From a virus: a stretch of DNA of 53,114 bases. This document shows, piece after piece, positions 1 to 53,114 of the stretch; the first letter of the stretch is position 1; every line of letters starts with the position of its first letter. The notes below the pieces were generated by a model. It was not told the DNA's origin and ran no database searches. It saw only the letters and a program-made list of their open reading frames with translations. The translations under genes and the position numbers were made by a program. Location: IMG/VR virus record IMGVR_UViG_3300044673_000235, positions 1 to 53,114 of that record; one strand, given 5' to 3'.

Positions 1-166
1 ACGGCGCCCCGCCCCCACACCGCGCCCATCATGGGAAGCTGCTCCACCGTGCTCGAGAGGACCTCGGAGGCGCGACGCTCGAGCCAGGTCCGAGGACTGT
101 CCTGAAGCTTCTGCTGTTCGGCCTCATGCTTCTGGATCTTTTCGTAGACCTGTGCTTGGGTGGCCG
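1..166. repeat. Terminal redundancy of the contig, left copy
   Basis: This stretch recurs at 52949-53114. I find two differences, at positions 19 (A here, C there) and 40 (T here, G there). The leftward frame of the giant virion protein passes through both copies in the same phase, so joining them restores one gene. The simplest reading is a circular or circularly permuted genome assembled as a line with a short overlap. A packaged terminal repeat in the middle of a gene is less likely. Confidence 0.93.
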
Positions 167-803
167 GGTCCTTGGCCTGCTGCGCCTCGCGCCAGAGGTC
201 GACCCCGGTCAGGCGGGTCTCGCCCCGCTTCCAAGCCTTCTGAAGAGCCCCGACGGGTTCCGGCTCCTCCAGGGCTTTCGGCCCGCCTTCCGGTGGTGGG
301 TTGCCCGCCTTCGTGGAGTCCCATCGGCCCAGGAGCCACTCGAGCGAGGAGAGCCCGTGAACGTCGGCGCGGGCCACCGGGGCGAGCTGGGGGTCGCCCA
401 GGAGGGAGGCTGTCGCGGGGTACTCCCGGAGCAGCTTGTCATAGTTCAGGTCCTCGACCCGCTTGACCCCCTGTACCTCCGCGAGGTTCCGCTTCACGAC
501 GTCCAGCGGGAGCCCGTTCTCACTCGCCAGCCGGTGGACGAGGGCCGCCTCGTCCGGGCTCTCAAAACGGGTGGCGTAGCCCACGTCCTTGAGCTGCGCC
601 GCCTGGACCCCCCGCAGCTCGGCATCCATCTCCTCCAAGGCGGGGTCAAGAGGCTTCACCACCGACGCTTGGGGGGCCCGCACACGGGTTTGCGTGGTGG
701 CTTGCGCGGGCGCGACAATGTTCAGAGGCCGGGGAGCGGGCTTCTGGCCTCGCAGCTCGGCGTCTAACTCCTCCAGGGCAGGATCGAAGATCGTGGACGG
801 CAT
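1..803 (-). CDS. Giant polyvalent internal virion protein, N-terminal part (continues at 53114)
   Basis: This is the first 267 or so codons of a 3082-residue protein that continues across the contig join into 44503-52948. The ATG at 803 overlaps the TGA of the preceding internal virion gene (TGATG). The first 70 residues hold a duplicated motif, DPALEELDAELRG and DPALEEMDAELRG, about 45 residues apart. The rest of this part is charged and probably helical. It leads into a Gly/Ala-rich hydrophobic stretch around residues 255-300 that could be membrane-active. Its place as last of the internal virion genes fits a protein carried in the particle and ejected into the host, as with T7 gp16. The start, frame and continuation are read directly; the role is inferred from position and from domains in the remainder. 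Confidence 0.85.
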   Translation of the reverse strand, partial: MPSTIFDPALEELDAELRGQKPAPRPLNIVAPAQATTQTRVRAPQASVVKPLDPALEEMDAELRGVQAAQLKDVGYATRFESPDEAALVHRLASENGLPLDVVKRNLAEVQGVKRVEDLNYDKLLREYPATASLLGDPQLAPVARADVHGLSSLEWLLGRWDSTKAGNPPPEGGPKALEEPEPVGALQKAWKRGETRLTGVDLWREAQQAKDPATQAQVYEKIQKHEAEQQKLQDSPRTWLERRASEVLSSTVEQLPMMGAVWGRGA

Positions 804-3277
804 CAGCGCCTCTTCCCGCGATTGAGGATCTCAAGAGCTTTCGCTGCTTCGACTTTCCGGTCGGCCTCGACCTGGGCAGGCGTCCGGGTTCTCTTCTTCA
901 GATCCTCGGCGGCCTTCTCGCCAGCGGCGATCTTGTCGGCCTTCTTCTTCGCTTCCGCCGCGACCTCGTTCGCCTTCTTGGCGGCCTCGTCGGCTTTCTT
1001 CTTGTCATCCTGGGCCTTGATCAGCGCCACGAAATCCGCCTGCGCCTTGCGGGCGGCCTCGCCCGGCACGATGGGCTTCTGGGCGGGCTTGGGCGCAGGA
1101 GTGGGTCGAGGCGCGACGGCCGGGGCTCCCGCTGGGGGCACCGCGGCAGGCACTTGCGCCGGGGCCAGAAGAGGCGTCGTGTCTGGGCCGGTCCTCGGGG
1201 CGTACAGCTTGTCCTTCTCGTAGAGTTGACGGAGACTTTCGGGTGTGATCGTGATATCCCTACCGCGGGCCTGCAGCGCCTCCAGGCGCCGGACGAGGTT
1301 GTCCATGAGAGTTTCCCCTGGGCGTACATCGCTCAAAGGCGGGTCGCTCGGATTGATCCCCTCGATGTCCCACACTTCCCGCGGCTGCCTACCCCTTGCC
1401 TGCGTGATCTCTCCAGAGAACCGGGTCTCGCCCTTCGCGTTCCGCACCGGCAGGAACATCTTGTCCACAGCCTCTAGGATTTCGCTCAGATTCTTCGGAT
1501 CCCATGAGGGGTGGGTGAGGAGATACCCCTGGGCATTATTCAGTATCTTGCTCCGACGCTCCATCAGCGTCGCGTTCTTCTTGTCCTCGGGCAGCGTGTT
1601 ATCCAGACGCTCTTTGATCGCGGCGTAGAATTGCGTCTGATTCTTGTCTCTCCGATCTGCTTCTGCCAAAGCCTGAGCGTGGTCACGAAGCCACTTCGTG
1701 TTCTCGTCTGATTCGCCTTGCCGTTTATCAGCTGCAGCCTGCCGGATGGCAGCCTCGTTTCGCAGTTGCATCGTGTCGATGGAACTTCTGATGTTGTCCA
1801 GCATCCGCTGAGAGACTCGAGCTTCCAGGTCCGTCAGATCCAGCTTCTTTATGAGGGCTGTTCGCTTCTCCACAGTAGTCGCGTTAACCACGTCATCCAT
1901 GATCTGGTTGTAGACACGCTTTACTTCTGGCGTCTCTTGAACCTCCTGCAGCTTGTTCCGCCCTTCGTTGTAGGAGTTCGCATAGGCCTGCTGCACGGGA
2001 CTGAGATTCGGAGCCAACTCCATAGTCCGGCGAACTTTGGGATCTGCGCCTCTGTATTGCTCCATCCAGCGCTTGTCCCGGTACTTCTCGAAGACCGCTC
2101 GCTTGTCGGCCGTGTTGGCCTCCCGGCCCACGGCCTGGAAGGCAGCGTCCTCTTCGATGCTCGGCCCGAAGGCCGAAGCCCGGTTCTCGTAGTTGCGGAG
2201 GTCCTCCACCAAGTCCTGGGAGGTCTTCACCTGACGCCGGGCGATCTCGGCATCGATCTCATTCTCGACCAGGATGCGAATGCTCGGCGCGTCCACGTCG
2301 TTCTTGTCCAGCTTGCCCAGGGCGTACGCCTTCCACTGCTCGGCGGTCCCGTTCGGCAGGAAGAGTTTCACTGCGTCGAAGATCTCCAGGCCTTTACCTT
2401 TTATCTTCTCGTCCCGGCTCCTAGCGTCCTGGGCTTCGAAGTGGGAGACAAGTTTGTCCACGTCGTCCGTGGAAAGCTCCTTCGGCGGGTTGGCCTTGAA
2501 CTTGGCTGTGAACTCCGGGCCCTTCCCGACGGACGAGGCATCCTCGTGGTCCCCGATGTAAGTCTCCTGGGCAGGTTCTTTCTGCGCCCGCTCCAGCAGA
2601 GCGGCCCGCTGCAGGGAGGTGATCTGCCCACCGGCTACCGCGCTGTCCAGGCGCTCCACGAGGGTGTTGTAGTCCTCGTACGCCTGCACGATCCTGGCAC
2701 CGGATCGGGCGGCCCGCTTGATGCTCTCGACCTGGTGCTGCGCCCACAACAGCGTCTCGACCCCGGCCGACTCCCGGTCCCGGTCGACCTGCTTGCCCGC
2801 CAGTTCGTTCGTCGTGGCGTTGACGAGTCGCTCGGCCGTAGGCTTGACCCGCGCTGCAGTGCGCGCGTCCATCTTGGAAAGAAGGCCTTTCAGGTGCTCC
2901 TGCGCGGCCTCCGCATACTTGGTGGGGTTCCTCTCCCACTGCAACTTCAGCTTGGCGTCCGTGTCGATGAAGTCGTTCTCTACCTGAGAGATGTAACTGT
3001 CCTCGGCCGCCTTCGCGTACGCCTTCCCGGCGATCGTAGTCAAATCGCTTGCCGGGATCGACTGCCCGGCCTTGGCGGCCGGCCCGCCGGCGAGCGTGCC
3101 GGCCTCCGAGGCCTGGACGCTCGCGCGCTCCACGAGGTCCTTCGCCTCGTTCAGGCTGTCCTGCCCCGCCTGCCCCTGCCACGCTTGGAGAGCGTTCAGC
3201 AAGCCCTCGCCGCTGGCCGGGGAGACCAAGGCAGCGCCGGGGGCGGCCTCGACGTCGTAGAGTGCGAGCTTGGGCAT
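803..3277 (-). CDS. Internal virion protein (T7 gp15-like position)
   Basis: The product is 824 residues, largely Ala/Lys/Glu/Arg-rich and predicted helical. A Pro/Ala linker lies near residues 685-720, followed by a strongly charged Lys/Ala/Glu coiled-coil-like tail ending NRGKRR. No catalytic motif is visible. It lies between a small gp14-like gene and the 3082-residue protein, the order of the three ejected core proteins in T7-like podoviruses. Both ends overlap neighbours by one base (ATG in TGATG upstream, TGATG downstream), implying coupled translation. I infer a structural protein of the internal core or ejection tunnel. The identity rests on gene order and composition, not on a recognised domain. 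Confidence 0.75.
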   Translation of the reverse strand: MPKLALYDVEAAPGAALVSPASGEGLLNALQAWQGQAGQDSLNEAKDLVERASVQASEAGTLAGGPAAKAGQSIPASDLTTIAGKAYAKAAEDSYISQVENDFIDTDAKLKLQWERNPTKYAEAAQEHLKGLLSKMDARTAARVKPTAERLVNATTNELAGKQVDRDRESAGVETLLWAQHQVESIKRAARSGARIVQAYEDYNTLVERLDSAVAGGQITSLQRAALLERAQKEPAQETYIGDHEDASSVGKGPEFTAKFKANPPKELSTDDVDKLVSHFEAQDARSRDEKIKGKGLEIFDAVKLFLPNGTAEQWKAYALGKLDKNDVDAPSIRILVENEIDAEIARRQVKTSQDLVEDLRNYENRASAFGPSIEEDAAFQAVGREANTADKRAVFEKYRDKRWMEQYRGADPKVRRTMELAPNLSPVQQAYANSYNEGRNKLQEVQETPEVKRVYNQIMDDVVNATTVEKRTALIKKLDLTDLEARVSQRMLDNIRSSIDTMQLRNEAAIRQAAADKRQGESDENTKWLRDHAQALAEADRRDKNQTQFYAAIKERLDNTLPEDKKNATLMERRSKILNNAQGYLLTHPSWDPKNLSEILEAVDKMFLPVRNAKGETRFSGEITQARGRQPREVWDIEGINPSDPPLSDVRPGETLMDNLVRRLEALQARGRDITITPESLRQLYEKDKLYAPRTGPDTTPLLAPAQVPAAVPPAGAPAVAPRPTPAPKPAQKPIVPGEAARKAQADFVALIKAQDDKKKADEAAKKANEVAAEAKKKADKIAAGEKAAEDLKKRTRTPAQVEADRKVEAAKALEILNRGKRR

Positions 3278-3744
3278 CAGATATAGCCCTTCTGGCTCGT
3301 GGTGGCTTTCGGCGTCTGGGTAGCGTAGCCGCCGACCGCCTGTTGCCTCATCCGGTTCGTGTCCGCGGTGTCCCCGTAGAGCTTCAGGAGCGAGTTGCTC
3401 GAGCCCGCGATGCCATTAAACGCCGCAGTCAGCCGCTTGTTCTTCAGTGTCGCGATGTCGGCCTCGGTCCCGGCGCGGCCACGCTTCACGTTCGTGAGGA
3501 AGTTCTGGATCGCATCGCCCCGCAAGACAAGGTTCGACCCGGAATCCGGGTTTGACCCCTGGCTCGCCATCAAGACCCGCTGGGTGGCGAGGGCCTCACG
3601 CAGGGCCGCCCGGCGGTCCTCGGCCTTCCACTCCCCGGCCTGCCTCTCCGCTTCGATGTTCTGGTCTGCGATTGCGGCGTCATGCTTGGCCTGGAGCAGC
3701 GACATGCCCACCCCGGCCGCGGCCATGAGGATCATCGGTAGCAT
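3277..3744 (-). CDS. Small internal virion protein (gp14-like)
   Basis: The product is 155 residues. It starts with a hydrophobic N-terminal segment (MLPMILMAAAGVGMSLLQ), then a long amphipathic helix rich in Ala, Glu and Arg, and a glycine/serine-rich C-terminus. A short N-terminal membrane-like helix followed by helical heptads is typical of the smallest internal virion protein of T7-like phages (gp14, the outer-membrane pore of the ejectosome). The ATG at 3744 overlaps the stop of the tubular protein B gene. Upstream in-frame codons lie inside that gene and have no ribosome-binding site, so I use 3744. Confidence 0.75.
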   Translation of the reverse strand: MLPMILMAAAGVGMSLLQAKHDAAIADQNIEAERQAGEWKAEDRRAALREALATQRVLMASQGSNPDSGSNLVLRGDAIQNFLTNVKRGRAGTEADIATLKNKRLTAAFNGIAGSSNSLLKLYGDTADTNRMRQQAVGGYATQTPKATTSQKGYI

Positions 3745-5849
3745 CAGAAGCTCACCTCCCGTGTGATACTCAACACCGTGGCCGGCAGGGGGTCCGGGGC
3801 GGTGATCGTGATCGTAGCCTCCCGGTCCCTCCCGAGGCAAGAAACGAGTTTGGTCCCGGTGAACGGCACGATCGCCGCGGACGTGTCGTGCTGGGCCTCG
3901 CGGATCGGAACCGGGTTCCCGTCGACATAGAGGCTCGCGGTGTCCTGGAGCTGCAGGAAGACCCGCAGAAGCCGCTTCAGGGCGCCTGCCACGCTGCCGC
4001 TCTTAGCGACCGCCACGGGCATCAGGGTCAGCGTCGGCGTCGGGATCGCGAGGCCGGCCGTGAGGGTCTTCGCCGGAGTCGGGATCCTGATCGCCCCACC
4101 GGGCGCAAACGTCTGCGTGCCATGGTAGATCCCATCCGCAACGACCTGGATCTCGCGCCCGGCCAAGTGGGGGAAGGCATACCAGACGGTCCCCGGAGGG
4201 CCTTCGGTCGTGAAGGACCCCTGGGAGTCCATCGTCGCCTCGTCGTCGAAGTAGACGAGGTGCCGGGTCGTGGCGTCCACCTTCACGCTGGCGTAGACCT
4301 TTCCATCCATCGTGGCGATCGACTCGACGGTTCCGGCAAACGTCCGGCGCGACCAAGCCAGGAGTTCCTGGTTCCGGAGGACGCTCATCACCCCGACCGT
4401 TCCGGAAGCGTTGACCACGTAGACGAGGTTAGCGTCGTCGTGATCCACGGAAGCCTTCGCGGCGAGCTGGACTGCCTCGGTGATCGCCGCCGACGAGAGG
4501 AGGGACAGGGATTTCGACGAAAAAGCCTGCTCCACGTCGCTGTAGAGGAGCTCGCGCAACTGCTTGCGGCTCTCGGTGACGTGCAGGACCGCCCCATCCA
4601 CTGCGACCGGAGAGACCCGCGCACTGCCCACGTTCGTCTGGAGGGCTGTGTTCATCGCGCTCGGCGTGACCGGCCCGTCCTGCAGAACGGCGAACTCCCC
4701 CATCGAGGTTCCGAAGAGAAGTTTCCGGCTGCCATGGACCCACTGGATCGTGGGGAGTTCGTCGGCCAGGAGATCCCGGTCGATCGCGTCGTCGTCGACC
4801 GCCACTCCGAGGTCAAAGTTGAAGTAGTCGCCGCTCTTGGAGAGCCAACGCCGGTGGGGGTAGGCCGTCGTCCCGGCCAGGACGAGCCGGTCTTCGAAGA
4901 ACGTGCAGCACCGGGGGTAACCCTGATCCAGGAGAGGACCACCTTGGACCCAGGTGACTGTTCCGTCTGTGAGGAAGCTACCCTCACCTACCGGCTCTCC
5001 AGGCCACTCGGGCTCCATGCCCCCCGTGAAGCCCCCTTCCGAGGCGCGGTAGAAGAACCCGTCCGGTGTGGCCGGTCGGTTCAGCGCCCCGTCGAACCGG
5101 AACTTCCCGGCCTGCCAGACGGGAAGATACGTCCCGCTACCCCACACCTCCAACTCGGCGCGAAGCCCCTTGCAGGTCCAGGTTGCGGCGCCATCTACCA
5201 CCGTAGCGCCGATCAGCGTAGGCCACGCTGGTTCGGTGTCCCCCGACATCCCCTCGGTCGTGCATTCGTAGTACATCCCGTTCCCGGCGATCGTCTGGGC
5301 GTGGTCACCCAGGAATCGGTAGATGGCAGGATACCAGCGGGCCAGCGGGATCGTGGTCGGGATGTTCACGAAGTGGATCTCGTTGTTGGTGTCGAAGAGG
5401 TTCTCCAGGTGGAAGGTGCCACCAGAGTCCCGGTAGAGACGTTGGGTGGGCGTCGTCTCTGCCGTCAGGATAACCGTGTCCAGAGCCGACGTGATGTCCA
5501 GCTCGAACAGATTCGCCTCCACCCACGGGGCCCCCGTGATCGTCTGAATCTTCGTCCCCTGACAGTAGATGTCGAGGTAGCCCACCCCGAAACCGTCGAT
5601 GCCGAGAGCGAGCAGGTAGCGGTTCGCTGCGCCGGCGCCCGCATGGAAGGCCTGCAGGCGGGTCCGGCCGTCTAGCACAGCTACGAAGACCGTCCCTGGC
5701 GAACGCCGAACTCCACCCTGGACGACCGGCTGCCAGTTCAGCATCGTCCGGCAGCCGTTGTAGTAGCGATCGAGGTCACTGCGCCCATCCAGGGCGTCGG
5801 TGAGCTCGCCGCTGGCGAAGTTCGTCTGGTGGGGGCGAACGCGACTCAT
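3744..5849 (-). CDS. Tail tubular protein B-like nozzle protein
   Basis: The product is 701 residues. The N-terminus has the signature of podovirus tail nozzle proteins (T7 gp12 family): FASGELTDALDGRSDLDRYY, then NGCRTMLNW and GGVRRSPGTVFVA. The rest looks beta-rich, as expected of a beta-propeller-like nozzle. The ATG at 5849 overlaps the TGA of the tubular protein A gene (CGATGAG) and is preceded by a GGCGGG purine run. The frame stays open upstream, but those residues lie inside the tubular A gene. It should form the distal tail tube together with the product of 5846-6427. Confidence 0.88.
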   Translation of the reverse strand: MSRVRPHQTNFASGELTDALDGRSDLDRYYNGCRTMLNWQPVVQGGVRRSPGTVFVAVLDGRTRLQAFHAGAGAANRYLLALGIDGFGVGYLDIYCQGTKIQTITGAPWVEANLFELDITSALDTVILTAETTPTQRLYRDSGGTFHLENLFDTNNEIHFVNIPTTIPLARWYPAIYRFLGDHAQTIAGNGMYYECTTEGMSGDTEPAWPTLIGATVVDGAATWTCKGLRAELEVWGSGTYLPVWQAGKFRFDGALNRPATPDGFFYRASEGGFTGGMEPEWPGEPVGEGSFLTDGTVTWVQGGPLLDQGYPRCCTFFEDRLVLAGTTAYPHRRWLSKSGDYFNFDLGVAVDDDAIDRDLLADELPTIQWVHGSRKLLFGTSMGEFAVLQDGPVTPSAMNTALQTNVGSARVSPVAVDGAVLHVTESRKQLRELLYSDVEQAFSSKSLSLLSSAAITEAVQLAAKASVDHDDANLVYVVNASGTVGVMSVLRNQELLAWSRRTFAGTVESIATMDGKVYASVKVDATTRHLVYFDDEATMDSQGSFTTEGPPGTVWYAFPHLAGREIQVVADGIYHGTQTFAPGGAIRIPTPAKTLTAGLAIPTPTLTLMPVAVAKSGSVAGALKRLLRVFLQLQDTASLYVDGNPVPIREAQHDTSAAIVPFTGTKLVSCLGRDREATITITAPDPLPATVLSITREVSF

Positions 5850-6427
5850 CGGCCCGCCACCATGTTCAACTGTCCCACGTTCAGAAAGGACTTCCGCCCG
5901 CCACTTGATGCATCCATCCAGATGGCATCCTCGCGGGCCTGCTTGACCGTGACCTCCCAGGCGATCTTCAGGTTCGCATCCTCGGTCAGCGGGAGCGCGA
6001 GCCAGGTGATCAGAGTGGAGATGAAGAGCGCTTCGAAGTACGGGGGCAGGAGGCCCTCCTCCACCCGGCGCGTGCATTGGGCGAAAAGCTTCCGCCCAGC
6101 GGGGACCTCGGAAAGCGTGACGACGGCGCCGGCCTCGAGCCGGAACGGGACTGGGTCACCCGAATCCAGGAAGAGCCGGACGACCGAGAACCAGCCCGCG
6201 GGCAGCGGGTAGACGTCGTACCCATCGGCCGTCGGCAAGGGGCTCGGGGATAGCTGGATCGTTGTAGCCTGGGCGAAGGACCAGCGGAACCCAGACAGGG
6301 CGCTCGCGTAGGCGATCTCGTAAAGAGCCCCAGCCACCTGGGCTTCGACCGAGGTGTCCTCCAGGCTGGAGATCTTGTTCCGCCCGAGGGCCAGGAGCGC
6401 GGCGTTGATCGCTGAAAGCTGGTTCAT
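5846..6427 (-). CDS. Tail tubular protein A-like adaptor
   Basis: The product is 193 residues. The start (NQLSAINAALLALGRNKISSLED) is characteristic of the podovirus head-tail adaptor and tubular protein A family (T7 gp11, P22 gp4-like): LSAIN, LALG and SLEDTSVEA with a helical bundle. GFRWSFAQATTIQL and a helical C-terminus with WLALPLTED follow. It would sit between connector and nozzle. It overlaps both neighbours by four bases. Confidence 0.88.
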   Translation of the reverse strand: MNQLSAINAALLALGRNKISSLEDTSVEAQVAGALYEIAYASALSGFRWSFAQATTIQLSPSPLPTADGYDVYPLPAGWFSVVRLFLDSGDPVPFRLEAGAVVTLSEVPAGRKLFAQCTRRVEEGLLPPYFEALFISTLITWLALPLTEDANLKIAWEVTVKQAREDAIWMDASSGGRKSFLNVGQLNMVAGR

Positions 6428-6618
6428 GTGGTCCCCTTCCCGGTGGGCGGCGGTCCCGCGGCGTTACCGGACGTGCGGCGGATCAGGAGCCGCAGGCGCT
6501 CGATGGGTTCCTCCAGGAGGTTCGGCTGCTCCCGGTCCCGCGCCAAGGCGATCTGCTGGGCGATCGTGGAGAGTTCCTTCGGCACGAGGCCGCAACCATC
6601 ACACGGCCGGCGACTCAT
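6424..6618 (-). CDS. Small Cys-containing hypothetical protein
   Basis: The product is 64 residues, beginning MSRRPCDGCGLVPKEL, with a CxxC pair and a helical middle ending in a Pro/Gly tail. ATG at 6618 sits within a close-packed late operon, and the gene overlaps the next one by four bases (ATGA). I do not recognise a family. The single CxxC could bind metal only as a multimer. Coding status rests on spacing and overlap. Confidence 0.6.
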   Translation of the reverse strand: MSRRPCDGCGLVPKELSTIAQQIALARDREQPNLLEEPIERLRLLIRRTSGNAAGPPPTGKGTT

Positions 6619-7007
6619 TTCGGACCCCGCGGCTTTGACCGGCGCTCGGTTCTTCCATCCCACGGTTCGGAAGGCCCATGGAGAGCCGCGCATTTGATCG
6701 CCTGGTTCAGAATCCGTTCGTGAACCTCGTTGACCCTGTTCGTCATCTTCTCCTCCACGGTGCCGATCTTGGCGAAGATGTCCCGCACCGTGCTGTCGAA
6801 TCGGTCCCCCAGCTTGGAGATCTCTGTGCCAACGCCCTTCAGGGCCTCGGCCACGGTGTTCTCTTTCGCGGCCTCCTGCTTCTCCCATCGCCGGACGACG
6901 AACCTCACCATCCCGGCGAGAGCCCCACCCATGACGGCCACAAGGCCGATCAGGACGGCCGAGATCGTGCCAGCGTGCTCTTTCAAGTCGGGAGGCAGGA
7001 AGGTCAT
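6615..7007 (-). CDS. Membrane-anchored coiled-coil protein, holin-like
   Basis: The product is 130 residues. One transmembrane segment (ISAVLIGLVAVMGGALAGMV, residues about 15-35) is followed by a basic cluster (RFVVRRWEK) and a long amphipathic helix. The C-terminus is polar and basic. A single N-terminal membrane helix plus a coiled coil is common in phage lysis-accessory or holin-like proteins. Neighbours are structural genes and no lysin is adjacent, so the lysis role is an inference. The ATG at 7007 overlaps the upstream stop by one base; a GTG at 7010 is an alternative. Confidence 0.65.
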   Translation of the reverse strand: MTFLPPDLKEHAGTISAVLIGLVAVMGGALAGMVRFVVRRWEKQEAAKENTVAEALKGVGTEISKLGDRFDSTVRDIFAKIGTVEEKMTNRVNEVHERILNQAIKCAALHGPSEPWDGRTERRSKPRGPK

Positions 7008-7486
7008 CACTCAGCCACGTAGAGCCGGATCTTGGCGGTCTTGGAAGCACCCAGGTTCGTAAGCGACAGGGTGAGCGTCCCCTGGATCGGCATGGGCGTG
7101 AGCGCCGCTGTCGCGACCGTATTCTTCGGGGGGCTCAGGATCCCGGTCGTTGGCACGTTCGCTCCAACCCCGCCCAGGACATCGTTACCCCAATCGTTCA
7201 CCAGCGTGAAGTCCCAGGCGGTCGAAGGCGTCGTGGCGCCGTCGCGCGCCTCCACCAGGAGGAGTGTCCCGCTCAGAGCCTTCGTGGAGGTCAGGGCCGT
7301 GCCGGCTACCCCTTCGGTGTCGTCGTCGGAGAGGATCGTCGCGGTGTAGCGCATGATTCGGCGGCTACCATCATACTTCCCGATGAGATCAGGACCGGTC
7401 CAGGTGACCGTGCCGAGATCGGCCGCGAGGGCCGGAAGGGCGAGCAGGAGCACGAGCAGAGCAGTCAGGAAGCGTTTCATGTTCAT
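7007..7486 (-). CDS. Secreted or structural protein with signal peptide
   Basis: The product is 159 residues with a textbook Sec signal peptide: MNMKRF, a Leu-rich core (LTALLVLLLALP) and ALAAD as a signal peptidase I site near residue 22. The mature part is beta-rich with Thr/Gly/Ser-rich strands and no catalytic motif. Exported proteins are unusual inside a phage tail-gene cluster. It might be a periplasmic or surface protein acting on the host envelope, or a fibre-associated protein. A start at 7480 (MKRFL) would have better spacing to the GAGG element than 7486. Confidence 0.7.
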   Translation of the reverse strand: MNMKRFLTALLVLLLALPALAADLGTVTWTGPDLIGKYDGSRRIMRYTATILSDDDTEGVAGTALTSTKALSGTLLLVEARDGATTPSTAWDFTLVNDWGNDVLGGVGANVPTTGILSPPKNTVATAALTPMPIQGTLTLSLTNLGASKTAKIRLYVAE

Positions 7487-7704
7487 CCTCGTTTCTTCGT
7501 AAGGAGAGAGAGCAGAGCCTGGATCTGGCGCATCCGAGACTCGGTCATGTACTCGCCCGAGTTGAGGGTGCGTCCTTCAAAGCGTTCCACTGTTGGAACC
7601 GTGGTGTCGACGCCCAAGCGGGCGGCGACTGCCTGGGCGATCAAGGCAACCTCATCGACATCCTCCTCCAGCAGCAGAGCCTCGCCCGTCTCGATCAGGA
7701 GCAT
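7483..7704 (-). CDS. Small acidic hypothetical protein
   Basis: The product is 73 residues, acidic in its first half (LLLEEDVDEVALIAQAVAAR), with a C-terminal helix ending LLTKKRG. Its stop overlaps the ATG of the signal-peptide protein (ATGA). No family is recognised. It lies between two structural genes and may be a small tail or chaperone-like protein. Confidence 0.6.
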   Translation of the reverse strand: MLLIETGEALLLEEDVDEVALIAQAVAARLGVDTTVPTVERFEGRTLNSGEYMTESRMRQIQALLSLLTKKRG

Positions 7705-7714
7705 GACATCCCTC

Positions 7715-8140
7715 TTAACCGATAGCGATCACGCCCGTCGGCACCGTGATGGTCATCGTCGTCCCGCTCGAGCCGACGGTCACGTTGACCTGAAGCACCG
7801 CTAGTACCCGGTTGCTGTCGGCCGTGTCGTAGACCATCGCGCCGTAGGTTCCTGATGCGATCGTGCCGGACCCGATGGAAAGGTCGGTGAAATCGAGCTG
7901 GTAGCTGTTGCCTGAAGCGGTGACGCTCGCGCTGGCGACGGCGTACCCGCCGGTCGTGTACCCCGTGCCGGATGATGTGAGTTCCCCGGTTGCGGTGTAG
8001 GCCAGAGGCGATGCCGGGTCCTGGTTTGCATCCAGGCTTGTGGTCGTGCTGTAGAGCGCGATCTTGAGCGTAGAAAGAGCCGCGATAGCATCCAACCATC
8101 TCTTCTTCTGGTAACGAGTCACGCCGGTGTTGAATGCCAT
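7715..8140 (-). CDS. Tail-associated structural protein
   Basis: The product is 141 residues, starting MAFNTGVTRYQKKRWLDAIA. The rest is rich in Ser, Thr, Gly and beta-branched residues, typical of virion surface proteins. It has no signal peptide or membrane helix. It lies directly downstream of the large spike gene (2 bp gap), so it may be a fibre partner, cap or chaperone. Function cannot be read from sequence. Confidence 0.65.
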   Translation of the reverse strand: MAFNTGVTRYQKKRWLDAIAALSTLKIALYSTTTSLDANQDPASPLAYTATGELTSSGTGYTTGGYAVASASVTASGNSYQLDFTDLSIGSGTIASGTYGAMVYDTADSNRVLAVLQVNVTVGSSGTTMTITVPTGVIAIG

Positions 8141-8141
8141 G

Positions 8142-10175
8142 TCAATCTCCCTTCATTCGTAGTGGGTAAAGGATTCCAGAAGGTCCTTTGAAGGTGTTTA
8201 TGCCAATGCCAAAACTCTCTATTTTAACCATCCCCAGGAATGATACCGCAGCCTGCAGGTAGTTCGTCCCATTAGGCACACCATTCTGTGCGCTCTCGTA
8301 CGGAGCATGAATATCCAGCCCAATATCATCAAGCAAGGTCCCGGCTGCTTCTTGCGCTCGTGCTTTGCTGTGCTGGGCCATCAACCAAATAGGCCAATGA
8401 GAGTAGCTATAGTGATACCCTCCCCAAACGTAGACTCCATATACGCCGGGGTAATATGATACAGGCCAAACCTTTATATCTGGTATATAATCCTCACTCC
8501 ATGGACCAGGGTTTCTTTTAATCATGCGTAGACCCGGAACACGCAGGAACACATCCCCTTCCCCAACGCCCGAGTAGTCCGGTTTGTCATAGTACAAACT
8601 CATCAATCGCCCGGCCTGTAGCGTCTGCTCAGACGTTAAGATCCCCGCCCAGGCGGCAAAAGCCGTGCCCTCCACTGAAATCGTGTTCCCGTCTGCCCCA
8701 GTCGCCCATGGCAGGTAGCCCATCGCTCCCGTGTCAGTTCCCTCGCCGGGCATGTCGTAAGTGGTCCAGTCGTCATGCAGCACCGAGCCCATATCCGAAT
8801 CGGCCGCGCCTCCTCGGTAGCTAATCGCCGAAAGATCGACCGCAGCACCTCCCATGGCGACGCTACCCTTGCTCGCTCCTCCTATCCACACCTCCGTCTG
8901 TTGGCCGGCCCAATCGAAGCGCAGTCCCACGGGGGTTTTCGTGCCCGTGCTGTAAGTCATCGGCGTCGGGAGATCGACCCAGGTCGTGCCATCACTCGTT
9001 GCCTTGATATTCCCATCGGCGCCGAGTCCGAGGCCCAAGATCCGCACCCCGTTATGGTCGAGGAGATCCCACAGCCACATCGCCACGTTCGTCTGCGACG
9101 CCACGAATGCCGTCCGCGCGCGTTGCCAGGGGCGCCGAAATTGTGCCCGAGTGAACGTCCGCGCCATACCGATACAAGCACTCCCAGAGTCGTCCTCAAT
9201 CTTGAGGAGCTGGTTCGCCGCATCGGTGGGGTCCTCAACGACGTGGATCTTCCCGGCGCCGCTGTTCCAGGTGAAGCCCTCCAGCGCCCCGTTCGTCATG
9301 GTCTGCGGCTGGTAGCGGTCCCAGTTCAAGTGCACGCCGTCGAAGGTGGGGCTAGCTGCCCGAAACTTGCCCTGGATCGCCGTTTTTACTTCCTGCGCAC
9401 GATTGTAATAGAGATCAACCGCCTCTTGATTCTCTCCAGCTCGATAACAGCACTCGGCCATACGCATACAAGCTACATAATACCAACTTGAGGTTGCTAT
9501 TTGGTGCCCTGTTATAAGCAACCCATCCAGGGAATTGAAAGCTATGCCATAGTAAGGAGCATCCCATTGTTTCACGAGATGCGCTGTTGTATCATACGGG
9601 ACCATCTCGATCCCATCTACTATCTGTTGTCGGTACGATGCCCACCAAGTTACCCACTCGGCATCATAACCCGCCAATTTCCCGTATTCGCAAAGCGCAA
9701 TCGTTGTTAGTATCTGACTGCCGATGCACGTTCGATCCCCCCAAGCAATCATACATTGATCGGAGCCGGGGTTGGACAAATTGACGGTGCCGCTCTTTGG
9801 GATGCGTTCCGGGTAGGCCCCTAGAGTATACGTGCCAGTACCACCTGAGACTGCCCTTGTATATGTGGTGCTTCCATTTCTAATTTGCTTCGACAGGACC
9901 CATTCAAACATAGCTCTATAATCTGCACGATTAGTGTAGAGACTTGGGTCTTCTCCACACATTACCAACATACCAACTTCTGCCGGATAGAAATATATCG
10001 TGAAACTAGCCCCTGGGCTCAGGTACTTCTTTCCATAGTAAGGACCCGCCTCGGTGATGATGTCTGTGTTCAGAGAGGCAAAGCGGCTCACACGATCCGC
10101 TGCAGTCGCGTACTGAGCTGCAGTGACCGCCACAGCGTGATATGGCGGGTTCCAGGCTGCCGGCAGGATAGGCAT
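8142..10175 (-). CDS. Putative tailspike, glycosidase-like with inserted lectin-like domain
   Basis: The product is 677 residues. Residues 1-290 and roughly 480-677 are helical and aromatic (YYGIAFNSLDGLLITGHQIA, ACMRMAECCYRAG, WPIWLMAQHSKARAQEAA), resembling an alpha/alpha-toroid glycoside hydrolase or lyase. Residues about 290-480 look like a beta-sandwich carbohydrate-binding insertion (LEGFTWNSGAGKI, DDSGSACIGMARTFT, LRFDWAGQQTEVWI). This fits a tailspike that binds and cuts surface polysaccharide. The outer parts (about 8150-8600 and 9360-10020) are markedly lower in GC than the middle and the neighbouring tail genes, while the lectin-like part is GC-rich, suggesting domain shuffling. 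The fold call is by eye and needs a profile search. Confidence 0.6.
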   Translation of the reverse strand: MPILPAAWNPPYHAVAVTAAQYATAADRVSRFASLNTDIITEAGPYYGKKYLSPGASFTIYFYPAEVGMLVMCGEDPSLYTNRADYRAMFEWVLSKQIRNGSTTYTRAVSGGTGTYTLGAYPERIPKSGTVNLSNPGSDQCMIAWGDRTCIGSQILTTIALCEYGKLAGYDAEWVTWWASYRQQIVDGIEMVPYDTTAHLVKQWDAPYYGIAFNSLDGLLITGHQIATSSWYYVACMRMAECCYRAGENQEAVDLYYNRAQEVKTAIQGKFRAASPTFDGVHLNWDRYQPQTMTNGALEGFTWNSGAGKIHVVEDPTDAANQLLKIEDDSGSACIGMARTFTRAQFRRPWQRARTAFVASQTNVAMWLWDLLDHNGVRILGLGLGADGNIKATSDGTTWVDLPTPMTYSTGTKTPVGLRFDWAGQQTEVWIGGASKGSVAMGGAAVDLSAISYRGGAADSDMGSVLHDDWTTYDMPGEGTDTGAMGYLPWATGADGNTISVEGTAFAAWAGILTSEQTLQAGRLMSLYYDKPDYSGVGEGDVFLRVPGLRMIKRNPGPWSEDYIPDIKVWPVSYYPGVYGVYVWGGYHYSYSHWPIWLMAQHSKARAQEAAGTLLDDIGLDIHAPYESAQNGVPNGTNYLQAAVSFLGMVKIESFGIGINTFKGPSGILYPLRMKGD

Positions 10176-10179
10176 CTTC

Positions 10180-11652
10180 CTAGATCCAGAAGTTTACGTA
10201 GTCGAGGTACATGGTGTTAACGCTTGTTCCCGATCCAGGCCAATTGACAAGCTCGAAAGAATTGAAGCTGCTTCCAGACCAGCCAACCCATAAAGTTATA
10301 GAGCCCTTGGGTACCCCATCTATGTATATATCTGCTGTTTTGGCACTCAGGTTAATGTTTCGCAACTCAACGTCCTGCCACGTATCGGCCACCCATGTGG
10401 TGTCTGTTGATAATAGATGGTTGCCTCCTACGTCCATGGTGTAATTAAAGTGCCCATCTCCCTCTGCCTGCACTATGCCTAGAATGTCACCGGGCGCCGT
10501 AGCGATTCGGATACAACTACTTCCCCCCGTCAGTCCATCCCGCCGCACGCGAACAGCGACTCTCGTGTAGGCCGCTGTGGATATGTCTACACGATCATAA
10601 TTATAAAGCCCAGCCGTTCCGTCGTAGTACTGTTTGACCACCCTGTTTGCCAAGGAACCTACGGCAGCGCCATCCTCAACGGTAAACGTCCCTTGTCGCG
10701 CCACGTTTGTCCAGCCGGTGGGAGCATTCCCGATCGTCTGTCCCAGAACCTCAATGGTCACGTTCGGGATATCGACGGCCACGCTGTCGCTATAGGCCGG
10801 CGTTGCATCCCCCGTCCGTGCCGTGAGTCGCAGTGCGATCGTGTGGCTCCCCGTAGCCCCAGCGCAGGGCGTGTACACAACCTTCCCGGCCCCAGGAGCC
10901 TCGTTCGTCCAAATCGTCGTCCACGACCCCGTGTTGTCGAAACGGTACGCCACATCGTAGTTATCGCCGTCCGGGTCGGCCGTGCCATAGCCAAAATGGA
11001 CGCCCCCATTCGTCACGCGGAGTGCGACGGGTTGAGAGGTGAAGGAGGGGGGTACGTTGGCTGCCACGCCTGACAAAGCGTTGATGCTTGTGGTGGCAGT
11101 GACTCCCACTAGGGCCGCGCCTCCGAGGGCCGCCCCGGCAAGCGCCCCGACGGTCGTTGAGACGCTTACACTGACTATGCTGGCCCCGCCCAATGACCCG
11201 GTAGCCGCTCCCGTCAATGCGATGATGGACGTTGTGGCAGTAGCGTTGAGCAACGCCGCGAGAGGAGTCCCCACCCCGATAAAGGCCCGGACAGACGTCG
11301 AGGCTGTCACGGCAACGAGAGTGGCGATTCCGTTGGAAACAGGCTCTCCCGAGATGTCGATCCACGACCAGTAGCCAGTCCGGGTTGCGGCCCACTCAGC
11401 GTAGGTCTTAAGCCCAACCGGCTCCTCCACGCCAACGAAGACGCCGAGATCCGCCCATCCGGCCACACCTGCGGGACCGGGCTCGCCTTGAGGGCCGGGC
11501 GGGCCCTCAAGCCCCGCAGGCGCCTGGGCCAAGACCGTGTCGACCACCACCTGCATCGCGACCTGCTTGGTGGCGCCGTCTTGGACGACCACACTCAGCT
11601 CGGCCCCAGAAAGGACGGTAGCGCTCGGGAGTTCGGTGATCTTCTTACCCAC
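10180..11652 (-). CDS. Tail fibre with collagen-like repeat and C-terminal lectin-like domain
   Basis: The product is 490 residues. The N-terminus (KKITELPSATVLSGAELSVV) is typical of tail-fibre virion-attachment ends. A short collagen-like stretch follows near residue 50 (GPPGPQGEPGPAG), then Ala/Thr/Ser-rich imperfect repeats (ATTSI, ASTSV, VSTTV and similar, about residues 110-200). The last 200 residues form a concanavalin A-like beta-sandwich pattern (FNSFELVNWPGSG near the end), lower in GC. The start is GTG at 11652, preceded by AAAGG and overlapping the stop of the small upstream gene. It probably is a receptor-binding fibre. Confidence 0.7.
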   Translation of the reverse strand: MGKKITELPSATVLSGAELSVVVQDGATKQVAMQVVVDTVLAQAPAGLEGPPGPQGEPGPAGVAGWADLGVFVGVEEPVGLKTYAEWAATRTGYWSWIDISGEPVSNGIATLVAVTASTSVRAFIGVGTPLAALLNATATTSIIALTGAATGSLGGASIVSVSVSTTVGALAGAALGGAALVGVTATTSINALSGVAANVPPSFTSQPVALRVTNGGVHFGYGTADPDGDNYDVAYRFDNTGSWTTIWTNEAPGAGKVVYTPCAGATGSHTIALRLTARTGDATPAYSDSVAVDIPNVTIEVLGQTIGNAPTGWTNVARQGTFTVEDGAAVGSLANRVVKQYYDGTAGLYNYDRVDISTAAYTRVAVRVRRDGLTGGSSCIRIATAPGDILGIVQAEGDGHFNYTMDVGGNHLLSTDTTWVADTWQDVELRNINLSAKTADIYIDGVPKGSITLWVGWSGSSFNSFELVNWPGSGTSVNTMYLDYVNFWI

Positions 11653-11812
11653 CGGAGACCTTTCGTCTCGGCCGCAGAATCATCGCCATTGCCGCCAACC
11701 AGTGTCGCATGCAGAGCTGCGTCGGGTATATCCTGCCGTTCACGCCCGTCACGCTCACGCCGCAAGTGTCCATGCAGAAGGGCACCGCGCAGCGGAGGAG
11801 GTCAGGCAGCAT
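11645..11812 (-). CDS. Small Cys/His-rich protein, probable zinc binding
   Basis: The product is 55 residues. It opens MLPDLLRCAVPFCMDTCG and carries LCMRHW in the middle, giving CxxxxC, CxxxC and CxxHW groups that could bind one zinc ion. The ATG at 11812 lies inside the end of the glycosyltransferase gene in another frame (11 bp overlap), and the TAA at 11645 overlaps the GTG of the fibre gene. This tight packing and the metal-ligand pattern are the evidence that it is real. Role unknown. Confidence 0.65.
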   Translation of the reverse strand: MLPDLLRCAVPFCMDTCGVSVTGVNGRIYPTQLCMRHWLAAMAMILRPRRKVSGG

Positions 11813-12566
11813 TTTCCACCGGCAACAGGTATGGCGTGTCGCCCTGCCAGTGGGCGAGCCGGATGTTCATGTCCAGCCACCGGTCAATCCCAGCATCAGA
11901 CGCTCGAGCACAGAAAGCGTAGTCCTCGCTCAGGAGTTCCTTCTCGCCGGGTGTGTTCCAAGCCTCGGGTGCCGGGGCGAAGCAGGTCGCCCACAGGGCA
12001 ATCGAGCGAGTGAACGCCGGCGGGTTGTTCCGGAAGGCCAGATGCCTGTGAGCATGACACATCCGGTAGAGGGCCTCGTCTTTCAGCAGCATGAACCCGC
12101 CGGCCAGATACTGGACCTTCAGGAGCCCGCCCTTCGGGTGCTCACCCACGAGGCCCCGGCCAGCCGACTGCCCGCGGGCGGCGGCCTCCGAGGTCTTGAT
12201 CGGGTACGTGGCACCCACGAGGTCCTTGTCCCGCAGGAGCAGAGCCATCAGGTCCTCGGGCTCCCAGGAGAGGTCGGCGTCGAGCATCCAGTAGTAGTCC
12301 AGCGACATCTGCTCGCGCAAGGCTAGGTAGTCGCCCAGGAGGATCGCTCGAGCCTGATCCAGGCAACCGCATCCGACCAGCTTGAAGAGGCTGAAGTCCA
12401 CGGAACCACGCAGCGCCTCGACGGTCTTGTAGAAGGACTCGAAGGTAGCCGGATGGGCGAGGCCGGGGGGCAAGGCGAGAGGGCCGGTCTTGGACCGGTC
12501 GTAGAGCTCCACATCGTAGGGCTTGTAGACGGGCAGCCCTACGGCGATCCGCAGCTTACGGTTCAC
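11802..12566 (-). CDS. Glycosyltransferase-like protein (GT-A fold)
   Basis: The product is 254 residues. It begins RIAVGLPVYKP, a GT-A first strand. YYWMLDADLSWEPEDLMALL contains the metal/nucleotide-sugar DxD motif (DAD) around residue 95, and EDYAFCARASDAG near the C-terminus matches the ED acceptor-side motif of GT2-like enzymes. Phage enzymes of this kind glycosylate virion proteins, DNA or host surface sugars. Its place between structural genes and the fibre genes favours virion or receptor glycosylation, but the substrate cannot be read. Confidence 0.75.
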   Translation of the reverse strand: MNRKLRIAVGLPVYKPYDVELYDRSKTGPLALPPGLAHPATFESFYKTVEALRGSVDFSLFKLVGCGCLDQARAILLGDYLALREQMSLDYYWMLDADLSWEPEDLMALLLRDKDLVGATYPIKTSEAAARGQSAGRGLVGEHPKGGLLKVQYLAGGFMLLKDEALYRMCHAHRHLAFRNNPPAFTRSIALWATCFAPAPEAWNTPGEKELLSEDYAFCARASDAGIDRWLDMNIRLAHWQGDTPYLLPVENAA

Positions 12567-12766
12567 TCCATCATCCCCTTCTTCTTCATCTTCTTCCGCA
12601 TCTCCTCCTTCTCGGCGGCGGTCATGCCGGGGCCCGGCCGCAGGAGGGGCTTGCCCGCCATCCGCATGGCTGCGGCAACTGCCTGGTCCTGCGGGTGCCC
12701 GGCCTTCATCATCTCCTCGATGTTCTTGGAGATGACCTTGTCTAACTTGCCTTTGTGGAGGGGCAT
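12563..12766 (-). CDS. Small basic phage protein (KGK...ISKNI type)
   Basis: The product is 67 residues: MPLHKGKLDKVISKNIEEMM, then a second helix with HPQDQAVAAAMRMAG, then a Met/Lys-rich tail. This short KGK/ISKNI/QAVAAA pattern is common in small proteins of phage structural regions whose function is unknown. It overlaps the glycosyltransferase start by four bases. It may bind DNA through its lysines, but this is speculation. Confidence 0.7.
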   Translation of the reverse strand: MPLHKGKLDKVISKNIEEMMKAGHPQDQAVAAAMRMAGKPLLRPGPGMTAAEKEEMRKKMKKKGMME

Positions 12767-12774
12767 GGCTTCTC

Positions 12775-13437
12775 CTACGTCAGGTCGCCCAGGAAGGCCC
12801 AGAGGACGTAGACCTTCCCGGTCCAGGTCAGGCTCTTGGCCGCGCCGGGATCCGAGTTGCAGGCGACGTTCAGGTAGACATCCTTCGCCGCGGAGCTCCC
12901 GTCGAACACTGGGCGCAGGGTCGCGGGCCCGAGAACCTTCAAGGCGGTCGCGTCCGCAGAGACTGTGAGCGATGTGGAGGCCAGGATGTCGACCTCGGTT
13001 GTGGTGAGGGTGGCGTTGTCGACGGCGGCTGCGGTCGTGCCGATGCCGGCGACGGGCGTCGTGGGGTTCCAGGAGGCCGTCACGGCCGCGGTGAGCACCG
13101 TCGACACCCCGAGGATCGCGATGGCACCCAGGGGGGCGGTGAAGAGGAGCTGGCTGCCGTAACCGGTGCTACCCGTGCCCTTCGCGATGGCCATCGCTCG
13201 AGCGGTCATCTGGCAGACCGTCCGGTGGATCGACCCGGAGTAATAGTCGGTGACCGTGACGCCGGTGCCGGCGGTCACCAGCTCGGCCGCGATGGAGTTC
13301 AGGACCTTGCCTGAAGACACCTCCAGACCGTTGAACTTCCCGGCCGAGATGAGTGCGTCCCCGATCGTGACGCCGGCGCCCGGCCGGATCTCTTGAATCG
13401 TGCCGACCCGAAGGCCGAACGGAAATCTCTTTTCCAC
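12775..13437 (-). CDS. Structural protein, probable capsid or tail decoration
   Basis: The product is 220 residues, rich in Ala, Thr, Gly and Val, with alternating beta pattern and no catalytic motif. The C-terminal third (VYLNVACNSDPGAAKSLTWT, VYVLWAFLGDLT) closely resembles in style the end of the 13499-14002 protein. It sits just after a strong terminator hairpin downstream of that gene. I infer a second, less abundant surface or head-associated protein. Confidence 0.65.
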   Translation of the reverse strand: MEKRFPFGLRVGTIQEIRPGAGVTIGDALISAGKFNGLEVSSGKVLNSIAAELVTAGTGVTVTDYYSGSIHRTVCQMTARAMAIAKGTGSTGYGSQLLFTAPLGAIAILGVSTVLTAAVTASWNPTTPVAGIGTTAAAVDNATLTTTEVDILASTSLTVSADATALKVLGPATLRPVFDGSSAAKDVYLNVACNSDPGAAKSLTWTGKVYVLWAFLGDLT

Positions 13438-13455
13438 GTCGATCCTCCGAAGCCG

Positions 13456-13484
13456 AGAAAAAGAGGGGAGCCCGAAGGCTCCCC
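13456..13484 (-). terminator. Rho-independent terminator between structural genes
   Basis: On the minus strand an 8-bp perfect GC stem (arms 13465-13472 and 13477-13484) closes a TTCG tetraloop and is followed by TCTTTTTCTC. It lies between the stop at 13499 and the start at 13437, so it would reduce transcription into the distal structural and tail genes. Confidence 0.8.
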
Positions 13485-13498
13485 TGCCGGGAGAAGAC

Positions 13499-14002
13499 TT
13501 AGTCCATGACGAAATCGACGGAGACGAAGAACTTCGCCGCCGTGCTGCCGTTGGCCGCGCCGCCGGTGGTCAGGAGGATGTTCGCGCCCATCGGGTCGGT
13601 GACTTTGTATCCCGGCGTCGGGGCCGCTGCCACGATGTCGGCGACGGGGGTCATCACCTGGAGGCGCTTCGGCGCGGAGCGCGACTCGGCGGCCGTGGCG
13701 CAAGCCAGAGCCGTGAAGAAGATGTCGTCGTTGTCGTCCACCGGGGTCGCGGAACAGCCCCGGATCCCGCCCTTGACGGTGACGGAGGTGTCGGTGGCCC
13801 CGTGGGTGACGAAGCCATCCAGGATGGTCGCCCCGTACGGAATCCAGGCGGCGAGCAGCGTGGCGCCGCTGTTGGCGGCGGCGTCGAGCGTGACGACATC
13901 GGTGGCGCAGCGCTTCCGACCACCCAGCTGAGCGGTCGAAAGCTTGGAGCCTGCGTAGTGAGCGGCGGCGGCGGTTCCCTTTGCGAATGCAACAGCAGCC
14001 AT
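13499..14002 (-). CDS. Capsid-associated structural protein (decoration candidate)
   Basis: The product is 167 residues starting MAAVAFAKGTAAAAHYAG. It is beta-rich with many small residues and no enzymatic motif. It lies directly after the coat gene and is flanked by a hairpin on each side (14042-14067 and 13465-13484), so it is probably made at high level like the coat protein. This position is typical of head decoration or cement proteins. Confidence 0.65.
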   Translation of the reverse strand: MAAVAFAKGTAAAAHYAGSKLSTAQLGGRKRCATDVVTLDAAANSGATLLAAWIPYGATILDGFVTHGATDTSVTVKGGIRGCSATPVDDNDDIFFTALACATAAESRSAPKRLQVMTPVADIVAAAPTPGYKVTDPMGANILLTTGGAANGSTAAKFFVSVDFVMD

Positions 14003-14029
14003 GATCGTTCTCCTTCAGTGCTCTACCGT

Positions 14030-14067
14030 GAAACGAGGAAAGCCCCTGGGGCTCAGACCCCAGGGGC
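14030..14067 (-). terminator. Hairpin after the coat gene, terminator-like
   Basis: A 10-bp perfect stem (14042-14051 with 14058-14067) with a 6-base loop starts 10 bases past the coat stop. On the minus strand it is followed by TTTCCTCGTTT, a weak U-tract. It could be a partial terminator or an mRNA-stabilising 3-prime structure for the coat message. Confidence 0.6.
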
Positions 14068-14076
14068 ACTGCGAGA

Positions 14077-14940
14077 TCAGTAGTCGAGAACGACGTCGAT
14101 GATCCGGTCGTTGTCCACGAGCGCCCCGCCCATCGAGAGGCAACCGTATACCTGGGTGGCGTGGTTCTTGTCCGGCCGCTCCGCGATCCGGACCTTCGCG
14201 TTCTGGCCGATCGCGAGACCGACGGCGAACTTGTGCCAGGCATACGTCGTCTCGGCCATGACCGCGCCGACGGCGCCCGTTCGCTTCCCGGCCGCGAGCA
14301 GAGCCGGGCCGTTGATCTTGACCCACCGGAAACCCATCCAGCGCTCCTCGGCGCCAAACTTGCCGTTCTGGATCGCCTGGACGGCGCTGTAGTCCTTGCT
14401 GGTGAGCTGCGCGTCCTCGAGCAGCGTGGCGAGGCCGGCGCCGGTCCATCCGAAGTACCTCTCGTCCTCGGGCCACTCCAGGTCCTCGGCCAGACCCGCG
14501 ACCTTCACGACGGTCGCGTACTCGAGGCCGCCGTTCGTCGCGCCGGTCACGCTGTATGTGCCGGCCGACTGAGAGAGCCCCTCCAGGATGATCGTGCGGT
14601 CCTTGCGCCGCTGGCAGGCCGCGAGGATGTTCTGGGTGTACACGTTCTCCAGGGACACGAGAGTCTTGAGCTTGTCCAGCTCGTCAACCAGCAACGCCTT
14701 GTGCCAGTCCTTCAGCGTCGCGTCCACATAGCTGTGGGCGTCGTCCGCGAGGATCGTGTCCCCGTGGCGGCTCCCACTGTACATGTCGCTGTCGTCCATC
14801 TTGTTGAAACGGCAGGTGCTGCCCGTGACGTTGTCCTTGACGAACACGCACGAGGAGAGGCGCGACTGGGTCTGATTGACCTGCGCGACGACGAAATCCA
14901 TGAACTGGGCGACGAATGCCTGGTCTACGGTCGAAGACAT
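14077..14940 (-). CDS. Major capsid protein
   Basis: The product is 287 residues. It begins MSSTVDQAFVAQFMDFVVAQ, and contains DATLKDWHKALLVDELDKLK and a domain with NGKFGAEERWMGFRWVKIN, followed by GAVGAVMAETTYAWHKFAVGL. This matches the layout of HK97-fold coat proteins of P22-like and BPP-1-like podoviruses (E-loop, spine-like helix, A domain). It follows a Pro-rich scaffold-like gene and precedes the hairpin-bounded decoration candidate. A 123-bp non-coding leader (14941-15063) separates it from the upstream gene, with GAAAGGGGAAC about 35-45 bases upstream but no strong ribosome-binding site next to the ATG. Confidence 0.85.
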   Translation of the reverse strand: MSSTVDQAFVAQFMDFVVAQVNQTQSRLSSCVFVKDNVTGSTCRFNKMDDSDMYSGSRHGDTILADDAHSYVDATLKDWHKALLVDELDKLKTLVSLENVYTQNILAACQRRKDRTIILEGLSQSAGTYSVTGATNGGLEYATVVKVAGLAEDLEWPEDERYFGWTGAGLATLLEDAQLTSKDYSAVQAIQNGKFGAEERWMGFRWVKINGPALLAAGKRTGAVGAVMAETTYAWHKFAVGLAIGQNAKVRIAERPDKNHATQVYGCLSMGGALVDNDRIIDVVLDY

Positions 14941-15063
14941 GGGACAACTCCTATCGGCTGTCGGTGAACGAAAGGGGAACTACGCCTTTCCGTCCTCCGA
15001 CGGGTAGCCATTAGGGGCCGTCGTTGGGGCGGGTGCTGCTGTCTTGCGGGGTTTCCGGGGCCC

Positions 15064-15291
15064 TTACGGGGTGGCCGGCGTACTCGTTTGGCGCCTCGCT
15101 CGGGGTCCTTTCGGGGTGGCCGAGTCCGGGGCCGGGTCTTGAATCTTTGGGAACAGCTTTTCGATCTCCCTTGTAGCCCGATTCACACCGGACTGCAAGT
15201 CCCCTCGTGACATCGCGATGGCGGCGCCGTGGTCGAGGATCTTCTCCACGACCCGGCGCTCCACCTCGAGGCGGATCTCTTCGGGGGTCAC
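15064..15291 (-). CDS. Small helical hypothetical protein
   Basis: The product is 75 residues using the GTG at 15291, which overlaps the previous stop (GTGA). The first part is a charged helix (PEEIRLEVERRVVEKILDHG) and the end is a Pro/Thr/Arg tail (ARRQTSTPATP). No family is recognised. It lies between a zinc-ribbon protein and the coat gene, so an assembly role is possible. Confidence 0.6.
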   Translation of the reverse strand: MTPEEIRLEVERRVVEKILDHGAAIAMSRGDLQSGVNRATREIEKLFPKIQDPAPDSATPKGPRARRQTSTPATP

Positions 15292-15500
15292 GTGAACACC
15301 AGCGTACCGGAACGAAGCTCGCCGCTCTTGTAGACCAGCGTGCCTATCGCTTTGCACCCAGGGCAGGCAAACCAGATCTCAGCCCGCGCAACCGGGTCCA
15401 CAACCCGCCAAGCTATGTCCTCCGAAACTTCCCGCCCACAAGCCTGGCATTGCATGGGAGCATCGCCAGAGAGAAGCGTCACTGTGACGGGAGAACTCAC
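15288..15500 (-). CDS. Small zinc-ribbon protein
   Basis: The product is 70 residues from a GTG start overlapping the scaffold stop. Two CxxC pairs (CQACG near residue 18 and CPGC near residue 46) about 25 residues apart form a classic zinc ribbon around a beta hairpin. The ribbon could bind nucleic acid or be structural. Its place next to scaffold and coat is unexplained. Confidence 0.7.
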   Translation of the reverse strand: MSSPVTVTLLSGDAPMQCQACGREVSEDIAWRVVDPVARAEIWFACPGCKAIGTLVYKSGELRSGTLVFT

Positions 15501-16390
15501 GGAATCACCGCCCGGTCACCGCCCGGCTGGGAGCGGTAGGCCAGCGTCACGGCCTCGACAACCCGCTTGTGATCCGGGTGCTGCCGGTCGTGGTACGCGC
15601 TCTTCGTGTTCTGGACGTAGGCTTTGGCGTCGACCAGGGAAAGGACTGCGCTGGACGCCGACTCCCCGCCCACCCAGAAGCCCTTCTCCATCCCGTTCGA
15701 CATCAGGGCCTCGAGGGCTTGGACGCCGCCGGCAGACCGAGCCAGCCCGCCGGGATCGAAGATCTGCCCTGCAGTGAAGAGCCCATCCCTGACCGCCTGA
15801 TTGGCCCAGCGCTCGACCTTGCCCAACCGCTCGGCGAACTGCGGGGTGTCCTTCTTCACGCCCCAGGCGTCGGCCAGCCGCGCCGTGTTGTCCATCGTGA
15901 CGAGCTCGTTCTTCAGCTCCACGAGTTCGGGGGCCAGGCCTTCAATCATTGCCTGCGTGAGGCCCAGCTTCTTGCCCAGCTCGACCAGGGGTGCCGTCGT
16001 CACCTCGGGAAGATCCTTCAGCGCCGCGGTCGTCAGGTCGTAGGTCTCGGGCGCGACGTAACCTTTCTGGCCCAGGAGGGTGCGGAGCTCGACGTAGCCC
16101 TTCTCTAAGTTCTGGAAGGCCTCCTTGGCGTTGGCCCCCTTGTAGCGTCCAGCAAGCAGGTACTCCTGGCCCTCGCTGCCCAGGACGAGGTTGCCCAGCT
16201 GGAGCGGGTCCTTGTCCCAGTCGTAGGCCACGCCGGCGACCGGCGGGCCATCCTTTGGCTCGGGCGTGATCCCGTCGCCGGGTTTCAGCAGGAGGTCATC
16301 GGCGGCCGGTGTTGGATCCGGAGTCGGCGTGGGATCCGGCGTGGACGTCGGGTCCGGGGTCGGGTCGGGCGTGATGATCGGATCAGGCAC
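15497..16390 (-). CDS. Scaffold-like head assembly protein
   Basis: The product is 297 residues from the GTG at 16390, nine bases after a GGGAGGA site. The N-terminus is a low-complexity Pro/Asp/Thr run (PDPTPDPTSTPDPTPTPDP, residues 7-35). The middle and C-terminus are helical and acidic (LRTLLGQKGYVAPETYDL, FAERLGKVERWANQAVRDGL). An acidic helical protein immediately upstream of the coat gene is the usual position and character of a scaffold. The proline-rich head is unusual and may be a flexible spacer. Confidence 0.75.
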   Translation of the reverse strand: MPDPIITPDPTPDPTSTPDPTPTPDPTPAADDLLLKPGDGITPEPKDGPPVAGVAYDWDKDPLQLGNLVLGSEGQEYLLAGRYKGANAKEAFQNLEKGYVELRTLLGQKGYVAPETYDLTTAALKDLPEVTTAPLVELGKKLGLTQAMIEGLAPELVELKNELVTMDNTARLADAWGVKKDTPQFAERLGKVERWANQAVRDGLFTAGQIFDPGGLARSAGGVQALEALMSNGMEKGFWVGGESASSAVLSLVDAKAYVQNTKSAYHDRQHPDHKRVVEAVTLAYRSQPGGDRAVIP

Positions 16391-16688
16391 TGAAGAGATC
16401 CTCCCCGGCTTCCGCCCGCTTCGAAGCAATCACAGTCTTCTGCCCCGGCGCCCCGTAGGGCTTGTATCCGGGCAGCATCTCCGCGTGCTCCTTGCTGTTG
16501 GCGAGAATCGCGAAGCCGCAGAAGATCTCCCCCTCGATCCTCGTCGGGTGCATGAAAAAGAGGACGTCGTAGGGGATCAAGCCAATGCCCTTCTGCAGGG
16601 GTCCGGCCGCCAGGGTGCGGTTCACCCCGGCCTTGATCTCCTCGGTGAAGCCGATCAGCTCGTGGTTCTTCTTAAGTCTGACTTCCAT
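16383..16688 (-). CDS. Hypothetical structural-cluster protein
   Basis: The product is 101 residues beginning MEVRLKKNHELIGFTEEIKA, with a beta-rich middle (IPYDVLFFMHPTRIEGEIFCG) and a polar end. A GAAAGGG site lies upstream of the ATG at 16688. It overlaps both neighbours in a tightly packed run from connector to scaffold. No family recognised; a head assembly or connector partner is plausible from location. Confidence 0.6.
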   Translation of the reverse strand: MEVRLKKNHELIGFTEEIKAGVNRTLAAGPLQKGIGLIPYDVLFFMHPTRIEGEIFCGFAILANSKEHAEMLPGYKPYGAPGQKTVIASKRAEAGEDLFSA

Positions 16689-16944
16689 GGATTTCCCTTT
16701 CTCCCGTTGCGATCTGGGTCCGGATTTCACGAAGGAGCCAACGCTGGCCCTCTTTGTGGACTGCCCCGAAGGGCATCTGCTCCAGCGGCACCGGTCGGTC
16801 GGTGAACCGCTCCAGGAAGGCGAGGATCCGCTTCCCGTCGTCCGTCTGCGCCATCCGCCAGAAGGCTACGGCGTCGTTGGCCGCCTCGATCCGGCGCTCA
16901 TCGTTGCGGGCTTTGTTCGCCGCGAACTCTGGTGTGGGGTCCAC
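16672..16944 (-). CDS. Bbp19-like small phage protein
   Basis: The product is 90 residues, from a GTG start directly after the connector stop. DAVAFWRMAQTDDGKRILAF followed by LERF and EGQRWLLREIRTQI resembles the Bbp19-like family of small helical proteins found beside portal genes in BPP-1-like podoviruses. Its function is not established. The resemblance is from memory of the family's short helical pattern. Confidence 0.65.
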   Translation of the reverse strand: MDPTPEFAANKARNDERRIEAANDAVAFWRMAQTDDGKRILAFLERFTDRPVPLEQMPFGAVHKEGQRWLLREIRTQIATGEREIHGSQT

Positions 16945-18510
16945 TTAGACCGCCGCCCCTGCCGGCACGGCCCCGGCCAGGCTATCCTTCGGCTCGAGGG
17001 CGCCACCCTGCATCAGCGCCGCCTGACCCTCTGCCTGCTGCTGTAGGAGAGCTCGAACCTGGGGCTCGGTCCTCGTGATGTCCAGGTCAACGCCGGTCAG
17101 GCCCGCCATCTTCCGGGCGTAGGCGTTGGCGTTCAGGGAGAACTTGGCGCTCGGGTCGATCTGGGAGAGGACCAGGACGTCCTGGGCGAAGGCGCGCATC
17201 CCGACGACCTCCTCGTACTGCTGGGCCCGCGCCAGAGCCGACGTGTACTGCACGCCGACGACCCGCCCATCGATCCGAATCTCAGGCGGCATCCGCCCGG
17301 CCCGCGCGAGGATCCCGGACACCCGCTTCAGCACCGGCTGGAGGAGCTCATGCGTCATCCGGCCGTAGGCCGCGCCCATGTCTTGGGCGACGAGCGCCTG
17401 GCGCTCGATGACCTCGGTGGCTGTCATACCCGGCCGTTCGATGCTGCCTAGATTGTCCCGGTAGAATCCCCGCTTCGTCTGGGCTCGCAGGTCCTCGATC
17501 GAGAACCGCGCCACGTCGAAGTTGGTAGAGGGCACGAGGGGCCGCATGGCAGCCTCAACGCTCGTCCCGTCGCCCTTCACGGGGATCATGGCCGCGGCGC
17601 CCAGCTCGATGTTGTCCGGGTTGATCCGGTCGGAGTCGACCAACCACATCCCGAAGAGCGAGATGTTCGCGGCCATGAGCATTAGCTTGGCGGCCTCGTT
17701 CGCGCTATACGCGCCCGGCTCGGCCTTCAAAGCCGGCCCACGGCCGTGGACCTCGCCTGATAGCACCGACCACCGGGGATTGCTCCAGGGCTGTTCGAAG
17801 AAGTTCCGCTCGGTCAGGATCCGCTTGGACTTCTCGTGGAGGACGTACTGAATCGCCTCGTACTTCGGGTTCTCGTGCTCCAGCGTGGCCGACAGGATCT
17901 CGACGTCTTCGTCGGGCCGGTCCCGGACCTGCTGATCCAGATCGGAAGGGAGGATCGCCTCGGGGAACTCCTTCTTCAGGTCCCGCGCGGCCGCCTTCCG
18001 GCGCCAGAACCGGGCCGTGATCCCGAACGAGTCAGCCTCGAGACCCACCTCGTGGATCGGGATCGCGCGGAAGACGAGGCCCTTCTTTGGGTGCTCGTCG
18101 GTCAGGAGGTGCCCGGTGCCGGCGATCAGGTCGGTGATCGTGGAGTGGAGCTCGGTGTAGTAGTTCGACTGGCTGAGAGCAACCCGGATGGCACGGGAAT
18201 GGGGCTGGAGGAGCGTGAGGACCTCGTCCTGCTTCTCCTTGGGGACCTCGGAGCCGGGCGTGAGCTGGTGCCAGGCAGCCCACGGGGGGCACATCCCGGT
18301 GTAGATGGCGTTCGCGAGCCGCTCCCAGGAGTCTGCGTAGTTGGAGTCGTAGATCTCCCGGTGGCGACGCGTGCCCTCGGTGGAGGCGTACCAACCGTCC
18401 CTCTCCGGGAAGCCCAAGCGGAAGGCCCGCTGGTAGATATCCCGGAAGAGTTCCAGCCGACGGAACGCCTTCTCGGCCCGGCGGATGATCCCGGCGGCGA
18501 GCTCCTCCAT
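16945..18510 (-). CDS. Head-tail connector (portal) protein
   Basis: The product is 521 residues. The ATG at 18510 follows GGAG with 7-base spacing. The sequence shows the podovirus connector pattern: an N-terminal helical region with YQRAFRLGFPERDGWY, a conserved block ANAIYTGMCPPWAAWHQL, SNYYTELHSTITDLIAGTG in the middle, and KRGFYRDNLGSIERPGMTAT then GRMTHELLQPVLKRVSGIL in the C-terminal half. It should form the dodecameric DNA gate that binds terminase and the tail adaptors. Length matches T7 gp8-like connectors. Confidence 0.9.
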   Translation of the reverse strand: MEELAAGIIRRAEKAFRRLELFRDIYQRAFRLGFPERDGWYASTEGTRRHREIYDSNYADSWERLANAIYTGMCPPWAAWHQLTPGSEVPKEKQDEVLTLLQPHSRAIRVALSQSNYYTELHSTITDLIAGTGHLLTDEHPKKGLVFRAIPIHEVGLEADSFGITARFWRRKAAARDLKKEFPEAILPSDLDQQVRDRPDEDVEILSATLEHENPKYEAIQYVLHEKSKRILTERNFFEQPWSNPRWSVLSGEVHGRGPALKAEPGAYSANEAAKLMLMAANISLFGMWLVDSDRINPDNIELGAAAMIPVKGDGTSVEAAMRPLVPSTNFDVARFSIEDLRAQTKRGFYRDNLGSIERPGMTATEVIERQALVAQDMGAAYGRMTHELLQPVLKRVSGILARAGRMPPEIRIDGRVVGVQYTSALARAQQYEEVVGMRAFAQDVLVLSQIDPSAKFSLNANAYARKMAGLTGVDLDITRTEPQVRALLQQQAEGQAALMQGGALEPKDSLAGAVPAGAAV

Positions 18511-18707
18511 CAGCTTTCTCCGCCGGGAGAACAGAGCCAAGGAAGGCCTGGGCCGAAGTGCAGGCAGGCCACACACCCAGCGAATGTGGGTCTTCGCTGC
18601 TCCACGACGTAAGGCCCTTCCGGCTCCCGCTCACCCGCAGCCAGCAAGAGGCCGTCGGGCTCCCCGGCGCCCCAGTCCCGCAGATCCACGTCCCCGATGG
18701 CACTCAT
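18510..18707 (-). CDS. Small hypothetical protein with CxxC
   Basis: The product is 65 residues, starting MSAIGDVDLRDWGAGEPDGLL and containing GCVACLHFGPG near the end. GGAG precedes the ATG at 18707 by 8 bases. Its stop overlaps the connector ATG, and its own start overlaps the stop of the small membrane protein. No family recognised. Confidence 0.6.
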   Translation of the reverse strand: MSAIGDVDLRDWGAGEPDGLLLAAGEREPEGPYVVEQRRPTFAGCVACLHFGPGLPWLCSPGGES

Positions 18708-18874
18708 TCTGGCTTCTCCGCGCAAGGAGGGATCTGCTGCCCGGCCAGAGCTCCAGCCAAAGCGCCCGCGGCTGTCAAGGCAATGTCCTTCGCGCCGTCG
18801 ACCTGTAGGCACATCGCGAGCGCACCCAAGCCGGTCAGGCAGAGGAGCGCGACGATGAGGACCCTGCCGGTCAC
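18704..18874 (-). CDS. Small membrane protein, holin candidate
   Basis: The product is 56 residues, using the GTG at 18874 that overlaps the preceding stop (GTGA). An N-terminal transmembrane segment (RVLIVALLCLTGLGALAMCL) is followed by a short polar loop (QVDGAKD) and a second Ala/Gly-rich hydrophobic segment (IALTAAGALAGALAG). The C-terminus is short (CAEKPE). Two short hydrophobic segments in under 60 residues is the layout of small holins. There is no adjacent lysin, so function is inferred from shape only. Confidence 0.6.
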   Translation of the reverse strand: MTGRVLIVALLCLTGLGALAMCLQVDGAKDIALTAAGALAGALAGQQIPPCAEKPE

Positions 18875-19884
18875 GCGGATTGCCCGAGGAGAGCGTTGCC
18901 GCCGGCGCCCGAGGAGCCGAGAGGCGAGCCGGGGCTGAAGGAGGACCGCAGGAGCGCCCGGCCCAGGAGACCCCGGCGCCGGCGGTCGGCCTCGATGCGT
19001 TGGGAAGCAAGAAGTGCTGCGTCTTGCGGAGAGGGGCCTGTGTTTCCTCGATCAGCCTTCACAGAAGGCGTAAGAGCCGCTTTCACTGTAGATCCCAAGG
19101 AGACTGCTTGCACGGCCGTGGTGAACGGTTTGGCCTTCGCCTCGGCCAGCAATGCCCGGCCCCCCTCTTTGCCACCGGAAGCCAGCGAGGAGAAAAACCC
19201 AGGAGAAGAGCCGGCTAACGGCTGTCCATACGCCCCACCGCCAACAGACGAGAAAGGTGAGAGAGCCCCCGGAGCCTGACTTCCCGCCCCGCTGTAGGCT
19301 GGTGCTCCGCTTTCCACCATAGTTCCTGTGGTTGTAGCGGCGGGAGCAGCGGCGGTCGAAGCGGGAGCAGCGGCGGTCGAAGCGGGAGCAGCGGCGGTCG
19401 AAGCGGGAGCAGCGGCAGTGAAGGCCCCAGAGGCTAACCCCCCTCCAGCCCACGCCAGGATCCCAGAAGCGATATCCGCGCGGAGTTCGTTCTGCGCGGC
19501 CTTCTGATCGCCATGCGCGTCGCTCACCTCGAAACCACCCACCCAATCCCCCGGCTTTTTCCCGTTCGGATCTTGCTCCACAGAATCCCCGACGCGGATC
19601 GTGTCCCCGGGGGATGTCCTGGGCGTGATGTTGAGCTTTCCTTTTCCAGACCGGAATTCGAAAATCGCCGAAGTCGGGTCAAACTCTCCGGTACGAAACT
19701 GCGGCGTGATCTGACCAGGGTTGGAGCCGAATATGCTCCCGTATCGTTGCTGGGCCGCCTGGAGAGCGGGGCCTATGGTAGGGTCTTTCAGGAGGTCGGA
19801 ACGCACGCTTTCTGCCCACGGATCATCTGTGGGCTTGCCCAGCGATGTTGGCTTCTTCCCGAATAAAGGCGATCCAAGCGGCAT
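18871..19884 (-). CDS. Late structural-region protein with Ala/Pro repeats
   Basis: The product is 337 residues. ATG at 19884 has an excellent GGAGGG site. Residues about 60-130 look like a compact beta domain (FEFRSGKGKLNITPR, GDTIRVGDSVEQD, WVGGFEVSD). The middle is a low-complexity Ala/Pro/Ser/Thr linker made of a 7-residue repeat (STAAAPA) encoded by 21-bp DNA repeats. The C-terminal part is Gly/Ser/Ala-rich, then helical and Arg-rich. It sits between terminase and connector and has no recognised family. It may be a minor head protein. Confidence 0.65.
   Translation of the reverse strand: MPLGSPLFGKKPTSLGKPTDDPWAESVRSDLLKDPTIGPALQAAQQRYGSIFGSNPGQITPQFRTGEFDPTSAIFEFRSGKGKLNITPRTSPGDTIRVGDSVEQDPNGKKPGDWVGGFEVSDAHGDQKAAQNELRADIASGILAWAGGGLASGAFTAAAPASTAAAPASTAAAPASTAAAPAATTTGTMVESGAPAYSGAGSQAPGALSPFSSVGGGAYGQPLAGSSPGFFSSLASGGKEGGRALLAEAKAKPFTTAVQAVSLGSTVKAALTPSVKADRGNTGPSPQDAALLASQRIEADRRRRGLLGRALLRSSFSPGSPLGSSGAGGNALLGQSA
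19340..19402. repeat. Three tandem 21-bp repeats inside a gene
   Basis: Three identical 21-bp units start at 19340, 19361 and 19382, with a fourth partial copy after 19402. They encode Ala/Pro/Ser/Thr heptapeptides in the minus-strand gene 18871-19884. Unit count is likely to vary by slippage, giving a linker of variable length. Confidence 0.9.
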
Positions 19885-19948
19885 GGGAAACCCTCCGTGC
19901 CGACAGGGTGACACAGAGAGTTCGCGTTGTAAAGACCTGACCCTCAGT

Positions 19949-21475
19949 TTACGGGTTGCACTTGATCTTGGCGAACCTTGCCCCACGCCCCCAGGTCTCG
20001 CCGTTCGTCTTCGGGGTAGCCCGCAGCGCCATGACGACCGCATCGCCTCTGTCCGGGCTTCGGCCGATCAGCTTTTTGATCTCCTCCTTGTCCTGCACCT
20101 TGATCCCGCGCACGGTGAGTTGCCATTTTGGCGCGCAGAGGTCGGAAAGGAGCTCGGGGTCGGGAGGCAGGGCGAGGTTGTCGCCGGTGTCTGGGTCGAG
20201 GGCCTCCCGCATGCGCCACCAGAGCTCGGCCCGCAGGTTCAGGAAGCCCAGCTGGTTGGTCTTGTCCCGCACGGTGGACCCGGCCGACCCGTTGATCGGG
20301 ATCGTCTGGACCCCATTGCCTCGCAGGTTGTCAAAGGGGGAGGAGCCGACGCCGATGATGTCGATGTGGACGGGCGCGGCGTTGCGGCGGTGGAGGATGA
20401 CCTGGCTCGCTACGGCCGGGCCGTCGGGTGTCTCCTTGCCAGGATAGGCGATCAGCTCGTCGAACCAGGAGCCGTACCGGCAGGACAGGAGCGTCTTATC
20501 CCGGCCCCCGCGGGCGACGTCGACACCCATCGAGTCCATGATGCCCTTCGGGTCTTTGCGGGTCCACCGGGCCTGTGCCGCGCGCACCCAGGGTTCGGGG
20601 ATGACCTGCCAGGGATCCGCGACGACCCCAGCCCTGAAGTCCCCCAAGAGCATCTGGGAACGCAGTGGCTCGGGCAGCGCCTGGAGGGTGGACTCGTAGC
20701 CGGCTCGCATCAGGTAGGGGTTGTCCCGGACGTTGGAGGGGATGAAGGTCCGGGACTTCGGGTAAATCATCGCCCCCTTGTGCTCGAACGGCTCCCCGCT
20801 CGGGACCTCGACGTCCTCGCCGTCGAGCGTCGTGAACCAACGCAGCTCGCCGGGGAAGGCCGGGTCCGGGTACTTGTCCGGGTCCAACCAAGGCGCCCAG
20901 TAGCCGATGACCCAGCGCTCCTCGGCCGTGATCGGGGGATTGCCGGCGCCTACGACCCGGCAGCGCTGGCCGGGCGTCGTGGAGCGCAACCAACCGCAGA
21001 GGAACCGGAACTGGGACTCCGCGAAGTGGGGGATCTCGTCGAAGGCCTTCAGATCGTGGGGACGGCCTTGGTACGCCTGCTCGTCACCCACGTTGTTGCA
21101 AGAGCCGAACTCGATCTGCCGTTCTGGACTGCGCCAGACGTTCTTCTGGCCGTTCCAGCCTTCGCGGGTCTTCAGGATCTGGTCGAGGAGCCGGTCGGTC
21201 AGGCCCAATAGCTGGACCGACTGCCGGCGGAAGATGGCGGCCCGCTCGTGCTGCGTGAGAGCAAGACCCAGGAGGAGGTCCGACTTCCCGCCCCCGGCGC
21301 TCCCGCCGAAGTACAGGATGTCCGCTTGGCTGAAGTACGCGCTAGTCTGCGGGCCGGGAAGAGGCACCCACAGGGGACTCAGCGCCACCAACTCCTCGTC
21401 GCTCGGCATCCGCCCGCCGAACGCTTTCAGCAATGAAGCGGAGTCGAGCCTCTCGGTCGATGTCTGAAAGCTCAA
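19949..21475 (-). CDS. terL: Terminase large subunit
   Basis: The product is 508 residues. Residues about 55-63 are a Walker A (GGSAGGGKS) followed by LLLGLALTQHERAAIFRR. AFDEIPHF near residue 145 is the Walker B/catalytic carboxylate region. The nuclease domain begins near residue 315 with MGVDVARGGRDKTLL (first catalytic Asp), and further acidic residues follow. It cuts and pumps DNA into the prohead through the connector. A TTG at 21475 has a strong GGGAGG site; an ATG at 21409 is an alternative. Either overlaps the small-subunit gene, which suggests translational coupling. Confidence 0.92.
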   Translation of the reverse strand: MSFQTSTERLDSASLLKAFGGRMPSDEELVALSPLWVPLPGPQTSAYFSQADILYFGGSAGGGKSDLLLGLALTQHERAAIFRRQSVQLLGLTDRLLDQILKTREGWNGQKNVWRSPERQIEFGSCNNVGDEQAYQGRPHDLKAFDEIPHFAESQFRFLCGWLRSTTPGQRCRVVGAGNPPITAEERWVIGYWAPWLDPDKYPDPAFPGELRWFTTLDGEDVEVPSGEPFEHKGAMIYPKSRTFIPSNVRDNPYLMRAGYESTLQALPEPLRSQMLLGDFRAGVVADPWQVIPEPWVRAAQARWTRKDPKGIMDSMGVDVARGGRDKTLLSCRYGSWFDELIAYPGKETPDGPAVASQVILHRRNAAPVHIDIIGVGSSPFDNLRGNGVQTIPINGSAGSTVRDKTNQLGFLNLRAELWWRMREALDPDTGDNLALPPDPELLSDLCAPKWQLTVRGIKVQDKEEIKKLIGRSPDRGDAVVMALRATPKTNGETWGRGARFAKIKCNP

Positions 21476-22013
21476 TCGGCCCTCCCTTTGGCCCGGAATG
21501 CTCGACCCGCTCGGCCGGGTACATCTCGGTCAGCTTGAACGCCATGTCCAGGGCGCGGCGCTGCAGGTCCGGCGCCTCCTCATCGATGCAGACCAGGGTC
21601 ACGTCCTCCCGGATGGTGGTCATGAACTCCCCGGCGCCGACGACCTTGTCCCTCTGGAACACGCCCAGGATCTTCACGCAGTCCGGCAGCTCCCACTCCT
21701 CGACCTGGCCGGGGATCACCATCGTCTTGGTCGTGCGGACGTGCAGGAGCTCCACAAGCTTGCAGCGCAGGCTCTGCTCGTCCAGCCCGCAGTCGGAAAG
21801 GAACGCCTTGATCCGGGGGCCCAGGATGTTCTTCTGGAAGAGGCCGAAGTTCGCGCTCTTGCCGATTGCCTTGGCGGTCTGCTCGGGCCGCATGAAGCAG
21901 GCCTTGTCGGTCACGTCCAGGAAGCGGCGCAGCCACAGGTCCTGCTCGGGGCGCAGGCCTCGGAAGAGGTCGTTCGGGTCTATCGGCGGGGCGACTTGCT
22001 TCACGCGCGGCAT
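21342..22013 (-). CDS. terS: Terminase small subunit-like protein
   Basis: The product is 223 residues. The N-terminal half is helical with LRPEQDLWLRRFLDVTDKAC, MRPEQTAKAIGKSANFGLF and a basic helical region, consistent with a DNA-recognition HTH. The C-terminal half (LDMAFKLTEMYPAERVEHSG) is typical of the C-terminal tail that contacts the large subunit. It immediately precedes and overlaps the large-subunit gene. The identity rests on order and this pattern. Confidence 0.75.
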   Translation of the reverse strand: MPRVKQVAPPIDPNDLFRGLRPEQDLWLRRFLDVTDKACFMRPEQTAKAIGKSANFGLFQKNILGPRIKAFLSDCGLDEQSLRCKLVELLHVRTTKTMVIPGQVEEWELPDCVKILGVFQRDKVVGAGEFMTTIREDVTLVCIDEEAPDLQRRALDMAFKLTEMYPAERVEHSGPKGGPIELSDIDREARLRFIAESVRRADAERRGVGGAESPVGASSRPAD

Positions 22014-22022
22014 GGGGCGCCA

Positions 22023-22256
22023 TCACCCTCCGACGATAGCTTGGTATTCAGGAAAGGATGTTACATCCACCCCGAAAAGCGTGTGCATGAAACTGGCTGC
22101 CCGAATGTTCGACTCTCGATGTGGAGCTCCAGCGTCGTATGCCATCATGGCGAGATTGCATTGCCACGCCCAAGCAAAGCCTTTGTCAGCCTTCAACTCG
22201 GCCGACAGCGTGTCCACCGCGTTCTTGATCACCGTGTTAACGGGTCCAGCGTCCAT
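22023..22256 (-). CDS. Small phage hypothetical protein at head of late operon
   Basis: The product is 77 residues. KGFAWAWQCNLAMMAYDAGA followed by RAASFMHTLFGVD resembles short helical proteins common in phages, with no known function. The ATG at 22256 has a strong AAAGGAGG site five bases upstream. It is the first gene after the 22.3-kb terminator and promoter candidate, so it may be a late-operon leader gene. GC is lower than in its neighbours. Confidence 0.7.
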   Translation of the reverse strand: MDAGPVNTVIKNAVDTLSAELKADKGFAWAWQCNLAMMAYDAGAPHRESNIRAASFMHTLFGVDVTSFPEYQAIVGG

Positions 22257-22275
22257 TCGGGCCTCCTTTCGTGGT

Positions 22276-22304
22276 GTGCTAGCCTACTACTGGGCACTAG
22301 TCAA
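22276..22304 (-). promoter_or_regulatory. Candidate leftward late promoter
   Basis: On the minus strand TTGACT (22304-22299) and TAGCAC (22281-22276) are separated by 17 bases, 20 bases before the first late gene. The minus-10 box is weak, but the site lies right after a terminator, where a new transcription unit is expected. Confidence 0.4.
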
Positions 22305-22305
22305 G

Positions 22306-22354
22306 CGCAAACAAAAGAGCCCGGCGGGACTCGGGTGAGGAGTGCCACCGGGCT
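22306..22354 (-). terminator. Rho-independent terminator ending the middle genes
   Basis: On the minus strand AGCCCGG (22354-22348) pairs with CCGGGCT (22324-22318). An inner ACTC/GAGT pairing tightens the loop. It is followed by CTTTTGTTT. The hairpin lies between the stop at 22413 and the late genes at 22256. Confidence 0.65.
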
Positions 22355-22412
22355 GTTCTCGCCGCGGGAGTCTCGGTTTCCCGAAATGCCGTACGCGAGG
22401 TCAGAACCCATC

Positions 22413-22598
22413 CTACCCGGAGCATCGCTGCTCCGCAACCAGTTTCGCCTCGTGGAGGCACAGAACGCACGGCGGGTAGCCGGTCCTGCCGACCAAGAGG
22501 CTCTGGACCGGCAGACACGGGATCTCCCGGCAGGCGGCACGTCCGGCCTCCCGGCGCTCAGAGAACGTGCGGGACGGCGTGCGGGCAGGGTCAGCCAT
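22413..22598 (-). CDS. Small Cys-rich hypothetical protein
   Basis: The product is 61 residues: an Arg-rich N-terminus (MADPARTPSRTFSERREAGR) and then ACREIPCLP, PPCVLCLHEAKL and QRC. The CxxxxC and CxxC groups suggest metal binding. The ATG at 22598 overlaps the upstream stop by eight bases. No family recognised. It is the last gene before the terminator. Confidence 0.6.
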   Translation of the reverse strand: MADPARTPSRTFSERREAGRAACREIPCLPVQSLLVGRTGYPPCVLCLHEAKLVAEQRCSG

Positions 22599-22788
22599 CT
22601 CGGGGCAGCCAGCTTTGAGTGCCTTCGGTGAGCACCGCGGCCAGGTCCCACAGTGCCCACATTCGGGTCTCAACTGCTGGGCGCCCTGCGGGGTCGAGAT
22701 GCTTGAGCTGTTCGTGCAGCTGGTTTCCCTTCTTCTGGGCCACGATTCCAACATCTCGCAAGACCCGCGCCACGGTCTCACTGCTCAT
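22591..22788 (-). CDS. Small helical hypothetical protein
   Basis: The product is 65 residues (MSSETVARVLRDVGIVAQKK onward), with two helices and a Trp-rich middle (MWALWDLAAVL). The ATG at 22788 overlaps the DUF5664 gene stop by four bases and is preceded by GAGGAGA. Unknown function; the first part could be a small HTH. Confidence 0.6.
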   Translation of the reverse strand: MSSETVARVLRDVGIVAQKKGNQLHEQLKHLDPAGRPAVETRMWALWDLAAVLTEGTQSWLPRDG

Positions 22789-23126
22789 TTGGTCTCCTCC
22801 TCGATCCGCATAAGCATCAGCTCAAGCCTTGCGAGAGCGTTCCAGCACAAATGCCAGGAGTGAGGCAACCCGCTGTCCGGGTCCCGCTCCTCGCCTCTCC
22901 CCTCGGCCAGGAGATGACGCAGCATCGCCGCGGTGTAGCGCTCCACGCCGTCCGGCACGCTCTTCCAGCCATTCGGGCTGTACTTCTCGGCCCCGTGGGT
23001 CAGAACGTCAGCCACAGCCTCCAGGGCGCGCGAGAAGCCCAAGAGGAGATCAACCCGGCGTTTGTGCGCGTCCAGTTTACAGCCTGGGGTGTGCGGCGCT
23101 TTGCCATGTGGATCTAGCTCCGTCAT
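22785..23126 (-). CDS. DUF5664 protein, nucleotide-hydrolase-like
   Basis: The product is 113 residues with the family pattern CKLDAHKRRVDLL, EAVADVLTHGAEKYSPNGW, ERYTAAMLRHLLAEGRGEER and DSGLPHSWHLCWNALARLEL. This domain is annotated in databases as the N-terminal part of dATP/dGTP diphosphohydrolases and has an all-helical MazG-like arrangement with conserved Glu, Asp and His. It could adjust the nucleotide pool during phage replication. Catalysis is not proved by the sequence. Confidence 0.78.
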   Translation of the reverse strand: MTELDPHGKAPHTPGCKLDAHKRRVDLLLGFSRALEAVADVLTHGAEKYSPNGWKSVPDGVERYTAAMLRHLLAEGRGEERDPDSGLPHSWHLCWNALARLELMLMRIEEETK

Positions 23127-23326
23127 GCTCGCGGCTCCAGACTGAATGGGTGCAACGCTTTCTCGGCCGCCCGCCGTTTACGCGCCTGCGTCAGTGCCTT
23201 GTTGACCGCATCTCGGGTCAGGCCGTAGTGCTGCGCGAGCTCGGTGGCCGTGAGGCCCGCCTCTTTCAGCTTCAGCAGGCGCTCCCCGCGCAACGCGATC
23301 TCCTCTCGTCTGGATTCCAGGCTCAT
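23123..23326 (-). CDS. Small HTH DNA-binding protein
   Basis: The product is 67 residues. GLTATELAQHYGLTRDAVNKALTQARKRR forms a clear helix-turn-helix with a basic end. AGGGA precedes the ATG at 23326 by five bases. It may be a phage regulator and is one candidate to bind the 13-bp GTTAG palindromes. It overlaps the DUF5664 gene by four bases. Confidence 0.7.
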   Translation of the reverse strand: MSLESRREEIALRGERLLKLKEAGLTATELAQHYGLTRDAVNKALTQARKRRAAEKALHPFSLEPRA

Positions 23327-23339
23327 CGGTCCCTCCCGG

Positions 23340-23966
23340 TCAAAAGGGTTCCCACATAGAAGCCACACCATCAAAACGCTCCACGGTCCACAACGGGAAT
23401 GCTGAATCTAAGCTATCCGCTCCAGAAGCTACCGCTTTGTCGATCTTCTTAGGGGTTCCCGCTCTACCGTAATGAAAAGCTACTCCACAATCATGGGCCA
23501 GCGAGCACCAATCCTTTGCGGTCTCCTTGAACGCATCCGTGCCACCTAGGAACACGCCTGCAAACTGATGCAACACCGTGCGCACATCCTTCGGCCGCAT
23601 CCCATCTTGCACGGCCAGATACCAAGGCCAATCATCCCGCAGCAGATCCCTCCAAGCTAGACTGAACGCCAAGCTGTCAAGCCCACCCGCCACAATATCC
23701 GGGGTGACCGCAAGGTAGGGTGGAACGCCGACAGACGCAGCAGCACCCATCCGCGACAAGAAGGCACTTCCTGGGAATTGTTCGCCCCGCTTCCAGGCCA
23801 CGAAGGCTCCGTTGTCGAAGGCCCGAGGTTCCTGCTCGTGGTATTGTGTCGGGCGTTTCACTGTCCACAGCCTTCCCCACCCCAGCGTCTGCATGCGCTC
23901 CAGGAAGGCCTTCCGCCGGGTTTCTCCCAAGAAGAGCAACGGCATGCCCGAGGTAGCGGATCTCAT
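23340..23966 (-). CDS. TGT-fold (queuine tRNA-ribosyltransferase-like) protein
   Basis: The product is 208 residues from ATG 23966, or 201 from ATG 23945 (MPLLFLGETRR). It has the pattern of phage TGT-like barrels: RAFDNGAFVAWKRGEQF, PPYLAVTPDIVAGG, DWPWYLAVQDGM, FAGVFLGGTDAFKETAKDWC, CGVAFHYGRAGTPKKI and GADSLDS, with Asp and Asn in first-strand positions. Relatives exchange guanine for deazaguanine in tRNA, or in DNA in the DpdA systems. No queuosine or preQ0 synthesis genes are visible here, so the substrate, if any, would come from the host. GC is slightly lower than its neighbours. Confidence 0.65.
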   Translation of the reverse strand: MRSATSGMPLLFLGETRRKAFLERMQTLGWGRLWTVKRPTQYHEQEPRAFDNGAFVAWKRGEQFPGSAFLSRMGAAASVGVPPYLAVTPDIVAGGLDSLAFSLAWRDLLRDDWPWYLAVQDGMRPKDVRTVLHQFAGVFLGGTDAFKETAKDWCSLAHDCGVAFHYGRAGTPKKIDKAVASGADSLDSAFPLWTVERFDGVASMWEPF

Positions 23967-23995
23967 CGCGGAGCCTCTTGAACTCGGTTTTCCAC

Positions 23996-24496
23996 TCAGC
24001 ATCCACGCTCCTCCTCCTTTCGACCCGTGAGCTGCATCCACGCCCATCGGGCGATCAGTGCGGCGTCAGCGCGGTTGTGATGCTTCGCCAGGTGCAAGGG
24101 CGCCGTCGGGTAAAGACGCCGCGCGACGAGAAGCCCAGGCTTGTCCGCTGGTCCGCTCTTCTTCGGGACCACCCCTCGCGTCCACACCCCGACTGCCACG
24201 GGGCGCCACGGCACCTCCCTGGCGTCCAGGAAGCCTTCCCACCAGCCGGCGGCCTTCAGGAACGTCGTGGCCGATTTCCCGCCCATCTGGATCCGCTGCC
24301 CCTCCCGGAACGTCGGCCGGGCATTCACGTCCTCGAGAGCCGCGAGGTCGACGGCGTAGAGATCCAGCCACAAGCCCACCGTCCGCGCGACCTCGGGCCC
24401 GGTCGTCCAGTCCACGACGTCGCACCAGCATCCGTCGCAGAGTAGCACCGCAGCGCCCGTTTTCCCAGGGTCCACTCCCACCGTGTAGAGGCTCAT
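23996..24496 (-). CDS. RuvC-like Holliday junction resolvase
   Basis: The product is 166 residues. It begins SLYTVGVDPGKTGAAVLL, the first RNase H-fold strand with catalytic Asp. AALEDVNARP supplies the second acidic residue (Glu/Asp near residue 57), and KHHNRADAALIARWAW the C-terminal Asp pair. QMGGKSATTFLKAAGWWEGFL is typical of phage RuvC-like enzymes. It would resolve branched DNA before packaging. The ATG at 24496 overlaps the upstream stop (ATGA). Confidence 0.85.
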   Translation of the reverse strand: MSLYTVGVDPGKTGAAVLLCDGCWCDVVDWTTGPEVARTVGLWLDLYAVDLAALEDVNARPTFREGQRIQMGGKSATTFLKAAGWWEGFLDAREVPWRPVAVGVWTRGVVPKKSGPADKPGLLVARRLYPTAPLHLAKHHNRADAALIARWAWMQLTGRKEEERGC

Positions 24497-24690
24497 TCCT
24501 GGCCCCACTCCAGGAGGTCGTCGAGCACCTCTCGGGCATCCTCATCGTCCTGCACGCCCAACGCCACGGCGACGTGCTTCACACCCAGGGCTTTGACTAC
24601 CGCTTCAGCCCCATACTTCTCGCAGAGAGGCCCGAGGAGCTCGCCCCGCTGTCGCGCGACCTGGATTTCGGCCAAGAGATTTTTTCCCAT
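24493..24690 (-). CDS. Small helical hypothetical protein
   Basis: The product is 65 residues: MGKNLLAEIQVARQRGELLG, then KYGAEAVVKALGVKHVAVAL and an acidic end (DDEDAREVLDDLLEW). AAAGGA lies 11 bases before the ATG at 24690. The frame stays open upstream into the repeat region, but that part has no ribosome-binding site. It is the first gene leftward of the repeat-dense intergenic region. Confidence 0.65.
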   Translation of the reverse strand: MGKNLLAEIQVARQRGELLGPLCEKYGAEAVVKALGVKHVAVALGVQDDEDAREVLDDLLEWGQE

Positions 24691-24783
24691 CGGGTTGGTC
24701 CTTTCTGGCACGAGCTTTGCTCTGCCATCCTGTCCGGCGCAGCACCCTGTGCGCCAGACGGTTGAAGGGGGATGCGCTGCAGG

Positions 24784-25133
24784 CGCGAAATAGGGGGTGG
24801 CGGTAGCCAAAAACCCCCTATAAGCGCCGCCGGAATAGGGAATAGGGCTCTAACTATTCGACAATACTAGGGAATGCTATTTTTTGTTGACAAATTACGC
24901 CGGAATAGGGAATTTTACTCATCGGTAGAATTTTCAGATTATGTTGGATTTCCGCCCTATGCGGCCTATTCCCACGCTATTCCGTCGCGGAATACGACAT
25001 AATTGTAGCAGATTATCCGGACGCTGGCGAAAGACGGGGCCAGGCCTTGAATTTTCGTCCTCAATGATTCCGCACACTTAGACCCCCTCAGCCTCGAAAA
25101 TGGCACTTCACAAGCGGGAATAGCGGGGAATAG
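24784..25133. repeat. Cluster of GGAATAG repeats in AT-rich DNA (candidate origin)
   Basis: A perfect 16-bp direct repeat, CGCCGGAATAGGGAAT, occurs at 24828-24843 and 24898-24913. Further GGAATAG-type copies are at 24838 and 25115-25123 and 25125-25133. Inverted copies (CTATTCC) are at 24966 and 24977, plus CGGAATACG at 24988. A related GGGAATGC is near 24870. The stretch is much richer in AT than the rest of the genome and includes TTTTTTG and ATTTTA runs. Iterated sites in AT-rich DNA suggest a replication origin or a major control region. Confidence 0.75.
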
Positions 25134-25470
25134 TAGTGACGACGTGAACTTACAAAGTGTGCAGGCGTGGCACTTTTTCACAATCTCCTGTTGGTAGCTA
25201 ACAGACTTTGTGAAATTTGGCATGTTAGCCGCCTCTCGTAGGATCAGGCAAGAATTTCGGTGAAAACTAACCTCCACGTTAGCAGCTATCGCTTTACTTG
25301 CGGCTCCAGTGGCTGGTTTCATCTTAGGCATCCTTAACTTTCCGTTAGTGGCTAACTCGTGTTTTGCCAACGGTTTTGGCCCCCGGATGCCCCGGCGACC
25401 CGGCATTTCACAGGTTGAGCGTTTGTGATTGTGAAAACACATACTAAGAATGTCTCCATTCACAAGCGTA
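25105..25470. repeat. TTCACAA/TTGTGAA repeats in the same intergenic region
   Basis: At least six copies of TTCACA(A/G) or its complement occur: 25107, 25177 and 25459 (TTCACAA), 25406 (TTTCACAG), 25208 and 25428 (TTGTGAA). TTCACAAGCG is repeated exactly at 25107 and 25459. Copies at 25177/25208 and 25406/25428 form inverted pairs. Together with the GGAATAG cluster this leaves 24691-25521 (about 830 bp) without a convincing gene. No canonical DnaA box is seen. Confidence 0.65.
25344..25356. promoter_or_regulatory. GTTAG palindrome (operator-like site) in the intergenic region
   Basis: GTTAGTGGCTAAC is a perfect 5+3+5 palindrome and is identical to the site at 34472. Degenerate versions lie nearby at 25190 (GTTGGTAGCTAAC) and 25278 (GTTAGCAGCTATC), with a half site at 25224. 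It shares the consensus with operators in the two rightward promoters at 31186 and 34472/34504. Confidence 0.65.
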
Positions 25471-25521
25471 CAGCTCAACGGACTTAGTGCGTTTCCTGAG
25501 CGTAAATTACCAAACTGGTCA

Positions 25522-25788
25522 TCAATATAGCCTGTGCTCCGGCCGCCGGCGCCAGTGCGGACGATCGGTTCTGATGGGTGGAACGAGGTCGGTGCCGTGC
25601 TCCTGGAGGAGCCGGTTCCGGTAGTGGCAGTAATCCTGGGCTGCCGCCTCTTCCACGAAGACCGCTTCTCGGAGCGTCCAGATGCCGCGCAGCAGGTCCT
25701 CGAGCTCGCGCACCTCGGTCCACAGGTGCCGGTACACGACGTAACCCAGATCGCTCAGGTAGCGATAGCGGAAGACGGTGGGCATCAT
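25522..25788 (-). CDS. Hypothetical protein
   Basis: The product is 88 residues starting MMPTVFRYRYLSDLGYVVYR, with an aromatic helical N-terminus, an acidic middle and an Arg-rich end (RPHWRRRPEHRLY). GGGAG lies six bases before the ATG at 25788, which overlaps the HTH gene stop. It ends at the AT-rich repeat region. No family recognised. Confidence 0.6.
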   Translation of the reverse strand: MMPTVFRYRYLSDLGYVVYRHLWTEVRELEDLLRGIWTLREAVFVEEAAAQDYCHYRNRLLQEHGTDLVPPIRTDRPHWRRRPEHRLY

Positions 25789-25976
25789 GCGGGTCTCCCT
25801 TTCCTCAGTTCAGAGATGAGATTGTGGGCCTCCAGGAGCCGCCGCGCCATGGGCGAGGGTCCCTCGGCGCGGAAGCGGTCCACGGTACGCTCGGACACGC
25901 CCAGGAAGTTCGCCTGGGCGGCGCGGCTGCAGTAACCCAGGATGGCAAGACGGTCGTTGAAAGCCGGGCCGGTCAT
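25785..25976 (-). CDS. Small HTH protein
   Basis: The product is 63 residues. SRAAQANFLGVSERTVDRFRAEG is a good helix-turn-helix with a basic recognition helix, and the end is helical (RRLLEAHNLISEL). The ATG at 25976 is overlapped by the upstream stop (ATGA) and lies just after AGGAGGGTAGGAGG. It is one of three small HTH proteins in this arm. It probably regulates phage transcription or binds the adjacent repeat region. Confidence 0.7.
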   Translation of the reverse strand: MTGPAFNDRLAILGYCSRAAQANFLGVSERTVDRFRAEGPSPMARRLLEAHNLISELRKGRPA

Positions 25977-26186
25977 CCTCCTACCCTCCTGATCTCCGCT
26001 CGCAGCGGGAAGGTCTCCTCCGGGCGGCCGGGGAAGACCAGCAGGTGGAAGTGCCGGCAGCAGCGCAGCGGGTTCCTGGGGTCCGGCGACCGGCAGGACT
26101 TCGTCGTCTTCGTGTGGTTCAGGTAGAGCGGGGCCCCACAATCGGGGGCGGGCGTTGCCCGACGGGAGCGCGGCGAGGCGTCTCAT
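25973..26186 (-). pseudogene. Small Cys/His-rich gene, apparently frameshifted
   Basis: From ATG 26186 the reading begins MRRLAALPSGNARP, and after the five-base C-run (26144-26148 on the given strand) the frame changes. The downstream part reads DCGAPLYLNHTKTTKSCRS, then NPLRCCRHFHLLVFPGRPEE and RRVGG, ending in the TGA overlapping the next ATG. This frame has Cys/His ligands and a start-stop overlap but no start codon of its own. Dropping one base in the C-run would join them into a protein of about 70 residues. It may be a sequencing indel, true frameshift or programmed slip. Confidence 0.45.
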
Positions 26187-26482
26187 GGGCGGGCCTGTCG
26201 AAGCTTCTCCAAGGCGTCGGCGTACAGCGTGGTCTCGGTGAGGTTCTCCTCCGGGTCCTCCCAGTTGCCAGAAGCCAACAACCCCTGCAGCGCCGCCCGC
26301 GCGTCCTTGTTCCAGACCGTGTCCTCCTCCGCGAGGCGCTTCTGGGCCTTCTCGAGGGCTGCAGTCAGGACCTTGTTGGAGTGCTCAGCGGCCTTGGCGC
26401 GGGCCTCCCAGTCGATCCCGTCGCTCATCAGTTTCGCTCGCACCTCAAGAGGTAGGGCGTCCATCCCGTCGTCGGCGCTCAT
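26183..26482 (-). CDS. Small coiled-coil protein
   Basis: The product is 99 residues: MSADDGMDALPLEVRAKLMS, then a long charged helix (KAAEHSNKVLTAALEKAQKR) likely to form a coiled coil. GGAGG lies six bases before the ATG at 26482. It overlaps both neighbours by four bases. Role unknown. Confidence 0.65.
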   Translation of the reverse strand: MSADDGMDALPLEVRAKLMSDGIDWEARAKAAEHSNKVLTAALEKAQKRLAEEDTVWNKDARAALQGLLASGNWEDPEENLTETTLYADALEKLRQARP

Positions 26483-26664
26483 ACTCGTCCTCCGTCTCTG
26501 ATGGCTGCTGCCACATCCTCTAAGGCGTTTGCGATTCGGAGCAGACCGTTGGTGATGCCCATCACCGCCTCGGTTGGAGAGGAGACGTAGCCCCCGGCAG
26601 CGTCATTACCGGGGCAGGCTCCGATGGGCGTGACGGCCTTCGCGACTCGTTCGGCGTTGGTCAT
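26479..26664 (-). CDS. Small hypothetical protein
   Basis: The product is 61 residues (MTNAERVAKAVTPIGACPGN onward) with a helical end (LLRIANALEDVAAAIRDGGR). GGAG precedes the ATG at 26664, which overlaps the stop of the zinc protein upstream. Unknown function. Confidence 0.6.
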   Translation of the reverse strand: MTNAERVAKAVTPIGACPGNDAAGGYVSSPTEAVMGITNGLLRIANALEDVAAAIRDGGRV

Positions 26665-27122
26665 TTCAGGCTCCTTGCCTTGTTCAGGCGGTCGAGTTCG
26701 GTGATCCACTCCTCCGGGATGGTCTTGCCGGCCTCGGCGTAGCGCGTGCAGGCGGCGAGGATCTCCTGGATGCGGTCGTCGACCACGAGGGCAAGGGGGC
26801 GAAGGCCGACAGGAGATTTCTCCAAGCAGGAGTTGACTGCCTCCTGGATCTCTGGCTTCAGTTCGCATGGCCCGATAGGCACTCCCTCTTTCACCTTATC
26901 TGGTGTGATCTCTGCCCCGCAATTTTCGCACTGTACTCCACTCGCTTTGTTCATGACCCAGGTGTGGTGGCGCATCGGCTTCTCCTTTCTTCCAGGGCAG
27001 GAAGGTTGCTTGTCATAAGAAGGACAGAAAGCTGAGTAGCGCTCGCAAACCCGGCAGAACCACCAATGTCCTTTCACCACCCAGTCGCAGCCAATCTCCT
27101 GCTTCTCTACCTCCGGACCCAT
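26661..27122 (-). CDS. Zinc-binding hypothetical protein
   Basis: The product is 153 residues. Two Cys-rich parts: WFCRVCERYSAFCPSYDKQPSC in the first 45 residues, and VQCENCGAEI at about 65. A helical C-terminus follows (IQEILAACTRYAEAGKTIPE). It could be two zinc ribbons used in nucleic acid or protein binding. Function not recognised. Confidence 0.65.
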   Translation of the reverse strand: MGPEVEKQEIGCDWVVKGHWWFCRVCERYSAFCPSYDKQPSCPGRKEKPMRHHTWVMNKASGVQCENCGAEITPDKVKEGVPIGPCELKPEIQEAVNSCLEKSPVGLRPLALVVDDRIQEILAACTRYAEAGKTIPEEWITELDRLNKARSLK

Positions 27123-27165
27123 GATGCCCTCTCTTTCTTCGCCATTTTGGCGAGGTTTCAGGTGG

Positions 27166-28575
27166 TTAGAACAAGCCCTCTAGCCGGTTCACCGCTATCT
27201 CGCCGTGACTTTCCTCCAGGTCTACCCCGTAAGTGAACCAGCCTGTCTCAGCTCCCGCACAAAGCGTTGTGCCACTGCCCATGAACGGGTCCAGCAGCAC
27301 GGGCCTTTCGGTCGGGGGCCGGATGAGCTTGGCGAGGTACTTCATGAGGGCTGGGGGCTTGACCGTCGGATGGTTTGATTTACGCACCGTCGCGCCGCAA
27401 ACGACGCACCTTCTTGTCTCTGATGACAACGGCGATGTGGCAGGAACGGCAACGCCCGTACAAGGGCCAACCTTCCGGGGAGATATACCAATGTTCGACG
27501 TCGATGGGGTAAAGGCTTCCGCACAATCGGCAGGGTTTGAACCACACTCCGTCTCGGACTTCACATCCGCTGTGGAGTCGCTTGTGTTCTGCGGCCCCCA
27601 CAAGGCGGAGGTTTTCAATCCGGTTGTCGGTCTTGTCCCCGTTGATGTGATGGAGGCTGAATCCGGGGGGGATTCTACCGTTGGCTCGCTCCCACACGAC
27701 GACGTGCTGGAGTCGGAGGCGTCCGGCGAAGTTCCCTCGCAGGTAGCCTTTGGCGGTGACGTGGCAGCCGTCTGCCCGGGCTGGCTTCGGTCCTCTTTTA
27801 CCCATGCCGACAGCTTAACTGTTTCACAGTCGCACGTCAAGTAGACACTGCGCTCTTTGGTTGGGGCTTTGCCACAGTACAGGAATCGCTGGCCTTCCAA
27901 CTCTTCGGGGGCGAACTCGCACGCCTGGAAGAACCGGGCGGCACTGCCAGAATCGAGCCTCCGAGCCCCCGGGAGGGCGGCAAAGGAGGTGCCCCCGTTC
28001 TCTGTGTAGCGACGGCCGGCCGAAGGCTCGTGCCCCGCCATGCTCTTCAGCTTCGGTCCCTTGCCGACCACTTCACGCTCTGTCCCGGCCGCCTTGTCGA
28101 TGGCCTTGGACACGTCCAGCGATTTCGGGAATCCGCTCCCGTACACCCACATGATCGTGTCACGCAGTTCCCACCCGGCGTCCTCGATGGCACAAGCAAG
28201 CCGATGAAAGGTGCGTGTGCCACCAAAGGCCAAGAGATAGGCGCCGGGCTTCGCTACGCGAAAAGCCTCAACCGCCCATGCCTCGCACCACTCCTGAAAC
28301 GCTCGCATGTCCCTGGCTTGCCGCTTCTGATAATCGGCACAGGCTCTTTGCCGACCCCCCTGCTTCGACGCACCAGTGTTCACGGCATCCATTTGCGGAT
28401 TGCGCCGCATAGCGATGTCGCCCGCCTTGAAGATATCCCACTCCTTCCCCATGAAGCCGAGGCCGTAGGGCGGGTCGGTGAGGATACCGTCAACCGACTC
28501 GGCCTCGAGCGTGGGAAGCACGACGAGGCTGTCGCCATGGTGAATCCGCCCCAAAGGGCTGTCGTAAAAGATCAA
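27166..28575 (-). CDS. DNA adenine/cytosine-N4 methyltransferase, interrupted by a nested HNH gene
   Basis: The product is 469 residues from a TTG at 28575 with an AGGAGA site. Motif IV is TDPPYGLGFMGKEW near residue 33. NHPTVKPPALMKYLAKLIRPP and LLDPFMGSGTTLCAGAE (motif I) near the C-terminus give the IV-then-I order of beta-class amino-methyltransferases. A normal enzyme continues from FLYCGKAPTKER almost directly to NHPTVKP. Here about 150 extra Ser/Thr-rich residues (about 257-403) intervene, and their DNA encodes an HNH protein in another frame. Without that stretch the enzyme would be about 310 residues, the usual size. It may modify phage DNA against host restriction. Confidence 0.8.
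   Translation of the reverse strand: MIFYDSPLGRIHHGDSLVVLPTLEAESVDGILTDPPYGLGFMGKEWDIFKAGDIAMRRNPQMDAVNTGASKQGGRQRACADYQKRQARDMRAFQEWCEAWAVEAFRVAKPGAYLLAFGGTRTFHRLACAIEDAGWELRDTIMWVYGSGFPKSLDVSKAIDKAAGTEREVVGKGPKLKSMAGHEPSAGRRYTENGGTSFAALPGARRLDSGSAARFFQACEFAPEELEGQRFLYCGKAPTKERSVYLTCDCETVKLSAWVKEDRSQPGQTAATSPPKATCEGTSPDASDSSTSSCGSEPTVESPPDSASITSTGTRPTTGLKTSALWGPQNTSDSTADVKSETECGSNPADCAEAFTPSTSNIGISPRKVGPCTGVAVPATSPLSSETRRCVVCGATVRKSNHPTVKPPALMKYLAKLIRPPTERPVLLDPFMGSGTTLCAGAETGWFTYGVDLEESHGEIAVNRLEGLF
27380..27805 (-). CDS. HNH homing endonuclease nested in the methyltransferase gene
   Basis: The product is 141 residues. Core: LQHVVVWERANGRIPPGFSL, HHINGDKTDNRIENLRL and AAEHKRLH, the standard HNH metal finger with catalytic His. 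The C-terminal part is a zinc ribbon (CRLCG and CRSCH about 25 residues apart). It runs on the same strand as the methyltransferase, one base out of frame. A promoter-like sequence ends six bases before the ATG and no Shine-Dalgarno site is present. It probably is a mobile endonuclease that entered at a conserved methyltransferase motif. Confidence 0.85.
   Translation of the reverse strand: MGKRGPKPARADGCHVTAKGYLRGNFAGRLRLQHVVVWERANGRIPPGFSLHHINGDKTDNRIENLRLVGAAEHKRLHSGCEVRDGVWFKPCRLCGSLYPIDVEHWYISPEGWPLYGRCRSCHIAVVIRDKKVRRLRRDGA
27812..27840 (-). promoter_or_regulatory. Promoter of the nested HNH gene, leaderless layout
   Basis: On the minus strand TTGACG (27840-27835), 17 bases, TAAGCT (27817-27812), then six bases to the ATG at 27805. 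Transcription would start at or next to the start codon. The other two nested HNH genes have the same layout. Confidence 0.6.
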
Positions 28576-28588
28576 AGCGTCTCTCCTC

Positions 28589-30607
28589 TCAGGCCTCCAG
28601 CAAGGTTTCGTCGTCGGTGATCCGGGGCTTGCGGGCCAGGTCGCACACGATCCCCAGGACCGGCTTGCCTCTTTCCCCCGGAATTTTCTCCAACCGGTAG
28701 ATCAGGCCGGGCCTCACCCTGGGCTTGTCGAACGCCTCCGCAATCTTGGTCTCAATGGCCTTGCGGCTCATCCCATTGAACTCGTCAAAGTTTGCGATCT
28801 CCTCGGCCAGCCGGTAGAGGGTCCAAGGCTTGTCCGGCATCACGCAGTCCAGAATAGGCTGAACGAAGGCCTCCTGCTTGTCCTCCACCACGAAGTCGAG
28901 CTCGGCCGGCGCGAGGGTGCCTGTCGATTCCGTCGAATCGATCGTCAAGAACACGCTCTGTTTCTCGAACCATCTGCCCTCGCCCATGGGCGGGGCGAGG
29001 TTGGCCTTGGCGTCGTCCAGCCGAACGAACCATTTTGCCCGCTCGGCCGGCACGCCAAAGACCTTGGCCTCCTTCTCGGACATCCCGTAGACCGTGTGGG
29101 CGATGCGGGCGGCCGACATGAGAGCGGAGGCGCCGCGGGCTTCGTTGGCATCCCCGCGGGTCGAGCCGGACTTGGACTTCCGGGTGTGGTGGACCAGCGA
29201 GATCGCGCAGCCGGTGACCTTGGCGATCCGGGTCAGGACCTGCATCAGGAGGTCGATAGCGGTGTTGTCGTTCTCGTCGCACCCGTGGATCCGGACGAAA
29301 GGGTCCAGGATCAGGAGCTTGATCCCGTGGGCCTTGATCTCGTTGATCACGTACTGGATGGCCTTCTCGTTGATGTGGAGCTGGCGGTCCTTCTCGATCA
29401 CGAAGCGAATGGGCTGATCGTGGCCGGACGTGTAGTAGAACTCCTGGGCCTCGGTCTCGGTGATCCGGTGATGGCGCATCGCCGCCATGACCCGGCGCTC
29501 GAGCTCGTCGTAGGGATCCTCCATGTTGTAAAGCCAGACCGGGCAGCGCTTGTGGACTACGTCGTACGTGCATTTGCGACCGCTCGCGATCGAGAGGCCT
29601 TCACAGATTGTGAGGAGGGACTTGCCCACGCCGCCGGGGGCCACGGTGACGGTCAGGAAGCCTGGGAGGTAACGGTAGCCCAGGATCCATTCCCGCGGCT
29701 TGATGTTCGCGATCCGCAAGTCCCCGGCGCTGCGGAGGCTGCCGTTGCGTTTGGCGATGGGTTCGCCAGGGAAGAGGGCGTCAGCCGTCGCGTTGCCGGG
29801 CCGGTCGCGGGCGTAGAACCAGGCGTTACGGACCTTCCGGGCGATCTCCTCGGGAGACCAGGGCGGGCGGGCCTTCGTCTCGTTCCAGTGCTCGAGGAGG
29901 AGTTCCACGGCGCGGTCCTCGGAAAGACCCAGATCCCGGAGGTGCGCGGCCACTTTGAACGTAGTCTGGTCCCCGCCCTGGCCCTCGACCGCCTCGGGCG
30001 CCACATCCTTCAGATAGAGGATCGCCCGGTCGACGTTCTCGGGGAGGTCCAGCTCACAGATCGCCTGGACCCGGTCGGCCCGCTTCACCGGCGCCTCGCC
30101 CAGGCGGTCCAGCACCCATTGCGGGGCCGGCGCCGGCGGGAGGTCGATCCGGAGGTTGTACCGGGCCCGCTGGGCGGTGCGGGATCCTGGGATCAGGACG
30201 TACCCGCCCTCCCCGCGCGTGTCGATGTCCTGACCCAGCTTGTTCGGGGAGTCCGGCCCGGTGTTCGGCCCGACGCCGACGAAGACGAAGTGCCCGCCCC
30301 CGCGGGGGGTGTCGATCGTGAGGGTGTCGGGGAGGATGGGCAGGGTCTCGAGCGTCGGCCAGCCGTCCTTGCCCTTCTCGACGTCCACATCGACGTCGAT
30401 CACGATCAGGCCGGACTTCCCGCAGTCGAGCGCCCAGTTGCAGTTCGCGAATCGCGGATCGGCCGCCCAACGGCGGATCTGGGTTGGGTCGTTGGAGGAA
30501 AGGGCCCGCCACTTGAAGAGGGGGTATGGGTGCTTGCCGAGAGGCTGGATGGGGAAGACGTACCAGCCGCGCTCGGCGTAGGAGAGGGCGGTGTCGAGGG
30601 CGGTCAC
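28589..30607 (-). CDS. Primase-polymerase / RepA-like helicase fusion
   Basis: The product is 672 residues from a GTG at 30607. The N-terminal 200 residues are an archaeo-eukaryotic primase-like Prim-Pol domain: WYVFPIQPLGKHPY, SGLIVIDVDVDVEKGKDG (acidic active-site strand) and TPRGGGHFVFVG. A linker/primase C-terminal domain follows (DRAVELLLEHWNETKA). From about residue 310 a KaiC/RepA-type ATPase has TVTVAPGGVGKSLLT (Walker A near 325) and IKLLILDPFVRIHG (Walker B near 430), then LVHHTRKSK. It would prime and unwind DNA for the polymerase encoded in the other arm. Confidence 0.88.
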   Translation of the reverse strand: MTALDTALSYAERGWYVFPIQPLGKHPYPLFKWRALSSNDPTQIRRWAADPRFANCNWALDCGKSGLIVIDVDVDVEKGKDGWPTLETLPILPDTLTIDTPRGGGHFVFVGVGPNTGPDSPNKLGQDIDTRGEGGYVLIPGSRTAQRARYNLRIDLPPAPAPQWVLDRLGEAPVKRADRVQAICELDLPENVDRAILYLKDVAPEAVEGQGGDQTTFKVAAHLRDLGLSEDRAVELLLEHWNETKARPPWSPEEIARKVRNAWFYARDRPGNATADALFPGEPIAKRNGSLRSAGDLRIANIKPREWILGYRYLPGFLTVTVAPGGVGKSLLTICEGLSIASGRKCTYDVVHKRCPVWLYNMEDPYDELERRVMAAMRHHRITETEAQEFYYTSGHDQPIRFVIEKDRQLHINEKAIQYVINEIKAHGIKLLILDPFVRIHGCDENDNTAIDLLMQVLTRIAKVTGCAISLVHHTRKSKSGSTRGDANEARGASALMSAARIAHTVYGMSEKEAKVFGVPAERAKWFVRLDDAKANLAPPMGEGRWFEKQSVFLTIDSTESTGTLAPAELDFVVEDKQEAFVQPILDCVMPDKPWTLYRLAEEIANFDEFNGMSRKAIETKIAEAFDKPRVRPGLIYRLEKIPGERGKPVLGIVCDLARKPRITDDETLLEA

Positions 30608-30825
30608 GGGAGCACCTCGAACTCATCGGGCGCCAGGCCGAAAGGCGCCGGCCAGCTATCCGTTCTGGCCCAGTACCCCTCTTTTGTTCCGTGCCCGGTG
30701 ATGATTCCGCGCTCCCCTGCACAAGCAAACATGACCCACGGGTGAGCTTCGTTTGGCGCTTCTTCTAAGGTCTTCAGGAAACGAATCCTCGTTCCGACAG
30801 GGGGCACACCTCCCGGCGCGTTCAT
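30604..30825 (-). CDS. Small hypothetical protein
   Basis: The product is 73 residues (MNAPGGVPPVGTRIRFLKTL onward), with an SH3-like beta pattern (GTRIRFL, GERGIITGH, DEFEVLP). The ATG at 30825 overlaps the repressor stop by four bases; its stop overlaps the primase GTG. Role unknown. Confidence 0.6.
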   Translation of the reverse strand: MNAPGGVPPVGTRIRFLKTLEEAPNEAHPWVMFACAGERGIITGHGTKEGYWARTDSWPAPFGLAPDEFEVLP

Positions 30826-31025
30826 GCGAGCCTCTGGAACTTCAGGAACTTCGACGCCGGGCACTCGGCCAACCCGACCTCGTATTTCGCGACGGCGCCT
30901 CGCGTCGTCGTGAGGGTCTTCGGGGAGGTGGCGTTGTAGAGCTCCGCGAGTTCCTCCTGGGTGATACCGCGAGCGCGGCGGATCTCCTTGATGGTGGCAG
31001 CGATCAGCTTCCGGTAGTGGGTCAC
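30822..31025 (-). CDS. XRE-family repressor (Cro/CI-like HTH)
   Basis: The product is 67 residues from a GTG at 31025, six bases after AAAGGAGG. It is nearly all HTH: IKEIRRARGITQEELAELYN, then TTTRGAVAKYEVGLAECP as the second helix-turn-helix half. It has no C-terminal cleavage domain, so it is Cro-like in size. It is the first gene of the leftward arm, facing the rightward early promoter. It may control both arms through the 17-bp palindrome over its own promoter and/or the GTTAG sites. Confidence 0.8.
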   Translation of the reverse strand: MTHYRKLIAATIKEIRRARGITQEELAELYNATSPKTLTTTRGAVAKYEVGLAECPASKFLKFQRLA

Positions 31026-31047
31026 GGGTCTCCTCCTTTCGCCGGTC

Positions 31048-31082
31048 AACCTACCAAGGCACCCGTGTTCTTGTCAAGAACA
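31048..31082 (-). promoter_or_regulatory. Leftward promoter overlapped by a 17-bp palindrome
   Basis: On the minus strand TTGACA (31077-31072) is 18 bases from TAGGTT (31053-31048), 22 bases before the repressor GTG. A perfect 17-bp palindrome, TGTTCTTGTCAAGAACA (31066-31082), covers the minus-35. It is a good candidate operator for self-control by the repressor. Confidence 0.65.
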
Positions 31083-31149
31083 GAAAAAACCGGTGATTTT
31101 TCCCCGCCAGAAAAGCATCCGAGGTCAAAAAATAGTTTGGTCAGGGGTA

Positions 31150-31198
31150 TTGACAGGGCCGAAGCGGGCGGGTAATGTAGGGTGCGTTAGCGGCTAAC
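31150..31198 (+). promoter_or_regulatory. Main rightward early promoter with GTTAG operator
   Basis: TTGACA (31150-31155), 17 bases and TAATGT (31173-31178) form a near-consensus sigma-70 type promoter. Immediately downstream, GTTAGCGGCTAAC (31186-31198) is a perfect 13-bp palindrome centred near the transcription start, an ideal position for repression. The first early gene begins at 31224. Confidence 0.78.
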
Positions 31199-31223
31199 AC
31201 AACCTGAGAGAAGGAGACGAGAG

Positions 31224-31424
31224 ATGGCGACGACCAAGCAGAAAGAGATCGCGAAGCTCGAGCGGCTGGAAAACAAGGCCCTCTACGAGGGCACGATGCC
31301 CACCTTCCGCGCCGCCTGCCACCAAGCCCGCGAGGTCGGATACGTTCCGGGGCGGAAAGGCTTCGCCTCTCACGTCGACTGGCTCCTGACCGCGAGCCGC
31401 CAGGGTGTCCTGGTTCTCGGGTAA
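31224..31424 (+). CDS. First rightward early protein, hypothetical
   Basis: The product is 66 residues: MATTKQKEIAKLERLENKAL, then YEGTMPTFRAACHQAREVGY and SHVDWLLTASRQGVLVLG. Basic and helical in its first half. AAGGAGA precedes the ATG. Being first under the early promoter it may take over or inhibit host functions, but no family is recognised. Confidence 0.65.
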   Translation: MATTKQKEIAKLERLENKALYEGTMPTFRAACHQAREVGYVPGRKGFASHVDWLLTASRQGVLVLG

Positions 31425-31520
31425 ACCTTCGGGGATGGCGCGGCCCGCCACGGGCGTGCTGAGAGGAAGATCTCGACGCCGTTGAGGCCACCCGTCCCCT
31501 TCTCTTGAAAGGAGCCTTCG

Positions 31521-31810
31521 ATGCTCACCCAGCTCGCCCAGGTCATGAACCTCCGCCTCCACATCTTCGCCAGATCTTCTGTGCCCGGTGCTCCACGATT
31601 CTCGACGGCCCGAAGGCCGTCAGCTTCGCCGTCGGCGGCCGGGCGCAGAAGGTCGTCTGCGCCAAGTGTTGGGACGAGCACCTCGAGCCCCGGCTGGAGG
31701 AGGTCAAGGCCCAGGTCCTGGCCGAGTTCGGCAAGCTCCCGGAGATCGAGATTTTCGATCCCCGCGCGATCCCTGATATCGAGGAGATGGACCGATGGAC
31801 CCCACAGTGA
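31521..31810 (+). pseudogene. Zinc-ribbon early gene, apparently frameshifted
   Basis: The ATG at 31521 has a strong AAAGGAG site and reads MLTQLAQVMNLRLHIF, but this frame soon turns into Arg/Ser-rich nonsense. The frame that opens at 31505 reads LRQIFCARCSTILDGPKA, then QKVVCAKCWDEHLEPRLEEV and an acidic end. It has a CxxC/CxxC zinc ribbon and a stop that overlaps the next ATG, but only a TTG with no ribosome site. A one-base change near 31565-31575 would join the two. An assembly indel or a programmed frameshift is possible. Confidence 0.5.
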
Positions 31811-31938
31811 AGCAGGCCTACGACACCTGGCACCGGCTTTTCGCCCTGTACTTGTCGCAGGGTTTCTCCCGCAACGCCGCGGCCCGGCGCGCGGAGGAGG
31901 TCCTGGACGCGCAACTTAGAAGGAGGAGAACACCATGA
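31795..31938 (+). CDS. Very small early protein
   Basis: The product is 47 residues: MDPTVKQAYDTWHRLFALYL, then SQGFSRNAAARRAEEVLDAQ and an Arg-rich end. GAGGAG lies eight bases before the ATG at 31795, which overlaps the preceding gene, and the TGA overlaps the next ATG. It looks like one small helical domain. Confidence 0.65.
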   Translation: MDPTVKQAYDTWHRLFALYLSQGFSRNAAARRAEEVLDAQLRRRRTP

Positions 31939-32183
31939 AGCGTACCTGGACGACAAACGACGGGCTGACTTTCGGTACCTACGCCGAGGCGCAGGCTCAC
32001 GAGAAGAGCCTTCGGCAGACCCGGTGCAACACGAAGGCCAAGCTCGTGGAGCGGTTGGTCAAGCTCCAAGGTCTTGGCGACTCTGAGCGCGCCCACATGG
32101 AAGCAGACGCCGCTCTCTTGGAGTTCATCAACAGCAAGGAGGTCCACGAGGCCTTCGACGACATCGCTAAGTGGTATGCCTGA
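31935..32183 (+). CDS. Small helical early protein
   Basis: The product is 82 residues (MKRTWTTNDGLTFGTYAEAQ onward) with a long charged helix and an acidic end (DDIAKWYA). AGAAGGAGGAG precedes the ATG. Unknown function. Confidence 0.65.
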   Translation: MKRTWTTNDGLTFGTYAEAQAHEKSLRQTRCNTKAKLVERLVKLQGLGDSERAHMEADAALLEFINSKEVHEAFDDIAKWYA

Positions 32184-32200
32184 TGAAGGAGGACCATGTC

Positions 32201-32383
32201 ATGACCATCAAGTTTCTCGGCCTCACGCTGCACCGGCGGTCGCGCGTTCTGCCGGAACCCTACCTCCACGTCCTCGCGGACTTCAACCGGGTCGAGACCC
32301 TGACGACGGAGGACTATGCCGTGTACCAGAAACGGCTGGAGGAGGCGCGGGCAGCGGCACTGGCAGAGGATAGGGTGAACTGA
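32201..32383 (+). CDS. Small early protein
   Basis: The product is 60 residues: MTIKFLGLTLHRRSRVLPEP, then an acidic helix. AAGGAGG lies eight bases upstream of the ATG at 32201. The stop overlaps the next ATG by one base. Unknown function. Confidence 0.6.
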   Translation: MTIKFLGLTLHRRSRVLPEPYLHVLADFNRVETLTTEDYAVYQKRLEEARAAALAEDRVN

Positions 32384-32934
32384 TGGCCCGAACCGATGTC
32401 ATCCTGACCCACCACGAGCTGCGCTGGATCATCAAGAACGGGGAAGTGAAAGGCCCCTTCATTGTTCATGGCAAAGACGAAACGGGAAAGCTTATCATCG
32501 GACAAGAAGGCGCCTTTGAACGCTATAATACCTACCGTTCCGAGGGTGATGCTCGGGCTCAGACCTGGGCGCTGAGCAAGCCAAAACCACCGTTTGACCC
32601 GCAGATCCTCATCCCCGAGAAGAGACATCACAAACGCTTCGCTATTGGACAATACTGGATGGCGAACGAGCATGGAAGTGAGAAGCTCAAATATGAATTC
32701 CAGATAGTTGGCATGCGTACTTTCACGGCTTTTATTCCTGGCAGGCCCAGCAGGTTATGCAAGCTGTGGCTGGGTATGAATCCGTGGATGCCCATAAACG
32801 TTCTGGTGTCGGACGAACGTGCAACTGGGTGTGCATGGTTCAACGAAGCGGGAGAAGGCGCGGACTATCAGTTGGTTCGCAAGTCCAGATCGAAGTATCA
32901 CGCCCCGTATTTCGACATTTATGGGGAACTCTGA
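32383..32934 (+). CDS. Hypothetical protein, lower GC
   Basis: The product is 183 residues. No recognised motif; it is beta-rich with many aromatics (ELRWIIKNGEVKGPFIVHG, CKLWLGMNPWMPINVL). GC drops clearly within 32430-32930 compared with the helicase gene that follows, suggesting a recently acquired gene. Confidence 0.65.
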   Translation: MARTDVILTHHELRWIIKNGEVKGPFIVHGKDETGKLIIGQEGAFERYNTYRSEGDARAQTWALSKPKPPFDPQILIPEKRHHKRFAIGQYWMANEHGSEKLKYEFQIVGMRTFTAFIPGRPSRLCKLWLGMNPWMPINVLVSDERATGCAWFNEAGEGADYQLVRKSRSKYHAPYFDIYGEL

Positions 32935-34483
32935 CGTGCTCTTCTACCATCCCGCCACCAAGCGGTTCATCTGGGCCGGCCGGTTCGAAGACCGTGACCG
33001 GCCCCGCGCCGCCGGGTTCACCTGGAGCGAGAGCGACAAGCTGTGGTTCACCGGGAGCCCGTACATCGCATACCCACTGCGGGATCAGGCGGCCAACGAG
33101 GAGGCGAAGGCAATCCTGGAGCGCGTCCAGCTGAACATCCTCTCCTCCCAGCAGGCAGACAACCTCCTCGTGAGCCGGGAGATCCCCGCGCCGGCTGGGC
33201 GCCGCTACCTCCCTTACCAGGAGGCGGGGATCGATCACCTCCTGCGGCAGTACCGGGCCGGCCGGAAGAGCCTGATGCTGGCCGACGAGCAAGGCCTAGG
33301 GAAAACGATCCAGGCGATTGGCGTGGCGAACGCCTTGGGGATGAAGAATCTCCTCGTGGTCTGCCCGGCGGCATTGAAGGAGAATTGGGCGCGCGAACTC
33401 GAGCGCTGGCACATGCACTCCAAAGGTCTCTCGATCGTGCGGAACCGCAAGGGCGCCAACGATCACCATTCCGCAGTCGTGTCCTACAACCTGGCAGACG
33501 AGGTGAAGGATCATCGGCCGGACCTCGTGATCATCGATGAGAGCTCGTATATCAAGCACCCTCTCGCGAACCGGACCCAGACGATCCTGGGCAACGCCAA
33601 ACAAGGCTGGCGCGGCCTTGTCTTCTGGGCACCCAGCCTGCTCCTGACCGGCACGCCCATCCCCAATCGCTCCTTCGAGTTCTGGGCGCCACTCTACCGC
33701 TGCGCCCCGGACGTGATCGACCACCTGAAGCAGTGGCCGTTCGCGGAGCGCTTCTGCATCTTGGACGCCGACAACAAGATCAGGGGATCGAAGCGGGAGG
33801 AGGAACTCTACACGCGCCTGAGAGGCTCCGGGTTCATGGTCAGGCGCTTAAAGCGAGACGTCCTGAAGGACTTGCCTCCGAAGGCCTACCGGATGGTCAC
33901 CTTCGCACCCACGGGGGAGCAGAAGCTGATTCTGAAGCGGGAGCGGGCTTTCGACGCGAAGGAGATCCTCCACCACGGTGTCCCCTTCGGCTCGGCCCTG
34001 CCCGAGATCCGGCAAGAGATGGGGATCGCGAAAGTGCCCCAGGTCTGCGAGTACACCGTCGGGCTCCTGGACGAGGGAGCCCCCAAGGTCGTGGTCTTTG
34101 CCTACCACCGGGAAGTCCTCGCGCGGCTCGAGAAGAAGCTGGCGAAGCACCACCCCGTCGTCGTCATGGGTGGGGTCGGAAACAAGCAGGACCGGGTCGA
34201 CCGCTTCCAGGAGGACCCGAACTGCCGGATCCTCCTGGGCCAGCTCACGGCGGCCGGGACTGGGTTCACCATGACCGCGAGCGCCGACGTGGTCTTCGCA
34301 GAGGCCTCCTGGGTGCCGGGCGAGAACGACCAGGCGGCGGATCGGTGCCACCGCATCGGCCAGACGCGCGGGGTCCTGATTCACTTCGTCGTCGTGGAGC
34401 AGAGCCTGGACGCGTACATCCTAGGCGCCGCGGCGAAAAAAGCGGAGTCCATCGAAAAGGTGCTTGACAGAGTTAGTGGCTAA
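32921..34483 (+). CDS. SNF2-family helicase/translocase
   Basis: The product is 520 residues from ATG 32921; GTG 32936 after GGGGA is an alternative. After an N-terminal domain with FIWAGRFEDRDRPRAAGFTW it has motif I (LADEQGLGKTIQAI, residues about 120-133), motif II (IIDESSYIKH), motif III (LLLTGTPIPN) and the C-terminal motifs (VVFAYHREVLARL, LTAAGTGFTMTASADVVFAE, QAADRCHRIGQ). It would move along double-stranded DNA in replication, recombination or remodelling. Phage SNF2 proteins of this size are common. Confidence 0.9.
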   Translation: MGNSDVLFYHPATKRFIWAGRFEDRDRPRAAGFTWSESDKLWFTGSPYIAYPLRDQAANEEAKAILERVQLNILSSQQADNLLVSREIPAPAGRRYLPYQEAGIDHLLRQYRAGRKSLMLADEQGLGKTIQAIGVANALGMKNLLVVCPAALKENWARELERWHMHSKGLSIVRNRKGANDHHSAVVSYNLADEVKDHRPDLVIIDESSYIKHPLANRTQTILGNAKQGWRGLVFWAPSLLLTGTPIPNRSFEFWAPLYRCAPDVIDHLKQWPFAERFCILDADNKIRGSKREEELYTRLRGSGFMVRRLKRDVLKDLPPKAYRMVTFAPTGEQKLILKRERAFDAKEILHHGVPFGSALPEIRQEMGIAKVPQVCEYTVGLLDEGAPKVVVFAYHREVLARLEKKLAKHHPVVVMGGVGNKQDRVDRFQEDPNCRILLGQLTAAGTGFTMTASADVVFAEASWVPGENDQAADRCHRIGQTRGVLIHFVVVEQSLDAYILGAAAKKAESIEKVLDRVSG

Positions 34484-34516
34484 CGGTAGTCTTCGCGGTG
34501 TTGGTTAGTTGCTAAC
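34464..34516 (+). promoter_or_regulatory. Second rightward promoter with two GTTAG operators
   Basis: TTGACA (34464-34469), a 17-base spacer and TAGTCT (34487-34492) form a promoter overlapping the helicase stop. One GTTAGTGGCTAAC palindrome (34472-34484) fills the spacer, and GTTAGTTGCTAAC (34504-34516) lies just downstream of the start region. The next gene, 34533, has GGAAGGAGG. Two operators of the same family as at 31186 suggest common control. Confidence 0.72.
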
Positions 34517-34532
34517 GGAAGGAGGACGAGCG

Positions 34533-34883
34533 ATGCAGGTGACGACGAAAGGCGGACTCCTCTACGCTGACGGCGAACTGGTTGGTCTCCCGCGAGCGGA
34601 TTGGCTTGCCCACGGGCTCGGGTTCGCCCACGCAGAACAACTGGTCCGCGAACTCGAGCAGAAGAGCGAGCAAATGACGAAAGCCCAGCTGATCTGCTGC
34701 AACGACAGCGTCGAGCTTGCGCTGGTGGGCTTCTCCGAAGAGGAAGCGCGTGCTCGCAAGGAGACGCTCGCCCAGGCAGAGTATGCGCGCGGCGGAAATG
34801 GTTCCACCGGGGCTGAGTATCGGGAGCGGTGCTACTGGCACATCCACGAGGTGGACATCGAGATCAAAGGAGACAGGAGGTGA
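34533..34883 (+). CDS. Hypothetical protein under the second early promoter
   Basis: The product is 116 residues starting MQVTTKGGLLYADGELVGLP, with a helical middle (AEQLVRELEQKSEQMTKAQL) and ECYWHIHEVD-like end (ERCYWHIHEVDIEIKG). No family recognised. GGAAGGAGG precedes its ATG. Confidence 0.65.
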   Translation: MQVTTKGGLLYADGELVGLPRADWLAHGLGFAHAEQLVRELEQKSEQMTKAQLICCNDSVELALVGFSEEEARARKETLAQAEYARGGNGSTGAEYRERCYWHIHEVDIEIKGDRR

Positions 34884-35053
34884 CGAAGCCGCTACGAGAG
34901 AGAGTGAAGGAGAGCAACGCCAGAGCCCGTGAGCAGGGGCTCGTCCGGGTCACCCTGTGGGTGCCCAAGGACCTCACAAAGGAGATCTACCAGGAGGCCG
35001 CCCGGCTGCGGGCCGCCAAACGCATGTTCACTCAAGAAGGAGAAGAAGCATGA
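34880..35053 (+). CDS. Small ribbon-helix-helix-like protein
   Basis: The product is 57 residues from GTG 34880, overlapping the previous stop (GTGA) after ACAGGAGG. RVTLWVPKDLTKEIYQEAARLR has the strand-helix pattern of ribbon-helix-helix DNA-binding proteins, with basic flanks. It could be a transcription regulator, and is a candidate for the GTTAG palindromes. Confidence in the fold is moderate. Confidence 0.6.
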   Translation: MTKPLRERVKESNARAREQGLVRVTLWVPKDLTKEIYQEAARLRAAKRMFTQEGEEA

Positions 35054-35664
35054 TGGAGAAGATCTTCGCCCTGCTGGAGCGCTTCGTTACCGCCCACGAG
35101 GTCCTCGCGGTATCATTGCAGCGCCTGTCGAAGCTCCCCCTCGCGGACCTGCCCCCGGCTGCCCGTGGCGTATCGGCCGACGAGTCAGACGAAGTCGCTC
35201 CCCAGGAGCTCCGCAGCGCCGCCAACCTCGCCCCCGGCGGCGACAGGGACTACGCGTCCAAGGAGTATGCCGATCTCGTGGAGCTCGCGACGAAGCGGGG
35301 GATCACGGTCCCGGCCCGAACCCGGTCGGCGACGATCGTGAAGCAGCTCCAGGACTGGGATGCTCGCGCCGATGCCGACGCTGCCAAGGTGCTCGGGAAG
35401 CCCGAGACGACCTTCGCCAAGACGGAGCCCGGCGGCTTCCCGGAGACCACGACAGAAGAAGATCCCTTCGGCGGCGCCACCGAGGAGCCCGCCAAGACCT
35501 ACACGAAGGAGGAGGTCCTCGCTGCCCTGCAGAAGCTGATGGTCGCCGAAAGCAAAGAGGCCGTGTTCAAGGTCCTGCAGGACCAGGGCGGGGTCAAGGC
35601 CTTCAAGGACCTGCCCGTCGAGAAGTACGCCGCCGTCATGGCCGTCGTCGCGGGCCGGATCTGA
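35050..35664 (+). CDS. Hypothetical replication-cluster protein
   Basis: The product is 204 residues. An N-terminal helix (MMEKIFALLERFVTAHEVLA), a SAP/HeH-like motif (KEYADLVELATKRGITVPAR then TRSATIVKQLQDWDARAD), an acidic linker and a helical C-terminus (EEVLAALQKLMVAESKEAVF). The HeH/SAP-like part would bind DNA. It precedes the DUF2800/DUF2815 recombination pair, so a single-strand DNA or recombination accessory role is possible. Confidence 0.6.
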   Translation: MMEKIFALLERFVTAHEVLAVSLQRLSKLPLADLPPAARGVSADESDEVAPQELRSAANLAPGGDRDYASKEYADLVELATKRGITVPARTRSATIVKQLQDWDARADADAAKVLGKPETTFAKTEPGGFPETTTEEDPFGGATEEPAKTYTKEEVLAALQKLMVAESKEAVFKVLQDQGGVKAFKDLPVEKYAAVMAVVAGRI

Positions 35665-35667
35665 TCC

Positions 35668-35937
35668 ATGGACATCGTCCGGATGCGTCGGTCGGTTCAG
35701 GCGGCGGGCTATCAGCTGGAACGACTCGGCGCCCGCCTGGAGAGTCTCGCGATGCGCTCCCTGGATGTTCGACACCACTGCGCCCGGTGTGGTGTTCTTC
35801 TGAAAGTCCGGCACATGAGTGACAACAACGGAGCGCCGCGAGTAGGGGTGTACCCTTGCGCGGACTGCCTGGAGCACTTCCTGGAAAACAACCGCCGGCA
35901 CGCCGGCCAAAGCGAAGAAGACGAGGTCACCGCATGA
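35668..35937 (+). CDS. Small zinc-ribbon protein
   Basis: The product is 89 residues. HHCARCGVLLKVRHM and YPCADCLEHFLENN supply four cysteines for a zinc ribbon, after a helical N-terminus and before an acidic tail. It overlaps the DUF2800 gene by four bases. Possibly a nucleic acid-binding partner. Confidence 0.65.
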   Translation: MDIVRMRRSVQAAGYQLERLGARLESLAMRSLDVRHHCARCGVLLKVRHMSDNNGAPRVGVYPCADCLEHFLENNRRHAGQSEEDEVTA

Positions 35938-37139
35938 CCGCCCACGCGAAGCTCTCGCCATCCAGCTCTCACCGCTGGCTTCACTGCCCCGGAGCGCCGC
36001 AACTGTGCGCGACGGTTCCCCGCAAGCCCGGCTCCGTCTACGCCGACGAGGGGACCGCGGCCCACGCCCTGGGCGAGCGAGCGCTTCGCGAGGGCGTCCT
36101 CCCGTCCAAATTCCTGGGCGAGATGATCAAGGGCGGCGAGCGCCTCTTCCGGGCCACGGCCGAGATGGTCGATGCCGTGACCTGCTACACTGAGGAGATC
36201 ACCCGCCTGCAGGGCACGCTCGTCGGCGCCACGGTCAAGCTGGAGGCCAAACTGGACCTCACCTACTGGGTGCCGAAAGGCTTCGGCACCGGGGACTTCG
36301 TAGCCATCGAGCCCTTGGGGTGTCTGTACATCAGAGACTACAAACACGGGGCCGGCGTCCCGGTCGAGGTCTTCGACTCCGAAGGCCTGAACTCCCAGTT
36401 GGGCATCTACGCCCTGGGCGCCGTCGGACACCGGAACCTCCACGGGGTCGAGGAGGTCGACATCGGGATCGTCCAGCCCAGGGCGCCCCACCACGACGGC
36501 CCGATCCGCTCCTACCGGATGGCCGTAGAGGAGCTCCTGGAGTGGGGCGAGACGGTCCTGATCCCTGGCGCCAAGGCCACGATGGAGGATGGCGCGGAGC
36601 TCCACGCCGGCGCCTGGTGCCGCTGGTGCGATGCCCTGGACGTATGCCAGGAAGCCCGACGCACGTCGCTGCAGGCGGCAAATCTGATGTTCGACGACGC
36701 GGCGGTCCCCACCGGGGTCGCGAAGCCGCCGGACCCGGCGACCCTGACGCCAGACCAGCTCGCCAAGATCTACGCCGTTGCGGATAAGGTGCTCGAGCCT
36801 TGGTTGAAGAGCGTGAAGGCCTCCTGGCAGGAGTACCTGGGGAAGAACGGGCCATCCTGCGGGTACAAGCTCGTGGCCGGCCGGGCGACCCGGAAGTGGC
36901 TGGACCCCGACGCCGTCGAGCTGAAGGCGGGGGACCTCCTGGGTGAGAGTATCTACGAGGAGCCGAAGCTGAAGTCTCCCGCCCAGATGGAGAAGACCCT
37001 AAAGAGCCTGGGCCACGACCCGAAGACCTTCGCCGACCTCGTGACCGAGAAGCGGGGCGTGTCGATCGCCCCTGTGACCGACAACCGTCCGGCTCTCCCG
37101 GCCGGGGTAGAAACCATGTTCGAAGCCGAAGAGGAGTAG
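35934..37139 (+). CDS. DUF2800 PD-(D/E)XK nuclease, Cas4/RecB-like
   Basis: The product is 401 residues. Start KLSPSSSHRWLHCPGAPQL has the first Cys; EGTAAHALGERALREG is the family helix; VKLEAKLDLTYWV, DFVAIEPLGCLYIRDYKHGAG provides the D-(D/E)xK core; NSQLGIYALGAV is the QxxxY-like motif; and AGAWCRWCDALDVC gives the remaining cysteines of a Cas4-type iron-sulfur cluster. It would process DNA ends in recombination with the adjacent DUF2815 protein. Confidence 0.88.
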   Translation: MTAHAKLSPSSSHRWLHCPGAPQLCATVPRKPGSVYADEGTAAHALGERALREGVLPSKFLGEMIKGGERLFRATAEMVDAVTCYTEEITRLQGTLVGATVKLEAKLDLTYWVPKGFGTGDFVAIEPLGCLYIRDYKHGAGVPVEVFDSEGLNSQLGIYALGAVGHRNLHGVEEVDIGIVQPRAPHHDGPIRSYRMAVEELLEWGETVLIPGAKATMEDGAELHAGAWCRWCDALDVCQEARRTSLQAANLMFDDAAVPTGVAKPPDPATLTPDQLAKIYAVADKVLEPWLKSVKASWQEYLGKNGPSCGYKLVAGRATRKWLDPDAVELKAGDLLGESIYEEPKLKSPAQMEKTLKSLGHDPKTFADLVTEKRGVSIAPVTDNRPALPAGVETMFEAEEE

Positions 37140-37144
37140 CACCC

Positions 37145-37765
37145 ATGGGAAACGCCATCACCACGCCCCCTGTCCGTCTGTCCTACACCAACTCGCTCTT
37201 CACCCCGCGGGCGATGACCGCGGGCCAGACCCCGAAGTACAGCGTCGTCCTCCTGTTCGACAAGGCCAACAAGGAGCAGATGGCGGCGCTGAAGACCCTC
37301 CACGACCTCGCCAAGGCATGCCACGCGGAAAAGTGGCCCGACCCGGCGAAGGCCCCCCGGATCCCGATGATCGGCCACGACAAGAGCCCGATCAAGGATG
37401 CCGACAAAGCGGCCGACTCCCAAGGCGTGCCCCTGGTCGAGAAGAACCCCGAGTACGCCGGGCACTTCATCATCCGGGCCTCCACCACGACGAAGCCCAT
37501 CCTGGTGGATCGTCAGCGCCAGGAGCTCCTGGACAAGGAGGTCATCTACGGCGGGTGCTACGCCAAGGTGAACTTGAACCCCTACGCCTATTCGGGCACC
37601 GAGAACAAGGGCGTGACCTTCGGCCTGAACGGTGTGCAGTTCTGGGCTGACGGCGAGCGGTTCGGCGGCGGCCGGCCCAAGCTAGACGACATGTTCGAGG
37701 CCGGCTCGGCCGACGACCCGGCGAACTACGGGGGCGCGGCGTTCCCCGACGACGCGCCGTTCTAG
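37145..37765 (+). CDS. DUF2815 single-stranded DNA-binding protein
   Basis: The product is 206 residues. The family pattern is TTPPVRLSYTNSLFTPRAM, PKYSVVLLFDKANKEQM, IMIGHDKSP-like PMIGHDKSPIKDADK, HFIIRASTTTKPILVD and YGGCYAKVNLNPYAYSG, ending in an acidic tail (AAFPDDAPF) as in SSB proteins. DUF2815 usually sits beside DUF2800 in phage recombination modules, as here. Confidence 0.88.
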   Translation: MGNAITTPPVRLSYTNSLFTPRAMTAGQTPKYSVVLLFDKANKEQMAALKTLHDLAKACHAEKWPDPAKAPRIPMIGHDKSPIKDADKAADSQGVPLVEKNPEYAGHFIIRASTTTKPILVDRQRQELLDKEVIYGGCYAKVNLNPYAYSGTENKGVTFGLNGVQFWADGERFGGGRPKLDDMFEAGSADDPANYGGAAFPDDAPF

Positions 37766-37791
37766 CCACGACCGTCATCAGCGGGGAGTAC

Positions 37792-37950
37792 GTGCGGGAG
37801 ACCGACGACGCCATCCTCGTCGAGGTCGACGGCGAGGAGCACTGGCTCCCGAAGAGCCAGATCGACTACACCGAGGGCGTGCTGTTCCCCGGCGAGGAGA
37901 TCGATGTCGAATCGCCCGAATGGCTGGCGGAACAGCGCGGTCTAGACTGA
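37792..37950 (+). CDS. Small acidic protein
   Basis: The reading frame gives RETDDAILVEVDGEEHWLPK then SQIDYTEGVLFPGEEIDVES and a helical end, a good compact beta domain. The only start codon is GTG at 37792, three bases after GGGGAG (short spacing); the frame stays open further upstream without a start. 52 residues. The sequence between 37950 and 38055 holds only a leader. Confidence 0.5.
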   Translation: MRETDDAILVEVDGEEHWLPKSQIDYTEGVLFPGEEIDVESPEWLAEQRGLD

Positions 37951-38054
37951 CACCTGGGGGCGCCGGGGGCACAAACAACGAGGTCCTGTTGAGGACCGAT
38001 CGCTGGCTTGTGGTGGAGCCCGAGGCGCCCCCGCTTTCTTCGAATGAGGGGAAG

Positions 38055-38636
38055 ATGCGACTGACGATGCAGGACCGGGAAAAGATTATCCGCCGTGTGG
38101 TGGCGGATACTTTCGAGAGCAGAGAGAAGAGGGCGGAAGAGGCCAGGAAAGTCTTTGGCCTCAAGGTGTACGAGCGGGTGGTATCAGAAGCGCTGCTGGC
38201 CCAGATGCTGAACCTTCCGGAACGAATCATCCCGCGAGGTCGTAGCATCATCGTAAGCCTCAAGGCATCGGCCGACGGGCACGGCAACTACGTCGAGTGC
38301 GCGCTTCCGCAGAGCCTTCCCATCCCCCACTGCCTGACCGGTCTAGGCCCCACCGAGGTTCTAGTTGATGCCCATCTGACCGGGGAGGTCATGGCGCTCG
38401 ACAGCGAGGACCGGCGCCATGGGCGGATCTACCGAGACAAAGAGGCCTTGGCGGGTAAGCTTCGTTCCCTCTTGGCTTCCTGCGCTACCCTGAAGAGACT
38501 GAAAGAGGTCTGGCCGGAAGGCGCGAAGTGGTACGAGCACCTGGAACAGCCGAAGACCCCGGCGGCCCAGGTTCCCGCCGTGCTCCCCCAGGAGGTCAAC
38601 CGCATCATCGCTACCGAGATGGGAGTCGCGTCATGA
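38055..38636 (+). CDS. Hypothetical protein, weakly Nmad5-like
   Basis: The product is 193 residues. MRLTMQDREKIIRRVVADTF with SREKRAEEARKVFGLKVYER resembles the start of Nmad5-type proteins (putative nucleotide-modification-associated domain). The likeness is only over the N-terminal helices, so I hold it loosely. ATG 38055 has GAGGGGAAG directly upstream, whereas the open frame before it has no ribosome site. Confidence 0.5.
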   Translation: MRLTMQDREKIIRRVVADTFESREKRAEEARKVFGLKVYERVVSEALLAQMLNLPERIIPRGRSIIVSLKASADGHGNYVECALPQSLPIPHCLTGLGPTEVLVDAHLTGEVMALDSEDRRHGRIYRDKEALAGKLRSLLASCATLKRLKEVWPEGAKWYEHLEQPKTPAAQVPAVLPQEVNRIIATEMGVAS

Positions 38637-38911
38637 CCCAGAAGAAGCTCCAGAAGAAGCTGAAGGCCCTGCAGGCCCACGCGGCCGGGCCGGCGAAGCC
38701 CCGGTTCATCCAGAGTGCCGTGGCGAAGTTCATGGCGCTGATGAAGGGCCGGCCGACCGGAGGCAGCGACGGCACCATCCGAGGCGGCACCATCCGGGGT
38801 GGTCCCAGCCCCGGCCCCGGTGCCTTGCGGGCGAGGATGAGCCAGCCGAAACGACGTCGGCTCGCGAGAGGCAGGACTCCGCGGCGAGGCGCCAATCGTC
38901 CGTGGCGTTGA
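38633..38911 (+). CDS. Small basic protein
   Basis: The product is 92 residues, very basic: MTQKKLQKKLKALQAHAAGP at the start and an Arg-rich end. A Gly-rich middle has a duplicated motif (GTIRGG twice). It overlaps the preceding stop by four bases. It may bind nucleic acid; no family recognised. Confidence 0.6.
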   Translation: MTQKKLQKKLKALQAHAAGPAKPRFIQSAVAKFMALMKGRPTGGSDGTIRGGTIRGGPSPGPGALRARMSQPKRRRLARGRTPRRGANRPWR

Positions 38912-38958
38912 GGCATCAGGAGGGTGTCCGCGGGGCGGATGCCTTCTCGAGACCTCAA
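38908..38958 (+). other. Overlapping inverted repeats before a ribosome-binding site
   Basis: TTGAGG (38908-38913) can pair with CCTCAA (38953-38958), while GGCATC (38912-38917) can pair with GATGCC (38938-38943). The two pairings share bases and so compete in part. The region sits just before the GGGAGG site (38961) of the next gene and may affect its translation. Confidence 0.35.
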
Positions 38959-38972
38959 CCGGGAGGTGTGTG

Positions 38973-39242
38973 ATGAGAGTCGAGTGCTGGCGGTGTAGGA
39001 GTGAGCTGGAAGCCCTAGTGGGGGGCCGTATCGTAGAGGTCAAACCGTGCCAGGAGTGCCTCTCCGAGGCGAAAGGCGAGGCCCGCGGAGAGAAGAAAGA
39101 CCTCTGGTGCAAGACCTGCGGCGACGACCTGCGGGCCGAGGAGCACTCGGACGAGAAGGGCTTCACGATCGAGGTGTGCGAGCGCTGCGCGGCCGCGATC
39201 CAGCGGAAGGGCGAGCTCGGGGCGTTGGAGATGCTGGGATGA
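38973..39242 (+). CDS. Double zinc-ribbon protein
   Basis: The product is 89 residues with four CxxC pairs: ECWRC, PCQEC, WCKTCGDDL and VCERC. These would form two zinc ribbons. ATG 38973 lies six bases after GGGAGG. It directly precedes the PAPS-reductase-like gene (ATGA overlap). Function unknown; may be a nucleic acid or partner-binding adaptor. Confidence 0.7.
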   Translation: MRVECWRCRSELEALVGGRIVEVKPCQECLSEAKGEARGEKKDLWCKTCGDDLRAEEHSDEKGFTIEVCERCAAAIQRKGELGALEMLG

Positions 39243-40195
39243 CCCGAACCACGGCGGATCTTCGGGCCCTGCAGAGCCTCCCCCACGAGACGAAGATCGA
39301 GTGGGCGAGGGAAAAGATCCGCGAGGCCCAGGATCGCTGCTGGCTCCTGGGCCTGGACCTCTGCGTGAGCGTGGCCGGGAAGGACTCCCGCGCGCTCCTC
39401 CACCTCGTCCGATCCCTCTACCCCGAGACGAAAGCCTGCTTCGTGGACACCGGGCTGGAGTACCCGGAGGTCCGCGCCCTAGCTCGCGCCACGCCAAACT
39501 GCGATATCATCAAGCCGAAGATGCGCTTCCCCGACGTGGTGGCGAAGTACGGCTGGCCGGTCACGACGAAGAAGCAAGCGAAGTACGTGCGCGAGCTGCA
39601 GACTTCCAAATCGGCCTATTTGATCTTGGTACGCAGAACGGGTTTTACTAAGGCCGGGTCCTTTCTGAGCATGAGACAATGCTCTGCAAAATGGATACGA
39701 CTGTTTGTTGACACGGAAAAGCCAATAGCTATATCAGAAAAGTGTTGCGAAGTAATGAAGAAAGACCCCATCCACAGATACTCTAAAAACAAATACCTTC
39801 AGGTTATTGGGGTCATGACTGACAACTCAAAGCAGAGAGAGCATTCTTGGGTTACTTACGGATGCAACGCTTTCGATCAGAAGAACCCAACCTCTCGCCC
39901 GCTGATGATATGGACAGAGCAGGATGTGCTGCGCTACATCAGAGACAACGAGGTGGAGATCCCGTCAGTGTACGGGGAGATCATCGGGGAGTACGGGACT
40001 CTTGCCACAACTGGCTGTACCAACACAGGTTGTGTCTTCTGCGGTTTTGGAGTTCATCTAGAGAGGGGCTTGAATCGCTTTCAGCGTCTTGCAGACACAC
40101 ATCCGAAGCTCTGGAAGTATGTGCTGTTTCGCCTCGGGATGGCGAAGGTGCTAGATCACATGGGCGTCAACTACTACCCGGAGTGGCTCTCATGA
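39239..40195 (+). CDS. PAPS reductase-like (adenine-nucleotide alpha-hydrolase fold) protein
   Basis: The product is 318 residues. WLLGLDLCVSVAGKDSRALL near residue 40 is the SGGKDS-type PP-loop. KACFVDTGLEYPEVRAL, then GWPVTTKKQAKYVRELQ and SRPLMIWTEQDVLRYI follow family order. TTGCTNTGCVFCGFGVHLER near residue 265 is a Cys cluster suited to zinc or an iron-sulfur cluster. Phage members are common, with roles unclear, some tied to DNA thiolation or sulfur use. GC falls sharply from about 39600 to 40200, roughly the C-terminal two thirds, suggesting recombination within the gene. Confidence 0.85.
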   Translation: MTRTTADLRALQSLPHETKIEWAREKIREAQDRCWLLGLDLCVSVAGKDSRALLHLVRSLYPETKACFVDTGLEYPEVRALARATPNCDIIKPKMRFPDVVAKYGWPVTTKKQAKYVRELQTSKSAYLILVRRTGFTKAGSFLSMRQCSAKWIRLFVDTEKPIAISEKCCEVMKKDPIHRYSKNKYLQVIGVMTDNSKQREHSWVTYGCNAFDQKNPTSRPLMIWTEQDVLRYIRDNEVEIPSVYGEIIGEYGTLATTGCTNTGCVFCGFGVHLERGLNRFQRLADTHPKLWKYVLFRLGMAKVLDHMGVNYYPEWLS

Positions 40196-42444
40196 GGCTT
40201 GTGATTGACTTCGAAACCCGGAGCGCCTGCAATCTCAAGACCGCAGGCCCGGCAAAGTACGCCGCCCACCCTACAACGCAGGTCATCTGCCTAGGTGTCA
40301 AGGTGGACGACGAGCCTGCCCGGCTCTGGTGGGCCCCCTGGGTGCCACACTTTACCCCAGGAGAGCCCAGCTTTAAAATCTGGATAAACCACCCGGAGTC
40401 TTCCAGCCACTTCGTTGGAACCCCAGAAGATCTTGCTCTGGATGGTTGTCTATGTGAAGTTGGCCCAGCTCTGTTGGGCACAGAGGCAGAATACAACAGG
40501 CTTAACCCACTTATTGATGACGAACTTCGATCATTCGTCCAACAAGCAGATCTGATCGAAGCCCACAATTTCGAGTTTGAACGCGCGATCTGGCATCAGC
40601 TCATGGTCGCGAAGTACGCGTTCCCCCCGCTCGACCTTGCCCGATGCTCCTGCACGGCCGCCCGCGCCGCAGTCCACGGGCTCCCCCGGAAGCTCGAGGA
40701 TGCCTGCAACGTCCTGGGCCTGCACGTCCGCAAGGACATGCTGGGCCACGCCTTGATGATGAAGCTTTGCAAGCCCAGGACGGCCCGCAAGGACGAAGAT
40801 CCAAACGTCCTGCACTGGCGCGAGGACCCCGAGGAATTCCGGCGCCTGGGCGCCTACTGCCTAGACGACGTCGAGGCCGAGGCGGCCCTGTCGAAGGCCC
40901 TGCGGCCCCTCTCTGCCTCGGAGCAGGAGGTCTGGCGCGTCGACCAGGAGATCAACGCCCGCGGCGTGTGCGTCGACCTGCCGGCCGTCCGCTCGATCAT
41001 CGAGACACTCTACACCCACGAGGATGGGCTCCTGGCCGAGATGGTCGAGCTGACCGATGGGAGGGTCGCCTCACCCCGGCAGGTGGCTTCGCTTCGCGAC
41101 TGGCTCGCGGCCCGCGGGGTGCCCACCGAGAACCTCCAGAAGGGCACGGTCAACGATCTGTTGGCGAACGGCGTGATGCCCGAGGTGCGGCGGGTCCTGG
41201 AGATCCGCCAAGCGCTCGGCCGGGCGAGCACCGGGAAGTTCACGGCCATGGCCCAGCGGGCCGACGCCGACCACCGGTGCCGATCGCTCTTCCTGTACAA
41301 TGGGGCTGGCACGGGCCGTTGGGGCGGGAAGGCGATCCAGCCGCAGAACCTACCGCGGGACTCCTACTCGGGTCAGATGCTGGACGTGACGCTGGATCTT
41401 TTCAAAGACCACAACATTGAAGGCCTGGCCCTCCTGATCGATGAGCCCTTCGCCGCGGCCTCCCGCTGCGTGCGTGGGGTCCTCACGGCCGGCCCGGGGA
41501 AGGACCTCGTCTGCGCGGACTACTCCTCGATCGAGGCGCGAGCGAACGCTTGGCTCGCCGGGCAGGATGACGTCGTGGAGGAGTTCCGTGCCGGCCGGGA
41601 CCTCTACAAGGTCGAGGCGGCCGGGACCTTCGGGTGTGGCTACGAGGAGGTCTCCAAGGCCCAGCGGCAGGTCGGCAAGGTCGAGATCCTGAGCCTGGGC
41701 TACGGTGGGGGCATCGCCGCCTTCGCCGCGATGGCGGGCAATTACGGGATCGACCTCGAGACCCTGCCGGCCCTCGTCTTCCCCGGGGCGAACTCGGATG
41801 AGCGGGAGCAGGCTCTTCGTACGGCCGCGGGCTTCTTGCAGCGAAACCCTGCAGCGATGAGCACAGACGCCGCGATGGCGTGCGACATCATCAAGCAGAA
41901 GTGGCGGGCAAAGAACACCCGGATCGTCCGCTTCTGGGCCGCCCTGGGCGAGGCGGCCTCGAGCGCCGTCGAGAGCCCCGGCAAGGTCTTCAGCTACCGG
42001 AAGGTCTCGTTTCGAACGTGGAAGGACCCTGTCGGCAACAACTACCTCGTCTGCCGGCTGCCCAGCGGTCGGTACCTCTACTACTTCGGCCCGAAGATCC
42101 GCGCCATGAAGACCCCCTGGGGCGACCTGAAGGACGTACTGACCTACCACGGGGTCGACGGCGTGACCCGGCGGTGGGTGATCCAGAAGGCGCCGGGGTT
42201 CCTGCTCTGCGAAAACATCGTCCAGGCCGCCTGCCGGGACCTCCTGGCCGACGCCATGGTGCGCGTCGAGGCCGCGGGCTACCCGGTTGTCCTCCACGTC
42301 CACGACGAGCTTGTGAGCGAGGTGGACGAGGACTTCGGCAGCCTGGAGGCGTACGAGAAGCTCATGGCCGCGAGCCCGGAGTGGGCTCGTGGCTTGCCCG
42401 TGCAGGCAGTGGGCTGGCGCGGGAAGAGGTACAGGAAGGAATAG
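40192..42444 (+). CDS. Family A DNA polymerase with 3-prime exonuclease
   Basis: The product is 750 residues from ATG 40192 (overlaps the previous stop). Exonuclease motifs: LVIDFETRSACNL (residue 4), DLIEAHNFEFERAIW (about 120), and YCLDDVEAEAAL (about 225). Polymerase motifs: A VCADYSSIEARANAWLAG (about 442), B RQVGKVEILSLGYGGG (about 497) and C VLHVHDELVSEV (about 703). All catalytic acids are present. It should copy the phage genome with the Prim-Pol/helicase protein encoded in the opposite arm. Bases about 40350-40560, between exonuclease motifs I and II, are lower in GC. Confidence 0.95.
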   Translation: MRLVIDFETRSACNLKTAGPAKYAAHPTTQVICLGVKVDDEPARLWWAPWVPHFTPGEPSFKIWINHPESSSHFVGTPEDLALDGCLCEVGPALLGTEAEYNRLNPLIDDELRSFVQQADLIEAHNFEFERAIWHQLMVAKYAFPPLDLARCSCTAARAAVHGLPRKLEDACNVLGLHVRKDMLGHALMMKLCKPRTARKDEDPNVLHWREDPEEFRRLGAYCLDDVEAEAALSKALRPLSASEQEVWRVDQEINARGVCVDLPAVRSIIETLYTHEDGLLAEMVELTDGRVASPRQVASLRDWLAARGVPTENLQKGTVNDLLANGVMPEVRRVLEIRQALGRASTGKFTAMAQRADADHRCRSLFLYNGAGTGRWGGKAIQPQNLPRDSYSGQMLDVTLDLFKDHNIEGLALLIDEPFAAASRCVRGVLTAGPGKDLVCADYSSIEARANAWLAGQDDVVEEFRAGRDLYKVEAAGTFGCGYEEVSKAQRQVGKVEILSLGYGGGIAAFAAMAGNYGIDLETLPALVFPGANSDEREQALRTAAGFLQRNPAAMSTDAAMACDIIKQKWRAKNTRIVRFWAALGEAASSAVESPGKVFSYRKVSFRTWKDPVGNNYLVCRLPSGRYLYYFGPKIRAMKTPWGDLKDVLTYHGVDGVTRRWVIQKAPGFLLCENIVQAACRDLLADAMVRVEAAGYPVVLHVHDELVSEVDEDFGSLEAYEKLMAASPEWARGLPVQAVGWRGKRYRKE

Positions 42445-42633
42445 TTACCCCCACGGGCACGGTCGCCCGCACTCGGGCGGTGCCCCGACGCACCGGCTCG
42501 GGTACTCCGGGTGTAGGAGCTTCCGGATCGCCGGGCAGGGATCCCGCTCGCAGGACTTACGAGCCGCCTCCTCACGGGAGAGCGGCGCGTGCCTTTCCCA
42601 CAGCTCGAGCCAGGCAACCCAGGGGTCAGTCAC
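42445..42633 (-). CDS. Small Cys-rich last leftward gene
   Basis: The product is 62 residues from GTG 42633, overlapping the tailspike stop by eight bases. It has a Trp-rich helical start (TDPWVAWLELWERHAPL) and cysteines in SCERDPCPAI, SRCVGAPPECGRPCPWG. Its stop abuts the polymerase stop with no gap between convergent genes. Unknown function. Confidence 0.6.
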   Translation of the reverse strand: MTDPWVAWLELWERHAPLSREEAARKSCERDPCPAIRKLLHPEYPSRCVGAPPECGRPCPWG

Positions 42634-44506
42634 TCCCGTATTCCGCGATGGCTTCCCACATGATGGGCTGGTCGGGAGCAGCGTTCCCATCGTCCAGGTT
42701 GAAGGTCACGTCGAAGCCGGTCATCGTCCGATTCGTGACAAAGCAAACCGTGCGGGCCAGCGTGGGCGTTACCTGGACGACAGCCGGGACGGAGCCCAGG
42801 CCGTGAAGGACCGTCGTTCCCGAGGTGATCGTGCCCGTGGCCCCGCTGGTTCGCTTCTTCGCAGTGATCGTACCCGTCGCGTCGGCCGTGTCGATGTCCA
42901 TGTCGTACTTGGTCTTGTCAATCTGCAGACCGAAGCATCCAGCGCCCGCTTTGATCGAGAAATCCGTCGTGTTGCTTACCCGGCCGCCGATCAGGTTGGG
43001 CTGGGTGGCGTTCAGGACCTGGATCCCGTAGGAGGCCCCGCCCACCACGACGGGGCGCACAATCTCCAGCCCGTTGATCGGGGCGGGGAACCAGTTGGAT
43101 CCCTCGCAGTAGATCGCGGCGTTCGTGGGCCCGGCCGCCCCGGCGTAGGAGGAGCAATCCACCAGGTGGACATTGGTTGGCGTGCCCTCCTGATCCCCTA
43201 CGATCATGTAGCTGTAGTTCTTCGCGTTGATGACCGTGTTGCCTATAGCCTTCAGGTTGCGGAAGTTCCCGGAGAAGCCGAAACCATTTCTTCGGATCTG
43301 TGCGGGGTCTGGATCGACCGGGTGGTCAATCACGTTCTCTACGGTATTCCACGCGAATAAGTTGCTGTCGCAGCAAGGCTGCGCATCAGACTCTCCGCGG
43401 GAGTACATCGTGAAGACTTCGTTGTAACAGTCCACCACGTAGTTGGCTAGAACCTTGTTGTGAGAGGCTCCTGCACTCAGATACACAAAATGTCGACCGA
43501 TACGGGTGCCTTGGCATCGCTGGATGATGTTACGGAGACCGCCATCGCAGAGGATCGCGTACCCGCCAAAGTCCGTGCCGCCGTCCACACACAGGATGTC
43601 GGAGAAGTCGCATCTGTCTACGAGGTTGTTGTTGCCTTCGATCTGGATGCCGTACCGTGTGTTGGAGATCCCGAGGGAAAGCGCCTGGCATCCAAGGCTG
43701 CCCCCGTAGAAATGAACCGCCCGTTCCACCCCGGTGGTGATTCCTGAACCGGAAATCCGGAAGCCTTGGAGTCGGACGTAGGACTTCCCGTTGACCTTGA
43801 AAGCATCGACGTTGGCTTGCCCGATCTGGACGGTAATCCCCGGATGAAGGCCCTGCACTGCGGTGAATGAATCCGGATAGACGGGGCTGTCCAGAACGAA
43901 ACTCGTCGTCAGGAGGACCGTCCCGCCGCCGGCGCTCGTGGCCGCGGCGAGGGCAAGCCCAAGAGCGGTCGTCCAAGAGTTCCCTGCGGTCTTGTAATCC
44001 CGGATATCGAAGACCGCGGGCGTTGTCTGGCTGGGCGCCGGGGTGAGGGAAGTGAGTACCTGATTCACCAGTTGACCATCACCATCCCACCCCAAGATGG
44101 CTCCCGGTTGAGACGCCAGGGGGTAGGGCCGAGAAGCCCCCACCCAACCAGGCAAGTCTAGACGCCGGGCCGTGAGGTCTTGCACCATGGCCGTGAGCTT
44201 GTCCACCTGGGAGTTCAAGGCCTCGACCGAGAGAGGCCCGGACGTCGTCAGGTCGGAGGACCGGGACTGCTCTACCTTCCGGAGGAGCGTCACCAGGACC
44301 CCGGCCGCCGGCGCCGTGGTGAAGGCCACTGTCCCGCCAGACAGGAGCCCCGGCGTAAACGTCACCGAATAGGCGGTCCCCGGCATCAGAGACGAGCCTT
44401 GGTAGACCTCGAGTTCTGTTGCCTGCCAGATGGGCCAGGGGAAGGCATAGGATGCAGCCTCGACCGAGGTGTACTGGATCCGGGGCACGAGCTCGGTGAC
44501 GCTCAT
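42626..44506 (-). CDS. Tailspike with right-handed beta-helix
   Basis: The product is 626 residues. The N-terminus ([40 protein letters not shown]) is the podovirus fibre attachment domain, as at the start of T7 gp17. A coiled-coil linker (SVEALNSQVDKLTAMVQDL) follows. From about residue 190 beta-helix rungs appear (VFDIRDYKTAGNSWTTAL, GYAILCDGGLRNIIQRC, YGIQIEGNNNLVDRCDFS), typical of pectate-lyase-like depolymerases. The end is a compact beta domain. ATG 44506 follows GGAGG by five bases. It likely binds and cuts host polysaccharide. GC is lower near 43300-43500. Confidence 0.8.
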   Translation of the reverse strand: MSVTELVPRIQYTSVEAASYAFPWPIWQATELEVYQGSSLMPGTAYSVTFTPGLLSGGTVAFTTAPAAGVLVTLLRKVEQSRSSDLTTSGPLSVEALNSQVDKLTAMVQDLTARRLDLPGWVGASRPYPLASQPGAILGWDGDGQLVNQVLTSLTPAPSQTTPAVFDIRDYKTAGNSWTTALGLALAAATSAGGGTVLLTTSFVLDSPVYPDSFTAVQGLHPGITVQIGQANVDAFKVNGKSYVRLQGFRISGSGITTGVERAVHFYGGSLGCQALSLGISNTRYGIQIEGNNNLVDRCDFSDILCVDGGTDFGGYAILCDGGLRNIIQRCQGTRIGRHFVYLSAGASHNKVLANYVVDCYNEVFTMYSRGESDAQPCCDSNLFAWNTVENVIDHPVDPDPAQIRRNGFGFSGNFRNLKAIGNTVINAKNYSYMIVGDQEGTPTNVHLVDCSSYAGAAGPTNAAIYCEGSNWFPAPINGLEIVRPVVVGGASYGIQVLNATQPNLIGGRVSNTTDFSIKAGAGCFGLQIDKTKYDMDIDTADATGTITAKKRTSGATGTITSGTTVLHGLGSVPAVVQVTPTLARTVCFVTNRTMTGFDVTFNLDDGNAAPDQPIMWEAIAEYGSD

Positions 44507-47500
44507 CGGTTCCTCCGTGTTCCGGGGGGAGCCCCCAGGAAGGTGTTCAAAACCATGTTGGGCGTGATCTCGTCGCTGGCGATCCCGTCCAGGACCGCGG
44601 TCGATGTTTTCCAGATCTGGCCGGACGGGAGGCCCAGCCAGTACCCGCTCACGTCGAGGACGTCCTTCGGCTTGATCTCGCCCAGCCAATCCGGGTCATC
44701 CTCGATCCACTTGTCCGTCGCCTTGGAGGCCTCATGGAGAAGCTGGAGCGAGGCCTCGATGGGCCGGGAGGCTGGGGTCATCTCGTACTCGACCTTCCCG
44801 TACCGCATGCGGGTGAACGCGTTCACGGCATCCCGGACTCCAGGGACCATGCCGGGGAAGAGGAGGGCCGTGTCGCGCGTGGCCTTCTTCGCCGCGAACT
44901 TCTTCCAGGACTCCTTGTCCTCGTCGCCGTCCGGTCGCCGGTAACGCCCGCGGAGGACTTCGGCCAGGATCGCCGGCATGAGGACCGTCGAGACGAAGAC
45001 GCCCATCACGCCCCAGTTGGACAGCTTCCCGCGGGCGCGTAGGGCTTTGGCGTCCATCAGGAGGTTGGACAGCTTGTTCATCCAGCCGAAGAACATCGTG
45101 AAGAGCCGGGCGAGCGGGTGACCGGGGCGCATGACGTGGGCCATGTCCTGCACCTTGCCCGTGCCGATGGTCCTGCGGACCTCCATGTCGGCGTAGCGCA
45201 CGGCCTTCTCGTCGTCCCCATTGAAGGTGTCCAGACCCTTCTGGTAGGCCCCCAGCCAGCCGACGGTGGCGACATGGGCCTCGACCATCCCGGCGAAACC
45301 GAAGAGGTGGAGGCGATCCCGCTTCTTCCCGGCCAGGGACTTCTTCGTGGCATCCAGGACGTCTCGGTTCCAGTTGTCTTTGATCTCCCGCAGGACCGCA
45401 GACTTCGCCAGGGCGGCCTCGAGGGTAGCGCTGCGGTTCTCCTCATTCATCCCCGCCCAGAAGGCCTTGGCCCCCTTTGCGAGGTAGAAGGGCCCGATCG
45501 ACGTGGGCGAGGTGAAGAGCGAGAAGTCCGCGAGCGCGTCCATCCCGATCGCGAGGTTCCAGCCCATCGCGACCGTCACAAGCCCGGCCCGGCTGTGGAG
45601 GAAGAAGCTCTCCCAGAAGGCCAGCGTATGGGAGTCGCGGTAGTCGTTCGCGACGTCGTGGACCCACTGCTTGACCTCCTTGAACATCGGCTCCCCGCCG
45701 ACGTTGTGGATCGCCCGGATGATGTCCTTCTGCGCGAGGAGCTTGTTCGCGTCCCGTACGGGGAGCCGATAGGCGATGTCGTGCGAGACGTTATCCAGGT
45801 GCTGCCAGAGGACGGAGAGGTCGAGGAGGGGTTGCTGCCCGCCTCCGAACTGCTGACGTCGCTCCGTGTGCCCCTTCCGGGTCGAGGCGCTGAGAGCGTT
45901 CCCACCCATCGCTTCTTGCAGGGTCTTCTTCGCGTCCAGCTTCGCCGTCCGGCTGCCGGCCGCCGGGTCTCCAAAGACGTTCGATCCTTGGTGGGGATTG
46001 TACGTGATTGGGTAGTACCCGCCGGCGAACTCCTCCCCGTGAAATGTGATGGGTTGGGCGACGACCTTCTCGGGCTTGACCCCGGTCGCTTTCTCGTGAA
46101 CTTGCTCGATGTGAGGCCAGAAGAGGTTGATTGCATCCCAGCAAGCCTGGACGAAGCGGAGCTCCTCCAGGGAGAGGGTCTTCTCGATGACGTGGACGAT
46201 GTCTTCGCGCGTCCAGCCTTCGAAGCCCTCCTCCATCCGGGAGATGTTCAGCTCGTTGCCCATGTTCAAGGCCATGCAAAGCACCTCTACCTTCGACAGG
46301 GTCGCGCCGCCCAGCTCAGGGTAGCTCTGCTTCTTGTACCAAGGACTCAAGACGACCTCGGCGCCCTGCTCCCCGGCCAGCCGCCGCAGCGCTCCCAGGG
46401 CGAAGACATCGGTCCCCTGCTTGCCCAGACGCTCGACCGCCGCGGCCTCGATCGCCTCCACGACGGGCTTCAGGACATCGGCCTTTGTGGCCGACGCCTG
46501 GGCGAAGGGCTCGATGAAGTGGGTGAGCCAGGGGCCCAGGGGCGTGCCCCCGTCCATCTGGGTGTAGAAGAAGTTCTCGATGCGCCGCAGGTAGGAGATC
46601 CCCTTCAGGAGGCCCCCCGGCTTCGCCCCTGGGCTCGTAGACTTTTTCTGCTTGGGCTGGCGGTCGGCCACCTCGACGCAGGCATCCACGACCGCCTGGA
46701 CCGCCGCCCGCTTCTCCCCTGCGAGGAGCTGGCCTTCGGCCCGGCCGATGTGCTCCAGGCTTTTCACGGCATCCACGTAAGCCTGGAAGAGGTCGACCGG
46801 CATCTGCCGGGGGTCAGGGGCCCCGGTGCGCCCGCGGGGGTTCGTTGCCGTCCAAGGCTGGAAGAGCCGGGGATCGATGTCCGGCATGTCCAGGGCATCG
46901 TTCTCGGGGTTCGCGTTATGGAGCTCGCGCTCGTGCAGCCAGGTTGCGAGCTTCGTCAGGTCCTCCGGGGTCGCCCCCGGCGCGAAGCCCCCGGCCCGGA
47001 GGAGCATCATGATCTGGTCCCGGTACTCCTGGGGGACGCTCTTCGGGGTGGATGCGTCGAACTTGCCCAGGTACTTCTCGCCCGCAGCGGCTTCGTCCCG
47101 AACCCGGATCGCCTCCAGAACCATCGCGTGGGCGAGGGCCTCGTTTCGCATCCAGACGAGAGCGTCGGCGGTCTTCCCGGCTGCCTGCAGCGAAGTGGCT
47201 TTCTTCCGGGCTCGGAGCTCCTGCGCGGAGAAGCGGGAGAAGGCAGAGGCCTCGGCCACGGGCAGCGTGGACAGCTTCTGCCGGGCGACCTCCCGCAGGG
47301 CCTTCGCGCGGATCCCCGCGGCCCGCAGCTTCTCGGGCTGGCCCTGCTTGGCTTGCACCAGGGCGATCGTCTCGAGGAGGAGCTTCAGCCGCTCGTCGTT
47401 GTGCCAGTCCTCGTCGGCCGGGACGGCGGCCGGGTCCTGCGTAGCCCGCAGGATGTCGGCTTCGGCCTGCTTCGTCAGCTCAACCACCCGCTCCTTGATG

Positions 47501-50500
47501 TAGCTGGCCTTCGCCGGCGCGGCGAGCATCTGGGCGACCATCTCGGCGGGCGTGGCGAACCCGTGGGCGGCGGCTACCGTCTCGGGGGCCTGCCCGCCCT
47601 CCAGCGACACGAGGCCCGGCCGGCGCTTGGACAGGGCCTTGCGCTGCTCCTCCCCCACGAGCCAGTCCAGGTCGGAGGCCGCGAGGCCCTGCCCGGCGGC
47701 GAGCTCGTCCATGGCCCGGTAGACCGGGTTCGCGTCGAGCTCCTGCTTCGCCTGGGCCGCGAACTCGGCCTTCCCGCCCAGGGCTTTGACGTAGGCAGCC
47801 AGGAGCCGGGACTCGCGGGTCCGGCGGGTCTGGGACTTCGCCTTCTCCCGGCGCTCCTGGAGGCGCTTCTGCTCGTCTTCTGTGAGCTTCCAGGCGGCGG
47901 TGAGGTCGCCCTTCAGCTCGTCGTAGGTCGTGTGGTACGCCTCGGCTTCCGCGATCTGGGCGTCAGAAGCCAACATGCGGTCGAAGATCCCCTTGATCTC
48001 GGGGTTCATGTCGACGTGCAGGTTCGCGACGTACCGGTAGACCGTCAGGAGCCAGGCCTTGAACTGGTCGAAGACGCCGACGAGCTCCACCGACGGAGCC
48101 TTGCCTTCGAAGAGGTAGGCTTCGAAGGACCGGGCGAACGTCTCGTGCTGTGCATCCGTGAAGGCCTGACCCTCAGCCGCGCCCAGGTGGGCCCGGATCT
48201 TCGCCAGTTCGTCCTTCAGGGATTGCGGTGCTTCGGGGTCGGCCGCCGCCTGGGTGTACTCCTCCAAGAAGAGGTGGCCCAGCTCGTGGATCAGGGTGCT
48301 CTTGTTGGCGGTCTCGAACAGCTTGATCACGGTCCCGGCGTTGCCGAAGGTGATGGCGCCGCGGGCTTCGTTCTGGCGGTTCTGGAAGAGGCTGAACCCC
48401 CGATTCAGCGCCGCCTCCTTCAGGGCCGGGGTGACGTCGAAGGCGGGGACCTTGGTTCCGCGAGCCTCAACGAGCGGTTCTCCTGTCTGCCTCCGAATAG
48501 AATTCTCAGCCTTGACGCGCTTGGATTCTTGCGCTTCTGCGAGTGTCGTCTCCCCCACCTTCACCCCATACTGCTTCGTGAGACGTGACACGGCAGCGGG
48601 GACGATCTTGTCGTAAAAGCCCTTCATGCCCTCGCCGCCGACCTTGAGGTCAAGGCCTTCCAGCGATCGACGCCGCACGCCAATCCCCGCGCTCTGACCG
48701 GCCACAGGCTGGGCTTCCAGAAGCTTTTGCGCCGCCTCCTTGCCGATGTAGTTCTCGATGTCAGCCGGGTTTCGGACGTACTGATCCAACACTTTATCCC
48801 CGGAAAGACCCCAGGCGGTGAGCGTCCCCCGCGAAGGCTCGCCTTCCAGCTTTGGTCGGCCCATCCCGCCGGTAGAGTTGTCCTCGTAGGTGATCCTGCT
48901 GATTTGCTTGCTCAGGTCGTACCGTTCCGCCTGCATCTCGCCCGGCGTCCACGCTACGCGGTCGTAACCCTCTTCGGCGGCCATGCGCAGGATGCGCTTC
49001 AGGGCGAGATCCACCCAGCCGCCGCGGTCGGTACCCTTGAAGGGGGCGTCGGGGACACCTTCAAAGACGCCTGGAACTTCTCTGATGGTGGAGGCTTCTC
49101 GGTCCACGAAGACAGGGGCGTTTTTCAGGTACTCCTCTGCCTCGGCCTTCGTCTCAAACTGTCCTCGCTGATTCCCGTTTTGGTCAATGACGGTGAACGC
49201 CGCAGGAGGGGTGCCGTACCCCTTTTTTCTCCCCTGCTGGTGCATATCCGATTGTATTTCTTCGATGAGTAGGATACGCTGTGTCTTATGCGAGCCCCCA
49301 ACGTCGAGTGCGCCTGGTGCCACACCCCCCTGTATCGGGAGCCTAACCGCCTCCGAAGATCGTCCCGCTTCTTCTGCAACAAGGCGTGCGGTGGAGCGTA
49401 CAAACACGGTCGCAGCGGCGGGTTCGCTGAACCGTACCGCCGCTTTCGGATCGCCGGAAAGAGCGTGCGAGAGCATCGCTTTGTCGCTGAGAAATTGCTC
49501 GGGCGTAAGCTCGGCTCGAACGAGCTGGTCCATCACATCGACGGGAATCAGCGGAACAATGCCCCGGAGAACCTTCGGATCACGAGCCGCGCTGAACACG
49601 CCCGCCTCCACGGCCTTTCGGTCTTCGACTTGAAGACCGCGCAAGCCCTCCGCCTGGAAGGCCGGACTTTCAACGAGATCGGTAAGCACTTTGGCCTGTG
49701 CGGCGAGACGATCCGCTCCCGCTTTGCCAGCCTGGGCTTGCACCGTGTCAGGCACCACAGCCGTAAAGTCCTGAAGCCTGACGTGGGCTAGCACTCCCGG
49801 TTCGTCCCAGTGCCCGCCACGGTACTCGTTACCCGGCAGCGTCAGCAGCACCTCCCGGTAGTTCTCGCCGCCGGGGGTCTTGTAGGCGCCGAATTTGGTG
49901 TTCGTCGCGGTGCCAAAGTCCTCTTCGGGCGACAGAAAGCCAAGTGCCGCTGCGACGTTTCTGGCCTCTTCTTCGGTAGCAAAGAACTCCTGCTCATCTT
50001 CATCAAATAGAGGGTCTACGCTTCCGTTGCTGTGCTCGAATTCCGCATACCACCCGTTTAGGTTTTCCCCTGTTCGGTACGTCCCCGCGGCAAGGCTTAT
50101 CGCTTCGCTGCCTTGCTTGCCGTCCGCGCGTGGTTTCCAGGGGATACCTAACCCTTCTCCCTTTCTCACCTCCTCCACCCGCACCTCATTCGCCGCGAGG
50201 TGCGCCTGCACCTCCCCCTTCGTCATCAAAGCCGCCGGGTCCAGCCCGGCCATGCGCCATTCGATCTCAGCCTTCGGGACCTGCTTGCCCTCCAGGAACT
50301 TCAGCCAGTCGCTGACCTTCGCCTTGGCCGGGCCCTTCTGCGCGGCCTCATCCAGCTTGGAGTACCAGATGGGGGCCTGCTTGTATGTCTTCCCCTCAGA
50401 GGGATAGCGAACCACCACATCTCCGGCCACGATTCCGTCGAACCCCTGGGCGCGAACGAACTCCGCAGGATCCGCAAACTTCGTGTTGAACTCGCGTGCG

Positions 50501-53114
50501 TTCTTGAGCCCCGACGTCTCCAGAGCCCAGTCCATGAAGGCGTCCCTGGAGCGCAAGACCAGGGGGTTTCGGGGGTAGGCGACCAGCGGATCGACCTCGG
50601 TAGCCTTCCCGTACTCGGCCGCGAGCTTCTTCGTCGTGGTGCTGTAGAGGCCCTTGCCCAGCATGAAGACCCCGGAACCCTGTCCGGGAGCGCTTTCCCC
50701 TCGGTAGAGCTTCTTCGGGGCACCTTTCGGCAGCGGCATATCCGTCGGGAAAGGGTCGGTCTGGAAGAGAGTCTTCCCCCCGGCGCCCGTCTCGACCGCC
50801 TCCCGGTAGAACTGAGCGAGCGCCGCCTGCCGGTTGGTTTCGTTGAAATCCTTGGCCTTCCTTGCCGTGTTGGACGCGGCTCTCGCTTCCTTCTCCAAAG
50901 ATTGAAGGACTGGCACCTCGGCCTCGGTGAGGGTCGGTCCAAGCTGATCCGCCAGGACCGAGAGGTTCCTGGTGTTGACCGCGTTCTCTGCGAGGGCGGT
51001 GAAGTCCTCGAAGGTACGGGCGACCGGGGTCTGCTCCAAGGTGCCTTTGTTGAAACCCTTGACATCAGAGATAAAACGCAGTACGCTCGGCCCATGAACC
51101 GACACCGACAAGTACCCCTCGTCTGCACCGGCTGTGGCATCACCTTTTTTCGCTCCAGCCAGTGGACTTCCAAGCATTTCACCGGAAGTACTCGGCCGTT
51201 CTGTAGTCATTCCTGCTACGGAATCAGCAAGAGGCAAGGCTTTGTTGACGCTATCGGCTATGTGGACAAAAAAGGCTATCGCTTCATCCGTGTGGGTGGA
51301 AAGAAAGTCGCGGAGCATCGTTTCGTCGCGGAGCAAACTCTCGGGCGAAAACTGTTGCCCTTTGAGACTGTCCACCATGTCAACGGGGAGCGCCTCGACA
51401 ACAGACCGGAGAATCTTCTGGTCATGTCCAAAGCTCAACACACTATTGAGCACTACCCGCTGCATTGGTGCATCGAGACCGCTAAAACCTTGAGAGCGGA
51501 AGGCTGGACCTACAAGCAACTGGCGCAAAAGTTCGGCGTTACCACGCAAGCCATTTTCAGTGCTTTCAGGACTCGCAGTCTCACCCGAAAGTGCCGCCAA
51601 AAGAGCGTTGGACCGGAAAACCCGTAGAGGCTTCCCCTCGTCGTTCAGCACCAGCTTCCCGGTCTGGTCGTACTGCGCGTCCCCCGGCGCCGCCGTCTCC
51701 CCGGCCACGCCCTGGATCTGCAGCTTCCTCCTCGCCCACGCCTGCTCCGGGTCGAGCCCGTGCCGCTCGCCCAGCGTCGTGTAGAAGGCGCTCGTCAGGG
51801 CTGCGGCCTTGCTCGCCTCGGACTTGCTGACGCCCGCGCCTTCTGCCATCGCCTGGAAGTCGGCGAAGATCCTCGTCGCCGGGGTGTCCTGCTTCTCCGT
51901 CGCGGCGGCCAGGACCTCGGCGGCGCGGGCGTGGAGCTCGGGGTCGGAGATGAGCTGCTTCATCTCGCGAGATTCTCGGGGCGTCGGGATGTCGAGGCTG
52001 ACCGTCACGTCGTCCACGAGAGCCATTCCCATGGCCTTCCCGGCGATGTGGGTCGTCCAGGCCTCCATGGGGATGGCGACGTACCCATCGTTCTCACCAG
52101 ACTTCGCGAGCGAGTCAGAGAAGCCGGGGATCACTGCATCGATCTGCGCCGGGGTGGTGTTTCGCTCCTGGAGGAACGTCTGGACCGCCTCGGCGTCGGC
52201 GTAGACCATGGGCGGGGCGCCGTTCTTCACGGCCGCCTCGGCCAGCTTCTGAATCGTCTCGGGGGACCGGGCCCTCGTCTCACTGTCCTTCGTGGCGTCG
52301 TTCAACGCCCGGAAGACCTGCTGCTGGTGCTCCGACTGCTTGATCCGGATCGCGCCCTCCGCAATCATCCCGACGGAGACAGGGCCGCCGAAGGCGAGAC
52401 CGCCAAGCAAACCCCCATATCCCGACTGGAAGTTCAGCCCCCACTCGGCTGACGTCAACGGGTCGAAGTATCCCCCGCCGGTCGCCTTGTGGGTGACCAT
52501 CGTCTGGAGATGCTGCTGCGTGAACTCCTCCGCATAGTTCCCCATGCCGGCAATCGCGAGAGGTGTGGCCGCCTTGGCGAGCACTCCCTTGATCGTGGGC
52601 TTGGCGAGCGCCTCCATGACCTCTTTCCCGCCGGCAAGGGACAGGAGCCGTTTCATGGTCTGACCGCCAAGGGCAAACACGCCCCCGGCGGCAACGTCAC
52701 CCAGTCCTTCCACTGAGGCCGCCGCCATCCCGTAGAGGTCGGCATACTTGAGGGCCTTCTCCCAGGGGACACCGCGCTGCAGGAGGTCCGGGAAGGCCCC
52801 CGCCGCCTCGTACTCCCGGCTGGCCTTCCACTTCTCCATCTCACCCCCGAGGAGGGCCCCGGTCCCGGCCGCCGGCAGGGCGAGGGGCGCGCCGGCGCCT
52901 GTCGCCAGCGTGCCCAGGCCGAAGAGGAGCCCACCCTTGGCCGCGCCGACGGCGCCCCGCCCCCACCCCGCGCCCATCATGGGAAGCGGCTCCACCGTGC
53001 TCGAGAGGACCTCGGAGGCGCGACGCTCGAGCCAGGTCCGAGGACTGTCCTGAAGCTTCTGCTGTTCGGCCTCATGCTTCTGGATCTTTTCGTAGACCTG
53101 TGCTTGGGTGGCCG
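44503..53114 (-). CDS. Giant polyvalent internal virion protein, main part (N-terminus at 1-803)
   Basis: Numbering for the joined 3082-residue protein. A Gly/Ala hydrophobic stretch lies near 255-300. An ADP-ribosyltransferase-like domain lies at about 1010-1130 ([36 protein letters not shown]). [20 protein letters not shown] is near 1495 and [20 protein letters not shown] follows; both are conserved in phage polyvalent proteins. A zincin site, [14 protein letters not shown], is near 1823. Long helical regions follow, and the C-terminus has [16 protein letters not shown] and a hydrophobic segment. Residues about 709-886 and 1321-1488 are encoded opposite two HNH genes and resemble each other. 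Such proteins enter the host with the DNA. Confidence 0.85.
49252..49280 (+). promoter_or_regulatory. Promoter of the first antisense HNH gene, leaderless layout
   Basis: TTGTAT (49252-49257), 17 bases and TACGCT (49275-49280) end seven bases before the ATG at 49288. On the other strand the same DNA encodes [11 protein letters not shown] using unusually AT-rich codons. Confidence 0.55.
49288..49791 (+). CDS. HNH homing endonuclease antisense within the giant virion gene (copy 1)
   Basis: The product is 167 residues. An N-terminal zinc finger ([10 protein letters not shown] and [10 protein letters not shown]) is followed by the HNH core ([42 protein letters not shown]) and a C-terminal HTH ([20 protein letters not shown]). 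It lies between virion-protein codons for VLAHVR and LLIEEIQSD, a junction that other polyvalent proteins have nearly adjacent. It runs opposite to all surrounding genes. No ribosome-binding site is evident. Confidence 0.88.
   Translation: MRAPNVECAWCHTPLYREPNRLRRSSRFFCNKACGGAYKHGRSGGFAEPYRRFRIAGKSVREHRFVAEKLLGRKLGSNELVHHIDGNQRNNAPENLRITSRAEHARLHGLSVFDLKTAQALRLEGRTFNEIGKHFGLCGETIRSRFASLGLHRVRHHSRKVLKPDVG
51059..51087 (+). promoter_or_regulatory. Promoter of the second antisense HNH gene, leaderless layout
   Basis: TTGACA (51059-51064), 17 bases and TACGCT (51082-51087) end six bases before the ATG at 51094. The minus-10 hexamer is identical to the one before copy 1. Confidence 0.62.
51094..51627 (+). 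CDS. HNH homing endonuclease antisense within the giant virion gene (copy 2)
   Basis: The product is 177 residues. Zinc finger ([20 protein letters not shown]), a beta element ([17 protein letters not shown]), HNH core ([47 protein letters not shown]) and C-terminal HTH ([20 protein letters not shown]). Same architecture as copy 1, so they are paralogues, but not near-identical. Upstream codons in the same frame belong to the antisense shadow of the virion gene; the ATG at 51094 fits the domain start. Confidence 0.88.
52949..53114. repeat. Terminal redundancy of the contig, right copy
   Basis: Second copy of bases 1-166 with the two differences noted for the left copy. Both differences lie within the first 40 bases of the left end, where read support at a contig edge is often weakest. 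Confidence 0.93.

Follow-up and report, generated by a model that had tools for sequence, protein, structure and literature searches.

Three HNH genes in a viral genome are likely to be transcribed from promoters of their own, whose −10 boxes end 6–7 nt before the ATG, and to be translated from leaderless mRNAs. The genes, named HNH1, HNH2 and HNH3 here, lie in a 53,114-base IMG/VR virus record with a GC content of 64%, which was analysed over its whole length and is referred to as the window. Each gene matched the Pfam family HNH_3 (64.9, 41.5 and 39.4 bits, respectively, for a cut-off of 24.8) and kept the invariant H/N residues of the HH...N...H motif in alignments. A preliminary description of this DNA had reported their coordinates, a promoter-like pair of boxes before each gene with 17 bases between the boxes and 6, 7 and 6 nt to the ATG, and their location inside larger open reading frames (ORFs); all of this was reproduced.

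Features of the window that bear on the three HNH genes (positions in the 53,114-base record)
Feature	Position	Strand	Evidence
HNH1, HNH_3 endonuclease gene, 141 aa, out of frame in methylase ORF	27380..27805	-	Pfam PF13392, E=5e-18
-35-like box TTGACG of HNH1	27835..27840	-	sequence
-10-like box TAAGCT of HNH1, end 6 nt before ATG	27812..27817	-	sequence; score 9.7
N6/N4 DNA methylase ORF, open through HNH1	27166..28575	-	phrog_67, PF01555
HNH2, HNH_3 gene, 167 aa, antisense in giant ORF	49288..49791	+	Pfam, E=1e-10
-35-like box TTGTAT of HNH2, antisense of conserved host motif IEEIQSD	49252..49257	+	sequence, homolog comparison
-10-like box TACGCT of HNH2, end 7 nt before ATG, inside conserved host codons	49275..49280	+	
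Approximate HNH2 insert, aa 1077-1238 of 2830-aa ORF	49282..49767		protein comparison with L332, L333
HNH3, HNH_3 gene, 177 aa, antisense in giant ORF	51094..51627	+	Pfam, E=5e-10
-35-like box TTGACA of HNH3	51059..51064	+	sequence
-10-like box TACGCT of HNH3, end 6 nt before ATG	51082..51087	+	score 11.4
Giant phage protein ORF, 2830 aa (8.5 kb), open through HNH2 and HNH3	44503..52995	-	phrog_9880

The portal, head-tail and giant-protein genes of the window matched podovirus-like PHROG families. The search for DNA sequences closely related to this phage gave none; the insertion borders therefore come from protein comparison alone, and those of HNH1 and HNH3 are approximate. Searching every stop-to-stop ORF of the window with phmmer yielded no fourth HNH gene of the HNH_3 family, Rfam families including introns gave no match in the window, and ARAGORN found nothing there that would point to a tRNA explanation. 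The PHROG alignments of the DNA polymerase ORF (39847–42444, plus strand) and the terminase ORF (19949–21475, minus strand) were approximately 190 and 120 residues longer, respectively, than the profile positions matched, and these ORFs may possibly hold further insertions.

We assessed the promoter layout against all starts of the window. The pattern TTGNNN-17-TANNNT occurred 10 times anywhere in the window, and it ended 6–7 nt upstream of 3 of 1,096 ATGs and 3 of 3,822 ATG, GTG or TTG codons on both strands, which in both cases were those of HNH1, HNH2 and HNH3. Among the 1,096 ATGs, HNH3 ranked first, HNH1 second and HNH2 fourth by promoter score; the weight matrix is of the E. coli type and may not fit the host of this phage. 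None of the 19 other likely genes of the window had a TANNNT 5–8 nt before a candidate start. The three HNH genes lacked a Shine–Dalgarno (SD) site, as had been claimed, but the accompanying statement that nearly all other genes have one was too strong, because a rough check in which internal starts were permitted found one in 13 of the 19 likely genes. From a sigma70 promoter whose −10 box ends 6 nt before an ATG, transcription would be expected to start approximately 7 nt downstream, on the A of the ATG.

We next consider related genes, for which a set of 162 non-redundant HNH_3 genes was compiled from viral contigs and bacterial genomes, the genes of the window included. Strong promoters (score of at least 8) were counted at every distance d of 0–40 nt from an in-frame ATG; the start taken was the best of all in-frame ATGs, and controls were handled likewise. 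There were 23 strong promoters at d = 6 and 3 at d = 7, with 1 in total at d = 0–5 and 1 at d = 8; the shared ancestry of HNH genes leaves these counts partly dependent on one another even once redundancy was removed. Control ORFs from the same contigs, which include spurious ORFs, had 2/926 at d = 6 and no peak (OR 76, Fisher p=5e-18). Similarly, the −10 box alone was present in 35/162 HNH_3 genes and 15/926 controls (p=1e-19). In a later scan, 6 of 22 further non-redundant HNH genes had the promoter at d = 6 and none at d = 0–5, 7 or 8. The proposal that related HNH genes carry the layout more often than control sequence was thus borne out, and about one related phage HNH gene in six is preceded by the layout. 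A 4-base SD motif between −20 and −4 was found in 0/32 leaderless-type genes and in 94/144 other HNH genes, where the former count is lowered by the −10 box occupying part of the region and the latter is raised by allowing any in-frame start. The sequence pattern of leaderless genes, a −10 box that ends 6–7 nt before the start without an SD site, was seen in the window as well as in the HNH_3 set.

The leaderless layout was present in contigs of 31–68% GC, including L304 from a Burkholderiales metagenome-assembled genome (MAG; 7 nt) and L329 from a Candidatus Dependentiae MAG. A second, lower rise of promoter counts was noticed near d = 30 in the HNH_3 set (8 genes at d = 30), which suggests a class with short SD leaders such as that of L015, described below. 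The perfect consensus TTGACA-17-TATAAT-6-ATG had at least 84 matches in viral contigs, mostly before unrelated genes, and no HNH_3 gene was recognised among the 84 matches listed. At two possible GIY-YIG endonuclease genes, L108 11608–11943 and L116 1185–1505, a promoter of perfect consensus ends 6 nt ahead of the ATG; of the two, L108 alone has a Pfam match, which is below the curated cut-off.

HNH1 is an HNH ORF placed out of frame in a methylase gene whose own frame stays open, which is the pattern of a hidden insertion. Translation of the methylase frame through HNH1 gave only methylase-type Pfam families and weak sub-threshold matches, and Rfam and Pfam recognised no intron or intein in this gene. 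The closest HNH1 relative found, L015, is 48% identical and occupies the corresponding methylase site. Its promoter, TTTACG-17-TATAAT, is similar to that of HNH1, and ACTGTGAA is common to both, the homology of the two promoters being judged by eye. Unlike at HNH1 with its leaderless layout, the L015 promoter is followed by a leader of approximately 25 nt with AGGAGG; it therefore seems that one kind of element exists in both forms. Among the plasmid and phage methylases compared, none offered an empty counterpart of the HNH1 site that has this cysteine-rich loop. The codons of the HNH1 promoter stretch were not significantly rare (17% of windows of host codons were as rare).

HNH2 and HNH3 are antisense to a giant ORF whose product is a distant relative of Bbp10 of Bordetella phage BPP-1. 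No LPD or ART-PolyVal Pfam domains were detected in this 2830-aa ORF, and we do not class it as a polyvalent-protein gene. As a direct IMG/VR search for relatives of the giant gene with empty sites was negative, the comparison relied on distant homologs from phages. In these homologs the HNH2 site is empty, with 5–6 residues between the host motifs in L332 (two copies) and approximately 50 in L333, and HNH2 is the only one of the three genes for which insertion relative to empty homologs was observed. The conserved host motif starts at the HNH2 promoter, both boxes are antisense to conserved codons, and the last HNH2 codons run over conserved host sequence. The boxes use the rare host synonyms ATA, CTA, CAA and CGT (0.3% of host 10-codon windows were as rare), and they are absent at three homologous empty sites. 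As the boxes lie in conserved host codons, the HNH2 promoter belongs to the target side and not to the insert. The rare-codon test was moderate for HNH3 (2.8% of windows).

The preliminary description had viewed the three genes as a mobile cassette that carries its own promoter and can be expressed wherever and in whichever orientation it lands. For one lineage this holds. In L016, L018 and L019, the sequence from about −38 to the ATG is 84–92% identical, as is the gene itself, blastn homology starts approximately 40–60 nt before the ATG, and beyond this the upstream flanks are no more alike than the random baseline, indicating that the promoter moved with the gene; the conserved unit extends into the downstream C5-methylase gene. 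The HNH1 promoter probably travels with its gene as well. The idea failed for HNH2, since that copy did not bring along a promoter that is written in conserved host codons. The supposed tie between the layout and nesting was not upheld either, because most leaderless HNH genes sit between genes and several nested relatives carry SD-like sites. Nor is the orientation free, given the frame constraint of the antisense-nested genes described below.

Several arrangements of methylase and HNH genes were seen in passing. A C5 cytosine methylase ORF (Pfam DNA_methylase) of L016 overlaps a long ORF in another frame (3140–4609 and 3213–4583), and L018, L019 and L023 have related ORFs that overlap likewise. 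A methylase gene in L004 (approximately 200–3200) appears to hold up to three HNH-like insertions, two of which leave the host frame open, and a 664-aa ORF of L020 (2297–4288) appears to contain two HNH genes in another frame. In L338, a Thermus thermophilus plasmid (1–1416), a TnpB gene sits immediately upstream of a short methylase ORF and may interrupt it.

The relatives of HNH2 and HNH3 have in common a zinc-binding N-terminus and a C-terminal helix-turn-helix-like part. In this clade the ATG stands just before an invariant CxxC zinc-binding motif, and it is for this reason a plausible true start. Ten relatives are antisense in large ORFs, namely L224 (at least 2151 aa), L225, L226, L227, L229, L231, L032, L247, L304 and L233; a later viral scan gave mostly contigs already in the set and yielded no independent replication of the clade. 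Several of the interrupted genes encode LPD1, LPD5, LPD22, LPD37, LPD38 or ART-PolyVal domains. By such LPD, ART-PolyVal or similar domains, 5 of 6 large ORFs scanned were polyvalent-protein genes, and no domain of the LPD/ART-PolyVal type was found in the large ORF of L233. The leaderless layout is present in about half of the antisense-clade genes; SD-like sites precede the nested genes of L224 and L227 and, less clearly, probably those of L225 and L247. Nesting and the leaderless layout are therefore associated yet separate features.

All antisense-nested genes examined (12/12) are in the codon-aligned antisense frame. With this alignment, only TTA, CTA and TCA codons of the HNH gene place stops in the interrupted frame, and none of these codons was present across the 12 genes, whereas approximately 61 were expected from host-gene codon usage. 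The product of the zero probabilities over the 12 genes was 7e-32, a value that overstates the significance because nested members are recognised by their open host frame. As a control within the same genes, 0/227 Leu4/Ser4 codons ended in A, compared with 11% of other fourfold codons (P=2e-12). In single members with 42–51% GC, 7–13 TTA, CTA or TCA codons were expected and none was seen, which is hard to explain by chance. By avoiding these three codons, the interrupted frame stays open. We give roughly even weight to the view that an HNH lineage has adapted to antisense life in essential-looking giant phage genes, through avoidance of the three codons, use of one codon-aligned frame and partly leaderless promoters that can be written into conserved codons of the host gene, and that such an element, rather than being spliced out, would lengthen the host protein by a segment.

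Our favoured model is as follows. HNH1, HNH2 and HNH3 would be free-standing HNH_3 genes for endonucleases of the homing type, inserted without an intron or intein. A host-type RNA polymerase would transcribe each gene from its own promoter, and the RNA, presumably beginning at the start codon, would be translated as a leaderless mRNA. HNH expression would thereby be independent of the transcript, frame or orientation of the interrupted gene. As each insert is a multiple of three without a stop in the host frame, the interrupted gene could still be read, and its protein might be made, and perhaps work, with an extra segment of roughly 150–190 residues. Counting against this model, some relatives at similar sites have SD leaders (L015, L224 and L227), and across viral contigs in general the perfect consensus at 6 nt does not single out HNH genes among the matches listed.

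Translation of hidden HNH genes from the larger transcript has been assumed previously (PMC11855218), and the boxes would be incidental if internal initiation on the transcript of the interrupted gene were used or if the genes were not translated at all. HNH1 is in the sense orientation, in which internal initiation is possible; however, the transcript of the interrupted gene cannot encode HNH2, HNH3 or their ten relatives, which are antisense, and the sharp 6-nt peak is missing from other ORFs of the same contigs, so that we regard this explanation as improbable. A somewhat stronger case, although still an unlikely one in our judgement, can be made for leaderless starts as a habit of hosts such as Actinobacteria and Deinococcota, where HNH genes would show them because, unlike genes in operons, they need a promoter of their own. 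In Deinococcus-Thermus, genes often have a −10 motif adjoining the ORF (PMC12340547), many mycobacterial genes are leaderless, and the leaderless HNH locus L271 is near-identical to its match in a Streptomyces genome (L308). The layout nevertheless extends beyond leaderless-prone phyla, as the range of GC content and the Burkholderiales and Candidatus Dependentiae cases indicate; moreover, where an HNH gene has a promoter in the 40 nt upstream, its position is predominantly 6 nt, whereas controls with promoters show no peak.

Another explanation would be a group I intron or an intein that is spliced out, with the endonuclease inside, and HNH genes are indeed often found in introns. We consider this highly improbable: the window has no Rfam match, HNH2 and HNH3 run on the strand opposite to the gene they interrupt, the endonuclease frame differs from that of the interrupted protein as it would not in an intein, and the interrupted frames stay open, which is needless for a spliced intron. 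The open frames might be a chance by-product of high GC and not of selection. Within the window alone this is not far-fetched, as the chance of an open frame is 0.12–0.24 for HNH1 and 0.35–0.63 for each of HNH2 and HNH3. However, relatives at 42–55% GC also lack TTA, CTA and TCA although 3–13 were expected in each, and A-ending Leu and Ser codons are scarcer than A-ending codons of the other fourfold families in these genes; thus, we give this reading little credence.

The ShiLan domain and further HNH insertions that are hidden out of frame in DNA methylases of phages were described by Arsenault, Gosselin and Gogarten in 2025 (PMC11855218), who asked how these genes are translated and suggested initiation on the host transcript without a ribosome-binding site (RBS). 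As in the present case, their HNH genes are in another frame of the methylase, the host frame has no stops, and intron or intein features are missing; HNH1, L015 and L294 are of the same kind. In that report the word promoter does not occur and antisense cases are not included, whereas here an ATG-abutting promoter was counted and antisense nesting with codon avoidance was found. In Mycobacterium phage Bipolar (L219 1490–1510), GGAGG lies 4 nt before the GTG of a ShiLan-type HNH gene, which differs from the statement in that report that no RBS was detectable. In the open-access journal papers searched, we found neither the promoter layout of HNH genes nor the antisense variant described. The hidden out-of-frame methylase HNH genes were already published; the promoter signature and the antisense variant appear to be new. 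A promoter that ends exactly 6 nt ahead of the ATG would answer the published question of expression in a concrete way, and it covers antisense copies too. It implies that such selfish genes need neither the transcription programme of the phage nor an SD site, and the antisense, stop-avoiding variant would be a way for a mobile gene to occupy coding sequence with no need of splicing. Such genes will probably escape annotation pipelines, and the giant proteins that are called around them may include segments of endonuclease origin.

Polyvalent proteins (PMC5512222) supply domains that recur in several interrupted genes of the relatives; that study does not mention homing or insertion and names HNH once, in another context. 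The seg and mob genes of T4 (PMC2988022) are likewise free-standing endonuclease genes expressed within the neighbourhood of another gene. Seven of these are promoter-less cassettes that rely on upstream phage promoters and others use middle or late promoters, while T4 intron-encoded endonucleases have SD sites and the review gives no leaderless case. Closest in layout are genes of Deinococcus-Thermus (PMC12340547) and mycobacteria (PMC3898074), which likewise have a TANNNT a few nucleotides before the start, no leader and no RBS. Those are host genes of particular phyla, whereas the layout described here belongs to one mobile gene family in phages of varied GC content and, where known, varied hosts.
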